NCBI GenBank assembly: GCA_017311185.1
Contig: JAESUZ010001712.1
Span: 1,116,001-1,180,000, forward strand
Source of the DNA: Proteles cristata cristata
Lineage: Eukaryota; Chordata; Mammalia; Carnivora; Hyaenidae
DNA length: 64,000 bases
Direction of reading: 5' to 3'
Position 1 is the stretch's first letter. The number at the start of each line of letters is the position of its first letter. The notes below the pieces were generated by a model, which had not been told where the DNA came from, made no database searches, and was given only the letters and a program-made list of their open reading frames with translations. This document shows, in pieces, positions 1 through 64,000 of this stretch. Made by a program: the position numbers and the translations under genes.

Positions 1-130
1 TGCCACAGACCAGCTCCTCTGTAAAGTGGTGGCAAATACATTACTTACCTCATAGGGTTGGTTGCGGCGTTGAGAAAACAAAGAGCTTAGGAGAGTGTCT
101 ACAGCGTCCTCACTGCTACACAAGTGAACT
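1..130 (+). mobile_element. MIR SINE fragment
   Basis: Resembles the MIR core and 3' half on the plus strand: ctctgtaaagtggtggcaa, then ttacctcatagggttg, followed by the degraded 3' portion. Old and diverged, cut by the window edge. Confidence 0.75.
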
Positions 131-163
131 CTCAATACGATTACAGTATAGGACTCTTCGGCC

Positions 164-255
164 CAGGAGAGAAGAATTACTCGCCCAAGGTCACGGTAGC
201 AGAGCCCAGAGGAGAACCCACGTAGTCTGGCCCTGGAGGCTGTACTCCGTACCTC
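164..255 (-). mobile_element. MIR SINE fragment
   Basis: Antisense MIR signature: cgcccaaggtcacggtagc, then agagcccagaggagaaccca and gtctggccctggaggct. Strongly diverged and without detectable target-site duplication. Confidence 0.7.
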
Positions 256-2285
256 CCACGTGCTACATGACATTTATAGAAACTCTGACGTGCTAGGATT
301 GCAGGCATTTTCTATGCTGCTTCGTTTCAACCTCAAGACACCTTTATAATAGCTCTGTTTTACAGAGATGAAAATCAAGCATGCCAGCCACTTGCAGGGG
401 CTCTGCATGCAGGGACACTAAGGGGACAATAACGCTGACGCTACCTGCAGCAGCTCACAGGTTCAGCAGCTACAGAACTTGTGTACTTGTGTGAAGGCAC
501 AGGCTAGGAGAGAGGAGGGCTGGGATGCAAAGCCAAGTCTCCATGCTCCCTTCGCTCCACCCACACGTCACTGCATTAAAGCAGGGAGTTTCGTAGGCAA
601 GAAAGATATTTTTAGTGAGAAAAGGAAGAAGGGAGCTAACATATGAGGAGAGAACTAGAGTTTCTGGGAAGGTGGGAAAGCTGTATCCAAGGCCCAGTCT
701 TTCCATCCTAACCCTTTACATACCCAAAGTTTTCAACAGCCTGAGGGCATTCTTCCCATAGTGGCATATTTTATCATACATGGGGAAGAAGTCGGAAACC
801 AATTTCTACTTAACTTGCTTAAGATATGCTTAAGATATGCTCTGGAGTGAAGACTGCAATAACGTGAAACACCATAGAGTATAGCATATAGATGCTCAAT
901 CAGTTATATGTACATACACCAAATGCCAAGTTAATAAATTTTGGTGCCAAGTGCACACATGTGCACACACATACATTTATTTCTAATTCTGCCTAGATAT
1001 CTGATGGTAAAATTCTCAAAGTTTTCTTTGAACTCACCCTACATGACTTGAGCTGCTGAGGATGCTACCCAGAGCATTTGGAAGGACAGACCTGCAGAAT
1101 CGAACGGAAAACTGGTGCTTGTACCGTGGTGGCAGGTCAGACTCCCTTAGATGCGTCAGATGAGGTGACAGTGCCTTCCTTCCTCCGTGGCCTTGGTCTA
1201 TAACAGCCACCATTATGCCTCCAGTGAACTTAACCTCTGCTTTTCAGATCTAAACAGAATCTGTTCCTGATCTAATCACAATTCATAATTGTTTTTGGTT
1301 TCATAATTTCATCCCCCTGAGTATCCTGAAGATGTGTAGTTATGGCACTGTTGGGGAAGAAAATCACAAAATCCCAGACAGCCAGATCTATGTATCCTCT
1401 TGAGACAAAGAAACAGAATTGCATTAAAACAGACTTTTGCCTAGAGAGTAAGTTCAAAACAGTTTATGTGTAGAAATATCTGTCTCACTAATAATTTAAT
1501 GATTTAAGAAGCTTTTGAGAAAGTGGAGGATACACTAAGTTGAGAATCCCTAACCAGGTTTGCCTGAAAGCCTGAAATGCAAATTCAGTATGAACTTGAG
1601 GGCTGCCGTATGTTCAGTAGGACCCCAGCAAAACAATTCCGAACAATTCCCAATATAAACTTACTGAACAGTACAGCCTGTGCCATCTTGACTGAAAAAG
1701 CTAATGTAATTATTCTGACTAGAATCAACAGATGCAGAACTTGGAAGGTGAAGTGCAATGGGTCAGCCAAGCCAAGAATCTTCAAATGCTCTGATTCACA
1801 TCAAGTTAGCATTTGAGAGTGCTAGGGTGGCTCAGAGTTTTATTCCATGAGTTAGATACCAGGCGTTGGCACACAATCTTTGGCAGGTGAGGCATCACAC
1901 TCCTCTGTCTGGCCAAGCCCTGGCTGTCAGAGCTGTCAACTAGCAGATTCTTCTCGGCCACCTCCCAGGGAGGGAGGGGTGTAATCTGCTCTTCGGTGGT
2001 CTCTCCCGGCTCTTCACTTATTTTCCTTGCTTTCTATGGAAAGTGGAGTATGTCTGCCTATCTTTCCTGCTCTCATGACTCAAATTATAAATATTATTAA
2101 CAATTTAGGGCCCTTCTTGTAAAATGCCTCTTTATCAAAACTAAGCACTTTGTTCTCAATAATATCACTATTTATACAACACAGAAGGTCAAATTTGTAT
2201 CATTTGCAAACGCCTGCATTATCTCACAACTCTCAATGCAGAAGACAGGGGTGGTAACGAGGGACTGTCACAGAACTGATCATAC
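256..2285. other. Single-copy intronic sequence
   Basis: No exon with convincing splice sites and no clear repeat, apart from a possible short MIR piece near 340-390 and a short tandem duplication (cttaagatatg) near 820-840. The small open frames here lack coding character. Confidence 0.5.
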
Positions 2286-2359
2286 CTGAGAATCTGGAAC
2301 ACCTTCAGCTTCTGTCACAATTACGTGCTTGTCACCATTGTCTTCATCTTGTTCAATTG
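2286..2359 (-). CDS. Internal coding exon C of the same unidentified gene
   Basis: Seen: on the minus strand cttttcctttgctttgctt then aaag precede 74 bp ending CAG, followed by a gtatga donor. Entered in phase 1 (as exon B delivers), it has one open frame of 24 codons after the split alanine codon; the other two frames stop. The peptide begins IEQDEDNGDKHVIVTEAEG and ends VPDSQ. It is acidic and hydrophilic, with no cysteine, zinc-binding or membrane motif, so it is likely a surface loop or disordered linker. It ends in phase 0, so the next exon, beyond the left edge, should start on a whole codon. No family recognised. Confidence 0.86.
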
Positions 2360-2798
2360 CTTTAAGCAAAGCAAAGGAAAAGAATGTTAAATTTTCTTTT
2401 AGATGGCAGTTTGGCAAGAAAAAACAATGTTAGGGAGATTCACAAAATGTAAATGTCAGTGCTATTTTATTATTTGGATGAAAGTTTAATGGCGTTGGGC
2501 ACTTCTCATGTACATTTTCTTGTTTACTGAATCACTGGCAGTGGAAGAGTTTGCTCTCATTTATTCTCTTCATCGGAACCCATCCTGACATCAGCTTGTC
2601 AGGAACTGTGCTTCATTGAAAGGGGATGTAGGGTGTAGTTGAAAGTTTCTATCAAGTTGATCTGAGAACAGTAATTTTTTTTAAACAATGTGGGTTTTTT
2701 GCCTGGTACTTTACGGTCATATAATAAAGAAACCATAATATTGTATATTTAGACTGCTCCGTGCATTGTTAACACAAAATTCCAAACTAGGGAGTCTT

Positions 2799-3020
2799 TT
2801 TTAAAAAAAATTTTTTAACATTTTATTTATTTCTGGGAGAGAGAGACAGCGTGAGCAGAGGAGAGTCAGAGAGAGAGGGAGATACAGAATGTATAGCAGG
2901 CTCCAGGCTCTGAGCTAGTTTTTGGCACAGAGCCCGATGCAGGGCTCGAACCCACGAACCATGAGATCATGACCTGAGCCGAAATCAGACGCTTAACCAA
3001 CTGAGCTACCCAGGTGCCCC
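2799..3020 (-). mobile_element. Feline CAN-SINE
   Basis: Minus-oriented copy: T-rich tail, atttatttctgggagagag, gcaggctccaggctctgag, and head gagctacccaggtgcccc. Near-perfect target duplication aaactagggagtctt (2784-2798) and aaactgggaagtctt (3022-3036). It landed in the L2 fragment that continues at 3022. Confidence 0.93.
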
Positions 3021-3021
3021 T

Positions 3022-3380
3022 AAACTGGGAAGTCTTGAATCAACCTCTTCTCCTGTATCTCCCCCAGCATCTCCCTATCCAACTTCTTATCACCCCTTCT
3101 GCGCTCATGCAGTACCTTCTGAAGACAAAGCTCTTGATCCCACCCTCTCCTTAATACAATCCAGCTGGGGCACAATTGCTAAAATAATCAGTCTCAAAAA
3201 ATACATAACAGGTACCATGCTTTGCTCTATGTTATCGCTTATCTTAACCAAGTATAAATTATCCGTTTTTCATTGAAGGTCTTCCTTGAATTCTCTGGCT
3301 TCCTCCTAATCTCTGACTTCACACTGACATTCAATACAACTCCGATCCCAGCAGAGTGATTTGATTATTTTGCTTTGTCC
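3022..3380 (+). mobile_element. L2 LINE fragment
   Basis: Pyrimidine-rich strand resembling the L2 3' region: aaactgggaagtcttgaatc, then ctcttctcctgtatctcccc and tcctcctaatctctgacttc. Diverged; boundaries approximate. Confidence 0.5.
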
Positions 3381-3389
3381 AGTTTGCTC

Positions 3390-3520
3390 TTTCACCTTAA
3401 AAATATTTACTGAGTGCTGACTGTGTGCCTGGCACTATGGCTACTCTTACGAACAAGGCAGATAAACCGTGACTTCATGAAATATACTTCCTGGCTGGGA
3501 AGAGAGACAGTGGACAACAG
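3390..3520 (+). mobile_element. Ancient LINE-like fragment
   Basis: tatttactgagtgctgactg, then tgtgcctggcactatggcta, resembles the widely dispersed mammalian motif for growth-size ancient CR1/L3-type LINE 3' ends. Family assignment uncertain. Confidence 0.35.
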
Positions 3521-3588
3521 CAACTACTACTACAACTAACAGTAACAATAATGATAATTATAACTATAATAATAAAAATAGTAACATG
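3518..3588. repeat. A-rich trinucleotide low-complexity tract
   Basis: Imperfect act/aat/ata triplets; simple sequence. Confidence 0.7.
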
Positions 3589-3949
3589 GCATTAGAAATG
3601 CCATGCGAAATGGAGAAATGACAGAAAACCGACTGGGAGAGGTCACTTTAGGGAGGGAGGCAGCGATGGTAGTTCCCTGAAGTGACGTTTGTGTGGCAAC
3701 CTCAAGGTTGAGATGGAGCCACCTATGGCAGGTGAGAGTGATAGAAGACAAAAGTGGAGAAAGCACAGCCCACTGTGAATTCAGATTTTAGCCTAAGAAC
3801 ATGGGAAAGCACAAAGTAAATTTAAATTAGAATTGCATGATTTGATATGTATTTTCCAAAGTTCTTTTTGGCTTCTTTGTGGAGAACAGGCTTAAGAGAA
3901 GAGAGAAAGGAAATAGGGAGACCGCTTAGGTGACTCTTGCTGACATCTT

Positions 3950-4120
3950 TTTTTTTTTTTTTTAAGTTTATGTATTTATTTGATAGAGAGAGCATGAGCA
4001 GGGGAGGGGAGGGGCAGAGAGAGAGTGCAGAGCCAGATGTGGGGCTCAAACCCATGAACCATGAAATTATGACCTGAGCTGATGTCGGATACTTAACCAA
4101 CTGAGCCACCCAGGTGCCCC
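3950..4120 (-). mobile_element. Feline CAN-SINE
   Basis: 17-base T tail, aagtttatgtatttatttga, gagcatgagcaggggaggg, and head ccaactgagccacccaggtg. The internal section between the CT region and the tRNA part is shortened. Degraded flanking duplication (ttgctgacatctt / ttactggcatctt). Confidence 0.92.
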
Positions 4121-5180
4121 AAGTTACTGGCATCTTGACTAGAGTGGACGATGGCTCAGACCAGGGACATGGCAATGCGCTGAAGATTTGGAGGATTTGA
4201 GCTGAACTTTTAGACAAAATGGATAACACTTGTCAATGAACTGAATACACTGAGGGACAGGGAGAGATGAAAAGAAGCAATCAAGGATGACTCCTAAGTA
4301 AAATAAGTTATTTCTATCTTCGTGCCACTTATTCTTTTGCCCTCTCCATCAAAAGCAGTGCAAAAACATTATCAACCTTGCTAACAGTGAGGTCACGCAC
4401 TGTACTTAGGGGTTCACCTAGCATTGTTTTGTGTACCAAATACCGTGCTCTGCTCGCCACTCCATAGTTTTTAAAGTATCATTTCATGTTCCCTTTGCTT
4501 TTGTGTAGCCTTTCTGCCTACTGTGAGGGGCTTACCACGGAGCGTACCTCAAATGCTGTGCACACAGTGTGAGCTCTGTAAAAACTAACTGGATGAACAG
4601 TTCCCTCCCCAAGTGACCCTAACGGCACAGCTTGACTACACCCACTTACACAAACTACTTCTTTCATAACTATTTATGAAAAAAGAGGGGAGAGAAATTC
4701 TTCCATTAAACTCCATGAATAACTAGTCTAATGCCTATCATTGAGCATCTAAAGGCAAAGCAGGAACAGCGGAAGTAGACAGAAGCTTTTCTTCTATTTT
4801 CAGGAAAAAGTTCCATTCGTGCTTGTTCAAAGGGACTCCCCTGTGGCTACTGTTTCTCGATTATGAATAAAGTTAAGAATAAAGAAACAGTCTTATGTTT
4901 TCTCTGAAAAACTAGAGGTGAGAATGCCAAGGGGAAAACACAGAGTAACACTGTAAATTCCACTTAAAAAATACAATGGCTATAGAATTTTTTTACTTCT
5001 ATTATTTGCCTTCTACTTAACTAATGGAAACAAGGTAAGTCTTTCCTCAACTTGTAATGGGGAATAGTTCTCCTGGAGGGCAACTAACGTGGGCCAAGTG
5101 AATCCTCTGAAGTGTGAACCATACCTTGGCACTTGATTTACGCTTTAATTTGAACATCTGTTCTTTGAAGTTTTAGTTTT

Positions 5181-5380
5181 TAAATTTTTTTTAAGTTTAT
5201 TTATTTTTGAAAGAGACAGACTGACAGACATCACGACCTGGGGAGGGACAGAGAGAAAGACAAAGAATCCAAAGCAGGCTCCAGACTCCAAGCTGTCAGC
5301 ACAGAGCCCAACACAGAGTTTGAACCCATGACCTGAGTTAAAGTCAGACGCTCAACCAACTGAGCCACCCAGGTGCCCCA
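5181..5380 (-). mobile_element. Feline CAN-SINE
   Basis: Minus copy with tail aagtttatttatttttgaaa and head caaccaactgagccacccag. Target duplication tgaagttttagtttt (5166-5180) and tgaagtttcagtttt (5381-5395), one mismatch. Confidence 0.94.
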
Positions 5381-5395
5381 TGAAGTTTCAGTTTT

Positions 5396-8084
5396 GATAC
5401 AAATGAAGAAAATTAAATTTTGGAATATTTTGCTTACTAAATTCATGTTTTTGTTTTAAAAACAACATTCTGGCACCTAGGCATTTATTATTGCACATTA
5501 CACACCAACATAAGACATGCAGGACAATGAAAAACAATTTCAGAGTTGAGAGCTAATGCTATTTTTTAAGATTTAGGCATGATTCTTAGTTACATATAAA
5601 TAGAAACAAAGCATCAAAGCATAATTAGGATAAAGATTCAGTCCTGTATTTCTAGCTTATTCCAACAAAACAATCAATACTACATTTCTTATCACATCTT
5701 TTAAAGACCTCAAAATTAGTTGAGCAGCACTACAATTCGATTAACAGAGCAAGAATCCACAAACACAAGCAAGTTCAGGGACTTGGCAACATAAGTCAGC
5801 AATCCATCTCCGTGCATATGATGGAGACTCTCAAAGTTCTGATAGACTCTTATCTTCAGCATCTTGATGACAAGAATAGTATGGTCTTTTCCAACATATA
5901 CGTAACATTATTTTCTTGGAAGTACTGAAAAAGTATGATTCCAAGAATATATTTCAGCCAGTAGTTCATATACAACACTTGGGAACAAAAGCATATTTAT
6001 CCTGGACTTCTGAGGATTTGTGATCACCCTGGGAACGCTTTCAATCACCTAAAAGGGAGTCTTGTAGGTACCCTCGAATATGGAGATCAATCAAAAAAAA
6101 AAAAATGTCAGGGAATAGATACAAAGACAACTTTTCTCTTCACACCTCCTAGTGGTGTGGCTCATGTGATAGAAGGAGGAGAAAGCAGTTATTTAGATTT
6201 TTTCAGCTTAATTTTTCTTTTATCTGGTCAGAGTAAGAGTAGGTTGGGAAAATATCCTATGCAAATATTGATTCTGGGACAGTTCCCTCCAGTGGAACAC
6301 GTACACAGGAATGACAGCTTCTGGGATCGAGGAGGCTTGGAGCCTCACTCTCTGCCAACACAAACCATCTCCTTATCTCTCAACACAGAGTCTAAAAGCA
6401 AGAAATGGCCTTTGAAAATAACTGACACAACAAAAGTCACAAGCACAAGGTCTGAAGCATGTATTTTCAATAGTATACATGAAAGCCCACATGAGCACTA
6501 AGTATCTATGTGGGTTAATTAGCACCAATTCACATAAGAGAACTTGGTTTAAATGTACCTATTTGTAAGTCAGCCAAGAGCCATTCCAGATGGACTACTA
6601 CAGATAGCCTCCAAGATTTCTGGGCTTGACTTATTATCACTTCCTTGCTACCTTCAGGAGAATAGGTTTCCTCTCCTCATGACTTACTCGGTTGATTGCT
6701 AAGACAACTTTTCTTAGTAATTCTACTAATAGTATTATTTAAACACAAACAAGATGGACATCCTTTCAAAACAAAACTTACTTAATTTCTAATCAATTTT
6801 ACAAAAGTAAGAAAGAGCTGTTACAACACAACATTAAATGCAAGGATCATAATGTGCTGGTGACTATACTTGAGAGTGTCCTTTACAAACCAAATTATTT
6901 TTTTTTAATTTACACATCAACCAAAAATGTCACTATAAAGAGAAATTTAGCATTTCAAGTCTCAATGTGAGAAATCACCAAATACAGTCAAGAGAAGTAA
7001 TTCACTGAGTACTTTGCCAAGAATTAAAGATTGGGCAATAATACCATCTCAACTTTGTGGCATTTTTACAGAGGAAGTTTTCATAAAGGGTCTCTCATCT
7101 GATGTTCACACATCCTGAAGATGTGGACAGGGAAAATCATCCCCATTTTACAGATGAGGTGAAGTACTGTGTGCTAGCCCTCCCCTGGATAACATATGTA
7201 TCTGTGATGGTGCCAATGTGCATCTGTCAAGGACTGAATGGTACCGGGCAGGTCAAACCACACATCGACAAGTGCATTCGTGTGGGGCCTCACCAGTATT
7301 TTTCATTTTTTCATTTTCTAACGAAACAGAGCAAAAAATATAAAGAATGGAAAGAAACTGAACATCAAAATGCATCGCAACTGGTAACGTCAGGTATTGT
7401 TAACAAATGCGGATGAGATGTGTACCAGGTGGGGCTGTTTTGTGTGTTCAGTGGGTTGTGGGCATTAAAATGCTAGTACTGAGGTGCTTCCAGGCCACAG
7501 CAGGCAGAACCCAGTTCCTCATTATCTAAATAACCAGCTATTTTTTTGTACCATGCCTGGAGAGGGGCCATAATATTTATTTTAGGAGGCCCCTCAACAA
7601 TGCTCCATCCACGTTCAGCAAGTAGTGCATTCCCTCTGAGACGTCATGGCAACAAGCTTACGGCGAGAAATGCTGACAGAGTCTATTTATTTTTGGTTAC
7701 CAACATATAATCACAAATGCTTCAAAATGCTCAAATCTTCTTTAAAAAGTAAGGGGAAAAAGCAGTTGCAGCCTTCATTTCATCCCTCTTTTTTTTTTTT
7801 TTTTTTTTTAGTGTTAAAATTTGAAAACTACTGCTCCACATTCACCATCAAGATTTGTTACAGAGTATTACCATGTGGCCCATTCAGAGTGCTCTTTCCA
7901 CTTCCCTTTGAAAGCCAACCAATGCCTACAACATCTCTGTCCCAACTGCCTTTTCTCAGCCCCATCTGGTTTAGCTTACGAGCTGAACTTAAGACTGTTG
8001 TTTTAAAAACTCTCTTTGCTGGATCATTATCATCCTTGAATCCTCTAAAAATGCAAGCTTCCCGCAGATTCTTTTTCTCTCCCT
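5396..8084. other. Intronic sequence, mostly single-copy
   Basis: AT-rich, without exon signals. It includes an A12 run near 6092 and a short antisense MIR-like piece (ccccattttacagatgaggt) at about 7117-7172. Open frames at 6157-6501, 7102-7416 and 7646-8101 look accidental: no splice context, and poly-T/poly-F content in the last. Confidence 0.45.
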
Positions 8085-8680
8085 GCCTCTTTCCTCGGTG
8101 ATCTTATCCGTTCCTCTGGTTTCAGTTTTCATGATTATACAGGTTATTTCCAAATCTGTGTCTCCAACTCTGCCCTCTCCTCAGAATCCCAGCCCACATC
8201 TCCAGTTACACTCTGAACATTTTCATTTTGCAGACCATTGTGCACCTGCTACATACAAGTGGCTATGATAGTGTGGTGGCACTGCCTCTGTCCCTAGGAT
8301 GTGAGGAGACGAAGGTCTGATCACCAGCATCAGGTCCACTAGATTTCACAAGCCTCTTTCCCTCTTGCAGCATTTCAGTTTATGTCACCACCAGGTGTCT
8401 TTCTGTTCTTCCCTCCCCTCTGCCCTCACATCAGTCTCTCACTAAACCTTGTCACTTCTACCTCTGAAATGTCTCCACCTTCCTTCCTCTCTGTCAGGAT
8501 CAGAGCTCAGGACTGCACCACCTCTCCCCTGGGCCACTGCCACAGCCTCCTAGCAGCCTCATTTATAGTTTGTTCTCTCTTCCACAGACATGCCCAGTTC
8601 CACTTCCAAAAGGTGAGTCCAGTCACACCAGCCCCCCATCCCTTCAGACTCCTGCCTCTCCCCACCCAGAGAATATGAGA
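8085..8680 (+). mobile_element. L2 LINE fragments
   Basis: L2-like phrases on the plus strand: cctcggtgatcttatccgtt, then atttccaaatctgtgtctcc and ccacagcctcctagcagcc. Probably two pieces separated by unmatched sequence near 8230-8440. Confidence 0.5.
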
Positions 8681-8827
8681 GGCACACAGGGGGGCTGAGT
8701 ACGAAGTCAGACTCCAAGGCCCCATCCCTGGTATTCCCGGTGTAGTGGGGCTCAGCCTGGGGCTGAGCTGTTTGGAGAGCTTTGACACTTGTGACCCCTG
8801 CTCTATGAGCCATTCGGGCTGAAGCCT

Positions 8828-8922
8828 CTGATACTAAATAGCTGGCCCAGAATCACACAGAAAGTCAGTGGAGGAGATAAAGTACCCAGGTCTGACTCTC
8901 TACCTGCCCCAATCCATCATGA
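8828..8922 (-). mobile_element. MIR SINE fragment
   Basis: Antisense MIR: aatagctggcccagaatcac, acagaaagtcagtggagga, acccaggtctgactctctac. Confidence 0.7.
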
Positions 8923-10109
8923 AGACTTAGTGTCCAAAATGAATTGAACAAGAGTGAGACTGAAGACAAAGAACACCAGAGCTTTATGGTAAACAGTCTA
9001 ATCAAGAACTGACTTGAATTTCCTACAAGGAGTTCAGTCTGTATTAGTTAGGGCCAAAATGACTTACTCATTGCTAAGTGCTCCTACATACATACCCCTT
9101 TCCTTCAACTCTCACCAGGCTTCCTAAACCCTGCTTTTATAGAAGAGAAGATAATAAATCTTTGCTGTACCAAAGAAACGTATTGCTTTTACTAACATGT
9201 GAATATAGGCGTATTGGTATTCTGGAAATTCACAGCAGTCAGACAACATAATAAATCCATAGTGAGGAAGCTAAAATCAGAGGTAGCTGAACAATTGCCA
9301 TTTTCCCCCATCAGATGCTCCATGCTCTGTACCCTCTGGGGCGGCAGCTCATGCCACAGAGAGACCAGCCTGTACTGCTTCCTTGCTGCCCGGCTGCCAG
9401 CATGATTTATCCTGCCCTCAGGCAGACGGGATTCCCCTTCAATTCTCATGCCTTTGTCTTGTAGCCTAGATGCTTCAAATTTCCTCTCCTCCACTTTGTA
9501 ATAGGTTTTTATAGTGTTTTCTTTTGAATACCATTTAATACATGTCCAGTCAATGGAAAAGTTATTCAACAGAGAAAAATGAAAATGTCAAAAGAGCAAA
9601 GTGCATCCTGTATCAAATCCTCTAATTAGATCATAAATATCTGCTCCGTTGGCCAGAGTAATAAAGAACTAATCAGTACGTGAGCCCAGTAAGCTCTTCG
9701 GTTGCCCTTCTTCTGAGGAAACGTATCAGAAAAAAACAAGTTGCCTTTTAATGCAAAGATGGCTTGTACATGATCCAACTAAAATAAGACCTCAATTAAA
9801 AAAAAAGTCGAGTTAACCTTAGCTACCGTTTTTCTTCAGCGTTTATCTTCAGAGACAGAAAAGCTTTCAATTTTTAAGTGCCTTACAAGGATATGATCTG
9901 GCAACTGGACAGGTTCAGGCCAATCTGCTATAATCATGTACTAATAGGTATAAGCAGCAGTGGTACTGGGCTGGTGCAAGATGATTATTCATTCAAAAAC
10001 ACCCTAGTGAATTCTTTACTCTCAATCTCTCTCAGGAATTAAAAATGTAAAAGATTGATCTCAGGGAATAAAAGTAATTTCTGAGTCTAACCATGTGCCG
10101 ATGTGAAGC
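8923..10109. other. Single-copy intronic sequence
   Basis: No exon or clear repeat identified. Overlapping open frames on both strands at 9192-9569 have no splice support. Confidence 0.45.
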
Positions 10110-10262
10110 TACATACTTTATGGCATCTCCTTTAACTGCCCATCTCTAACAAGCCCCATGGGCATGTGCCATTAGCTCCGTTTTGCAGTGTAAGAAACTG
10201 AGCCTCCAGAAGCCACTAAGTCCTAGCAGGTGGCTAAGCTAGAACTGAACCCGAGTATCCTG
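10110..10262 (-). mobile_element. MIR SINE
   Basis: Nearly full antisense MIR: ttagctccgttttgcagtg, gaaactgagcctccagaag, gcaggtggctaagctagaac, ctgaacccgagtatcctgat. Confidence 0.75.
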
Positions 10263-12904
10263 ATTTGCTTTTCACAGCTACAGAAATCTGCTTCTAGGAC
10301 TGTAGAAAAAGAAAACACAGCCAGTCATATCTACATGGACACTTAACTAAGGCTTTATCTTCTTTTTAAAAATAACATTAGAGGTTTCTGCCACTCATAT
10401 GATGCTCATAAGCTCTTTTTATTCCTGAATTGTCAGTCATGCACTGCTAAATCTTCTCAGTGACATTACAGGGAAATTCTAAACCATACAGAGGAACCAC
10501 CAAGAATTCCCTAAGAGTTACCGTGTTTGCAAATACAAGCAAAGACACCAAATAGTTCAATCAATATAACAATCAATGGAGGGAGGGCAGCTCAAGGGGA
10601 GTCCAGGGAAAGATGTGAAAATTTCCATAACCCTCAACTAATCTATCCCGCTAGAATTTAAAGAAACTTCTTTTTATTACACATTTGAGGAAAAGTATGG
10701 CACCATTGCTACAGTCCTTCTAGCATATGACCTTTGTCAAGCTATATCCATTCACTGAAGTTCAACTTTACTACTTGAAAAGGAGAGGCGTTAACAATCA
10801 CCACCCTACAGGCTGGGTATGTGGAAGAAAGGATGGACATAAAATGCTTAATCAAGGGTAGCTACCTTACACTCCAACAGGCAATGTGCTTTTTCTCTTT
10901 TGCATTTTCATCCATGGATGAGGCCTTTCTCCTAATCAGACCCACCCTCTATTGGGGTAGAGTGCAAAATAAGGAACATAGAAACAAAGTCATTAATATT
11001 TGTATTCTGCCACCCGAGTTAGAATTTTGCCTTGAAAGGGCAAAATTTACAAAGAAATGTTACCTTCCTTTGCACATCAAGAACCAACTCTGGAAGTGCC
11101 AAATCTCAAATCCCTCTCTCCTGAATGCTAAGCCACAGGCTTGTCCCCCAGCAAGGAGCTGTCTGAAAATAATGGGCTAGAAAAGCTCAAGGCAGTTCCC
11201 AGGATACTCCAAGTGGACTGTCGGGTTCAGAGGGCAGAAGGGGGCAGTAAAGAGGCAGCAGAGATGCAAGGAGCTAAGAGCTAGGGGGCCTCAACTTCCT
11301 GTCTGGGCTTGGGTTCTCAGCAGGTGAAGCCAGGTAGATGGTTGGAGGGGACACCAAAAACAGGAGAGCACGTTTATATACAGATTGAGACTTAGCACAC
11401 GGAGGAGACTGTATCACAGTCCACCACCAGCCCCACATGGGGGTCAGCGTGCTCACAGTGGATTCAGCAGTGAGCACAGGAAAGCTGAGGGCAGACAAGG
11501 GGTTAGACGAGGTACAGACCTTATCATTCCTGAGTTACTCCTCTTTCCCAGGATGGGAAATCTGCAAGGTCTCAAAAGTTTCATATGCCCTGGGGACAGA
11601 GGCCTGCAATGGAGCCTACTTTATAAAGGGCCATAGGCTAGAAGGAATTTGCAGCAGGGAACAGTGGAGTTTACAGCCCCAGCTAGAGGTAACATAGGGC
11701 AAGATGACCAGACAGGCCCAGAGCCCCTAACCTAGCTGAGATGGGCCTCTGACTGTTACGGGCACCTCTGCAGAGACAAGAGAAGCCCAGGAGCACCGTG
11801 GGATTCCAAAGACCCTCCCATGCCAGGGACTAAGTGATCCAAATGGGGGTATTTTAAACTCAGCCCAGGCAGGAGCAATATCTTGAACAGACTATTTATC
11901 ACAAAAAAGAGTTCAACTCAAAAACAGCTAAGATACTGCTCTCTGGTAGTAAGTAGCAGCTTGTTGGGGACCATAGAGCAGTTGTCAAAAATAAAGACTA
12001 TAGCATACCCCACCTACATTCAGTGTAAAGAATAATTCTGAGAATCTGTTAATGAGCACATGAGTATCAACATAAGGACTTTAATGGCTCACAAAATAAT
12101 CTCTTAGATTATCAGATAATAAAACGAAGACAAAATACATGTGGGAAGAAAAAGTTTTGATACATCACCAAACTATCTTTCACGTTCATGTCAAAGGCAC
12201 TGAACTCCATTTCTTCTCAAATAGAAGTATATGTATTTTGACTTTTCAGATGAAATTGATAAAATTATGGGTCATTTTATTTGTCTTTCTTCTTGAAATA
12301 CCAAGGTAACAAACAACTGTACTCAAGCAGGTCCCGTGAAAATTTCCTAGGAGGGACCTAAACCACCCAAATAAATGTGACCTTTGGACAAAACTGTCCA
12401 TCTGGTTTTAACACTAACCCTGAAATCAGTGAATTCATGTAGGCTTAATGTTACCTGCAAAAAGAAGCAACTTCAGTCACTTGGGCTTAGGTACAAATGC
12501 TAAGTGTGAATTCTATGTCTGTAGTTAGTTTCAGGGATGAGTCGAAGAGGACCAGAGGGTGCGAGGGGCCCACTGTCTAAGCCTACGGCCCAGGTGTGCT
12601 GCTCGAGCACCAGGAAGCTCAGTAATGGAATCTGCCCTTCCCTGACCAGACAAGGTAGACACAGCACTCCCCGGCGACCCCAGGCTGTTGAGACAATGCC
12701 CCCACACCCCTACACTGTTAGCAAGAGAGGCTCTCAGCCAGAGCTATTGACAATCTCCAAACTTCCTTTGAGAACCCTAACTGAAGGGTGGGGAAGTTGG
12801 TTTTATTGCTAGTATGTGACAAATTTGTATTTACTGTATAAGGCTACCTTTGGAGAGGAAAATCACCTGCACCTAGTTTCACCTTTGGAACTATACTATA
12901 TGAA
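10263..12904. other. Intronic sequence with a GC-richer patch
   Basis: Positions 11150-11870 and 12530-12800 are more GC-rich than the surroundings and contain several overlapping short open frames. I see no matching splice sites or familiar repeat. They could be old LTR or DNA-transposon remnants too diverged to name. Confidence 0.4.
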
Positions 12905-13135
12905 GGGACGCTTGGGTGGCTCAGTCAGTTAAGCGTCTGGCTTTGGCTCAGGTCAGGATCTTGCGTTCGTGGGTTCGAGCCCCATGTTGGGCTCTGTGCT
13001 GACATCTAGCTCAGAACCTGGAGCCTGTTTCAGATTCTGTATCTCCCTCTCTCTCTGACCCTCCCCTGTCCACACCGTCTCTCTCTCTCTCTCTCTCAGA
13101 AATTAAAAAAAAAAAAAAAACATTAAAAAATATAT
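12905..13135 (+). mobile_element. Feline CAN-SINE, nearly full length
   Basis: Head gggacgcttgggtggctcag, B-box-like gggttcgagccccatgttg, long (CT)n near 13076-13098, and an A16 tail. No clear target duplication was found. Confidence 0.94.
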
Positions 13136-13949
13136 ATACGAATGGGCCTTTTAATATAAAAATAAGACTAAAAATAAAAATGAAGAAAATAAGAATATAT
13201 AAAATTGATATGGTGATGCATCTGTCACGCTTTGCTCTATTTCAAAGGCAGAACAAAGTTTTACAGGCAACACTCCTAAAAACCTACCATCTGTGCCTAA
13301 GAACAGATACCAGGTAACCTCAACCTCACATTTCCCACAATCATTTTTCTACCAGAAAATAATTAGATGTTAAGGTGCAAACTTCCTCCATTGATTTTAA
13401 TAGGTCTTAAAGTGAATGCTTCATTTTTATGGAGTGTTTGTATTTTCAATAGATAGAAGGTAGCCATTTTTTAGCAAAAGAAGAACCAGACAAACTCGTT
13501 GGTTCTATTGACTTGGGACCTGCCCACAATTTACAAGGATATGGCTTTAGTTCAGGGGCACTTGTTTGTGGCCAGGGTTAAATTCACTTCCCCTACAAAC
13601 AGTGCCAACTACCCCCCTCAAATGTCTTCCTGGCGAGTTTAGTGAGAATGTTCCCTTATTCCTGTGTCCACCCAGCAAATAAACCTTGGTAAATAATTCA
13701 CTTCGTTTATAAAGTTTTTACTGCCAATGACAAGACAGGGTTACAGTTCTGTAACCATCCCCAAGACAAACTGTCTAGTCAGACAGAGAAACACTGCAAA
13801 GTTAGGCAGTTGTCAGGTAAATGAGTTCGTAGCCAAAGTATAAACATTTTGATTGTCTCTACCATGCTTGGATCATAAGACCTACACCCTTCATAAAACA
13901 CCAGCTCACTCTCTGAGACCGAAGATCACAAAGATCTGGCAATGTGTCT

Positions 13950-14113
13950 GGCAAAGTGTGGCACCTAAGTCACCTAGGGGTGAGGGCTACCTAAAGATTC
14001 AGATACCAGGGCCTCCACTCATGCTTACCTGCAGTTACGGAGGAGGAGCAGGGCAGGAATTAGAAGTGCTACAAATTAACTGCGATGCAAATTAAATTTG
14101 AGAACCACTGCTT
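13950..14113 (-). mobile_element. MER5A-like hAT-Charlie DNA transposon
   Basis: Contains cctaagtcacctagggg-type sequence and ends ttgagaaccactgctt, the terminal inverted repeat sequence typical of MER5A. Non-autonomous, diverged. Confidence 0.65.
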
Positions 14114-14960
14114 TAGAAAAACAAAATTCTCTTTAGTCAGGGAAGAATTTTGATTTCAGAAAGAAACTCACGATTATTTTCAAAAGCATCTATCGGTTCT
14201 CTGTTTCTCCATCTCCCAATAAAAACACTGTCAAAATTTACTGTTGAAGCTGAGGTTGTACAAGACTTCACTGACTCTGAGGTCAAAATTTCTATTGCCC
14301 ATCACATTCCAAAACAGATCTCAAACACTGTATGCAGCATTAAAATGCAGTATTTTTATAACCTATCTGAAAAAGCAAATAGCTAGAACCACGGTCTAAT
14401 ACAGAAATTCTCAAACGTTAGGTATTCATGTGCATGTTGCATAAACGGAAAGAACCGTATATGAAGCAAAGTCACTTTTAATGCAACAGCATCACTCATG
14501 CTGGTAGAATTCAGCTAAATCAAATTGCTTGCTTTGTGTATGTACTATGGAGCATTATTTACTTATACTCACACACACTATGTTCATGTCATTGCAGTTT
14601 TACTGAGAACAGCTCCATTTTCATGGCTGTTTATACAATTAGACTTTTAATGTGACGAATGCTGGACAATAGCTGGGTCATGTGGCCAAGACAAAGATTT
14701 CCCTTGATAGCTCTCACTTGTCAATACAAATGAGAGTTAGAAACTGTCCCCTGAAGGGAAAGGCAGTGGAGAGGAGAGGGCCTTCTGTAGATTTTCACTG
14801 AGGAAAAAGGCAATGAGTCAAAAAAGTTTAGAAAGCAAATTAAACGATGAAAAGTTGTTATTCCCATATTCTTATTGAAAAGACATCAACGTATAATCAA
14901 AGAGAAGTAAAGCTGCCTAGTACTTGGTACTTAGGATGATCCGAAGCCTTGGCAAGGCAA
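14114..14960. other. Single-copy intronic sequence
   Basis: AT-rich, no exon or clear repeat. The open frame at 14150-14386 is probably accidental. Confidence 0.4.
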
Positions 14961-14964
14961 CCTG

Positions 14965-15080
14965 GGCATCAACCAAGCCTTTTATCAAATACGGAAACTG
15001 AGGCTGAGGGAAGCCAGCTGACTTACCAGAGCAAATGAACACAAGACAGCATGGGGGTCAAATTTCCTAATTACATGCCG
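14965..15080 (-). mobile_element. MIR-like fragment
   Basis: aaatacggaaactgaggctg, then agggaagccagctgacttac, resembles antisense MIR. Diverged. Confidence 0.5.
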
Positions 15081-15399
15081 AGGACTGCTGGATTTTGGTG
15101 GGAAGCTGTGTTTACCAGACTATAAAACTTCTTAACTTTATAAAAACAGCATATGGGAAGGATTCTTCTTTTTAAGGAATATTTTTAGTTCATAAGAGGG
15201 ATTTTAGCCATTTAATACAGCTTTCCATTTAATTATCTAATCATCTTCTTTACCTATTTCCTCAAATCTTCCAATAGTTCATACTTTAAAACATCTCCAG
15301 ATTGCTTTTATTATGTGCCTGGGGTGGGGTATACATAGAAGCAATCACAGAGTTATAAATTCTGATCAATCTTCCTTCCCACTCTCACCTCGGCACCCT

Positions 15400-16560
15400 T
15401 CAAAGGTAAACCTTCATTTGTACACAGAGAATTGGTCAGCCCCAGGGCTTTAAGCGGATGCTGGGCCTTTTAGGGCACTTGGTAATTAGCATAGCAGCCT
15501 CCCCGGCAGGCTTCTAGACGCTGGGTGGCATATATCATATGTTCATCTGGGAAGCAGCTCCCACTCCCCAGAAGACCCAGAACAAAGGAGCTGGCAGGCT
15601 TTGGGGAGAAGGTGCCCAGTCAACAGTGGATTAAAGACACACATTAGTTCCCTCAATAAGCTAATTAGCTCAACGAATGCAAAACCTGAATCATTAAAGA
15701 AAGTGGCCCTGATTGCACTGCTGGCTTCTGACTTGGAGTCACCAACCCGGCACGGTGGGAAGAGGGTAGTTACCCAGAAAACAAAACAGCTGTCCACACT
15801 AGGGAACTGCAGTGGGATGGGGCTGGATTTTTTATGAAAGTCAAGCCCTGCCAGGAAGTTGCACTGACAAGGATAGAGTACCAGGGAGACCTCTGTGTTT
15901 ATGCTTGGAAATTTAAATCAATTTAAATATAAATTGCTCTCCTTCTCTGTCATTATGAGAAAGGAGTAAAATGTGGGTTTCAGATCTCTGGTGTGCAAAT
16001 GGTCATTAACTTTCATTTGACCTTGGGTGTAGAACTAATATTGAATATATGTACAGGGTACACTCATTATACTCATCTAGTTTCCTCACAGAAAATAATG
16101 CTCCCAGGAGCTGCACTGCTAGAAGCCGTTTTTCAGCACTCAAATAGAAAACTTGATTCTTCCTTGAGAGCCTCTCTCCCGCCTTCTACCCACCTCTCTG
16201 CTCCAAAGCAAGCTCCTCAGGGAGGCTTGGCAACATTTATAAAACATAGGTACTAACAGGTAAAAATCTGAATGACATAACATCATTGTCTGGGACCACA
16301 TGAGACAAGAGCCTGGACTATGAGCCCTCACATTCCTGGGGACGGGGCCATCAGTGCTCTGTGAGTTTTCCTTCCCAGTGTCTGAATCTCTAAGCCAGGC
16401 AGGGACAAGCGCCCGTTCAGAGTGATAATTACCTTTGTCTATTGAGCCTTATAAACATTACACACCGACACTGAAGTGCCCCAGAGCACTTTGATTTGAA
16501 AATAAACACCTTGCATTCTGGAGCACACTCTGTTGTGGCTTTAATTATTCACCTCCTTGG
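15400..16560. promoter_or_regulatory. Candidate conserved non-coding / enhancer-like stretch
   Basis: About 1.1 kb free of recognisable repeats, with clustered AT-core sites: ggtaattagc (15481), aagctaattagctca (15658), gtgataattacctttgtct (16422), and ctttaattattcac (16540). TAATTA matches homeodomain cores and CCTTTGT resembles a SOX core. This is motif reading only; no conservation data were available. Confidence 0.3.
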
Positions 16561-19480
16561 CAAACCAGTTTCAGTTACTACCCTAATGGACACGACCATG
16601 GTGAAGGATGAAAAAGAAAATCTGCTTGCTTGCTTTCTGAAATTCTAGACAATCCTTGGGGTTAAAGGAGCCCAACCTCAATACTCTCAGATCTCTTGCT
16701 ATTCAAGGAGAAATCAGGGCAAAGGGCTATTTTCTTTTATAGTATGCCATCGAATGGTTATTTATCATTTTGACTTAATAGCTCTAATTACAAAAGACAG
16801 TGTTATGGGATTTTTTTTAAAGGCAATTTTCTTTGTATCCCAGTGGGAGAGTTAGAAAAATTTACAAAGCATCTGCTGCAAGCATTTTCAAATGGTCCTG
16901 GGTTTTACCAATGCTACTATTTTCTTGATTGCAAGAGTTTCACATTTTCAAAGATCTGTTAACTTTACATTGCATTGATAATTACTAAGGCTCTTATTAT
17001 GGTTTTATGCCCTTTAAAAAATAAAGGAATAAATAACCCGTCAACCACCGAACTGATCTCTGATAACATCATGCCCGGGTGGAGATGGGGTGTGCACATA
17101 CAAACCCTGTCAGCAAGCAGGGACAGAAGAGCAGTCTCTGAAAATGTTAGAACAAGGAGTTATTATAGCAGCAAAGAAGGAGAGAGAGTTTACAAGCTTC
17201 AACAATCAGCATGGTGTTAGGCAAAGCTCTCTCTTCCAGGGAAAACATCCGACATCATCAATCAATCAGGAAGACCACAATGTTGTGTTGATTATTTTAA
17301 GAGAAAACACATGCTGCCTCTTTCCTCTTGGCTGACAAATGCTGAACACCACATTCAGTGGGGCTACAAGACAACTGGTGTAGGTCTGTGCTGACCACAA
17401 ACGACAGGGTTGGCCGGCGTGGCATCCAAGACATGGCAAAGAAGAAGCGAAGGATGAGAAACAAACTACGTGGAAATACTGTTGTGAGCGAACAAGGTGC
17501 ATCCTTAGAGGGCAGGCTATGGAAAACTTCAGAAAACTTAAGTGGTTGAAACTATGACTAAAAACTAAGAATATCTTAATTACTTAAAACACAGGCAACA
17601 GACTTCTGTCATTACAGTCCTTTTTAGATCAAACACTCAATATTAGAACACTCAGACACGAGATGAAAAAACATGTAAGAGAAGATCATTATAGATTTAA
17701 GGTTTCAATACTCAACATAAAGTATCACAGAAAACCAGAAAGGCAGAAAGAGTCTAACACAAGAACTTTTTGAGCATGTGTGGCTGTCTTTGCTGGCCCC
17801 TGACTGTATTATTAACATCTGCTCTCAAGTTCCATTTTATTGTGCATTCTCCTATGTATGAGCTATGTGCCTACAAAAGGGAAAGAGTCAAGTCATACAG
17901 GTTCTCCATTAAAAGAAGAAATCTGTCAACTAAAAATACAAAGTGAAAATTTAGAGGACCATGAAAGTCAGAGAAATTCCATAGGTTTAGTGGTTAGTTT
18001 TTTTCTTCTAAATGTGCCAAAGGAAAAGCATTATTCTCTACTGCTAAAAAATAATCTATTTTACTTCTCATGATAAAGCAACATGAATATCTTGTCTTTG
18101 TAATGCTTCTGCCCTGAAGGAGATTATGTCTTTTCAATTGCATCAGACCTCAAGCTTCACATCAGAGCTTCCTGTCAACATTTCATTTCCCCCAATTTTA
18201 CAGACATATTCTTAAGAAGGGGCTTAAAACTGCTAAAATTTCCTAGTAAGTATTGCTGATGACCAGTGATTGTTACTAACAGTAGATCTTCAAAGTTGGC
18301 AATTGAACCAGACTACCAAAACAGTAAAAGGACCTTCAACTTGTCTGACGGGTCCACCCTGATTACCAGATCCAGGGGTTGTCTGCTTGAATGCACTGCA
18401 TGCAGAGTTCATTGCAAGGCAAATAGTGGTGAGCAAGTTGTTGAAATCATACACCCATTCAAATGCCTAATTAAGCTTGAATACAGTATCTAAAGATGAT
18501 AAAACAAACATGAGGATCTAAGAAGTCTAGGTGAGACAATTCAACTTCAGTGTGAAACACTGGCTTCCTTTTCATCCTTTCTATTAAAGCTTATTAAAAA
18601 TAATGTTCATAAAAAGCTAAAATTAAACACAATAGAGTGAAGCTATTTTATCCTATTTTATGTTATATATAATTTACTGTCCCAAAGAAATAATACAGTA
18701 TCTCGGTATAACACTTTCACCTGAATCCCTGGCTGATTTATCCTGGAAAGAGAAAATAGAAAATGCTATCTGCTACTTGGAAAGTGTATGAGCTTTTCAT
18801 CTGGCTTTTCCATTCTAGGAACAAACGTTGCAAATGGGAATATCTTTTCACAAATCACATCTTTACTCTCATAATCCAGAAAATCACTAACAAGGAAGGG
18901 GGCACAGTGTAGTTGGAAAAACTAGGGACTGGATGTTGAGAAAGTTAGGTTTGCATTCTGACTGCAGGCTTTCCAGCCTAGTGATCGCACGCATAGCACT
19001 TCCTCTCTAAATCTTGAGATTGAGACACAACATGAACAATTCCTCCTGTGGTGGGCCCGTGCTGTATCGGCTCACCAGCCACTCCCTCTTCTGCTGGTTT
19101 TCCTGGAGGGGCTACATCTATCCCAGCCTCAGTCCATGTGCCTTGTGTGGGGGTGTCCTGACCTCTCCAGCCACCCCTGCCATGCTTCTCCAGCTCCAGA
19201 GACAGGCATGTCATTTTTCCAACAAGGTTTCTACCAGGACTTCTTTTGGGACTGCCAGCAAAGAGCATCTCCCTTTCTGGTGGGGCTAACTCCATAGATT
19301 CTCTATGGAGCCAATAAGTCTCCTTTGTGGTTTTCAGTTTGTTTTTTAGCAGCCACACCTAAGAGTCCTGAATAAAATATTCCCAAGGTTGTGACTCCAT
19401 TAAGGGTAAGTGTCATTAATAAAAAAACTATTTATTGCTATAATTAAATATCAGAGTGGAAAGGAATCTCTAAGGTTATC
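16561..19480. other. Intronic sequence, largely single-copy
   Basis: No exon with matching splice signals. Positions 19000-19360 are GC-richer with open frames on both strands (18978-19358 minus, 19014-19289 plus), probably an unrecognised old repeat rather than coding. A MIR-like trace lies near 18900-18970. Confidence 0.4.
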
Positions 19481-19484
19481 AGAT

Positions 19485-19580
19485 TCTATACTAATCTCCC
19501 CATGATACAAATTGCAATCACTTTGCTAAGGTCACAGTGACAGTTAATGGCATAAACAGGGCCTAGAACCCCTTTCTTTC
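19485..19580 (-). mobile_element. MIR SINE fragment
   Basis: Antisense MIR-like: ctccccatgatacaaattgc, gctaaggtcacagtgacag, aaacagggcctagaacccc. Confidence 0.55.
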
Positions 19581-20489
19581 TTTTCCAAACTTTAATATCC
19601 TAGATACTTAGTTTCAAAGAACATAACTGACTACGGACTAAGCAGACAGAGTAAAATATAACAACTGCCAAGGAGATTTACCAATATGGTATTTCTGGCT
19701 TTCCAGAAATAGAAGCCCACCACGGCACAATTTCCTATGATCTAGAGATAATGAGAGCTAAAAGTGCTTTGGCTGTGGATTCCTAGAAAAGGGGAAAAAC
19801 ATATCTCCCAAGACTCTAATTAGCTAACATTAGCAGCAGAAGCAATTGAACAAAAAGAAAGTGCAAGGATATCTGTGCTAATTTTTGTAAATCTCCTGAA
19901 GCCTTAAAATGCAATTCACGCTCACTAAGGTTAGCATTTGAAAGAGAAAACTGTTTAAAGGCACATCCTAATGGCCTTTTACAAAATTACAACAAAATGG
20001 ATTTTTTCACTAAGCCAGAGTCTTGAATCATTTATATAATCTATTGATTGGCCATTACTTTTATTTCTGTTTGTATGGTGATCTGAAATCAAAAACTTTT
20101 GCTTTATGTGAATTCTTAGTTTAATAACCCTTGGCAATGAGACATAAATCTGGTATGACCACCTGAGCCCTAATTAACAGTTTTACTGCAAGACATAAGA
20201 TATTAGGGTAATCAATTCCTTCATGTACCAACTGTCATTTAATACTTTTTATTATATATATACCAACTTCTTTTTCTTCTTCCTTAAAAAAAAAAAACCA
20301 ACCCTCAAAATAGTTTTAGAAAACAACACCAAGCACAGAAAGTACCATTCTACAGCTGGAACTCTATTTTAATTAATGCTATGCTTAATGTCTCTGCATT
20401 TTATCACCTCCTAACTACACAGTAATAAGTTTTTCTTTTTCAGTGACTCATTAATGCTTTTCATTTACGAAACATGTTGTAATTTAATA
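19581..20489. other. Single-copy intronic sequence
   Basis: AT-rich; an A12 run near 20287. No exon or clear repeat. Confidence 0.4.
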
Positions 20490-20605
20490 ACAGTAGGGGC
20501 CATATTTACCTTTGCTACTGTATCCTCACATCTTACACTATACCTGGCATACAGAAGGTGCCAAATTAGAATCTGAAAAAGGCATGAATGAATGCAATAC
20601 CTAGG
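20490..20605 (+). mobile_element. L2 LINE 3' end
   Basis: aggggccatatttacctttg, ctactgtatcctcacatctt, acctggcatacagaaggtgc, then an aatgaatgaatgc-like end: the usual L2 3' terminus. Confidence 0.65.
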
Positions 20606-20885
20606 ACACCCTCTCTTGTATCTTATCATTGTTATTCTTCATCTACAATCAATGTCAACTCAAGCAGTGAGAGTATAGAGTGAAATAGGTAAGTGATCTC
20701 TAGTACTTTCATATTTGGATCCATTGAATATTTTAATATACAATTTGCTGGTTATTTCTGTCTCAAAACTGCTTACAAAATTTGTTTGAGGTGCCTAAAA
20801 GAAATGTCTTTGTTTTTCTCTAAAACAATCTTGTCCACTCATGTTATTTTTCTAACTAGAAAATATATTCAGTTAAAGTCAACAA

Positions 20886-21094
20886 GGGGCTCCTGGGTGG
20901 CTCAGTGAGTTAAATGTCTCACTCTTGACTTTGGCTCAGGTCATGATCTCATGTTCTTGAGTTCAAGCCCTGAACTGGGACCCTGTGCTGATGCCATGGA
21001 GAATGCTCAGGATTCTGTCTCCCTCTTTTTCTGCCCCCCTCCTGCCTGTACTCTCTCTCTCTCTCTCAAAATAAATAAAAATAAACCTTAAAAT
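20886..21094 (+). mobile_element. Feline CAN-SINE
   Basis: Head ggggctcctgggtggctcag, CT tract at 21053-21067, tail aataaataaaaataaacctt. A short aaagtca motif on both sides may be the remnant target duplication. Confidence 0.93.
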
Positions 21095-21259
21095 AAAGTC
21101 AGGCACAAAATAAGAATGCCAATGACAATATCAATGACATTAGTCAGCCTTATATTCGAGGACACTGGCTAATGAAATAGTATGAGATAAAATGGGGTTT
21201 TTTGAATTGGTGAGATAGAGACAAACTAGGCATTATTGATAGGTGATACATTTGCCCAT

Positions 21260-21870
21260 ACAGGAAATTCAAGATCATTTCAAAACAAGCTATTAGAATT
21301 CATTTGAGTTCAACACTTTCGCTAGACACAAAATCAAGGGTTCTCATGCAGCAAAAATACCAATGATACAAGACAATAGATATAGATGTGGATATCAACA
21401 AACTGATTCTAAAGTTTATATGGAGGGGAAAGACCCAGAATAGCTAACATGTTATTAAAGGAGAAGTACAAAGTTGGATGACTGACACTACATGATATCA
21501 ACACTTACTATAAAGGTACTGTAGCAAGAAAGTGGAGTACTGTCAAAATAACAGAGAAATAGATCAATGGAATTGATCAGAGAGCCTAGAAATAGGCCCA
21601 CACAAATCAGTATCTTTGACAAAGGAGCAAAGGAAATATAACGGATAAAAGAGAGACTTCAACAAATGATGCTGAAACAACTAGACATTCATGTGCAAAA
21701 AAATGAACCGAGACACAATCCTGACACCTTTCACAAAAGTTAACTCAAGGGGCACCTGGGTGGCTCAGCTGGCTAAGTGTTGAACTCCTGGTTTCAGCTC
21801 AGGTCATGATCTCATGGTGCGGAGCTTACTTGGGATTCTCATTCTCTTCCCCTCCTCCAATCACGCAGAT

Positions 21871-21914
<44 letters not shown>

Positions 21915-23310
21915 TCCCTCTCCCTCTCCCTCTCCCTCTCTCTCTCTCTCAAAATAAATAAACTTAAAAATATTAACTCAAAATGGATCATGGATCTAAT
22001 AAAAAATGCAAAAGTACAGAATTTCTAGAATATGACATGGGAGAGAATTTAGATGACCTTGACTATGGCATGACTTTTTAGATACAACACCGAAGACATG
22101 ATTACATGAAAGAAGGACAAGCTTGACTTCACTGAAATTAAAAACATCTGCTTTTCAAAAGACAATGTAAAGCGAATGAGAAGTCAAGCCACAGACTAGG
22201 AGAAAATATTTGCAAAAAAACACCTGAAAAAGAACTGTCCCTCAAAATATATAAAGAACTCTCAAAACTCAAAAGCAAAAAAAATCTTGCTAAAAGGTGG
22301 GCCAAAGACAAAGATGTACAGATGGCAAATAAGCATATAGAAAGATGCTCCACATCTTGTGTCATCAGGGAAACACAATTAAAACAACAATGAGTTGCCA
22401 CTACACAACTATTAGTGTGACCAAAGTCCACAACACTGACAACAACAAAGTAAGATATGGAGCTGGTAAAGATATGGAGCAACAGTCACTAACTCTCATG
22501 CATTCCTGGTGGGAATGCATAATGGCATAGCCACTTTGGCAGGCAGTTTGGTGGTATCCTAAAAAACGAACCATACTCTTTCCACACCATCCGGAAATTG
22601 TGTTCCTTGATATTTACACAAAGAAGCTGAAAATTTACATCTACACAGAAACCTGCACAGTGATGTTTATAGCAGTTTAATTTATAATTGCCCAAACTAG
22701 GAAGCAACCAAGATGCCCTTCAAGATGAATGGATAAATAAACTGTGGAGGACACAGATGATGGAATATTACTGAATACTAAAAAGAAATGAGCTATCAAG
22801 CCATGAAAAGTCATGAAGCAATCTTAAATGCGTATTACAAGGCAAAAGGAGCCAATCTGAAAAGGCTGCATACTCTGTGAATGCAACTATATGACATTCT
22901 GGCAAAGGTAAGGCTATGAACACAGTGAAACATGAGTAGTGGCCAGGGTTTGGGAGAAAGAAATAAATAGGTGAAACACAGAGGATTCTTAGGGTAGTGA
23001 AACTATTTTGTATGATACTCTAATGGTAGATACATTTCATTATACATTTGCCCAAACCCCTAAAATGTACAATAGAGACTAAACCCTAATGTAAACTATA
23101 GACTTCGGGTAGTAATGATGTATCAATGTAGGCTCACTGATTTAGCAAATGTGCTACTCTGACATGTTGGAGGGGAGGCTTTAGTAGGAGGGGACGCTGT
23201 GTATCAGTAGGCACATAGCTTCCATATAGCTCTGTGTTCCATATAGCTTTCTGTTCAATTCTTCTGTGAACCCAAAACTTCTCTAAAAAGTAAACATTTT
23301 AAAAACAAAA
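21260..23310 (+). mobile_element. Old L1 fragment (ORF2 3' part and 3' UTR)
   Basis: Reads as the end of L1 ORF2 with many stops: agtttatatggaggggaaag, caatggaattgatcagagag, acttcaacaaatgatgctga, tggtgggaatgcataatgg, gatgaatggataaataaact. The 3' UTR end is gtgaacccaaaacttctcta. Split by the SINE at 21749-21972. Inferred L1M/L1ME age class. Confidence 0.85.
21749..21972 (+). mobile_element. Feline CAN-SINE inside L1, with expanded CT tract
   Basis: Head ggggcacctgggtggctcag. Target duplication ttaactcaa at 21740-21748 and 21973-21981. The CT region is enlarged to about 80 bp (21872-21951) with an internal (CCCTCT)n block, making this copy a microsatellite. Confidence 0.94.
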
Positions 23311-23339
23311 GAGTCATTGAAGATAAAGACTTGAGAAAC

Positions 23340-24130
23340 CATCATAGAAGAGAAGTGAAATAGAGAGACAGAGAGAAACTGTTCATTTACAATAGTAATC
23401 AAAATTACAAGGTAACTAAAAATACAAACTAAATGGGCAAGACCTTTATGGAGAAATTTTTTAGTGGGACTGAAAATTTGAAAACATAAAAAAGGTATCC
23501 TAAGTTCTTGAATGGAAATGCTTATTTCCAAAGTGTCAAATCTATCTAATGATCTATAATGGCAATATACTTTAAAATATTCCTGTATCAGATTTCACAG
23601 AACCTGACCAAATAAAACTACGAGAACAAGAAAGGTAAGAAGAGATTTGCCTTATTCCCACCCTGGAAAAAGTCTTATTCTAAAGCTTTGATAACTGAAA
23701 CAATATATATGAATACCATATATGATGGAGTTAGCATCATATCCAATGACTGCTACTGGAGTCACTGGCTTAGCATAAAGAAAACATCAAACTTGATTTC
23801 TACCAGGCATCATATAAAAAAACAAATTCCAGAAGACATAAAGTCCGAAATGTGAAAAACCAAACTTTAATACTATCTACACCTAGCTACCGACCTAGCT
23901 ATTCCATTTTTAGTAATTTATTATGAGAAAATAATTAGAAAAAGGAAAAATGATACAACCATAAGAATATATCCTTAGGTCCTTCCATTATTATTTATGA
24001 CAGGAAATAAACCCTAAATATACAACCAAGAATTAGTAAAATAAATTTTATAGTGTATATAGCTAATGAAACTGAAGATGTAGATTCATATTATTGATAT
24101 GAAAATGAATCTTGTACAAAGTAGATTATA
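23340..24130 (+). mobile_element. Very old L1/HAL1-like fragment
   Basis: Degenerate ORF2-like phrases (tacaatagtaatcaaaatta, gacctttatggagaaattt, ttctaaagctttgataactg) followed by a HAL1-like 3' part (tagctattccatttttagta, aggaaataaaccctaaatat). Boundaries approximate. Confidence 0.55.
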
Positions 24131-25390
24131 TATAGCTATAGTAATCAAGCCTCGTGAATACCAATGGAATGTGTTCAATGGAGAAGAACGGAGAACCTGG
24201 AAATATATCCACGCAGATATGCCAAACTTATTTTGACAAAGGTGCAAAAGCAATTCAATGAAAGAAAGATGGTCTCTTCAACAAATGGTGATGGAGCAAC
24301 TGTACATTCATAAGCCAAAAAAAAAGTGACAAAAACAACCAAAAAACCCAAACAAAACAAAACAACAAGGAAACAACAAAATCTTGACCTAAATCTTAAA
24401 CCTTATGCAAAAACTAAAAAATATTATTAAATTAATAATCATGGATTCGAATTTAAAACTAAAACTTGCATGGAAAAAGAAAGGCACAAGAGAAATCTTT
24501 GGGGTCTAGGGCTAGGCAAAGAATTCTTAGACATACTCCCAAAGACATGACCCATTGAAAAAATTAATAAATTGACTTTTCCCAAATTAAAAACTTTTGC
24601 TCTGTAAAAGACTTTGATAAGAAAATGAAAGGACAAGCTATAGCCTGGGAGAAAATATTTGCCAACCACATATCCAGCAAAGGACTGGTATTTGCAATAT
24701 GTAAAGAACTCTTAAAAATCAACAGGAAACTAACAATTCAATTACGAAAAGGACAAGAGCCATGTAGAGACAGTTCGTGAAAGATGACACGCAGATGACA
24801 AATAACCAACCAAAGACATTCAATATCATTAGCCATTAGGGAAATGAAAAAAGTGAGATACCGCTTCATGCCTATTAGAATGGCTAAAATAAAAACTAGT
24901 GACGATACGAAAAGCTGACAAGGATATGGAGAAGCTGAATCACGTACACACTGCTAGCAAGAACATAAAATGGTATAGCTACTCTGGAAAACAGTTTGGT
25001 AGTTTCTTAAAAAACTGAACATGCAACTACCCAACAACCCAGCAATCATACTCAAGGGCATTTGTTACAGAGGAATGAAGACTTAGGTTTAAATATAAAC
25101 CGATTCATGATTGTCTGTAGATGTAGTTTAATTCATAATAGCCCAAACTCAAAACAACTCAGATGTCCTTCGGTGGGTGAATGTTAAACATGGTGTCATA
25201 CATTCCTATGACGGAATACTATACAGCAATAAAAAGTAATGAGCTATTGATATACAGCAACCTGAATGAATCTCTAGAGAATTACGGCAAGTGAAAAGAG
25301 CTATTTCCAAATGGTTATATACTGTATTATTCATTTATTTAGTATTTGTGAAAGGACAAAACTTATAGAAATAGAGAACACATTTTCCAC
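24131..25390 (+). mobile_element. Old L1 fragment (ORF2 3' part and 3' UTR)
   Basis: A second degraded ORF2 end on the plus strand: ctatagtaatcaagcctcg, gatggtctcttcaacaaatg, gcctgggagaaaatatttgc, aacccagcaatcatactcaa, tgacggaatactatacagca. A 3' UTR remnant follows (aaaggacaaaacttatagaa). It covers the same part of L1 as the element at 21260-23310 and is an independent insertion. Confidence 0.83.
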
Positions 25391-25399
25391 ATCTGTGTC

Positions 25400-25620
25400 C
25401 AAAGGTGCTTGTTTCAATAGGCACAGGGCCCACCCCTTCACTGCCTTCAGGTCTTCTCAAAGGCCCTTTACCAGAGGCCTTCCCATCCCACTCTATGGGA
25501 ATTAGCAAACCCTCTTCTCCAGCCTCCCTATCTAGAGTTATTTACTTTGTTTTTCTCCAGCCACAACACACTGGAAGTTTATTATTTCCCTTAACTTTTT
25601 CTGAAACTTAAAAGAAAAAA
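25400..25620 (+). mobile_element. L2 LINE fragment
   Basis: cactgccttcaggtcttctc, then aggccttcccatcccac and ctagagttatttactttg, resembles the L2 3' region. Diverged. Confidence 0.5.
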
Positions 25621-26836
25621 AAAAGAGTCCTATTCTCAAAGGCACTGCCATTCCAATTCAAACAAACTGTAAGTTTTGTCTTCTTATGAAGACAGAAAAC
25701 AAGAGCAGCTCTAGCACAGTTTATTTTTAAGCCCTCCCTCTCGAAACTTTTATACTGATGTCCTTTCTCCATCTTGGCCTCCATCTATGGAAACAGACAC
25801 GATCTAATCCTGGCACTGAGGAGCTCTACTCAGTCTGCACTTTCTGTTCACCATCCTGGGGGCCAAGATCGCTGTTCTTTTACATCCTCCTCTCTACCTT
25901 TATAGCATACAGTCCCTGTGTCCTCTACAGCAGCCAAATCAACAAAGAAAATAGTACAAATATAATAAGCTAATTCATACTAAGGGATGTTTGATTCAAA
26001 AGCTAACTGACAGAAAAGCCAATTCTTAGACTTTCTTTTTTTCCTAAGTTTCTAATTGGAAAAAGAAAGATGTAAAATGCATGGTTTGTGTTCTCAAGAT
26101 ATTTCTGTTCCATTTAGTTCTTCAATTTTTGTCATCTCTTTGATTTTGTCATAGTCTTTCTGTCTGAAAAGTCTTATTCCAGTTTACCATGATCCAAGAA
26201 GCGTCTCCCTTCTGTTTGTCTTGCTATTCAGCACGGATCTCCTCCCTGTGAACAGAAGAGGATGCCTCCCTCTGACACTCTTCTTAAGTGTTTTTCTACC
26301 TCAGTGAGTCTCTATCTCATATTGAATTTCAGCAGTGTATGGCTTTCTCTCCTTCAAAATCCAATTGAAAGCTCCTTTTACCTCTCCACATATTGCTTTC
26401 AGATAGTATCCTATAGGTATTAGGGATCAGATCCACTCAATTAGTTTTACATGAAATGCTCCCTTTTAAATGGCATTGCACAAATCTTTTTAGAAGAAAC
26501 TACTTTGAAATGAAAAACATACCCTTAAACAAAGACAACCTTTATGTTAGTTTCCTCTGTCACTATGGGAGGTAAGTGCAATGTGGTTTGCTTTCTTGAG
26601 TTCTGTACTCAGACTTTTTTCATAGTTGCAATGGACTACAAACATATTTATTTTTAATTTTATTTTTCCTTGAAATATGAAATAAAACAAGGCAGTAAAA
26701 ATTTAAAGAACGATATATAATAGCTTATGCTATTTTAGTGGGATAATAGGTAACTTTAAAAACACACAGTGTTACTTTTCTGCATTCTGCATCACAGCTT
26801 CCTGAGACACACTCAGCCCCAGGAAGGACTACTCAC
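25621..26836. other. Intronic sequence downstream of exon B
   Basis: No clear repeat or further exon, apart from A-rich and T-rich runs. A weakly L2-like pyrimidine strand lies at 25740-25930. Confidence 0.4.
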
Positions 26837-26885
26837 CAGACTTCCTTGCTTTCAAAGCAATCACAGCTGCCAGCTCTCTCTGCAC
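26837..26885 (-). CDS. Internal coding exon B of the same unidentified gene
   Basis: Seen: on the minus strand the tract ttttttttcctcctaatatc and then ttatcag precede 49 bp ending in G, with a gtgagt donor (a full consensus match). It starts in phase 0, directly compatible with exon A, and ends in phase 1. It encodes VQRELAAVIALKARKS plus the first base of an alanine codon completed by exon C. The peptide is amphipathic and probably helical, continuing the helix begun at the end of exon A. Because 49 is not a multiple of 3, skipping this exon would join A to C out of frame and meet a TAA stop at the 13th codon of exon C. It is therefore probably constitutive, or its skipping would be a poison event. 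Family unknown. Confidence 0.85.
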
Positions 26886-27542
26886 CTGATAAGATATTAG
26901 GAGGAAAAAAAATAAAATGAGGATAAGAAAAATGAAGCTATCAAAAGCAGTACTCTGTGCTTAGGTCTGCACTGAAATTAAGAATTATTGCAATTAAAGT
27001 TATGTTGCTGTCACTTTTTTGGGTTTTGTTTGTTTTTAGTATAATGGAAAAACCCCTGCAAAGGAATTTTAGGTCAAATATCTGGAAGAATCATAGGGAC
27101 ATAAAATAAATTAGACAGTTGCCAGAATGTATACATTGTAAAACATTAGTATTTTTTCTATGATGAAGGGAAGAGCCTCAAAACTGTAAATATAAGACAT
27201 TCAGATAGAATGAAAATAATAACTTATTAAAACATGCATGATACCTTGGCAAAAATATTAAATACTATTTATTCCTCAAGGATTCTAGCTTATATAGAAA
27301 TTTTAGAAAAGTTAAAATAGAGGATCATGGTGTAATTGGATCTCTACTCAAACACAATCAATGTTCACTTGAAGTCTGACAGGTTTACAGCAACCATTCT
27401 GGAAAATATGTCACATAAAAGCAAGTGCCATTGACTCACAGGGAGAGTGAGATGGAAATAGACAAAATGAACTTTAAAACTGTAAGTGTCTTCAACTCCA
27501 CTTATCTGTCCAGATTTTTACTTGCTCACTGTGTCTCTCCAA

Positions 27543-27566
27543 CCCTCCCCCCTCCCCCCCCCCCCG
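27543..27566 (+). repeat. C-rich homopolymer tract
   Basis: Two C runs (6 and 13 bases) separated by short CT pieces. Prone to slippage and sequencing error; also G-rich on the transcribed gene's sense strand. Confidence 0.9.
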
Positions 27567-27646
27567 CTTTGAATGCTTAAGTCCTTTCCTAAAAGCATTC
27601 TCAAAGACAAACTTAAAAACAAAAAAGATAACCACAGTTACTTTCA

Positions 27647-27837
27647 GGGCTTTTGGGTATCTCAGTCAGTTGGGTGTCCAACTTTGGCTCAGGTCATGAT
27701 ATCGTGGTTCGTGAATTCAACCCCACATCAGGCTCTCTTCTGTCAGAGTGGAGCCCACTTGGGATCCTCTATCCCCCTCTCTCTCTGTCCGTCCCCCATT
27801 TGCTCTCAGTCTCTCAAAAAATAAACATTAAAACAAA
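27647..27837 (+). mobile_element. Feline CAN-SINE, left member of a tail-to-tail pair
   Basis: Head gggcttttgggtatctcagt, CT region, and tail aaaaaataaacattaaaac. Flanked by ataaccacagttactttc on the left and ataaccatagtcactttc on the right (target duplication, two transitions). Confidence 0.92.
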
Positions 27838-27856
27838 TATAACCATAGTCACTTTC

Positions 27857-28050
27857 TTTTAATTTTTAAAAATGTTTTTAGTTTTGAGAGACAGAGCACG
27901 AGTGGGAAGGAGCAGAGAGAGAGAAGGAGACACAGAATCTGAAGAAGGCTCCAGGCTTTGAGCTGTCAGCAGGAATTGAACTCACAAACTGCAAAATCAT
28001 AACCTGAGCTAAAGTTGGACACTTATCCAACTGAGCCACCCAGGCCCCCC
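27857..28050 (-). mobile_element. Feline CAN-SINE, right member of a tail-to-tail pair
   Basis: Minus copy, tail ttttaatttttaaaaatgtt, head caactgagccacccaggccc. Exact 16-bp duplication aaccatagtcactttc at 27841-27856 and 28051-28066. The left copy is itself the right-hand duplication of the neighbouring SINE, so the same site was used twice. Confidence 0.94.
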
Positions 28051-28659
28051 AACCATAGTCACTTTCAAAAATAACATGACAAAAAAAAAAAAAAAAAAAG
28101 ATACCATGAAGATAATAATCTTTGGAATATCTATGTTTATCAGCAACAAAATTTCCATAATGAGCAAGCTCATTCCTCTCCAGGACACAGTCTTTCAAGC
28201 TTAGAAGTATATGTGTATTCAGGTGTTTGGAAGTGCTGGTGAGTTTGGAAGCAGCTTAATACACTAATGACATTTTATAGGGAAAACTCACAAGTTCAAG
28301 GTTACAGAAGATTTGCTATTGAAATTAATCTAATTTATATTCATTTACTTGAAGGGGAAAGGAGATATATATGCTATACTCTGGGACTCCACTGTGAACT
28401 GCTTTCACAATGGCGAGGCATCACCAGCTGAGGAAGACAGTTTCCCCTACTGCTTTACTGCCCTGTTTTCCCTGTCTGGCTTGTATGCGTGTGCCATGAA
28501 AAATGGTATATTCTTGATTTAGCGCCCTCTTTGATACCTTAAGACTCTCTCTAGAAAATTATACAGTACTGAGAAGACTATCAGTCTCTCTTCAACCCTG
28601 TGATGCCAGCTCTGAAAATGCTCATGGTAGTAAAATTTGCGGCTGAAGAATTTAGGGAA

Positions 28660-28892
28660 GGGGCACTGGGTAGCTCAGTCAGTTAAGCGTCTGACTCTTG
28701 ATTTTGGCTCAGGTCATGATCTCTCATGGATCGTGGGTTTGAGCTCCACATTGGGCAGTGCAGAGCGTGCTTGGGATTCTTTCTCTCCCTCTTTCTCTGC
28801 CCCTCCCCTGCTCACACATGCATGCTCGCTCTTGCTCTCTCACTCTCTCTCTCAGTAAGTAAATAAACTTAAAAAAAAAAAAGAAAGAAAAA
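28660..28892 (+). mobile_element. Feline CAN-SINE
   Basis: Head ggggcactgggtagctcagt, gcccctcccctgctcacac, CT tract, taaataaacttaaaa tail. Approximate target duplication gaatttagggaa / gacttaggaaga. Confidence 0.92.
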
Positions 28893-29331
28893 AGGACTTA
28901 GGAAGAAAAAGAAATAAAGGGCCAGAGGAAAGAGAAAAGATACGTGACCACTAAAAACTCTTTATGAATACTTGAGTGGGTAGTCAAATAAAAACAGCCA
29001 TAAATGAAAACATCACTTATCGCATCCTTTATAAATATTTGAAATCGTTTCAAAGGTTTATAGTACAATGACCCTCTCTATTTGGGATTTTCCTCTCTCA
29101 TGGTGTCACAAATTCTCAGGGATGGGGCCAAAGATGCAGACAATAAATACCCACTGGGATCTTGTCAATGGCTTCTTGACTTTAAGACCTCCCAGGGAAG
29201 ATCCCATCGTGGTTCAGGGACAGAAGTCAGTTTTCCATACCTGAAATTCACAGCTCTCCAAGAGTTTTTCTTTCTCTAATTAGAAATAAATCTCAAAATA
29301 TAAAGAGCTCAGATAAAAACAGGTTATTAGG

Positions 29332-29561
29332 AAGCACCTGGGTGGCTCAGTCAGTTAAGTGTCCAACTTCAGCTCAGGTCATGATCTCAAGGTTTGTGGG
29401 TTTGAGCCCTGTACCGGGCTCTGTGCTGACAGCTCAGAGCTGGGAGCTTGCTTCGGATTCTCTGTCTTCCTCTCTCTCTCTGCCCCTCCCCCACTCATGC
29501 TCTGTTTCTCTCTGTCTCAATAATAAATAAACATTTAAAAATAAAAAGGAAAAAGAAAAAA
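29332..29561 (+). mobile_element. Feline CAN-SINE
   Basis: aagcacctgggtggctcag head, gggtttgagccctgtaccgg, tail taataaataaacatttaaaa. Short flanking similarity gttattag / gtattag. Confidence 0.94.
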
Positions 29562-30054
29562 GTATTAGATTCCCAACTTTGTATAGTATCTCATCTTTTC
29601 AAAGATGTGGTGGGGCAAGGAAGGAATAGGGTGCAAAAGAAACAGACACAACATTTTGGCAGAACTGAAGGAGAGGAGAGAGGCCAATGACAGAGACAAG
29701 AACTTCACAGGTAAGTGGAGAAATCTAAGCTTTAAAAAAAATTTTTTTAAGTAAATGAGATGACTCCATTGAGCTACACTAAATCCCCTAAACGTCTGCC
29801 ATCAGGAAGGACGTAAAAGTGTCTTATGCAGAGTGGGGTGTGGAATAGTTTCCATGTTTCTGCCCAAAATGGAGGTTTTTGATAAAAAACCCAAAGGTGG
29901 GTATTCTTCCTACAAAACACAAAAGACAAAGTGCTGATGGAGCAAAAACACAAACTAGCCAAGATCTTATTACACGTTCCTATAGCATCTTCACAGAAAC
30001 TTTTTTCTTTTTTCTGAAGCACACTGGCAAGTATTTAATCATTTTCAAATGAAT

Positions 30055-30180
30055 GACAAATTCCTGTCTTCTGGATGGAAGCTCCACTGAGGCAGGGACC
30101 TGTTTATCTATTTATGGTATTATCCAGGACAATAGTCAGCGATCATTCATTGACCCACAGGAGGTGGATGCATAAGTAAT
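30055..30180 (+). mobile_element. L2 LINE 3' end
   Basis: ggaagctccactgaggcagg, gacctgtttatctatttatg, attcattgacccacaggagg: an L2-type 3' end, diverged. Confidence 0.55.
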
Positions 30181-30351
30181 CTTTAAAACAACAACAGCAA
30201 CACAGAAAGGACCTAGGGGAGAGAAAAATGCAAAGAGAAGACATTTCCTACTAATAATTTACTCCCAGCACAAATCTTCAGAATAGAATATTAGAAGGAC
30301 TCAGGGCCTCCTATGCAAATATTATTATATTGAAAACTAAAAAAACTCTAA

Positions 30352-30578
30352 GGGGTGCCTAGGTGGCTCAGTTGGTTAAGCATGCAATTTCAGGTCAGGT
30401 CATGATCTCACAGTCCGTGGGTTCGAGCCCCATTCGGGCTCTGTGCTGACAGCTCAGAGCCTGGAGCCTGCTTCAGACAATGTGCCTTCCTCTCCTTCTG
30501 CCCCTCCCCTGCTCACCATCTGTCTGTCTCTGTCTCTCAAAAATAAATAAAAATGTTTTTAAAAAGTTTTTTTAAAAG
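30352..30578 (+). mobile_element. Feline CAN-SINE
   Basis: Head ggggtgcctaggtggctcag, gggttcgagccccattcggg, tgcccctcccctgctcacc, tail aaaataaataaaaatg. No certain target duplication. Confidence 0.94.
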
Positions 30579-30800
30579 AAGGCTAAAACTTTGAGCGACT
30601 GCAGAAACAGAAACTAGAATTTTATTTAAGTTCTAATAAGGGATTGGTTGGCACTGAATAAGAAATCCCATGTTCCAGCACTGTCTAGGCTTTAGATGGC
30701 CAGGACCCTCGCTCACATTTGCACAACTTCCTGTGAGACCCTAAGCAAAAGCCATCCAGTTATGATATGCTCCTGAATTCCTGACATTCAGGAACTGTTT

Positions 30801-31014
30801 TTTTTTTTAATGTTTGTTTATTTATGTGTGTGAGAGAGAAAGAGAGAGAGTAAGCAAGCAGGAGAGGAAGGGCAGAGGGAGGGAGACAGGAGACAGAGAA
30901 TCCCAAGCAGGCTCCACGACGTCAGCACAGACGCCAGCACTGGACTCCAACACACAAACTGTGAGATCATGACCTGAGCTGGAATCAAGAGTTGGATGCT
31001 TAACGAGGCACCCC
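30801..31014 (-). mobile_element. Feline CAN-SINE with rearranged head
   Basis: Tail of T then aatgtttgtttatttatgtg, gagatcatgacctgagctg; the head is shortened to gaggcacccc, so the A-box region is partly deleted. Target duplication caggaactgttt (30789-30800) and caggaactattt (31015-31026). Confidence 0.92.
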
Positions 31015-31210
31015 CAGGAACTATTTGAGATAATAAATATATAGTTTTAAACCACTAAATTTTGAGGCCGTTTGTTATATCCAAGAGTCTTTTATAAGAA
31101 AATAGTTAGTTTTCTACTTTATCTACCTGTGTTGTTGGTTAACCTTGGTTTCTCTCACTGTAACAGTAATGAATACTCTTCTACACCAGGCTCAAGAAAG
31201 ATACACATGC

Positions 31211-31377
31211 GGGAGTGCCTGGTTGGCTCAGTCAGTTGAGCATCAGATTCTTGATCTTGGCTCAATTCGTGATCTTCTAGTTGGTGAGATCAAGCCCCAT
31301 GATGGGCTCTGTGCTAACAACATGAAGCTGGCTTTGGATTCTCTCTTTCCCTCTCTCTCTGCTCCTCCCCTGTTCAT

Positions 31378-31413
<36 letters not shown>

Positions 31414-31457
31414 CCCCCAAAGTAAATACATACATAAATACATAAACTTTAAAAAAT
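31211..31457 (+). mobile_element. Feline CAN-SINE with (CT)n expansion
   Basis: Head gggagtgcctggttggctca, (CT)n at 31380-31412, tail with aaatacatacataaatacat. Target duplication aagatacacatgc / aaagacacacgtgc. The CT tract creates spurious arginine/glutamate and serine/leucine repeat open frames on both strands. Confidence 0.93.
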
Positions 31458-32026
31458 AAAGACACACGTGCAGAGCCAAGAGCTACATGCTGATACTGGC
31501 CATTGTCATTATTTAACGTGGGTGCTAAACTACTACCTAGGTAGTAGAAAAAGTGTACAATTACTACCTTGGCCTTTTCTATCATAATCCTTCTCCACAA
31601 TGACTGAAGCCCTTGGGGCTAGATGTACTTCAGCATTCAAACTTTTATACATTTCGGAAAGGGATCCTGTCTATGTCCCAGTCTCAGTGAGGTCCGGGGT
31701 GGCAATGTGTCATCAGAAATCAGACACATTTCTGCAATGAAATACATAACTATTCATACCAAATGAGACAACGGAAGATTAGAAGAAGCCTCAGGATATT
31801 CAGTGTAGTTTAGACTTTGTCATCAAGTTATGAGAAACTTATTTTTCAGAGCTTTTATATTTCAGAATTGAGTAAAAGATGATAAACCTCTACTAACATG
31901 GTACACTCAAAGTATCCCTCCCTCATTTTTTCCCCTCAGGTTTTCTCTTGTCAGACAGCTATGGAATTATTGCTTTATTAAGAAATGCTTTCTTTAACTA
32001 GCTTGGGTTTTTATCAATCTATTTCA

Positions 32027-32206
32027 GCAGTTTCCAAACCTGACTGCATATTAGAATCACCTGGGGAGCCTCCGCACACTACTGATACTGAGCCCCACCT
32101 AAGTCAGAATCTCTGGGGGAGAGTCCGGCCATCAGTACTTGCTGCTATTGTTTTTTTCAAAGGTTCCTAAAGATTTCAGGCTGTTTCCAGGGTTAAGAAT
32201 CACTGC
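32027..32206 (+). mobile_element. MER5-like hAT-Charlie DNA transposon
   Basis: cagtttccaaacctgactgc, attagaatcacctggggagc, ctgagccccacctaagtcag, and end gggttaagaatcactg. This is the MER5A/B layout with terminal inverted repeats cagtggttctc-like at both ends. Confidence 0.8.
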
Positions 32207-32659
32207 TATATTCAATAAGGTATCTTAGTTTTCCCAAGACTCGACCTTTTAATCTTATAATCATTTCAACTGGCAATCCATCTTTACTTTTTATATTGTT
32301 CTCCTCTAATTTAATTCCACTGTAAAGGAACATAGCCTTTCCTGTAGTTTAGGTATATAATCATGCTGTAATCCAATCAAATGATAAAATTCAGTTACTA
32401 CATCAATAGTTTCACAGACACAAACTACTTAAGTACGAGGAAAACTGCAAGGACACTTTCTACGAACCTTAAACTTTAATTAAAAATATAGTTTACTCAA
32501 TACACAAGATCACTAAATAATTCAAAACACATCTATAGCTCAGGGTATATATGCTCTTGTGAATATCTACATTGAGGGTAATTAAGGGGTTAAGATATCT
32601 CAAAAACTTTCCCTCTCCCCTTGTTACTCATCAGAAACACTTTGCAATATTTTAAATGT

Positions 32660-32713
32660 TTATTTATTTATTTTGAGAGAGAGCGTGTGCACACATGAGC
32701 AGGGGAGGGGCAC

Positions 32714-32746
<33 letters not shown>

Positions 32747-32881
32747 CCCAAGCAGGCTCCATGCTGTCAGGAGAGAGCCCAATGTGGAGCTCAACCTCAT
32801 ATCAAGCACAAGACCACAGCCAGAGCTGAAAACAAGAGTTTGTTGCTTAATGGAGTGAGCCACACCACCCCAGGTGTCTCA
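32660..32881 (-). mobile_element. Feline CAN-SINE
   Basis: Tail ttatttatttattttgagag, (GA)n block, caagcaggctccatgctgtc, head near gagccacaccaccccaggtg (3-bp insertion). Target duplication gcaatattttaaatgt (32644-32659) and gcactattttaaatgt (32882-32897). Confidence 0.94.
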
Positions 32882-33322
32882 GCACTATTTTAAATGTCTT
32901 CAATAACCAGCAGGGCTGTTCACAAAATAGTCCTGAAATTCAAGAAGAATAGGTCTTTAATCTTTAACAGTGCCTTCAGCCATCAAATGCAAAGTAAGCT
33001 ATTTTTGTATCAATGTCAAGACTCAAGAGGCAACAGAAAGTGTCAATTGCAAACTCTGAGTGCCAGGAAGCATCTCTGGGAGAGGTTAACTGAGAAGACA
33101 TAGAGGAAGAGACCTTTGAAAACCAAGCTGGATAAAACGAAGATCATTTTGAGAAGACAGATCAATTGTGGCAAAAGTCTTAGCTAACCAGAGAGCTGTC
33201 CTTACAAACTAACTTTGAATAAATCTCCAGTTCAAAGATTTCCTAAAAGTTTTTAGTAAAGTTAATAATTTTACAAACACTTAAATTTCGGTACCATGAT
33301 TGAAATGTTTTAAAAACACAGA

Positions 33323-33522
33323 GGGGCACCTGGTGGCTCAGTTGGTTAAGCATCCAACATCGACTCAGGTCATGATCGTGTGGTCCTTGAGTTCGAGACC
33401 TGCGTTGAGCTCCATGCTGACAGCTCAGAGCCTGGAGCCTGCTTCAGATTCTATGTCTCCCTCTCTCTCTGTCCCTCCACCACTCCCATTCTCTCTCTCT
33501 CTATCAAAAATAAATAAAAACA
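33323..33522 (+). mobile_element. Feline CAN-SINE
   Basis: Head ggggcacctggtggctcagt, tgctgacagctcagagcctg, tail aaaaataaataaaaac. Flanked by ttttaaaaacacag / atttaaaaacacaa. Confidence 0.94.
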
Positions 33523-33713
33523 TTTAAAAACACAAAAACTACCTTCTGAATTTCCTAAATTAAATGTAAGAAGAAACACTATCCAATTTTCTCCCTTGTC
33601 CTAGTCCCAATTATACTTACTTTTAAACCACTACAACATCTTAAGCTAGGAAAGATATTAAGAACTCCAGAAAAAAAAAAATATATGCTTCTTGGAGTAA
33701 TTAACACATTTTT

Positions 33714-34430
33714 TTCTTTCTTTTTTTTTTTTTTTTTACAAAAAGTTTATTGTCAAGTTGGTTTCCATATAACACCCAGTGCTCATCCCCACAAGTGCCC
33801 TCCTCCATGCCCATCTCCCCCCTTCCCCCCCCCCACCCCCATCAGTCCTCAGTTTGTTCTCAGTATTCAAGAGTCTTTCATGGTTTGCCTCTCTCCCTTT
33901 CTCCCACTATTTCCCCCTTCTTCTCCCCCATGGTCCTCCATTAAGTTCCTCCTAATCCTCCTATACATGCAAACATATGATATTTGTCCTTCTCTGCCTG
34001 ACTTATTTCGCTCAGCATAACACCCTCAAGGTCCATCCATGTTGCTACACATGGCCAGATTTCATTGTTTCTCATTGCCATGTAGTATTCCATGGTATAG
34101 ATAAACCACATCTTCTTGATCCATTCATCTGTTGATGGACACTTAGGCTCTTTCCATGTTTTAGCTATTGTGGAGAGTGCTGCTATGAACATTGGGGTAC
34201 ATGTGCTCCTATGCATCAGCATTTCTGTATCCCTTGGGTAAATTCCTAGCAGTGCTATTCCTGGGTCATAGGGGAGTTTTATTGTTAGTTTCCTGAGGAA
34301 CCTCCACACTGTTTTCCAGAGGGGCTACACCAGTTTGCATTACCACCAACAGTGTAGCAGGGTGTCCGTTTCTCCACATCCTCGCCAGCATCTAGAGTCT
34401 TCTGATTTGCTCATTTTAGTCACTTTGGTG
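33714..34430 (-). mobile_element. Recent 5'-truncated L1 3' end
   Basis: Antisense L1 3' end with a poly-A tail (T run at 33721-33738 on the plus strand) and an exact 15-bp target duplication aattaacacattttt at 33699-33713 and 34431-34445. It contains the C-terminal part of ORF2 in an unbroken frame, then a C-rich 3' UTR (C-run near 33822-33839). Only about 0.7 kb of L1 was copied in. Perfect duplication and an intact frame suggest a fairly recent carnivoran insertion. Confidence 0.93.
33941..34309 (-). pseudogene. C-terminal fragment of L1 ORF2 protein (122 residues)
   Basis: Unbroken frame matching the C-terminus of L1 ORF2p, the reverse transcriptase/endonuclease protein. Recognisable pieces are PYDPGIALLGIYPRD, CTPMFIAALSTIAKTW and KKMWFIYTMEYYMAM, ending near IGGLGGT. 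Only the domain downstream of the reverse transcriptase (including the cysteine-containing tail) is left. Endonuclease and RT domains are absent, so it cannot act in retrotransposition. The methionine at its start is internal to ORF2, not a true start codon. Confidence 0.92.
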
Positions 34431-34445
34431 AATTAACACATTTTT

Positions 34446-35000
34446 AGATAACAACTGAGCACTGATGGTGGCTAGACTTTTGTCCTATGAAGGAACTCCC
34501 AAAAGCTAAGTTACAATTTTCTTTGTTCCTTCTTTAGAGGCCTGTTTTCCTATTTCCAAATTCATTATTTTATTCCAAAGAGCTAATATTGCCACAAGCT
34601 TCACATAAGGATAATCTTGTGATTACCTATTAGAAAACCAATAATTAGAAACCAATAATTAGAAAGTTAAGAAAGTTATTTATACATATGTCTAGACACT
34701 ACTGCTCTCCACCTAATAGTTTATTTAACAAATAGTTGTTTTCCTGGTAATTGCTGTCACCGTATCAAAGATGTTATTTGTTAAGCATGCTGGGATGATA
34801 AAATATGCTTACTCATCTATTTCAAGTATACTAGGGATATTTAAAAAATCTCTTATGCAGAATTTTCTGTTGAACATATACAGATATGCTTATTAATTTT
34901 ATTATAATCTAGACAACAGCTGACCATTCAAAGACCAATATGTAAGTTGAAGGGGCTGGAAATCAACAAGATAACTGGAATCAAGTCCTCTACTTAGGTT
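34446..35000. other. Intronic sequence with small tandem duplications
   Basis: No exon or clear repeat. A 15-bp unit (agaaaccaataatta-like) is repeated twice at about 34631-34662. Confidence 0.45.
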
Positions 35001-35235
35001 TTTTTTTTTTAATTTAAATTTTTTTAAATGTTTATTTATTTTTGAGAGAGAGAGACAGAGTGCAAGTGGGAGGGATAAAGAAAGAGGGAGAGACAGAATC
35101 TGAAGCAGGCTCCAGGCTTTGAGCTGACAACACAAAGCCTGAAACGGGGCTTGTACGGGCTTGTACTCATGACCCTCGAGATCATGACCTGAGATGAAGT
35201 CAGACACTCAACCAACTGAACCACCCAGCCTCCCC
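35001..35235 (-). mobile_element. Feline CAN-SINE
   Basis: Tail aatgtttatttatttttgag, ctgaagcaggctccaggctt, duplicated gggcttgta, head aactgaaccacccagcctcc. Target duplication caagtcctctacttaggtt (34982-35000) with a diverged copy from 35236. Confidence 0.93.
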
Positions 35236-35254
35236 CAAATCCTTCACTTAAGGT

Positions 35255-35412
35255 TTTCAAGTCTGCTATTTAAGTCTGCTACACGTGCATACGTCTGCTT
35301 CACAGAGGTTCACATTAAAAAGATCTGATAATTTTTAGATGATCTGATAATTTTTAGATATTTAGAACGTCTGCTTTCACAAAGGTTGACATTAAAGAGA
35401 TCTGATAATTTT
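35255..35412 (+). repeat. Nested local tandem duplication
   Basis: A gtctgctt...gatctgataattttt unit of about 80 bp occurs at about 35290 and 35369. Within the first, gatctgataatttttagat is itself tandemly doubled (35323-35360). Confidence 0.8.
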
Positions 35413-35499
35413 TTTTATAAAAGCACGGTATAAATTAACAATGGAAATGAGATGACTTAGAATGAGTAACCATGCTTTTAGGAACATTACTAGAAGCAT

Positions 35500-35545
35500 G
35501 ATATTCGGGTCACAAAAAAAAAACAAAAAAAAAAAAAAAAACACC
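35500..35545 (+). repeat. A-rich homopolymer tract
   Basis: Runs of 9 and 18 A separated by single C, on the plus strand. Confidence 0.85.
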
Positions 35546-35649
35546 AAAACCTCAAATGTGATAGAATCCAGAAGATCTGGATGGTGTTCAGTGTGGAGTA
35601 CCATCTGTTTAGGTTCATGAGGAGCAGACAGTGTCCACAGGAGGATAAG

Positions 35650-36420
35650 AGACAGTGTCCATAGCCACCTCCTTGTAGCTAAATGTGCAGGTGCTGCACT
35701 CTTTATTCTCCTGGTCCTCTCTGCAGGATTTGACAGTTTCCTACTCTCTTCTGAACCACTAGGATTTCATGACACCACATACTCTAGGCTTTTCTCTTTC
35801 AACTCTCTGGCTACCTTTTCTCTTCTCCCAAAGCTCTTCTTTGGGATCTTTCATGATCTATCCTCATCCTTCTAGATCTTCTTCTCTTCCTGCTCATTCT
35901 CCATAGGCAATCTCATTTACTCACAGTGCTTCAATTATATCTGCATCTCTAGGGCCCTAGAAGCCCATATGCATTCACCTCCTGGACCTAAATATCCCAC
36001 TAGTAGCTCAAACTCAACATTTCCAAATGTGAGGTCATTTCTTCTTCTTAGTCTATAAAATGCTCTATGTCTCATACACCAAATAACCCCATGCCCCCAG
36101 GGTCTCAAGCCAAAAAGTAAGGGGTCCCTGACTTAGCTCAGCCTGCGATCTTTTCCCATTCAGTAAATCTCTAACTTAACTCAGACACAGACACTTTGTG
36201 TGAATGTCACTTACTTGTCCTTCAAGTCCCATGTTAGGTACTGTCTTCTCTTGAGTATTACCCACCTCCCCCGATGGGGCTGAGCCCTCCCTGCTTATAC
36301 TTTTATAACATTTACCTCAATTGTAGCTCTATCACATGCTAGTGAAATCTCCCCTTTAGCTGGGGGTCGCCAATAGTGTATAACAAGCCCCCTGAAATGG
36401 ACTCCTTTACTCATCATTCT
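35650..36420 (+). mobile_element. L2 LINE fragment
   Basis: L2-like coding-strand phrases: gtagctcaaactcaacattt, ccaaatgtgaggtcatttct, ttctcctggtcctctctgca, caagtcccatgttaggtac. Old and interrupted. Confidence 0.6.
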
Positions 36421-38542
36421 GACCCTGGCTCCTGGTATCACCCCCTAGTACATATATTTGTGTTTGTGATCAAGAATATAAATGAAGTGTTTGTAGTTGC
36501 TGCAATGAAGACTTAGGAGGACCATGATTATGAGCTTAGGATATTTGAAAAGTTGGAAGTAAAATTCAGACCAATGGAGGGAAGTTACAAAAGGCATGCT
36601 TTAGCTCTAGGAACTTTCAAATAATCAGAGCTACCAGACAATAACACAGATCCTCGTAGCCTTCTGAAAACCTGCACACCTATTAGGGCCTTATCACTAC
36701 TTGCCAATAGAGCCTGGTTCTGGAACATGATTTACATGCTATAAAATCAGAGTATGCCTCTGAGTTCACACCAGAAGACCTTAAGAATCAGTATGAATGA
36801 ATTTCTCAATTACTAAACCAGGCAGCCATGTTTACCAGTATTTAATGATTCTGAACAAGTTAAAAATTAAAATACTATTTAATGTGACTCCATAGGTCTC
36901 ATTTCATAAAAATGTTGAAATAAGAAGAGAATTCTATAATCAAATCCCAAACTCAAATTGCTGAGACCTATTCAATAACTATGAAATATTTTAAGTGAAG
37001 AGAATGTGGTAAATTGCTTTTTGAACCCTGAACTATTATTTTAAATTTCATGTGGACTCTTTATTAATACTTCCTATCTCAAATGCTCCATCTTTCTAAT
37101 GTGAAGGATAGCACACCCAGCTCTGCACGACTGAAATGTGACAGAGCACGAAAAACATTAGCAGAATGCCTGCACAAGATAATAACTCAACGTATATTAG
37201 CCAGTCTTAGCCCTTTACCCATGTCCTCCTTAATCAACAAGAGGATAATAAATGGGATCTGCAAGAAACTTTCTTTAATAATTTCCCCCACAAAGAAGTT
37301 CATTTCTGTGTTGTTTAAAATAGCAAAAGATTGAAAATAACCACAATGTTCAAAAATAGGAGATAATGAAAAATCCATGGAATGTGATGCTTTGGAACCA
37401 CAACAAATGCTATAGGAGGAACTTTTCACTACTGAAAGCATACTCAGTTAAAAGTACGGATCACAAAATAAAAGAGTCTTTTTTTTTCCATAAAAGACTA
37501 CACACACAAGAAAAAGAACCTAGGAAGTAATAAACACTTAAGTTAATAATGAGTTACTAATGAGTAGTTTCATTACAAAAGTGTTTTCTACTCTGAAGGT
37601 TTTTTTCAATTGCAAAGTCTTTATGTTCAAATCAAACAATCCAGGTATCAGATAAATAAAAAGAGAACTGCAGACATAACCTACGGTAATGACAACTCAC
37701 TACTGGCTTTATCATCATTTTGACACTTACAAATATAGGAGTGGAACTCACATGATTTCTACCCAGAATTCACGTAAACTCTTCTACAACACTATAACAG
37801 GAACTAAGTTAAAATCCACCTTATTCCATCACCACAAAAAACTCAAGTAATTTTCATTTTTTAATATGTCTCCTGGTCCTGCTACGTGTATGGACATATT
37901 ATAAGATGCTATTACATTGCCATAAGGATGCAAACCTACATTTCACCTAAGCAGCTATAAGAAGTTCTATTTTAAGCAAATACATGAAGCAGCAGTCCAA
38001 TACAAAATGTTCATGGATCATTCCTTTAGTGATCCCTCAGATAAGTTTTCACAGTAACACTTTACAAACCTATGACTGTCAATATACAAGTTGATAGCTG
38101 AATGGTGTGTTTCTATTCTTTGTCAATTAAAAATGTCTTCTATGTTTTGCATATCAAAATTATTTTCATCTTGGCAAGAGATACCCCAATATGATCATAT
38201 ACATGAATACACAACATGCACACACATACAAAAACACACACTTCTACTCCTGTTCACAGGGATTTGTTGAGACCTGTTTTATTCTTGAATGGGTTCTATA
38301 CACTCACACTTTCTGAACAAATGTTTGGTGAATGGGTTCAATACACTCGCGCTTTCTGAACAAATGCTTTTAAATAAATGTTCCCTCACTGGCATCATTT
38401 CAGTAGGCAAAACGGCATGTTTTATGCTGCTCATCAAAACCAAATTCTCAAGGCTAGAGTTAAATGAGAGTATCATATAATCAGAGTACATGCAAATGGT
38501 TTCTTTGGAAACAGAGATAACTCAGTAAATAATGTTAAAAAG

Positions 38543-38543
<1 letters not shown>
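36421..38543. other. Intronic sequence, with a possible HAL1/L1 remnant
   Basis: Mostly single-copy. Positions 37295-37465 (ttgtttaaaatagcaaaaga, aaccacaatgttcaaaaata) resemble an old HAL1/L1 3' end. No convincing exon. Confidence 0.4.
38287..38375 (+). repeat. Direct tandem duplication, unit about 46 bp
   Basis: gaatgggttctatacactca is followed by cactttctgaacaaatg; then gaatgggttcaatacactcg and cgctttctgaacaaatg repeat the unit, with 3-4 substitutions. Confidence 0.85.

Positions 38544-38545
<2 letters not shown>

Positions 38546-38594
<49 letters not shown>
38546..38594 (+). repeat. (GT)n microsatellite
   Basis: About 24 uninterrupted GT units. Probably length-variable. Confidence 0.97.
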
Positions 38595-38595
<1 letters not shown>

Positions 38596-38732
38596 CATGT
38601 TGCGTTTAGGGATTTATCCCCAGGATGACGAAAACCATTCTGATGTGCAATAGATATAAATCATATAAGCATTTTTAATTGACAAAAAATAGGAATCTAT
38701 CATTTGGTTATCTGTTCAAATACTGACAGTCA

Positions 38733-38929
38733 TGTGGGTGCCTGGGTGGCTCAGCTGGTTACAAGTCTGACATCAGCTCAGGTCATGATCTCACTGTTTG
38801 TGAGTTCAAGCCCCACATTGCACTGTCAGTGCAAAGCCTGCTTGGGATTGTCTCTCCCTCTCTCCCTCTGCCCCTCCCCCACTTGTACTCTCTAAGTGTA
38901 CAAATAAACTTTAAAAATTGTTTTAAAAT
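38733..38929 (+). mobile_element. Feline CAN-SINE
   Basis: Head tgggtgcctgggtggctcag, gagttcaagccccacattg, tail acaaataaactttaaaa. Target duplication atactgacagtca (38720-38732) and atattgacagtca (38930-38942). Confidence 0.94.
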
Positions 38930-38942
38930 ATATTGACAGTCA

Positions 38943-40729
38943 CGGGTTAGTGAAGTGTCACTGTGAGATCATATCTGAGAAAAACTGAAGGTTTTCTAGC
39001 TGTCCAAGTGATCCCAGAGACCTATAATCCACAGCCCAAGACTCTTCAGAAACTAGCTAATGAGGGGAGCTCTAAACAACAGTGAAGGAAGGTACTAACA
39101 AGTCCCTTGGCTCCTTGTAAAGGACAAGAACAATGGATACCATTCCAGATACGTGCTACAATTCCGCTGGTGCCTTTTTGATGTTCTTTGAAACCAGGTC
39201 TGTCTTAGTCTAGGGCCTCATTTGACACTTTTTCTCAAAATTCAATCTACTTGGCCTTCCCCCAAATCACACTGTAGCTCTTAAACCCCTGGAAAAATTG
39301 AAGGCAAGGTAAGGATTCCAAGTAGGAATTTTCTGTTCCCTACAGATAAGAAATATAAGGTAACAAGATGTTCATGGTCCTGTAGCAGCCAGACAGAAGG
39401 TTAGTTGTTCCCTGGGGGATTAACTTACTTTTATTCTCTGAGCAAACATGCCCACTCAAGTCCCTGATAGACTAAGAAAAGGAAGATTAACTACACTCCT
39501 TTTCTCCATTCTCCAGAAAGGAAGAGGCAGATAGCCAGGAAAAAGGGGTGTGTGGAAACTACCATTTCAGTGTTTTAAAAAATCTATTTCTAAATATGGT
39601 AAAAAATCCTCACTGGATTGTGCTTATCATGTGTGAAATGTGACTGACTCTCCCCACTCTCACTACCCTAAGATTGTTCCCAAACCTTGCTAATTTGGCA
39701 CACAATCTTAAGTAGATCTCTAAAATTCTGAGCTTCTAAAGATTACTCAAAACCCAGATCCCAGGCTACTTCTGCTCTCTACACTAATACCATTTTTTAA
39801 GTTTCCAATTGAAAAAGCTGCCACTGTTATCTTCAGACACTACTGTTCAAAAGGGAATTTCTCTAATATATCAAACCCAATGCACAGATTCAAGTATGAA
39901 CTGAGAGAATCCTAGCCCCATTACACGCTTCCCAAAGCCTGTGAAAGGCACATCCTTAGAGAAAAAGACTGAAGCTTCAGATCAAAAGATTGGACATGGC
40001 AAATGAGAGGAGATCCAAATGTTCAAAAGCAGAACACAAGAACAGGCAATAGCAGAGGAAGAAAAGAGCCAGCAAGGCAGAGGATCTCGAAAAGTCTGCA
40101 TCCTTGAGTTCCCTCGTGTACTGCCTGTTCATTAAAACCCAGTTCCTTGTGTCTCCGTAATAAGCATTTCCCACGAACTCTAAGGAAAAGACAAATTGGG
40201 AGAAGAATCAGACAAAGGCCCAAGTTAGGTGCAGGTCTTAGTGAATGAGAGTAAACTAGGTCTGTTCTAACCAGAAAGTAGGATCCAAGATGGAGAAAAA
40301 GTGAAAACAAGGTTTTAACTACAAAAATGCTAGAAATCATGTGAGAACAAGTTCATAGGTGATGTGAAAACTGATGGAGCTAAGTCACAACTTCTGGACA
40401 CTGAGCAGGGAAAAATGTTTCTGTGACAGTGACGATGGGCAGCAGGCAGTTAAAACCATGTTTTTTGTTCCTAGTGACATGTAAAAAATTTCATAGCAGG
40501 TTTTTTTTCTCTTATACTTTCACCAAAAATTATACATCCTAACATGTATTTTTGCTTGGCGGGGGGGGCTTCATTTGCTTCAAGGTCTTTCAGAACTTTT
40601 AGCAGACACTCCATTTATAATTTGGCAAGACTTTTTTTTTCAGCTCAGTGGTATTTCTCAGAGGATGAGACTGTGCCTGAAGACCGTATGAGAAGGAATT
40701 TAGAAATTCCATTAAAAGCATCATATGCA
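38943..40729. other. Single-copy intronic sequence
   Basis: No exon or named repeat. A G10 run near 40560 and several accidental short open frames. Confidence 0.4.
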
Positions 40730-40915
40730 CGGGTGCCTGGGTAGATCAGTGGTCAAAGCTCAACTCTTGATTTCAGCTGAGGTCATGATCTCACTGCTGT
40801 GAGATTGAGCACCATGTCAGGGAGCCTGCTTAAGATTCTCTCTCCCTCGGTCCCTTCCCTACTCATGCGTCCATGCTTATTTTCTCTCCTCTCTCTCTCT
40901 GAACAAACAAACAAA
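40730..40915 (+). mobile_element. Feline CAN-SINE
   Basis: cgggtgcctgggtagatcag, gctgaggtcatgatctcact, short CT tract, tail gaacaaacaaacaaa. Target duplication catcatatgca (40719-40729) and caccatatgca (40916-40926). Confidence 0.92.
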
Positions 40916-40926
40916 CACCATATGCA

Positions 40927-42600
40927 GAACTCTGAGGATAAAGCTGGATGAACTGAAGAAAATGAGCAAGTGGATAGAGCAGACACATACAGAGAAATCA
41001 TCTAAACTGATAAGAATGTTAAACTAAATCAACTCGGGAGAAAGAATACAAGGTAGTGAGAGTGTCTAGTTAATGGTCCCAGAGTTTTAGATTTTGTCCT
41101 CTCCTCGGTGATCTCTCTTCCTAAATCTGCAACGCTTGATTTGTAATTTTAAGTCATCTCCCAAGATATGCCCATAAACCCTTCATCACTGCTACTACCA
41201 GGTTAATGTTTAATTGCAGACACTCAACACTGTTCTTTTTCACCACCTAAGTGAGGGCTCACTTCAGGACCAAGCAGCCTAGAGTACCACACAAGACCAC
41301 CCTACTCTTTTTGTAAGTGCAACTAATGTAACCATCCCACCAAACAGGCATCTAATATACAGAATTCACAACCTATCCTAACTTACATTACTTGAGTAGC
41401 TTGACAATTAGACTGTGTGAACAAAAATCACAAATTTCACTTAAGCTCAGATAATGTATTTGTGTCATCTTATCTCTATAACTTCCATCATGAAAATTAT
41501 TCTAAAGAAAGAGAAATAGCCTAATAGGTTTATTTTGGACACTGGCCTTAAGTAAGCAAGAGACAGAAGCCTAGAATCAGCTTTATCTCTCACTCAAGGA
41601 TGCTCATGTTTCCATTTCCTGTCTTTGAACATTTCCAAGTACTTAGTTCTTCTCAAAATTTAGCTTACTTCAGAAATTTACATTCTAAGATGGTTTTCAA
41701 ACCAACATTTAATTCACTATAAATTCTCCCCCTACATTTAATTTACCTTGGATTGTAATAAAAACACAAAAGCTGGATCATCAATTCTGAATGCTTTTGT
41801 TGTGAACACTGTTAGAATTCATGTTTAAAAAAAATGCTCAGGACTTCAAGGATAAGAAAGGGTAGGTTGTAATTCAAGGGCTCTTTTTAGCTGTTCATCT
41901 TTATCAAACCAAGATCCACAGTAAAAGAGAAAGAAAAGGTTTTCAAGTTAACAAAATTTGTAGGGTCAGAAGATATCAGAAAAACAGCTAAGGTGCTGAG
42001 GCAGAAACCATACGTACAAACAGGGAAACTCTTTTCCGATAATAATGCCCAGAGGGTTTCTGTAGACTTTCTATAATACAGGGTGTCTACTAGAGCCATG
42101 TTCTTTCCCCGTAAACTGAAAACTTCTTACAGAGTCTTACTGTTAAGGTTTTTCGATGTTAGGTACTTGGGAGAGTAGCTCTTTCCTGAAAATCACTAGT
42201 AACATGGCTAGAACATTTTTATCATTCGTGTTCGTGTAAACTTAACAACTATAAACCTGACTGAGTTATCATGACATTTTTATTTCTACACATGCACTGT
42301 CTTCTTATGTTCCTTGAATATAAAAAATGACTCGTGAGATTTTCTTCCAGGGTAGAACATCAGGTATGTTTTTTTTAGAGGACAGGACCTTCCCCTTGAT
42401 GAACCAAAGCTGGAAGAATAAACTACTGGCGTTAAAGAAATGAACAATCTCTTGTAAGACCATATATACAAAGCTCCCAAGTTTGAATAACAAGAGGGGA
42501 ATTAAAAAGCACAAAAAAATCATACTGCTAGAGATTACCACTCCCTTTGCAGTGCCCCCAGACACAAACCCTTGAAGAGCAGATTAACAACTCCACACTG
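40927..42600. other. Single-copy intronic sequence
   Basis: AT-rich; no convincing exon or repeat. Open frames on the minus strand at 41887-42099 and 42286-42565 lack splice context. Confidence 0.4.
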
Positions 42601-42830
42601 TGGGGCACCTGGGTGGCTCAGTTGGTTAGGTGTCCAACTTCAGCTCAGGTCATGATCTCACAGTTGTGGGTTCAAGTCCCGCATCGGGCTCTGTGCTGAC
42701 AGCTAGCTCAGAGCCTGGAACCTGCTTCGGATTCTGTGTCTCCCTCTCTCTCTGACCCTCCCCTGCTCATGCCGTCTCTTTCTCTCAGAAATAAATAAAA
42801 CATTAAAAAAATGTAAAAAAAAAAAATAGG
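42601..42830 (+). mobile_element. Feline CAN-SINE, nearly full length
   Basis: Head ggggcacctgggtggctcag, gctagctcagagcctggaac, ctctgaccctcccctgctca, A-rich tail. Target duplication acaactccacactg (42587-42600) and acaattccacattg (42831-42844). Confidence 0.95.
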
Positions 42831-42844
42831 ACAATTCCACATTG

Positions 42845-43338
42845 CGTGTCACTTTTGTTCATCCTTAATGTGTTTGGGGGTCATGGTAGATAAGAATTGA
42901 TGTGCATAAATATTCTCCTTCCTACATGGTGTTTACACCTACGTCACAAAGTTTTGATGCCACTGCCATAGGAATGACTACATTGTGAAGACATGAGGCA
43001 CAATGATTCCTTCACAAACACTTATACAATGCATGAAGGACTTTTATAATTTAAGAGACTGTCCAGTCCAACAACTTAACCAATGACACATTGTTGGAAG
43101 AATCAAGGTCCTCAATTTCACTTCAATGATATTTTCACTATCCTAGACCAATGACCCATGGATTTAAAGAGATGAAATTTTCTTTTTTGTACTTTATTCT
43201 CATCACTAGATACCACTACTCCCATACCTTACCTCAATCCATTCAATCTTTTAGCCTGGAGATTATTTGAGTAAGATTACTTCAACCAAATATATAGCAA
43301 ACACTTTGCTGTCTATCCCACCTTTTCAGGGGCTTTCT
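42845..43338. other. Single-copy intronic sequence
   Basis: No exon or named repeat. Confidence 0.4.
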
Positions 43339-43516
43339 AAAAATTTTTTTAATGTCTTTATTTTTGAGTGAGAGAGAGACAGAGCGCAAGCTGGAAAGGG
43401 GTAGAGGGAGACAGAGACACAGAATCTGAAGCAGGCTCCAGGTTCCAATCCAAGGCTCAAATTCATGAACTGAGCTGAAGCTGGACACTTAACCGACTGA
43501 GTCACCAAGGCACCCC
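43339..43516 (-). mobile_element. Feline CAN-SINE with internal deletion
   Basis: Tail aatgtctttatttttgagtg, gaagcaggctccaggttcca, head gactgagtcaccaaggcacc. Part of the middle is missing. Flanked by tcaggggctttct / tcagaggctctcc. Confidence 0.92.
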
Positions 43517-43559
43517 TCAGAGGCTCTCCTGAATTTTATTTTCATAGTATAAACCATTC

Positions 43560-43880
43560 AGTTATTTTTCTCTCACGGTCCTCTCATCTTCCTTCTCTTA
43601 CTGTGGATGCTCCCCAGGGCTCCACCTACCACTCTGCTCTTCAAGTGGCAACCTCTCTGTGACCGGTACTTGTCACTTTAGCCCCAACCTCTCTATGCTC
43701 CAGATTCACATGTCCAGGTGTTTCTTGAATGTTTATATATTTTATGTTTCTATGTCCTCAAACTCAGTATGTCCAAACTCTATATGTTTCCTTCCAAGTA
43801 TTTTACTCAACTTCCTACTTGTATCATCACTTTTCCATTCATTCTGACTTCTCTTCCACCTTCCACCTTCACCTAGTCAT
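43560..43880 (+). mobile_element. L2 LINE fragment
   Basis: cctctcatcttccttctctt, caaactcagtatgtccaaac, tcttccaccttccaccttca: L2 region upstream of the 3' end, diverged. Confidence 0.55.
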
Positions 43881-44041
43881 ACTGATTTTTTAAAAAATTC
43901 TCTGTGATCCCTTTTGAACTCATTTTTCTTTTGGTTCCCACAAATACCACAATAAAGTAGTTTTTTGTCAGCCTTTCAGTCTCCCCCTCTTCAACTCATC
44001 TTTTTCCCTTCTTTTTTTTCTTTATCTTTTCTTCTTTCTTT

Positions 44042-44130
44042 TAAATAAGCTCTACACCCAACCTAGGGGCTTGATCTCACAACTCTGAGATCAAAAGTTG
44101 CATGGTCTACCAACTAAGCTAGGTGTTCAT
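44042..44130 (-). mobile_element. Older, short CAN-SINE
   Basis: taagctctacacccaaccta, ggggcttgatctcacaactc, tgagatcaaaagttgcatgg, tctaccaactaagctaggtg: the tRNA-like part of an older carnivoran CAN-SINE subfamily, distinct from the other copies here. Flanked by catctttctttt-like sequence. Confidence 0.8.
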
Positions 44131-44554
44131 CATCTTTCTTTTTTTCTTAAATGTCTATTCCATAATGTTAATATGTTGTTCAAAAAGTCTTTCACTTTTC
44201 TTAGCCAGGACCTTCTCTAGCCAGTTGGGCATCTCAGTATTTTCCCTTTCTACTCTTTTATTCCTTCACCTGCACACAATAAACCCCACTGCTAGAGTAC
44301 ACATCCTACTAATTACCACATGTTCAAATCTTGACTGCCTTCAACTGTAGTTCAAGTCTCCTCAGTAACGCTTTCTGTTACTGTTCCTGAATCTACTATA
44401 CACCACTATACTTAGTACTCAACTGCCAATCGCTTTGTACCTTAACTCTCTGTCTTCCTGGTATGGCTATAGGAAACATCTTATAGGTCTTTGCTGCTTC
44501 TGCAACTATCCCAGTAATATATTCCATTACAAAGAAAATGAGGCATAGTAGTTA

Positions 44555-44805
44555 AGAAAACATAATTAGGAAGTAGAAAATTCTGAGTTTAGATCCTGGC
44601 TTTGTTCCTTTTTAAGTGAATGACCTTGGGCAAGTTACTTAACCTCTACAAACTTTCCTATCTATACAACAGAGATAATGCCCACCTACTTCATAGGATT
44701 GTGAAGCTGAACAGAATGTGTATACATGTGTATGTACAAACAAACACAATGTTTGACACAGTATCCGGTCCACAGTGAGTGCTTTTTAAATAGATGGCTA
44801 TAATG
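44555..44805 (+). mobile_element. MIR SINE, nearly complete
   Basis: ttctgagtttagatcctggc, atgaccttgggcaagttact, taacctctacaaactttcct, acctacttcataggattgtg, gtccacagtgagtgcttttt. The best-preserved MIR in the window. Confidence 0.9.
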
Positions 44806-46324
44806 GTTCTGCATACAACAGGTACTCCTCGGTGGTCAACAGTTTAAACTGCATAATCTACAGATTCAGTGTAACCCCTGTCAAAATTCCAATGGCATTT
44901 TTCACAGAAATAAGAACAAACAACTGTGAAATTTGTATGGAACCACAGAAGGTTCTAAAGAGCCAAAGTAATCCTGAGAAAGAAGAACAAACCTGGAAGC
45001 ATCATGCCCCCTGATTTTAAACTGTTGACAAAGCTATAGTAATCAAAACACTATGGTACTGGCATAAAAACAGACATGCAGATCAAAGAGAATAAAGAGC
45101 TTAGACATAAACCAACCCACATATGGCCAATTAATGTACAGCAAAGAATATACAATGAAGAAAGGATGATCTCTTCGTTAAATGGTGTTGGAAATACTGA
45201 ACAGCTGCATGCAAAAGAAGCTAGATCATTTTCTTACATCATACACAAAATTCAATTCAAAATGGATTAATGACTTGACTGTAAGACCTGAAAGACCACA
45301 AAACTCCTAGACATTGTAACCCCTTTGACATTGGTCTTGGCAATGATTTTTTGGATACAATACCAAAAGCAAAAGCAACAAAAGCAAGAATCAGTAACTG
45401 GGACTATATCAAATTAAAAACCTTCTGTACAGCAAAGGGAAACCAATAAAATGAAAAGGCAACTTGCTGAAGAGGAGAAAATATTGACAAGTCATATATC
45501 TGATAAATATTTACAAGTCACATGTCTACCAAAATATATCAAGAACTCATACCATGCAACAGAAAAAAACCAACCAACCCAACTAAAAACGGGCAGAAGA
45601 CCTAAAGAGTAAGACAGAGGACCAAGAGGTAATTGAGAGGACGTTCAACATCACTAATCATCAGGGAAATGCAAATCAAAACCACAAGGAGATATTACCT
45701 CACACCTATGAGAAAGCTATCTTCCAAAAAACAAACAAACAAAAACCAAACAAACCAAGAAATAACAAATGCTGGAGAGAATATAGAGAAGAAGGCACTT
45801 TTGTGCACTGCTCATGGGAATGTAAACTGGCATAGCCACTTTGGAAAACAGTATGGAGGTGCCTCAAAAGATTAAAAATAGAACTACCATAAGACCCAAC
45901 AATTCTATTTCTGGGTATTTATCCAGAAAAAGCAAAACACTACAACATATATGCACCCCCAAGTTCACTACAGCATTATTTACAATAGCCAAGATACTGA
46001 AATAGCTTACAGGCCCACTGATAGATGAATGGCGAAAACAGATGTGGTATCTATATGTAATGGAACACTGCTTTGTCATAAAAAAGAGTGAGATCTTACC
46101 ATCTGTGACAACATGGATGGTACTTGAAGCATTATAATAAGTGAAATCAATCAGATAAAGAGAAATAGCATGTGATCTCATATGTATGTATAATCTAAAA
46201 ACAAGAACAACCACCACAAAAAACAAGCTCATAGATAATAGAACAGATCGGTGGTTGCTAGAGGTGAGAAATTCAGGGTTGGGAACATTACGTAAAGGGA
46301 GTCAAAAGGTACAAACTTCCAGTT

Positions 46325-46540
46325 CACCTGGATGGCTCAGTTGGTTAAGCATGTGACACTTGGTTTCAGCTCAGGTCATGATCCTGTGGTTTGTGAGTTT
46401 CAGTTCCATATCAGGCTCTGTATAGACAAGGGCAGAGCCTGCTCGGGGTTCTCTCTCTCCTTCTCTCTCTGTCCTGTCCCTGCTCGTGTGCACACATGCA
46501 TGTGCACTCTCTCTTTCTCAAAATAAACTTAAACAAAAAA
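46325..46540 (+). mobile_element. Feline CAN-SINE inside L1
   Basis: Slightly 5'-shortened head (cacctggatggctcagttgg), gctcaggtcatgatcctgtg, tail caaaataaacttaaac. Exact 16-bp target duplication gtacaaacttccagtt at 46309-46324 and 46541-46556. Confidence 0.95.
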
Positions 46541-46696
46541 GTACAAACTTCCAGTTATGAAATAAATGTGTTGTGGGATACACTATACAGTATGGTGACC
46601 TATGGATATATGAAAAGTTGCTAAGAGAGCAAATCTTAAAAGTCCACATCACACAAAAAAAGTATTCTGTATTACATATTATGGTAATTATTTTCA

Positions 46697-46702
46697 TACA
46701 CA

Positions 46703-46754
<52 letters not shown>
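46697..46754 (+). repeat. (CA)n microsatellite in L1 3' UTR
   Basis: About 28 CA units with one TA interruption near 46709. Produces spurious cysteine/valine and histidine/threonine open frames. Confidence 0.96.
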
Positions 46755-46755
<1 letters not shown>

Positions 46756-46835
46756 CGAATCATTAGGTTATATACCTGAAACTGATGTAACATTGTATGT
46801 CAATTATACCTCAATACAAATAATTTAAATTTTAA

Positions 46836-47725
46836 AAAAACCTGCAAAGGTCATGTTAAATTTTTTTCTTAACATGCTTCAAGATTCTGTTTCACATTAA
46901 GTTTTTATACCACCAGTCACTGTATTTAGTCAAAAACTACTTTTCTAAGTTACATTCCAGAACAGTAGGAAAGGCAACTTTTAACTTTCAAGTGTGCATA
47001 GATGCTAAGACTTGGTGTATAAAACTCTGTGAAAGTCAGTTTCATCCATGTACATAATCCAGCATAATTTTCACCAATTACCATTTCAATAATGCAGTTA
47101 AAACAAACTAAAGCATCTTTGGGAAGGCTAGAAAAGTTTCCAGAAAGTCAAACCAATGGATAAAGATTTTATCAGATAGGATTACGAGAGCCTGTCAAAA
47201 ACTAGGGCTCAGTGATTAGCAACCACAGCTTGCTTTTTGTATTATGAAGGGCATGCATGACCTTTTCTTCAACTAACAAGGCAATTACCCACTCTGATTA
47301 GTGGCTTTAGTAAACAATGAAAATGTTGCAACCTAGTACATTAGAAATGAACGATCTGGCCTTTTGTTAGTTGAGGTAATTCTTTTTTTTTTTTCCCTCT
47401 AATGAAACCTGTCGTATTTTCTCCTTTGTACAACAGGTCACAACATCCCCTAGGTTAAGTCATACTATATTTTAAAAATCAAATGTCACGCCTCCACTAA
47501 GGTTTCAGGAACTTTCCACTAGGAATATGTATGATCTTGCTGGAGAAGCTGCATTGAGAGTAGTAAATCAAGGTCATGTTTCCTTTTGACTTGATGTGGG
47601 TCTCCTATATCAACATGCAACCACAGAGCAAGTGTCTCTCTGCCACTACCCATACTGCCTCCCTTTGAAGACCCTGGCCTTCATTATCTTCCGCACCCTC
47701 AGGCAGGGAAACTGCAAGGCCTTAC
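46836..47725. other. Intronic sequence downstream of exon A
   Basis: Apparently single-copy. A stretch at 47160-47370 (tgattagcaaccacagcttg, caaggcaattacccactctg) looks unlike repeats and could be conserved non-coding sequence; untested. Confidence 0.35.
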
Positions 47726-47792
47726 CGCAGACGTTAGCCGGGCAAGAATTTCATCACTGCTTTCTTCTGAGTCTTCGATTTTCTGATGAGAC
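47726..47792 (-). CDS. Internal coding exon A of an unidentified large gene
   Basis: Seen: on the minus strand a pyrimidine-rich stretch ends in ttttcacag, followed by 67 bp and a gtaag donor. The exon starts with the last base of a split codon and ends on a complete codon. The other two frames contain stops. The open frame gives 22 residues: an acidic, serine-rich part (IEDSEESSDE) followed by EILARLTSA, which looks like the start of a helix. SEESSDE has serines in an acidic setting of the kind casein kinase 2 uses (inference). The end phase (0) matches exon B, and the two exons together give one helix-prone run. I do not recognise the protein and assign no function. The upstream exon must lie beyond 64000 or have been missed in 47.8-64 kb. 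Confidence 0.83.
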
Positions 47793-48470
47793 CTGTGAAA
47801 AACCAAGAATAATTTACTCTTAGTTTTGGTTACGGAGTTACGGAGAACACAGGGCAAATAAGGGCATTACTGTTTAATATGTTAGTGAAAGTGCCCACGC
47901 AAATAACGTGGTGTCAATAATGCCAGGGGACACAACTTTGTTGTAGGCCAACTGTTCCTTCAGGATCAATTAGCAAGAACCCCTTTATCATATACCAATT
48001 AAATCCTGAGGATAGAGTATATGTTTCCTAATGATATCACACAATAGTCCTGACACGACAGATTTACAAATGTGGGCATGCACAAAGCATAAGCAGATGT
48101 GAATGGAAGGTGGTTAGGTACTGGAGTTCCCTCCTCGTCTAAATCCAGATTTTGAAAATCTGAAACATGAATTTTCCACTACATCTGTGTTTCACCCAAA
48201 ACAGATTTGTTTTGAAATGGTCTATTACAGGCCTAATACTGTGACAGGAATTATGTAGAATACAATAGCCGCAGAAGCACAGCACTCCTTTTTAAAATAC
48301 CTGACCCCGGTTGAGAAACCAAGAAAATTATGCATATACTAAATAACTAAAGAGGCATATAACATATAGTATATGATCAGTCTATTTAGGAAAATCACCT
48401 TTGCAAGGTAATTCATAAAAAAATTTTCACCACATAATATATATACTAACATAAAATTATCTACTCCTTC

Positions 48471-48530
48471 TTTTATTGAAGTATGTTTGACACATAATAT
48501 TATACTAGTTTCAGGTGTACTAAAATTGTC
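48471..48530 (-). mobile_element. Short L1 3' UTR fragment
   Basis: ttttattgaagtatgtttga, cacataatattatactagtt, tcaggtgtac resembles the antisense 3' end of old L1 elements. Confidence 0.65.
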
Positions 48531-48599
48531 TACTTAAAGCAAACTTTATAAAATGAAATTTTTTCTCTGGTCAAAGAAAAAAATTAATACCAACTGAAT

Positions 48600-49610
48600 A
48601 TATGTAATTGTTTCCCTGATCTATTTCCACAGCAATCCCTTTCACCACCTTCTGTGGACTCGGAGGCATTGGTGGTAATTGCCCTGCAGGGCAGTGTTAT
48701 CAGAACGGCAATCCAATGATTGATTTCAATCTCGGAAACTGCAGTGGGCCAGCTGAAGCGCTCGCCTCGCAGGCCAGGAGGGCTAAAGAGAAACTCTTTA
48801 AGAAGGGAAAAACGAGTTGGATCAATTCTGGCATTGGCTTCCTATTCCTGTGTTTTTCAAACCATTTACAAGAAAAAAAACACCCTTTAAATCAGAGCAG
48901 TGAATGAAAAACTATCACCTTTTACAAGAACTGCATGATACGGGTAGGAAGCGGTGCTGATGTTGTCAAATAACTTAATTACCTGTGATGCAAAGCGTTT
49001 GAAATGTTAGCTAATAATCTGCTCAATAAAAACAGTGAGAACTGAGCATTCTAACTTCCCTTATTCCCAAAAAAGCGAGCTACCTTCATAATGACTACTT
49101 TGAACAATGAACTTTGTTATTACAATGATCTATTCACAAGGTTTCCATGTAAACGAAGTTATACTGAGAAGAGATTTGCAACCCTTTATAACCTAAGCCA
49201 ACAAACCAGGTTTCTATGATTAAGCTGAGGTGACCGAACAGATGTGACAGGAAATTAAGAGCCAAATGCACTGGGCACAAGAGCACCAAGCAAGGGCTTT
49301 GGCGCCTGCCTGTGCCTGCCGTGAAGCGGGGGTTGGTCATGCCGGCTCATGTCTCTCAGACCCCAGCACATAGCTCAGCGATTAGTTCACGGGTGTGAGA
49401 GATTTTGCACCAGCACAGATTCCGTCATGAAGGTGTTTTCAACAAACTGCTGAAAGGAACTCACAATTCCAAGGGAAGTTCCTGTGTGTGTGTGACTGAT
49501 AATGCCTACTTCATGAGTAATGGCTGAGCCGTTGCTGGTTTATTGACAAATAATTGAGTCCCTGTTCAGAAGCAGAACTACCTACAGTCATTCTTCCAGC
49601 ATAAAACATA
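48600..49610. other. Single-copy intronic sequence
   Basis: No recognisable repeat over about 1 kb. It includes a plus-strand pseudo-exon-like piece (tatttccacag at 48625-48635, gtaatt at 48675) that is on the wrong strand for the gene. Confidence 0.4.
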
Positions 49611-49621
49611 CCTTGGCAAAA

Positions 49622-49804
49622 GCATTTTTTAATGTTTATTTATTTATTTTTGAGAGAGAAGGAGAGAGGGAGGCAGAGAATCCAAAATAGGCTCCACTTT
49701 GTCACAGCAGAGCCCAGTGTAGGACTTGAACTCAAGAACCATGATACTATGACCTGAGCTGAGATCAAGAGTGAGACACTTAATCAACTGAGCCACCCGG
49801 AGGT
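49622..49804 (-). mobile_element. Feline CAN-SINE
   Basis: Tail aatgtttatttatttatttt, gacctgagctgagatcaaga, head aactgagccacccggaggtc. Target duplication ccttggcaaaa / cctggcaaaa. Confidence 0.93.
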
Positions 49805-49859
49805 CCTGGCAAAACTGTCTGAGAAATAAGTGTAGGAACTCTGTGTAAGACAGACAGAT

Positions 49860-50400
49860 GACCCCCCAAGAACTGTCTTGTAGCCCTCATCCCATTGTTA
49901 CCACAACACCACGATTTGTGAGCAGAACTCCCAAGTCTTTCTCCAGCCCCCATATCTCCTGTGAGCTCACCTTCTTTTATTATCTACAGTCAAAGGGGTG
50001 GTGGGTGGCAATTACAGGAAGCTTATTTTCACCCACATGGGGATCTTCTAGGCTCCTTGAAGTCAGCATAACTTACCTTGTACTTCTATTGCCTCCTGCC
50101 TTCACCGGTTCTACCAGCACCTCTCACGACTCAGCTCCATGGTCACTATGTGGCCGTTTCCTTCAGTTCCCTCCCTGTTAAGTCTCACTGACAGTTGAGG
50201 TCCTCTGCTTCTCTTACATGAATTACTTCTGTTTTCTTCTAACCAGCTTGTCTCTGGCTTCTCCTCTTGCGCCCAATCTGCTCTAGATACCAGGATTATC
50301 TTTCTAAAACTCAGACTTGGTCCTGTTCTTTTCTGAGTTCAAACCAAGCATTATCCCACCGCCTACTGAAAGCTCTAGAATTCAGAAATACTCTTCCTTT
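49860..50400 (+). mobile_element. L2 LINE fragment
   Basis: ccagcccccatatctcctgt, tgctctagataccaggatta, tctttctaaaactcagactt, cattatcccaccgcctactg: L2-like, diverged. Confidence 0.5.
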
Positions 50401-51290
50401 CCTGCTAACATGCCCCAGCCCCCCATACCAGCAGGCAACTGCATCTGACCTGGCATAGAGGAAGGTTTTAGGAACAAATATGGTAGTAACAGGCAAACAG
50501 AGGAAGAGCTTAGAAAGAGGGAAGGGTAAAATTAAATTAAAAGAGAAAGATAAAGAAAAAGGAAAAAGAGAAGGGTAACACCTAACCATTCACCTTCCTT
50601 CCTCACCACTACATCCCCTTCCCAGCTCTATGCCAAAATGCCCAGAAAAAACAGACTCTCTTTCCCTAGCAAATGTATTTTTATGAAATAAGACAAATTC
50701 TGATTTTATGTGTATAAATACAGGTTACTGCAACCCGGTGAAGACAAAGTTCTCACATATCAAATCAAAACAGATCATCAAACAGGGCAAAGGAGAATAA
50801 AGGAAAGAATCAATTGCAATACTTATATAGTTTCCCATTATTACTAAACGGGATCATTGTACAGGAGAGAAAGAGAGAGGCTCTGTGTGGTTTGTCAGTG
50901 CTTAGAGACAGGAAGCAAAGAAACCCTGGCTGGAATCAGCAGGTAATGGCAGTGACAAGTGACAGGCAGAAAGAGAAAAGGAGTGACCCCAGGAAGGAAG
51001 ACCCATCCCAGAGTGCTTGTGGCAGCAGGAAGCTCGGGCCCAGCAGGCACTATAAATTTCAAATTCCCATGGCTGCTTCTCAAGGTCTCTGCCTAAGCCA
51101 GGCCTAAGCCAGGCCAGGCCCAGCAATTCTCCAACAGAAAGTGCAGAGTCCTGTTGCCGTGGGCAGACTGGGCAGATGTCTTCAGACGTTGTAGAGGTCT
51201 GTGGTATCTAAGAGTGCGAATATGAGGACACAGGAATAGCAAAAGCTGCCTTTGTCCCTTTAACCATCAAACATAAGACATTATCATTCT
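50401..51290. other. Single-copy intronic sequence
   Basis: No exon or named repeat. A short tandem cctaagccagg repeat at 51094-51116. Confidence 0.4.
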
Positions 51291-51299
51291 ACCCATTCC

Positions 51300-52045
51300 C
51301 CACTGAAGACAAAACGAAACCAATCCCTGACCTCTCAACAGTCTTTCTCATCTTAATCAATGACAACCCCATGCTTCCAGTTGCAAGCCATGCTTGATCC
51401 CTGCTCTCTTATACTCCACACTGTATGCATCCTGCAATCCCATTGGCTCTACCTTCAAGGTGTATCTCCCATTTGCTATCTCCCACTTCTCACCACTTCC
51501 ACCATCACCACCTCTGCTGTCCCAGGCACCAGATCTCTTACCCAGGCCCGGAAGCCAGAGTGGTCTTGTTAATATGTAAATTGGATGTTTCTCCTCTGCT
51601 CAAAATCCTCAAATGACTCCCCATGTCCATCAGTATAACACATAAGTCTTTACATTGGCTGACACCTCACCCTCTCTTCATACCTGCTTTGCCTTTAATG
51701 CTTCTGCCTTTGACCTCTGCACTGGCTATCCCCTAGAACCGTTGCACTGTTCCCCTAGAACACTTCCCTCAGATTATGCCTTCACAGCCTCGAGGTCTCT
51801 GTTAGCTTCTTGAAGAGGCCTTTCCTGACCCATATCTACATTCCTCATTTCCTGCTTTATGCATCTCCATAAAGTTTCTACCTTTAACCAACATAAATCT
51901 GTCATTTACAAAATGTCTGTCCTCTCCTACTAGGCTCCATGGGAATAAATATTTCCATTTTATTCATGGTGACATCCCCCAACACTTAGAACACAACCTA
52001 GTACCTAAGAGGTATTCAGTATAAAGCTGTTGAATAAATGAACTG
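51300..52045 (+). mobile_element. L2 LINE, long fragment to the 3' end
   Basis: Best L2 in the window: cattggctctaccttcaagg, ctcccacttctcaccacttc, cctctgctcaaaatcctcaa, cctttgacctctgcactggc, tgaagaggcctttcctgacc. It ends with acctagtacctaagaggta and gttgaataaatgaa. Confidence 0.85.
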
Positions 52046-52733
52046 AGTACCTGAACCTTCAAGAAAGGCTCTGCTATGAATCACCACCGTGGGACCACTG
52101 CTACACAAGGTATTAGCTTGTTACCTGTAGTCACCACAACTGAAGGACCCTGCTTATACTCAGAAACACCTTCCCTTAGCTGCTCCATCATTCTCCCAGG
52201 TCCCTGCAGCAATTCTGTCTTTTAGTGACCTACTATTCATTCAAACTCAACAATGACTTTCTTAATTCAAATACCAAGGACCCAGTAACTCTGAAAATCT
52301 CTTAAATGAAATAAGAGCAATAAAGGTGAGGATCACCCCCACCTCCTCATCTTCCTCTAACAAATAATTGGTACAGACATAGTGACCGTTTCCAACCCAG
52401 TCAACTATTTGACAATCATTTGCACAATTCATCCTGCATTAGAAAAGAACAGGAAGTCTCCACCCAAGAATGTCTCCCAACACAAACTCTCAGCTGCTGT
52501 GAGGGTTAAATAGTCCCCTAGTGTTGAGTTCTAATAAAGAGCCTTAGGAAGCAGGACCCAGGGCCTATTATCTAGGCAACACAATTTGTTTTATACCAGT
52601 CAGGCTCAATATAATTTCTAACAACTTGGATTTGATTTTAATGGTACCTGTGCAGGACTTCCCAAAATTCTTAGTGAGAATTCCTTCATGAGAATTAGTA
52701 TAATGGATTTGAGATAATTACAACTAGGCTTTT
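52046..52733. other. Single-copy intronic sequence
   Basis: No exon or clear repeat. Confidence 0.4.
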
Positions 52734-52915
52734 CTAAAAAAAAATTAATGTTTATTTACTTTTGAGAGACAGAGTATGAGTGGGGAAGAGGCAGAGAAAG
52801 AAGGAGACACAGAATCCAAAGCAGGCTCCAGTCTTGGGACTTGAACCCACAAACCATGAGATTATGACCAGAGCCGAAGTCGGACGCTTAACCAACTGAG
52901 CCACCCAAACACCCC
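52734..52915 (-). mobile_element. Feline CAN-SINE
   Basis: Tail aatgtttatttacttttgag, tccaaagcaggctccagtct, head aaccaactgagccacccaaa. Target duplication aactaggctttt / aattaggttttt. Confidence 0.93.
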
Positions 52916-52934
52916 CAATTAGGTTTTTAAAAAT

Positions 52935-53124
52935 AAATCTCAGTTGGTTAAGCATCCAACTCTTGATTTTGATTCAGGTCATGATCTCACTATTCTTGAG
53001 GCCAAGCCTCATGTTGGGTTCTGTGCCGACAGCATGGAGCCTACTTGGAATTCTCTCACTCCCTCTCTCTCTGTCCCTTTCTCACTCATGCTCTCTCTCC
53101 CTCTCACTCTCAAAAAATAAACAT
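52935..53124 (+). mobile_element. 5'-truncated feline CAN-SINE
   Basis: Starts inside the head (ctcagttggttaagcatcca), then gattcaggtcatgatctcac, CT tract, tail caaaaaataaacatttaaaa. Its tail served as the target of the next SINE. Confidence 0.92.
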
Positions 53125-53143
53125 TTAAAAAAAATAAAGCTTG

Positions 53144-53354
53144 GGGCGCCTGGGTGGCTTAGTCGGTTAAGCGTCCGACTTTCGCTTGGGTCATGATCTC
53201 GCGGTTTGTGGGTTCAAGCCCCGCGTCGGGCTCTGTGCTGACTGCCAGCTCAGAGCCTGGAGCCTGTTTCAGCTGTGACTCCCTCTCTCTCTGACCCTCC
53301 CCTGCTCACGCTGTCTCTCTCTGTCTCTCCTAGAAATAAAAAAATATATATATA
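53144..53354 (+). mobile_element. Young full-length feline CAN-SINE
   Basis: Head gggcgcctgggtggcttag, ttaagcgtccgactttcgct, gggttcaagccccgcgtcgg. Several CpGs, usually lost with age, are retained. Exact 19-bp target duplication ttaaaaaaaataaagcttg at 53125-53143 and 53355-53373, lying in the tail of the preceding SINE. Confidence 0.96.
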
Positions 53355-53373
53355 TTAAAAAAAATAAAGCTTG

Positions 53374-55518
53374 CCATACATCTCCTATATAATAGATAGA
53401 ACCCACATTCCTCAACCAGATTTTACCAAAACATTTTGTGTCTTAAGATTCAAGAGCAACCAACACCATCTGGGAGTTAGAAAATCCTACTTTATTTTTA
53501 ACTGGAAGACGTTTCCTGGTATTTCAGGTTGGAAAACTGGAAGCATTCTATTATAGAAACAGTATCCAAATAATACCACTTTACATTTGTATATTGATAC
53601 AACTTCAAAAATGTACATGTTCTGTCTATCCATCTACGTACATCTCACTACTGAATAGCATATGTGGCCTGCCAAGAGGTACCACCACACAACCCTGTTC
53701 CTATAGGAAATTGTGTTAAATATCTATTTTATGGTTGCTGGAATGCAAAGATTTGGAGTAATTCAAGAGGTGGAGAATGCCTAAGTGGCACATGCCAAAC
53801 AGCCGAGGTGTTCTCCATGACCTTCCAGACATACCTGTGCCAACACTATACTGAGCACAGGCATGGTGCCCAGTACAGAGGACCCTAACAATAGGAGATG
53901 TAGCCTCAGCCACCTTTCACATAAAATGCTATTCCTGTCCTCCAGGGGTTTCGTTTGTGTCGGGGTGTTTCCTATATACACATGACACCTTGACCTTCAT
54001 ATTAAACAGAGTTATAGATATTACTCTGTTTATATCTGTTTAATAATATTACATATTAAACAGGCGTTCTAGATCGGGACGCCTATTTTCAAATCAGAAT
54101 TCTGACAGGGCAGAATCTGTTGTAGGGGAATGTCAGGCAGGCTTGTTCATTACTTCCCACCATCACCCGCCTTCCCTCCCGCATCAAAGCCAGGCTGATG
54201 TTGAGCTGCCCTGTGCTATTTGGTTTAGACAAACTAGAGGGAAATACAACATTCATCACAGACCAGAGATTACCTTTGTTAGAGGCTGATGAAATTATAG
54301 AGCATGTTAGAGGCTGATGAAATTAAAAAGCCAGAACCAAGACAAACTATACAGGAACCAAGACAATACTATACATGATCCCACAGCAAACAAGAGATGC
54401 CCAATAAACACCTATATGAAAACAAAACATTCAGTGGGTTTAGCAAAATCCATCTCTAAGATCCTCTGCCAACACAAGTGAGAGTCTCAGCCTGATCGAA
54501 GATTGTCAGAGGCCAATTCTTGGGAGAAGTGATATCCAGGGTGAGGTTCTGATGGGTAATGAGTGACCCTGAAACTGCAGCAGGGTTATCAGGACCAGGA
54601 AGTGGGAAATGGCAGGAGATAAAGCCAAGGCCAGACCAGTCAGGGCCTCATTTGATACTGCTAAAGAGTTTTTGTCTTGTGCTGAAGGCTATGAACTTTG
54701 CTGTAAAGCAAATTAAAGATGGATTGAGAAGTAACTAGAAGAAGAAATAAGATCAAAGATAGGTTGGTTTCTTGTTATTACGATTGAGGGAGTCAATTGT
54801 TTGGTGAAGGAGAAGAGCCAACAAAGAGAGATGGAGAAAGCAGGAAAGGAAAGACTCCAAGGAGGCACAGGATTCACAGCCCAGCAAGAAGAATGAGTCT
54901 TGAGTAGAAAGAGGGGCTCTTTCCTCCACCAACCTGAGAAGGAATGATGGTAAGTCAGCTGACAATACCACAGCTCACATTCTCCTAGGACAACCCAGAG
55001 TCCGTTCCATACTTGCTGTCAGGCAAGGAAACTTCAGGGACTTTCTCTTACAGAAATATTTCCTGGGGCAGATTTGAAATTTTTCTTCCTTAGAAATCAT
55101 TGACAGAAAATCCTAGACACTAGCAAAGGGAATGCTCCTCAAGGATCACAGACTCCATCTCCACTATTTCTAGTACCTACTGATCCCAGGAGGATATAAA
55201 AGGTGTCATACTGGACACTCAGGTACTGTTCCTTCTATAACACCTATATTCTGGACACTGTTTTGCTTCACAAAGCAAATTCTTATGACAAAGAAAAAGT
55301 GAGATGGTGGAAGAATGAGAATTCGATTTTTCTTGAGATCTTGATATCACGAACACAAATACCTATTCAACCTTCTAAAGAGAAGTTAATTTTTCATAGG
55401 CACAGGCTACTAGTTGGGCTCACAGGGGCAACTTACCAAACACTAGTAAAATGTGTTGTGACAGGTTGCACTGAGGGTCCAGGATATATCTGAATAAAAT
55501 TAGTTATTACTGATATTT
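53374..55518. other. Intronic sequence, mostly single-copy
   Basis: No exon or named repeat. Contains a local duplication and hairpin (54000-54365) listed separately. Confidence 0.4.
54280..54326 (+). repeat. Short tandem duplication
   Basis: gttagaggctgatgaaatta occurs at about 54279 and 54306; just downstream ggaaccaagacaatacta and agaaccaagacaaactat form a second, imperfect doubling. Confidence 0.85.
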
Positions 55519-55534
55519 CCTTTTTGCATTTTAT

Positions 55535-55925
55535 TTTTAAATTTTATTTAAATCCATGCTAGTTAACATATAGTATAATAATGATTTCAGGAGTAGAATC
55601 CAGTGATTCATCACTTCCATACAACACCCAGGGTTCATCCCAACAAGTGCCCTCCTTAATGTCCATCACCCACGTAGCCAATTCCACCACCCAACACCCT
55701 CAAGCAACCCTCAGTTTGTTCTCTGTATTTGAGGCTCTCTTATAATTTGGCTTCCTGTTTTTATCTTATTTATCCATCCCTTCCCCTATGTTCATCTGTC
55801 CCCTGTGTTCATATGTTTTGTTTCTTTAATTCCATATATGAATGAAACCGTAAGATATTTTTCTTGCTTGGACTTATTTCACTTAGCACAGCAAATTCTA
55901 GTTCCATCCACATTGATACGAATGG
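55535..55925 (-). mobile_element. 5'-truncated L1 3' end
   Basis: Antisense L1 3' UTR: aaatccatgctagttaacat, caacacccagggttcatccc, ccctcagtttgttctctgta, acttatttcacttagcacag. Exact 16-bp target duplication cctttttgcattttat at 55519-55534 and 55926-55941. About 0.4 kb copied. Confidence 0.92.
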
Positions 55926-55941
55926 CCTTTTTGCATTTTAT

Positions 55942-56829
55942 ATTGAAGATTCGAGGATTAATAGTTAATATTTAATTAAACAGCCGAATTTCAAATACTA
56001 ACACAATCAGGCCTAAAAGCTCCATTTTTCTTAAAATTCCTTTACTACTTTTAAATAAAGATGTTCTCTGATAAAAATATGCAATCTGTTCTCACACCTA
56101 CAATAAGCCTTTTCTGTAAACAACGGAAATTTTTGAGGGCTTAGTGTTTCCTTGGGAGAGGGGGTGATGAGTAATAACAAAGACTAAGACCAGCTGATTT
56201 TATAGCGTTTTTATACAAACAATTTAAAATAGTAAATGGAAATTTTCTTCACCTATGATCCTATACAAAACTTATGCCAGGTTTCATTATGAAATTTTTT
56301 GAGAAATACTAAAAAAATGTTTACTCATCCAGTATTAATTTCTTCTTCCCTAAAGAGCACAAAATGAGAATCTAATTAGGAAAAGTCAGGAATATAAAAG
56401 GTAGGTTTGGGACATAGAATAGCAGACTTGAAGTTGATCTCCCAGTTAGAAGGGGTTAATCCAGCACCATGTCAAAAATCAAGGATGCCAACGCATTTCT
56501 CATCTTGCTTCTACACATCAGGTAGGAAAGGAAAAGTTAGGCAGGATCAGGAGGTGACAGGGTAGTGGGTGGTGGTGGCATTGGTGTATGTAGAGTGTCA
56601 AGGGGAGACAGGGATCTGTATTTTGGAAATTATTACTATGCAGCTGATATTAAATACATGACAAGGTGAGGGCACAGTAAGAGTGAGAGTAGAGAAAGAA
56701 GGCTTAGGACTGAGTTCCAAGACACTCCCTGTTCAGAGGTCAATGCTACCAAAAGCAAGTTTTATTATTATGCAGGTATAGTCAACAGATAAGGAGATGA
56801 CTGCCACTGAAGACATGTCAGTTTGAGGA
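55942..56829. other. Single-copy intronic sequence
   Basis: No exon or named repeat. Confidence 0.4.
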
Positions 56830-56858
56830 GGATTAATGTCTTAATAATATTGAGTCTT

Positions 56859-57050
56859 GGGGCACCTGGGTAGCTTAGTTGGTTAAGTGTCCACTTCTTG
56901 ATTTTGGCTCAGGTCATTATCTCACACTTTGGGAGACTGAGCTCCAAACAGGGCTCCCTCCTGAGTGCAGAGGCTGCTTGAGATTCTCTCTCTTCCTCTC
57001 TCTCTCTCTCTCTCTGCCCCTCCCACCTCTTTCAAAATAAATAAATAAAT
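56859..57050 (+). mobile_element. Feline CAN-SINE inside L1
   Basis: Head ggggcacctgggtagcttag, altered middle, (CT)n at 56995-57016, tail caaaataaataaataaatat. Target duplication unclear. Confidence 0.92.
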
Positions 57051-57693
57051 ATTAACAAAATAGGTTAAGTAGTCCAACCCACTAACATGGAGAGATCCTC
57101 TACTTATGCCTTATTTGTTCTTTTTTTTCCATTAGACTTATGAAGTATCATGTACAGCTCTTACACACTTTTTTAGATTGTATCTAAGTATTTCATAACA
57201 TTTTGGGGGCCAGTATTTAGAAACACAATTTTTGTAAATTGACCTTGTATCTTGTGAACTTGCTAAACATACTATTCATTAGTTCTAATAGGTTTTCTGT
57301 AGATTCCTTGAGCTTTTCTATCTACATATCATCTGCAAAGAGAGGTGGCTTTACTTTTTTCCTAATTTGTATATCTTTTATTTATCTTGCCTTATTACAC
57401 TGACCAGTGAAGAGAAGTGATTAAAAGGAGATACATTAGCCTTAATCCCAAGCTTGGTGAGAAAGCATTCAGTCTCTCACCATTAAGTACAAGCATAGAT
57501 TTTATGTAAGGTTTTATCAGATTATAGAAGTTTCCTTTTATTTATAGTTTCTGAGAATTTTTTTATCATGAATGGATACTGAATTTTTTTAAATGCGTTC
57601 TCTGCATCTATGGAATTTACCATACAGTTTTTCTTTTTAGATTAAATCTGGTGAATTACATTGATGATTTTTAAACTCTGAACCATCCTTCTT

Positions 57694-57903
57694 CTAACAT
57701 TTTTTAATTTTTTTTGAGAGACAGAGAGAGTCAGAGTGTGAGCAGGGTAAGGGGTAGAGACAGAAGGAGTTACAGAATCTGAAACAGGCTCCAGGCTCTG
57801 AGCCGTCAGCACAGAGCTTGACACAGGGCTCAAACTCACAAACTGCGAGATTATGACCTGAGCCAAAGTCGGACGCTTAACCGACTGAGCCACCCAGGCG
57901 CCC
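57694..57903 (-). mobile_element. Feline CAN-SINE inside L1
   Basis: Tail taattttttttgagagacag, gaaacaggctccaggctctg, head gactgagccacccaggcgcc. Target duplication tgaaccatccttctt (57679-57693) and tgaatcatcctttta (57904-57918). Confidence 0.94.
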
Positions 57904-58472
57904 TGAATCATCCTTTTACTTCTGGGATAAACTCCTGTTTCTCATGATGTATTATCACTTTTATATATTGCTGGATCCCATTTACTAATATTTGTGGAGA
58001 AAGATTCTGGTTTTCACATTTGTTTCTCTTTCTGAACTTTGTCCCAGTAATTCCGGCCTCATAAAAAATGAGACATTACTTACATATGGTCGTATCACCA
58101 CAGAGTCAAGCACAAACTTGTACCTCACACAAACCAAATGGACAGTAAATGCCTGTTGAGAAAGAGTATTGGTGACAAGAGGTTGCCTTTTCCCAGAACT
58201 TCTTCTCCTTGTCCCTTCTACTTACCTGAGGAAAGGAGCAAATTCAATTATCTAGGGACTCCAGATTCTCTTCCAATTTAAATGTTTATGAAGCTACATG
58301 TACGCAATTCCAGAAGTGTCAGTTATGCAGCGGTAAGTACGTTTGATAAAATCTTTGTCATAATGGTATTAATCTGGCTTCTCTGCATAGTACTTTGCAA
58401 CTTTGATTGAATTAGCTTTCACATTATTTATCATTTATCCAAGCTCTTTCTGTACAGCTGACTTTAGAACTG

Positions 58473-58622
58473 TGGATTTCAACTTTGGTGTACATTAGCC
58501 TTACTAAAACTTTACAAAATGTATGGATATGTGTGTCTCATCCGCCCATCCCAAGCCTGATATAGTAGATCTCCAATTATACCTCCTTATTTTTGAGAGG
58601 ACCATGGTTGAGAACCATTGCC
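58473..58622 (+). mobile_element. MER5A-like hAT-Charlie DNA transposon
   Basis: gtggatttcaactttggtgt, acattagccttactaaaact, and end ggttgagaaccattg, matching MER5A termini. Confidence 0.6.
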
Positions 58623-58654
58623 ACAGAGGTCACTTCCAAGTTCACTTCCTGCCT

Positions 58655-58795
58655 TCTATTCACCTAACTGCCACCAACTACAAAGATCTGTCCCTTTGGC
58701 AAGTTAGGTAACCCTCCTTGCCTCAGTTCCATCATCTGTAACTTCAAACTGCTGTTGTGAGCAGGGAGTATTAACCAGTACTACTGCTATTGATT
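58655..58795 (+). mobile_element. MIR SINE fragment
   Basis: ccctttggcaagttaggtaa, ccctccttgcctcagttcca, tcatctgtaacttcaaactg. Confidence 0.75.
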
Positions 58796-58799
58796 TTTT

Positions 58800-60310
58800 A
58801 TTGTTGTCATGGCCAGAGCAAGCTTATGCCTAGTGACTAAGCCAGTTCTTCCCAGTTTTTAAATAGGGGGGAGGCCCTTTTAAAAAGAAATGGATTACAG
58901 ACCCATCAACTCCCTATGTGTTGATAATGCCAACACATGACATAAATGTTACTGTGAATTCAAGCAACAAATATTTTCTTTTGTATCACCCATGTACAGT
59001 TAAGTCATCCTCTATTCAATGTAAAGATAATGTTTGTTTTTTCTGTGGGTTTACGCACCCCTGCGATCAGTCTGAGACTTGCTCCCCACCCTTCCCAAAG
59101 TCTGAGTTCCTCTCGCTGTGACTCACTGCTTCAGCCACATCAAGCTGCCTTGCACTGCCTCAACATGCCACCGTTTTCCATAATGCCAGGCCCTGCACAC
59201 CGTTCCTTCTTCTCAAGTATCCATTTGCTTCTCTGTCTAGAACATGAAATCATGAGTGCTAATAAATTCATCTTAATCCACTGGACTGAGATTTCCCTAG
59301 AGGTGGTTGGTTAAGAATCTGAAGGTTAAAATACCACTCAGTTAAGCACACTGCTAAATAACAGTGAACACGTTTTTGTTTATATGGCTTTTTAAATAGT
59401 GAGAATCAGGAAATGTCAGCCTGGGATGCCATGAGAGGGAGCTGTTTCAACACAGGCTGAGTGGCTCAAGAGGAGGACTGTGGAAGCCATAACCAGACCT
59501 CAGGATCATCAGCAATGCCAGTAGGCACCCAGGAGGGCACATCAGCCAGGCGCGACCAAGAGGCACTGGTCGAGCCAAGATGGACAGACCCCATTTATAC
59601 CAGTCCCAGGCTCCACACCAGATGCCAAAGAACACCCCAGTTACAACTTAGGGGCCATTCAGGAAATGGCTGTCCATCCACCAGGCAAAATCAGCGGGGA
59701 TGGGAAAGGGCCCACTCTGAGCAGAGAGCCTCCTCTACCAGGGTTAAGAGACTCATACATTTACCACACCCCAGTGGTTGTCTTGTTGAGGAACAGGGTG
59801 TGGGCACAGACTGAACCTTTTTACCAAAAGGGTGCTAAACGGCTTTTAAAATTACCTTATTAGAATAATTTTACTGGATTAGCCTAAAATCAAGGGGTTT
59901 CTTTTCCTTCTTTCTGGCTATCTCACAAGATAGAGACTCACTGGACAACAAACAAGAAATTGCTTAGAGGAAGAAAGAAGATGTTACATTCTTCCTTACA
60001 CGTCTGAGTGTAGGAGGAGTTAAAATTTAGCAATCCTCTAGCACTCTTTTAATGACAGTTTAAATGTTAACTGCCTTGTAATTGGAGACTGTAGTTTCAT
60101 GTACTAGAGGTTCACAGGCTCCGTCCATTCAGAGCACTGCCACTCCCACCCGTGGTAAGCAGGCACCTGCCGTAATGGCAGCTGTACTGAAATAACCAAG
60201 CTTTCTCACAGCCTACATTCTCCAATTTCCCACTAGTTCTGAAGGAACCATTAGGCTGCCTTTCCCTATGCTGTTACTTCAGCATCCCGAATCAACACAC
60301 GGCCTAACCC
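58800..60310. other. Intronic sequence with a GC-richer patch
   Basis: Positions 59400-59830 are GC-richer with overlapping open frames (59461-59814 plus). There are no splice signals of the right phase or strand, and the patch may be an unrecognised old transposon or LTR. Confidence 0.35.
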
Positions 60311-60312
60311 CT

Positions 60313-60350
<38 letters not shown>
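60313..60350 (+). repeat. (CA)n microsatellite
   Basis: About 19 uninterrupted CA units. Confidence 0.96.
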
Positions 60351-60352
<2 letters not shown>

Positions 60353-61370
60353 AAAAAATTTTTTTTAAACCAAGAATGAGAAAAAAGTCCATTCTAGATT
60401 ACCTGATTTGGCTTTCAGTTTGAATAAAATACCATGACTGTTATTTTTTTCTCCTAGAGATAGTGCCCTCAACAACTGGCTCACTCACTTCTTTCAAATT
60501 ATCTACTCCGTGTGGACATAAAAGTTATTTTGTATAGAACAGGAATTTTGTCTCCTCAAATTAACCTAAAAACCTACAGCAGCTCCATTTCCCATCCTGC
60601 TTCAAATATTTTTTTTCTAAATGGAAAAAAGATCCACAAAATGCATTTTACAGAATTGTGTTTACATAGATATATTAAATGGTTCCCTTGCATACTTTAC
60701 AGAGATACAGAAGACAGCACATTAGAGGGACCTAATGTAGAACTGCATACACAGACTGTAAGAGCCTTCAAACATCAAAAAGGATATTAATAGGAACATA
60801 GGACAAGGTTTTCAGCTCGAGAATGGGCAACACAAATTAATGAATCAAGAGGACTTTAGAAGGCATTTCAGTAAAATAGATAAAAATGTATTAGCAGGGC
60901 AGAATGAACAACACAGGTCTAAGAATGACATAGAAGAATGGAAATTTTTCTTGATACAAACAGGAAAAACCCTAAGTTACAAAAACTCAGACACCAAACT
61001 GGAGACATTGTGGAAGTTTTGTGGTCAAGGTAGGTCTTGGGCTCCCCCTTGGGGGGGTGGGTAGAATTTGACTAGAAAAGCAAAGAGGCAGAGGAAGGAG
61101 CAGAGTATCACAGGGGCATGAGGGAATAAAAAGGTGTGAGGTGGGGGTGAGAATGAATGGAGATCACCAGATGAGACCAGAAGTTACCATGGGATCACAT
61201 GCATTGAGCCACACGAAGGCTGTGCCATTACAGCTTGAAGAAGACATTGTCCGTGGGCACCTTTTCTCTAACCAGAATTTTTTTCAAATCTGGATAACCT
61301 AAACTTGGCCTTTCTAAAATATGACCAAAAACTTTACCCTGAAAGGTATGCTTATAAGTCTAACATATAA
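60351..61370. other. Single-copy intronic sequence
   Basis: No exon or clear repeat. G7 run near 61050. Confidence 0.4.
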
Positions 61371-61377
61371 AAAATGA

Positions 61378-61937
61378 TACACACACATATTATATACATA
61401 TATATACACACACATATACACACAGATATACACACACATGCATAGACACATACACACATACATATATGCACATACCTATACACACATACACACACACACC
61501 TATAAACACATATACACACATACCTATACACACATACATGCACATATGCATACACATACATACACACACACCTATACACACATAAATACACATACTTACA
61601 CATACTTATATACACCCACACATACACACACAAACATATACACATATATACATATATGCACATACATACATATACATACACATGCACATATATACATATA
61701 CACATACACATATATACACACATATATGCACACATAGTTCCTGACACAAGTACACATGTATACACGCAATACATATAAACACATATACATACATATACAT
61801 AGAGATATACACATATTCATAGATACATATATACATATAGATACACAAATATATACATCTATTTCTAGATACACATATACATATGTGTATCTATATATAT
61901 GTGTGTATCTATCTATCTATCTATATATATATATATA
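61378..61937 (+). repeat. 560-bp compound CA/TA microsatellite
   Basis: Imperfect alternating purine-pyrimidine array of tacaca, catata, cacatg and similar hexamer-like units. It runs into (CTAT)n at 61905-61923 and (TA)n at 61921-61936. It generates long spurious open frames on both strands (YVCMCVY- and HTYTHIH-type). Confidence 0.97.
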
Positions 61938-62579
61938 CCTCCCTCTAGAAGAGACTTTCAATGGTTCATTAATTTTATATTTAGTATTTATAATATGGGA
62001 CAGATGGATCCGTAGCTCCCCAATGACAATTTCCCCAGAGGAATTACCACTCCCAGTGTACATGTTCACACCAACAACAAAAAATCTGCTGATAAACAAG
62101 TCATGCTCTGGTGATTCTCAACTCCAGAGGCATGATATTTGTGTTCAGGGACCGGGATGACAAAAGACTGCAAGTAATCTGGAATTAATATTAGAAACCA
62201 AATTTTGAAAATAATTTTTAGAACTTAGAGTAGACACAGGGTTTCCCTATAAGAAAGTCATCTCCGATCCGCTTGCTAAGTCAGGTAGAAAGTGCTGGAG
62301 CTGAATCATGAGGACTGCCTGCAAGTTTATTTTAGCTGCCCTTATGCCCCTGTTCACCTATGTATGCCCGTGGGATTGCATACACTTCCATGTTGTGTTC
62401 AGGACGGGAAATGGTTAAGAGCTGCAGGAGAATGCCAGCTTCACAGAGTCCATGCAAGTCACAGCCATCTCCAGCTCAAAAGCATAGCACTCCTTCTTGG
62501 ATAGCTTGTTCAAGTTTATTAAAACGCACTTTGACTTTTCTCAGGAAATTCTGACCTCCATTAAAAGCATATTATACTA
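61938..62579. other. Single-copy intronic sequence
   Basis: No exon or clear repeat. Confidence 0.4.
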
Positions 62580-62803
62580 TGGGACGCCTGGGTGGCTCAG
62601 TCAGTTAAGCATCTGACTTCGGCTCAGGTCATGATCTCACAGTTAGTGGGTTCGAGCCCCATGTCGGGCTTTGTGCTAACAGCTAGCTCAGAGCCTGGAG
62701 CCTGTCTTTGGATTCTGTGTCTCCCTCTCTCTCTGACCCTCCCCTGCTCATGCTGTCTCTATCTCTCTCTCAAAAATAAATAAAACACTAAAAAAATTTT
62801 TTT
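62580..62803 (+). mobile_element. Young full-length feline CAN-SINE
   Basis: Head gggacgcctgggtggctcag, gtgggttcgagccccatgtc, ctctgaccctcccctgctca, tail aaaaataaataaaacacta. Exact 19-bp target duplication ttaaaagcatattatacta at 62561-62579 and 62804-62822. Confidence 0.96.
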
Positions 62804-63034
62804 TTAAAAGCATATTATACTAAGGAACATTTTCCATACTTAGATAACTGAGTGAAGAATTACGTTTGAATTTTGCTTTGCCATTCCAAGGTCCTCTATA
62901 CACAGTGGTGGTGTGTAAATTCATAACTCTTCTTGAGTCAGTCTAAAATTTTCATAGTTTCTGTTTATGTCTTAAAAGAAGGAGCTAGAATGACCCCCGT
63001 AACTCCTGGAACACACTTGAGCAGGCATTACAAA

Positions 63035-63265
63035 GCATGGGTATTATAGCTAGACAGACATGGATTCAAACCCTAACACTCAACTCACCACTTGAGTAAT
63101 CTTAGACAGGTGACCTGACCTCTGTGACTCAATTTCCTCACTTACAAAATAGCGATAATAGGAACTGTCTTCTAGAATTCATCTCAAGATGAAATAATAA
63201 ATATAGAGTAGTTAGCATAGTTCTTGACACAAAATGTGTTTCTACAATCAACCTATTAGCACAGT
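63035..63265 (+). mobile_element. MIR SINE, nearly complete
   Basis: gctagacagacatggattca, accacttgagtaatcttaga, caggtgacctgacctctgtg, actcaatttcctcacttaca, atagagtagttagcatagtt. Confidence 0.88.
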
Positions 63266-63867
63266 GTCTCATTAACATTCTAACACATTTCTTTTCTAAA
63301 AGCCTAGATTAACTGTTCAGTGTTGTCTTTTTTAACAAGAGTAACTCATCTTTATGAAATTATTTCTCCTTGAAACTACTTTTCCTATCCATGAGATGAG
63401 AGTAAAACCACTTGCCCTGCTAATATCACAGAATGAAGAAAGTCAGCAGTAAGTATGGGAAAACTGAATATGTAAAAGTTATTGATGGCAAATTTTAATC
63501 TGAAATTCATTATTCTGAAATAAGCATACCATGGATGCTATGGAGAAACAAAGACATGTCAGCAGCACTGTATCATGACTCAAGACCTGTTCCTAAGCCT
63601 TCTCTAATGAATTTTAATTCATTTTAATCATACAGTGATTCAGTATCTCCATGTGATAGTGATTCACGTGTTTTAATTTGCCAAATGTTGCTTCTTGATT
63701 ATTTTCAGAAAGGTTTTTGAGCTCTTTCTTAGGAAAGTCACGACTTGGAGAGTGAATAATAAGTCAGTTATTATTTTAGTCCAACCAAAGCTAAATCATA
63801 TTTATTCCTAATCTAGATCACTACTCATATAGTGATGATTAAATTAGAAGCAGCTCATGGTACAGCT

Positions 63868-64000
63868 AGTGAGGCATGAACTTCTGGGATTTGAATACCA
63901 GTTCAGTCATTTATTAGCTAGACTTAATTGCCAGCAATTTCTTTTACCTTTCTGAACTTGCATCTGAGAAATGGGAATGAGACAGCTATTTCTTAAAGGA
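63868..64000 (+). mobile_element. MIR SINE, cut by the window edge
   Basis: ttctgggatttgaataccag, ttcagtcatttattagctag, ctttctgaacttgcatctga, gaaatgggaatgagacagct. Confidence 0.78.

Follow-up and report, generated by a model that had tools for sequence, protein, structure and literature searches.

To which gene do three short minus-strand exons (exons A–C; Table 1) in the genome of Proteles cristata cristata belong, and what might the segment that they encode do? An earlier note on the window, i.e., the whole 64-kb stretch of DNA analyzed, had assigned these exons to an unrecognized gene. Judged by their sequence, exons A–C are part of RAPGEF5, a gene already known and annotated. The window is almost certainly an inner part of this gene on the minus strand, with the three exons forming exons 6–8 of the long mRNA form. 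RAPGEF5, or REPAC, is a Rap/Ras-family guanine nucleotide exchange factor and a relative of EPAC1 and EPAC2, also known as MR-GEF and GFR. As a gene find the locus is of no importance since RAPGEF5 is annotated already; it is an ordinary find except for one evolutionary detail, what appears to be an eroded form of the cAMP-sensing domain of its EPAC relatives.

Structure of the Three Exons

The exon borders, phases, and in-frame join described in the earlier note were all recovered upon recomputation, with an AG acceptor and a GT donor flanking each exon and a joined A-B-C frame of 63 residues without a stop. Exons A and C each have one of three frames open, as that note had also held, and exon B has two of three. 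A five-exon model that includes A–C joins 161 codons, and both other frames contain stops. The residues of exon A are identical in Felis catus (P0014 and P0016) and exon C carries a single residue change relative to Felis (T for A). Exon B is the most conserved of the three, its mean identity to the Felis row being 97.2% when the remaining 34 rows of set A2 are averaged, and exon C is acidic, fast-changing, and very diverged (mean identity of 50.9% in A2).

Table 1. Position, phase, and product of the three RAPGEF5 exons in the window.
Feature	Position	Strand	Length	Phase	Product
Exon A = RAPGEF5 exon 6 (counted from the MRMAV start exon)	47726-47792	minus	67 bp	2 -> 0	SHQKIEDSEESSDEILARLTSA
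Exon B = RAPGEF5 exon 7	26837-26885	minus	49 bp	0 -> 1	VQRELAAVIALKARKS
Exon C = RAPGEF5 exon 8	2286-2359	minus	74 bp	1 -> 0	(A)IEQDEDNGDKHVIVTEAEGVPDSQ

Splice signals by themselves are insufficient to define such exons. When home-made weight matrices were applied with the weakest of exons A–C setting the thresholds, the minus strand yielded 13 acceptor-donor pairs 40–110 bp apart, of which 11 had an open frame, and the plus strand yielded 12, of which 7 had one. Splice signals combined with an open frame are thus not rare, as would be expected if exons A–C were splice-like segments that had arisen by chance. It is homology that raises them above chance, with all three exons being near-identical to annotated RAPGEF5 proteins and the neighboring exons being colinear; these observations refute a chance origin, which can be dismissed for all practical purposes.

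Identity and Layout of the Gene

A homologue search at E <= 0.001 returned 279 matches; among the 120 listed, 111 are named and approximately 97 of these 111, counted by eye, are RAPGEF5 or RPGF5. C8orf34, an early candidate, was dropped once the homologue names gave RAPGEF5. The 161-residue model is covered over 100% of its length, at 99% identity, by each of two Felis catus proteins: P0014, which is listed as a DEP domain-containing protein, and P0016, which bears the name RAPGEF5 (Felinae). The residues of exons A, B, and C are contiguous in annotated RAPGEF5 proteins, which is the check that the earlier note had proposed, and also in a RapGEF5-like protein of Apteryx (P0004). The description of the gene as unrecognized has to be given up, with RAPGEF5 being annotated in Felinae, Hyaena hyaena, Mus, Equus, and others. 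RLTSA, at the end of exon A, directly precedes the exon-B peptide in 115 of the 132 proteins compared, a set that includes many near-identical mammals and birds as well as seven exon-A reads (P0006–P0012) continuing into sequence other than exon B. Of the 690 residues aligned with Hyaena hyaena RAPGEF5 (P0015), 685 are identical in the genome; for Felis catus P0016 the figure is 699 of 720, with 6 of the 21 Felis mismatches sitting in an extra exon without counterpart in the Hyaena isoform. In a RAPGEF5 comparison of five species, the genome was closest to hyaena, not cat. Exons A–C are probably spliced together in Proteles cristata cristata as well.

Searching 314 kb by tblastn with P0014–P0016 placed other RAPGEF5 exons on both sides of the window, colinear and on the same strand; they extend from the start codon, which lies 48 kb past one end of the window, to the C-terminus, 108 kb ahead of the opposite end. 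DEP exons lie upstream and RasGEF_N/RasGEF exons downstream of exons A–C on one strand, and the product of the three exons links the DEP domain to RasGEF_N and the catalytic RasGEF domain. P0014 has a DEP match at 5.9e-14, P0015 and P0016 carry PF00617 and PF00618, and Hyaena P0015, with its 731 residues, could be placed on the genome over 690 of them, with 41 left unaligned. The earlier note had also regarded exons A–C as the only coding content in 64 kb. This holds insofar as the RAPGEF5 models mapped no further exon within the window, but it does not extend to an open reading frame at 33941-34309 (minus strand), which looks like the end of LINE-1 ORF2. This frame has no Pfam match. The plus-strand C-over-G skew amounts to +0.070 for the window itself, to +0.067 and +0.014 for the parts of the gene that flank it, and to -0.012 downstream of the gene. 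This fits minus-strand transcription only weakly, because the A-over-T skew is positive downstream of the gene too (+0.029) and the C/G skew is reversed in one in-gene 20-kb bin (-0.037).

Another possibility is that a new, unannotated gene or promoter is nested in RAPGEF5 and uses exons A–C in another transcript. P0003 enters exon B from a different N-terminus, and P0002 continues past exon C into a different tail; other B-C transcripts may thus be possible in some mammals. However, the strand, frame, and splice sites are the same as those of RAPGEF5, and a search of 314 kb gave no convincing equivalent to the start of P0003. An exact-word search of 264 kb found no copy of the P0002 tail, and a looser tblastn gave a counterpart at 2021-2056 (within 2018-2071), which was rejected as an exon here because its acceptor is very poor (score of -8.68). 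We consider a nested gene highly improbable. A scan of viral contigs with P0002 gave 30 stretches fitting a pattern, none of which encodes a relative, and the exon peptide strings were not found in the literature searched.

A Probable Remnant of the EPAC Cyclic-Nucleotide-Binding Domain

With exons A–C assigned to RAPGEF5, their origin can be considered. Together with the next exon, they appear to be an eroded form of the EPAC cyclic-nucleotide-binding domain B (CNB-B), the start of which would lie in exon B. At E <= 10, a profile of these four exons, built from nine hand-chosen sequences with DEP left out, matched EPAC1 and EPAC2 exclusively; the six distinct PDB sequences had E-values from 8e-6 (best) to 1.9e-4, a similarity that exceeds chance and is of the kind expected from EPAC CNB-B descent. 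The 161-residue model matches EPAC2 in PDB at 4.8e-10, with three of its nine PDB matches being unrelated (E-values of 0.36 to 0.75). The Pfam family cNMP_binding gave no match to this model, nor does it figure in the list of 25 families obtained with the 35 members of A2.

The exon structure points in the same direction. Exon for exon, the intron positions and phases of RAPGEF5 match those of RAPGEF4 in the same genome, as expected from common descent, with exons of 67, 49, 74, and 126 nt in RAPGEF5 vs. 85, 61, 77, and 147 nt in RAPGEF4. The four RAPGEF5 exons keep the RAPGEF4 order and are shorter by 18, 12, 3, and 21 nt. RAPGEF3 has exons of 61 nt (place of exon B) and 77 nt (place of exon C) with the same phases, and the 61-nt exon of both loci, which were named from sequence rather than annotation, has a start of the same kind as exon B. 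Here VQRELAAV of exon B aligns with VKRELAGV (RAPGEF4) and VKRELAAV (RAPGEF3), and a frog protein (P0005) keeps IQAL where EPAC2 has IKAL. Exon C has little sequence similarity to EPAC2, and its homology to the EPAC strand exon is drawn from position, length, and phase.

Alternatively, exons A–C could be a RAPGEF5-specific linker without EPAC CNB ancestry, the likeness to EPAC coming only from the next exon and short helices. The 63-residue A–C peptide alone gave no EPAC in PDB (its single match was DHX16, E = 1) and no family in Pfam, and the divergence of exon C is also what a linker would show. However, a linker would leave the equality of all four intron phases with RAPGEF4 and the alignment of exon B at the same exon start unaccounted for, and we regard it as improbable. 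In the preferred reading of an eroded CNB-B, the loss is visible in the profile alignment, where eight EPAC2 residues, including the arginine of DAPRAAS, are without counterpart. These would lie in the phosphate-binding cassette, with the arginine presumably contacting cAMP; an intact cassette is lacking in the RAPGEF5 segment.

Proposed Role of the Segment and circRAPGEF5

Ordinary cAMP binding by the RAPGEF5 segment is unlikely given that these eight residues are missing, and exons A–C would thus encode a segment that has lost this function. It may serve as a helical and acidic spacer between DEP and the exchange domain and perhaps also as a docking surface, the latter being suggested because exon B is so conserved. 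As a spacer that does not bind cAMP, it would leave RAPGEF5 unswitched by cAMP, unlike the EPACs.

The gene also gives rise to circRAPGEF5, described as exons 2–6 with a length of 516 nt (PMC10498551, PMC8935214). RAPGEF5 exons 2–6 in this genome sum to 516 nt with exon A as the last, and from the equal length and exon numbers exon A is probably the last exon of circRAPGEF5. A circle of these exons is an endless open frame of 172 codons without a stop; in the available portions of the literature searched, no report of circRAPGEF5 translation was found. A speculative reading, which we hold to be possible but rather doubtful, is that RAPGEF5 did more than lose the EPAC cAMP-binding domain. All four CNB-B exons would have survived in-frame shortening with intact borders, selection would keep the first helix (exon B) nearly identical between frog and mammal, and the relic would have been repurposed as a ligand-free contact surface. 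In the same reading, ribosomes could translate circRAPGEF5 continuously around the circle.

REPAC is said to lack a CNB domain in the accessible text of one review (PMC8746471) and to lack EPAC regulatory sequences in that of another (PMC12785204). The literature searched, as far as its text was available, yielded no printed description of a CNB relic in RAPGEF5. The apparent retention of CNB exons, in eroded form, would slightly amend how REPAC is usually described; such a relic bears on the origin of RAPGEF5 from an EPAC-like ancestor and singles out exon B as a constrained element.

Comparison With Known Systems

The locus agrees with RAPGEF5 (REPAC), whose annotated homologues carry DEP, RasGEF_N, and RasGEF, in its residues and in the order, strand, and phases of its exons, and it differs in nothing of substance. 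With circRAPGEF5 (hsa_circ_0001681) it shares exons 2–6 and their 516 nt, in print and here, whereas the equivalence to the human exon numbering is taken from the length and the circle would be putative in this species. Its exons share their intron positions and phases with those of CNB-B in RAPGEF4/EPAC2 and RAPGEF3/EPAC1, and similarity to EPAC CNB-B is seen at VKREL, at GVVCTLHEGDD.G...LV, and at the NCHFLRVDK stretch. In contrast, over four exons RAPGEF5 falls short of the RAPGEF4 segment by 18 codons, it is missing eight residues in the phosphate-binding region of EPAC CNB-B, and a variable acidic stretch (exon C) replaces the beta-strand exon.

Gene Identity and Locus

Exons A, B and C are genuine and form part of an already known gene, RAPGEF5 (exons 6, 7 and 8). 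An earlier note had taken them for exons of an unrecognised gene, which was right as to the exons and wrong as to the gene, as matches to annotated proteins give it a name; its exon phases (2-0, 0-1, 1-0) were correct, A-B-C being joined in a single frame of 63 residues (SHQKIEDSEESSDEILARLTSA + VQRELAAVIALKARKS + AIEQDEDNGDKHVIVTEAEGVPDSQ). The splice signals are fair, not unique: with simple splice matrices and the weakest signals among the three exons as threshold, the minus strand yields 13 acceptor-donor pairs that score at or above it and the plus strand 12. Searching with the 63-residue peptide returned two proteins, P0001 and P0002 (jgi), in which B and C are contiguous (38/41 residues matched). 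In a further seven proteins (P0006-P0012) the match is confined to exon A, after which they continue into different sequence.

Features of the window and exons compared with RAPGEF4
Feature	Position	Strand	Length	Phase	Remarks
RAPGEF5 exon A	47726-47792	minus	67 bp	2 to 0	AG/GT borders; SHQKIEDSEESSDEILARLTSA; ends LTSA
RAPGEF5 exon B	26837-26885	minus	49 bp	0 to 1	AG/GT borders; VQRELAAVIALKARKS; VQREL...
RAPGEF5 exon C	2286-2359	minus	74 bp	1 to 0	AG/GT borders; AIEQDEDNGDKHVIVTEAEGVPDSQ
RAPGEF5 next exon			126 nt	0 to 0	AGVMC...
RAPGEF4 exon a			85 nt	2 to 0	ends after LSTT
RAPGEF4 exon b			61 nt	0 to 1	VKREL...
RAPGEF4 exon c			77 nt	1 to 0	
RAPGEF4 exon d			147 nt	0 to 0	GVVC...
P0002-like tail	2018-2071	minus			SRKDRQTYSTFHRKQGK, then stop
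ORF	33941-34309	minus	122 aa		Pfam none at E <= 0.001
Weak tRNA match	53148-53232	plus			34.3 bits
Weak tRNA match	62586-62670	plus			29.7 bits
Tandem repeats	61377-61884		~500 bp		imperfect, AC/AT-rich

When P0003-P0005 were compared with the flanking sequence (tblastn), neighbouring exons were found 100 bp past the window end (upstream) and ~9 kb ahead of the window start (downstream). The five exons make 161 codons in a single open frame, both other frames holding stops. With this model, padded, as query, 656 candidates gave 279 proteins at E <= 0.001; among the best 120 of these matches 111 were named, ~97 of them RAPGEF5 or RPGF5 (by eye); the remainder are hypothetical proteins, unnamed products or DEP domain-containing proteins. 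Two Felis catus proteins, P0014 and P0016, show 99% identity across 100% of the model.

These two and Hyaena hyaena P0015 are colinear on the minus strand over ~220 kb, beginning with a start codon at +112,088 and ending with a C-terminus near -108,278 (window coordinates). Inside the window they match A, B and C only, and their RasGEF_N and RasGEF parts (Pfam labels) fall on downstream exons. For P0015, 690/731 residues were placed. Aligned residues agree with the genome at 685/690 (P0015), 699/720 (Felis P0016), 697/718 (Herpailurus P0018), 637/651 (Lynx P0089) and 677/710 positions (giant panda P0019), some mismatches lying at match edges and some proteins having an extra or missing exon; on these counts, the animal looks feliform and nearest to Hyaena hyaena among the five species compared. 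Published work names RAPGEF5 in a GEF tree (PMC8534922), places a DEP domain in the canine protein (PMC9323784) and describes a nonsense variant in foals (PMC7544121).

Exon B is conserved and exon C is drifting. In alignment A2 (35 rows, by name 21 mammals, 9 birds, 4 reptiles and 1 frog), mean identity of the other 34 rows to the Felis row reaches 97.2% in B and falls to 50.9% in C; the exon preceding A has 80.4%, A itself 82.6% and the exon following C 85.6%.

Possible Variant Ends and Other Features

The stretch at 2018-2071 resembles the P0002 tail GGTDGQTSSTSQRKQGK, which adjoins exon C in that protein; here its acceptor is very poor, and an AATAAA motif lies ~175 bp further on. In another mammal the P0002-type tail could serve as an alternative last exon. 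P0003 (lgn, 123 aa) suggests that some mammal may have an alternative first exon upstream of B: its N-terminal 34 residues (MRKQRQ...CPLKK) immediately precede the exon-B peptide. In the 314 kb searched here by tblastn, no convincing counterpart of these residues was found. In P0089 (Lynx pardinus) exon C runs directly into LDEEV..., skipping the AGVMC exon, which carries the last part of the putative relic domain discussed below; this join is either an exon-skipping isoform or a gene-model effect.

Elsewhere in the window, the 122-aa ORF is presumably the end of a LINE-1 ORF2, the two weak tRNA matches (gathering score 29) are probably tRNA-derived SINEs, and the tandem repeats, with several overlapping periods, give spurious ORFs on both strands.

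The Circular RNA

Exons 2-6 measure 51, 107, 122, 169 and 67 nt, 516 in total. The circular RNA circRAPGEF5 is described as exons 2-6 with 516 nucleotides (PMC10498551) and as five exons of 516 bp (PMC8935214). Going by this match in exon numbers and length, exon A would be the last exon of circRAPGEF5. The block holds 172 codons and no stop; both its ends are present in 60/132 proteins, spanning 172 residues in 59 and 171 in one. Translated round the circle, this frame would be endless.

Likeness to EPACs

Beyond the known gene, interest remains in this predicted endless frame and in a putative relic domain. The 161-residue model matches no Pfam family above cut-offs (one sub-threshold match, DUF6382), and for 35 homologues the list of 25 families does not include cNMP_binding. 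In the PDB the model matches EPAC2 (E 4.8e-10, residues 1-155), and the nine distinct sequences at E <= 10 comprise six EPAC1/EPAC2 and three unrelated ones. A profile of nine hand-chosen sequences covering A-C and the next exon, with the DEP part excluded, finds six distinct PDB sequences at E <= 10, all EPAC2/EPAC1 (best 8e-6). The alignment extends through the second cyclic-nucleotide-binding domain, CNB-B. Eight EPAC2 residues (APRAASIV) lack a match in RAPGEF5 in the profile alignment. The frog RapGEF5-like protein P0005 has five additional residues ahead of LARLTSA, reading ..IQAL, which align with EPAC2 IHIKAL and are absent from the eight amniote rows of alignment A3. These likenesses suggest that RAPGEF5 retains a relic domain of CNB type.

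Published accounts describe REPAC, encoded by RAPGEF5, as without a CNB domain (PMC8746471) and as missing the EPAC1/2 regulatory sequences (PMC12785204), and report that BLAST with EPAC CBD-B found PKA/PKG, EPAC1/2 and RAPGEF2/6 (PMC8534922). In the literature, covered in part, we met no description of eroded CNB exons in RAPGEF5.

Gene structure allows a further comparison. The EPAC2 stretch gave seven matches in the same genome: three each on contigs C4367 and C3528, and a weak one elsewhere. The loci on these two contigs, named from sequence rather than annotation, would be RAPGEF4 and RAPGEF3, respectively. The C4367 locus agrees with EPAC2 at 20/20 residues in exon b and 98% in exon d. 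Exon by exon, the length differences between RAPGEF4 and RAPGEF5 are 18, 12, 3 and 21 nt, each a whole number of codons. In RAPGEF3 the two exons compared, b (61 nt) and c (77 nt), have the same borders.
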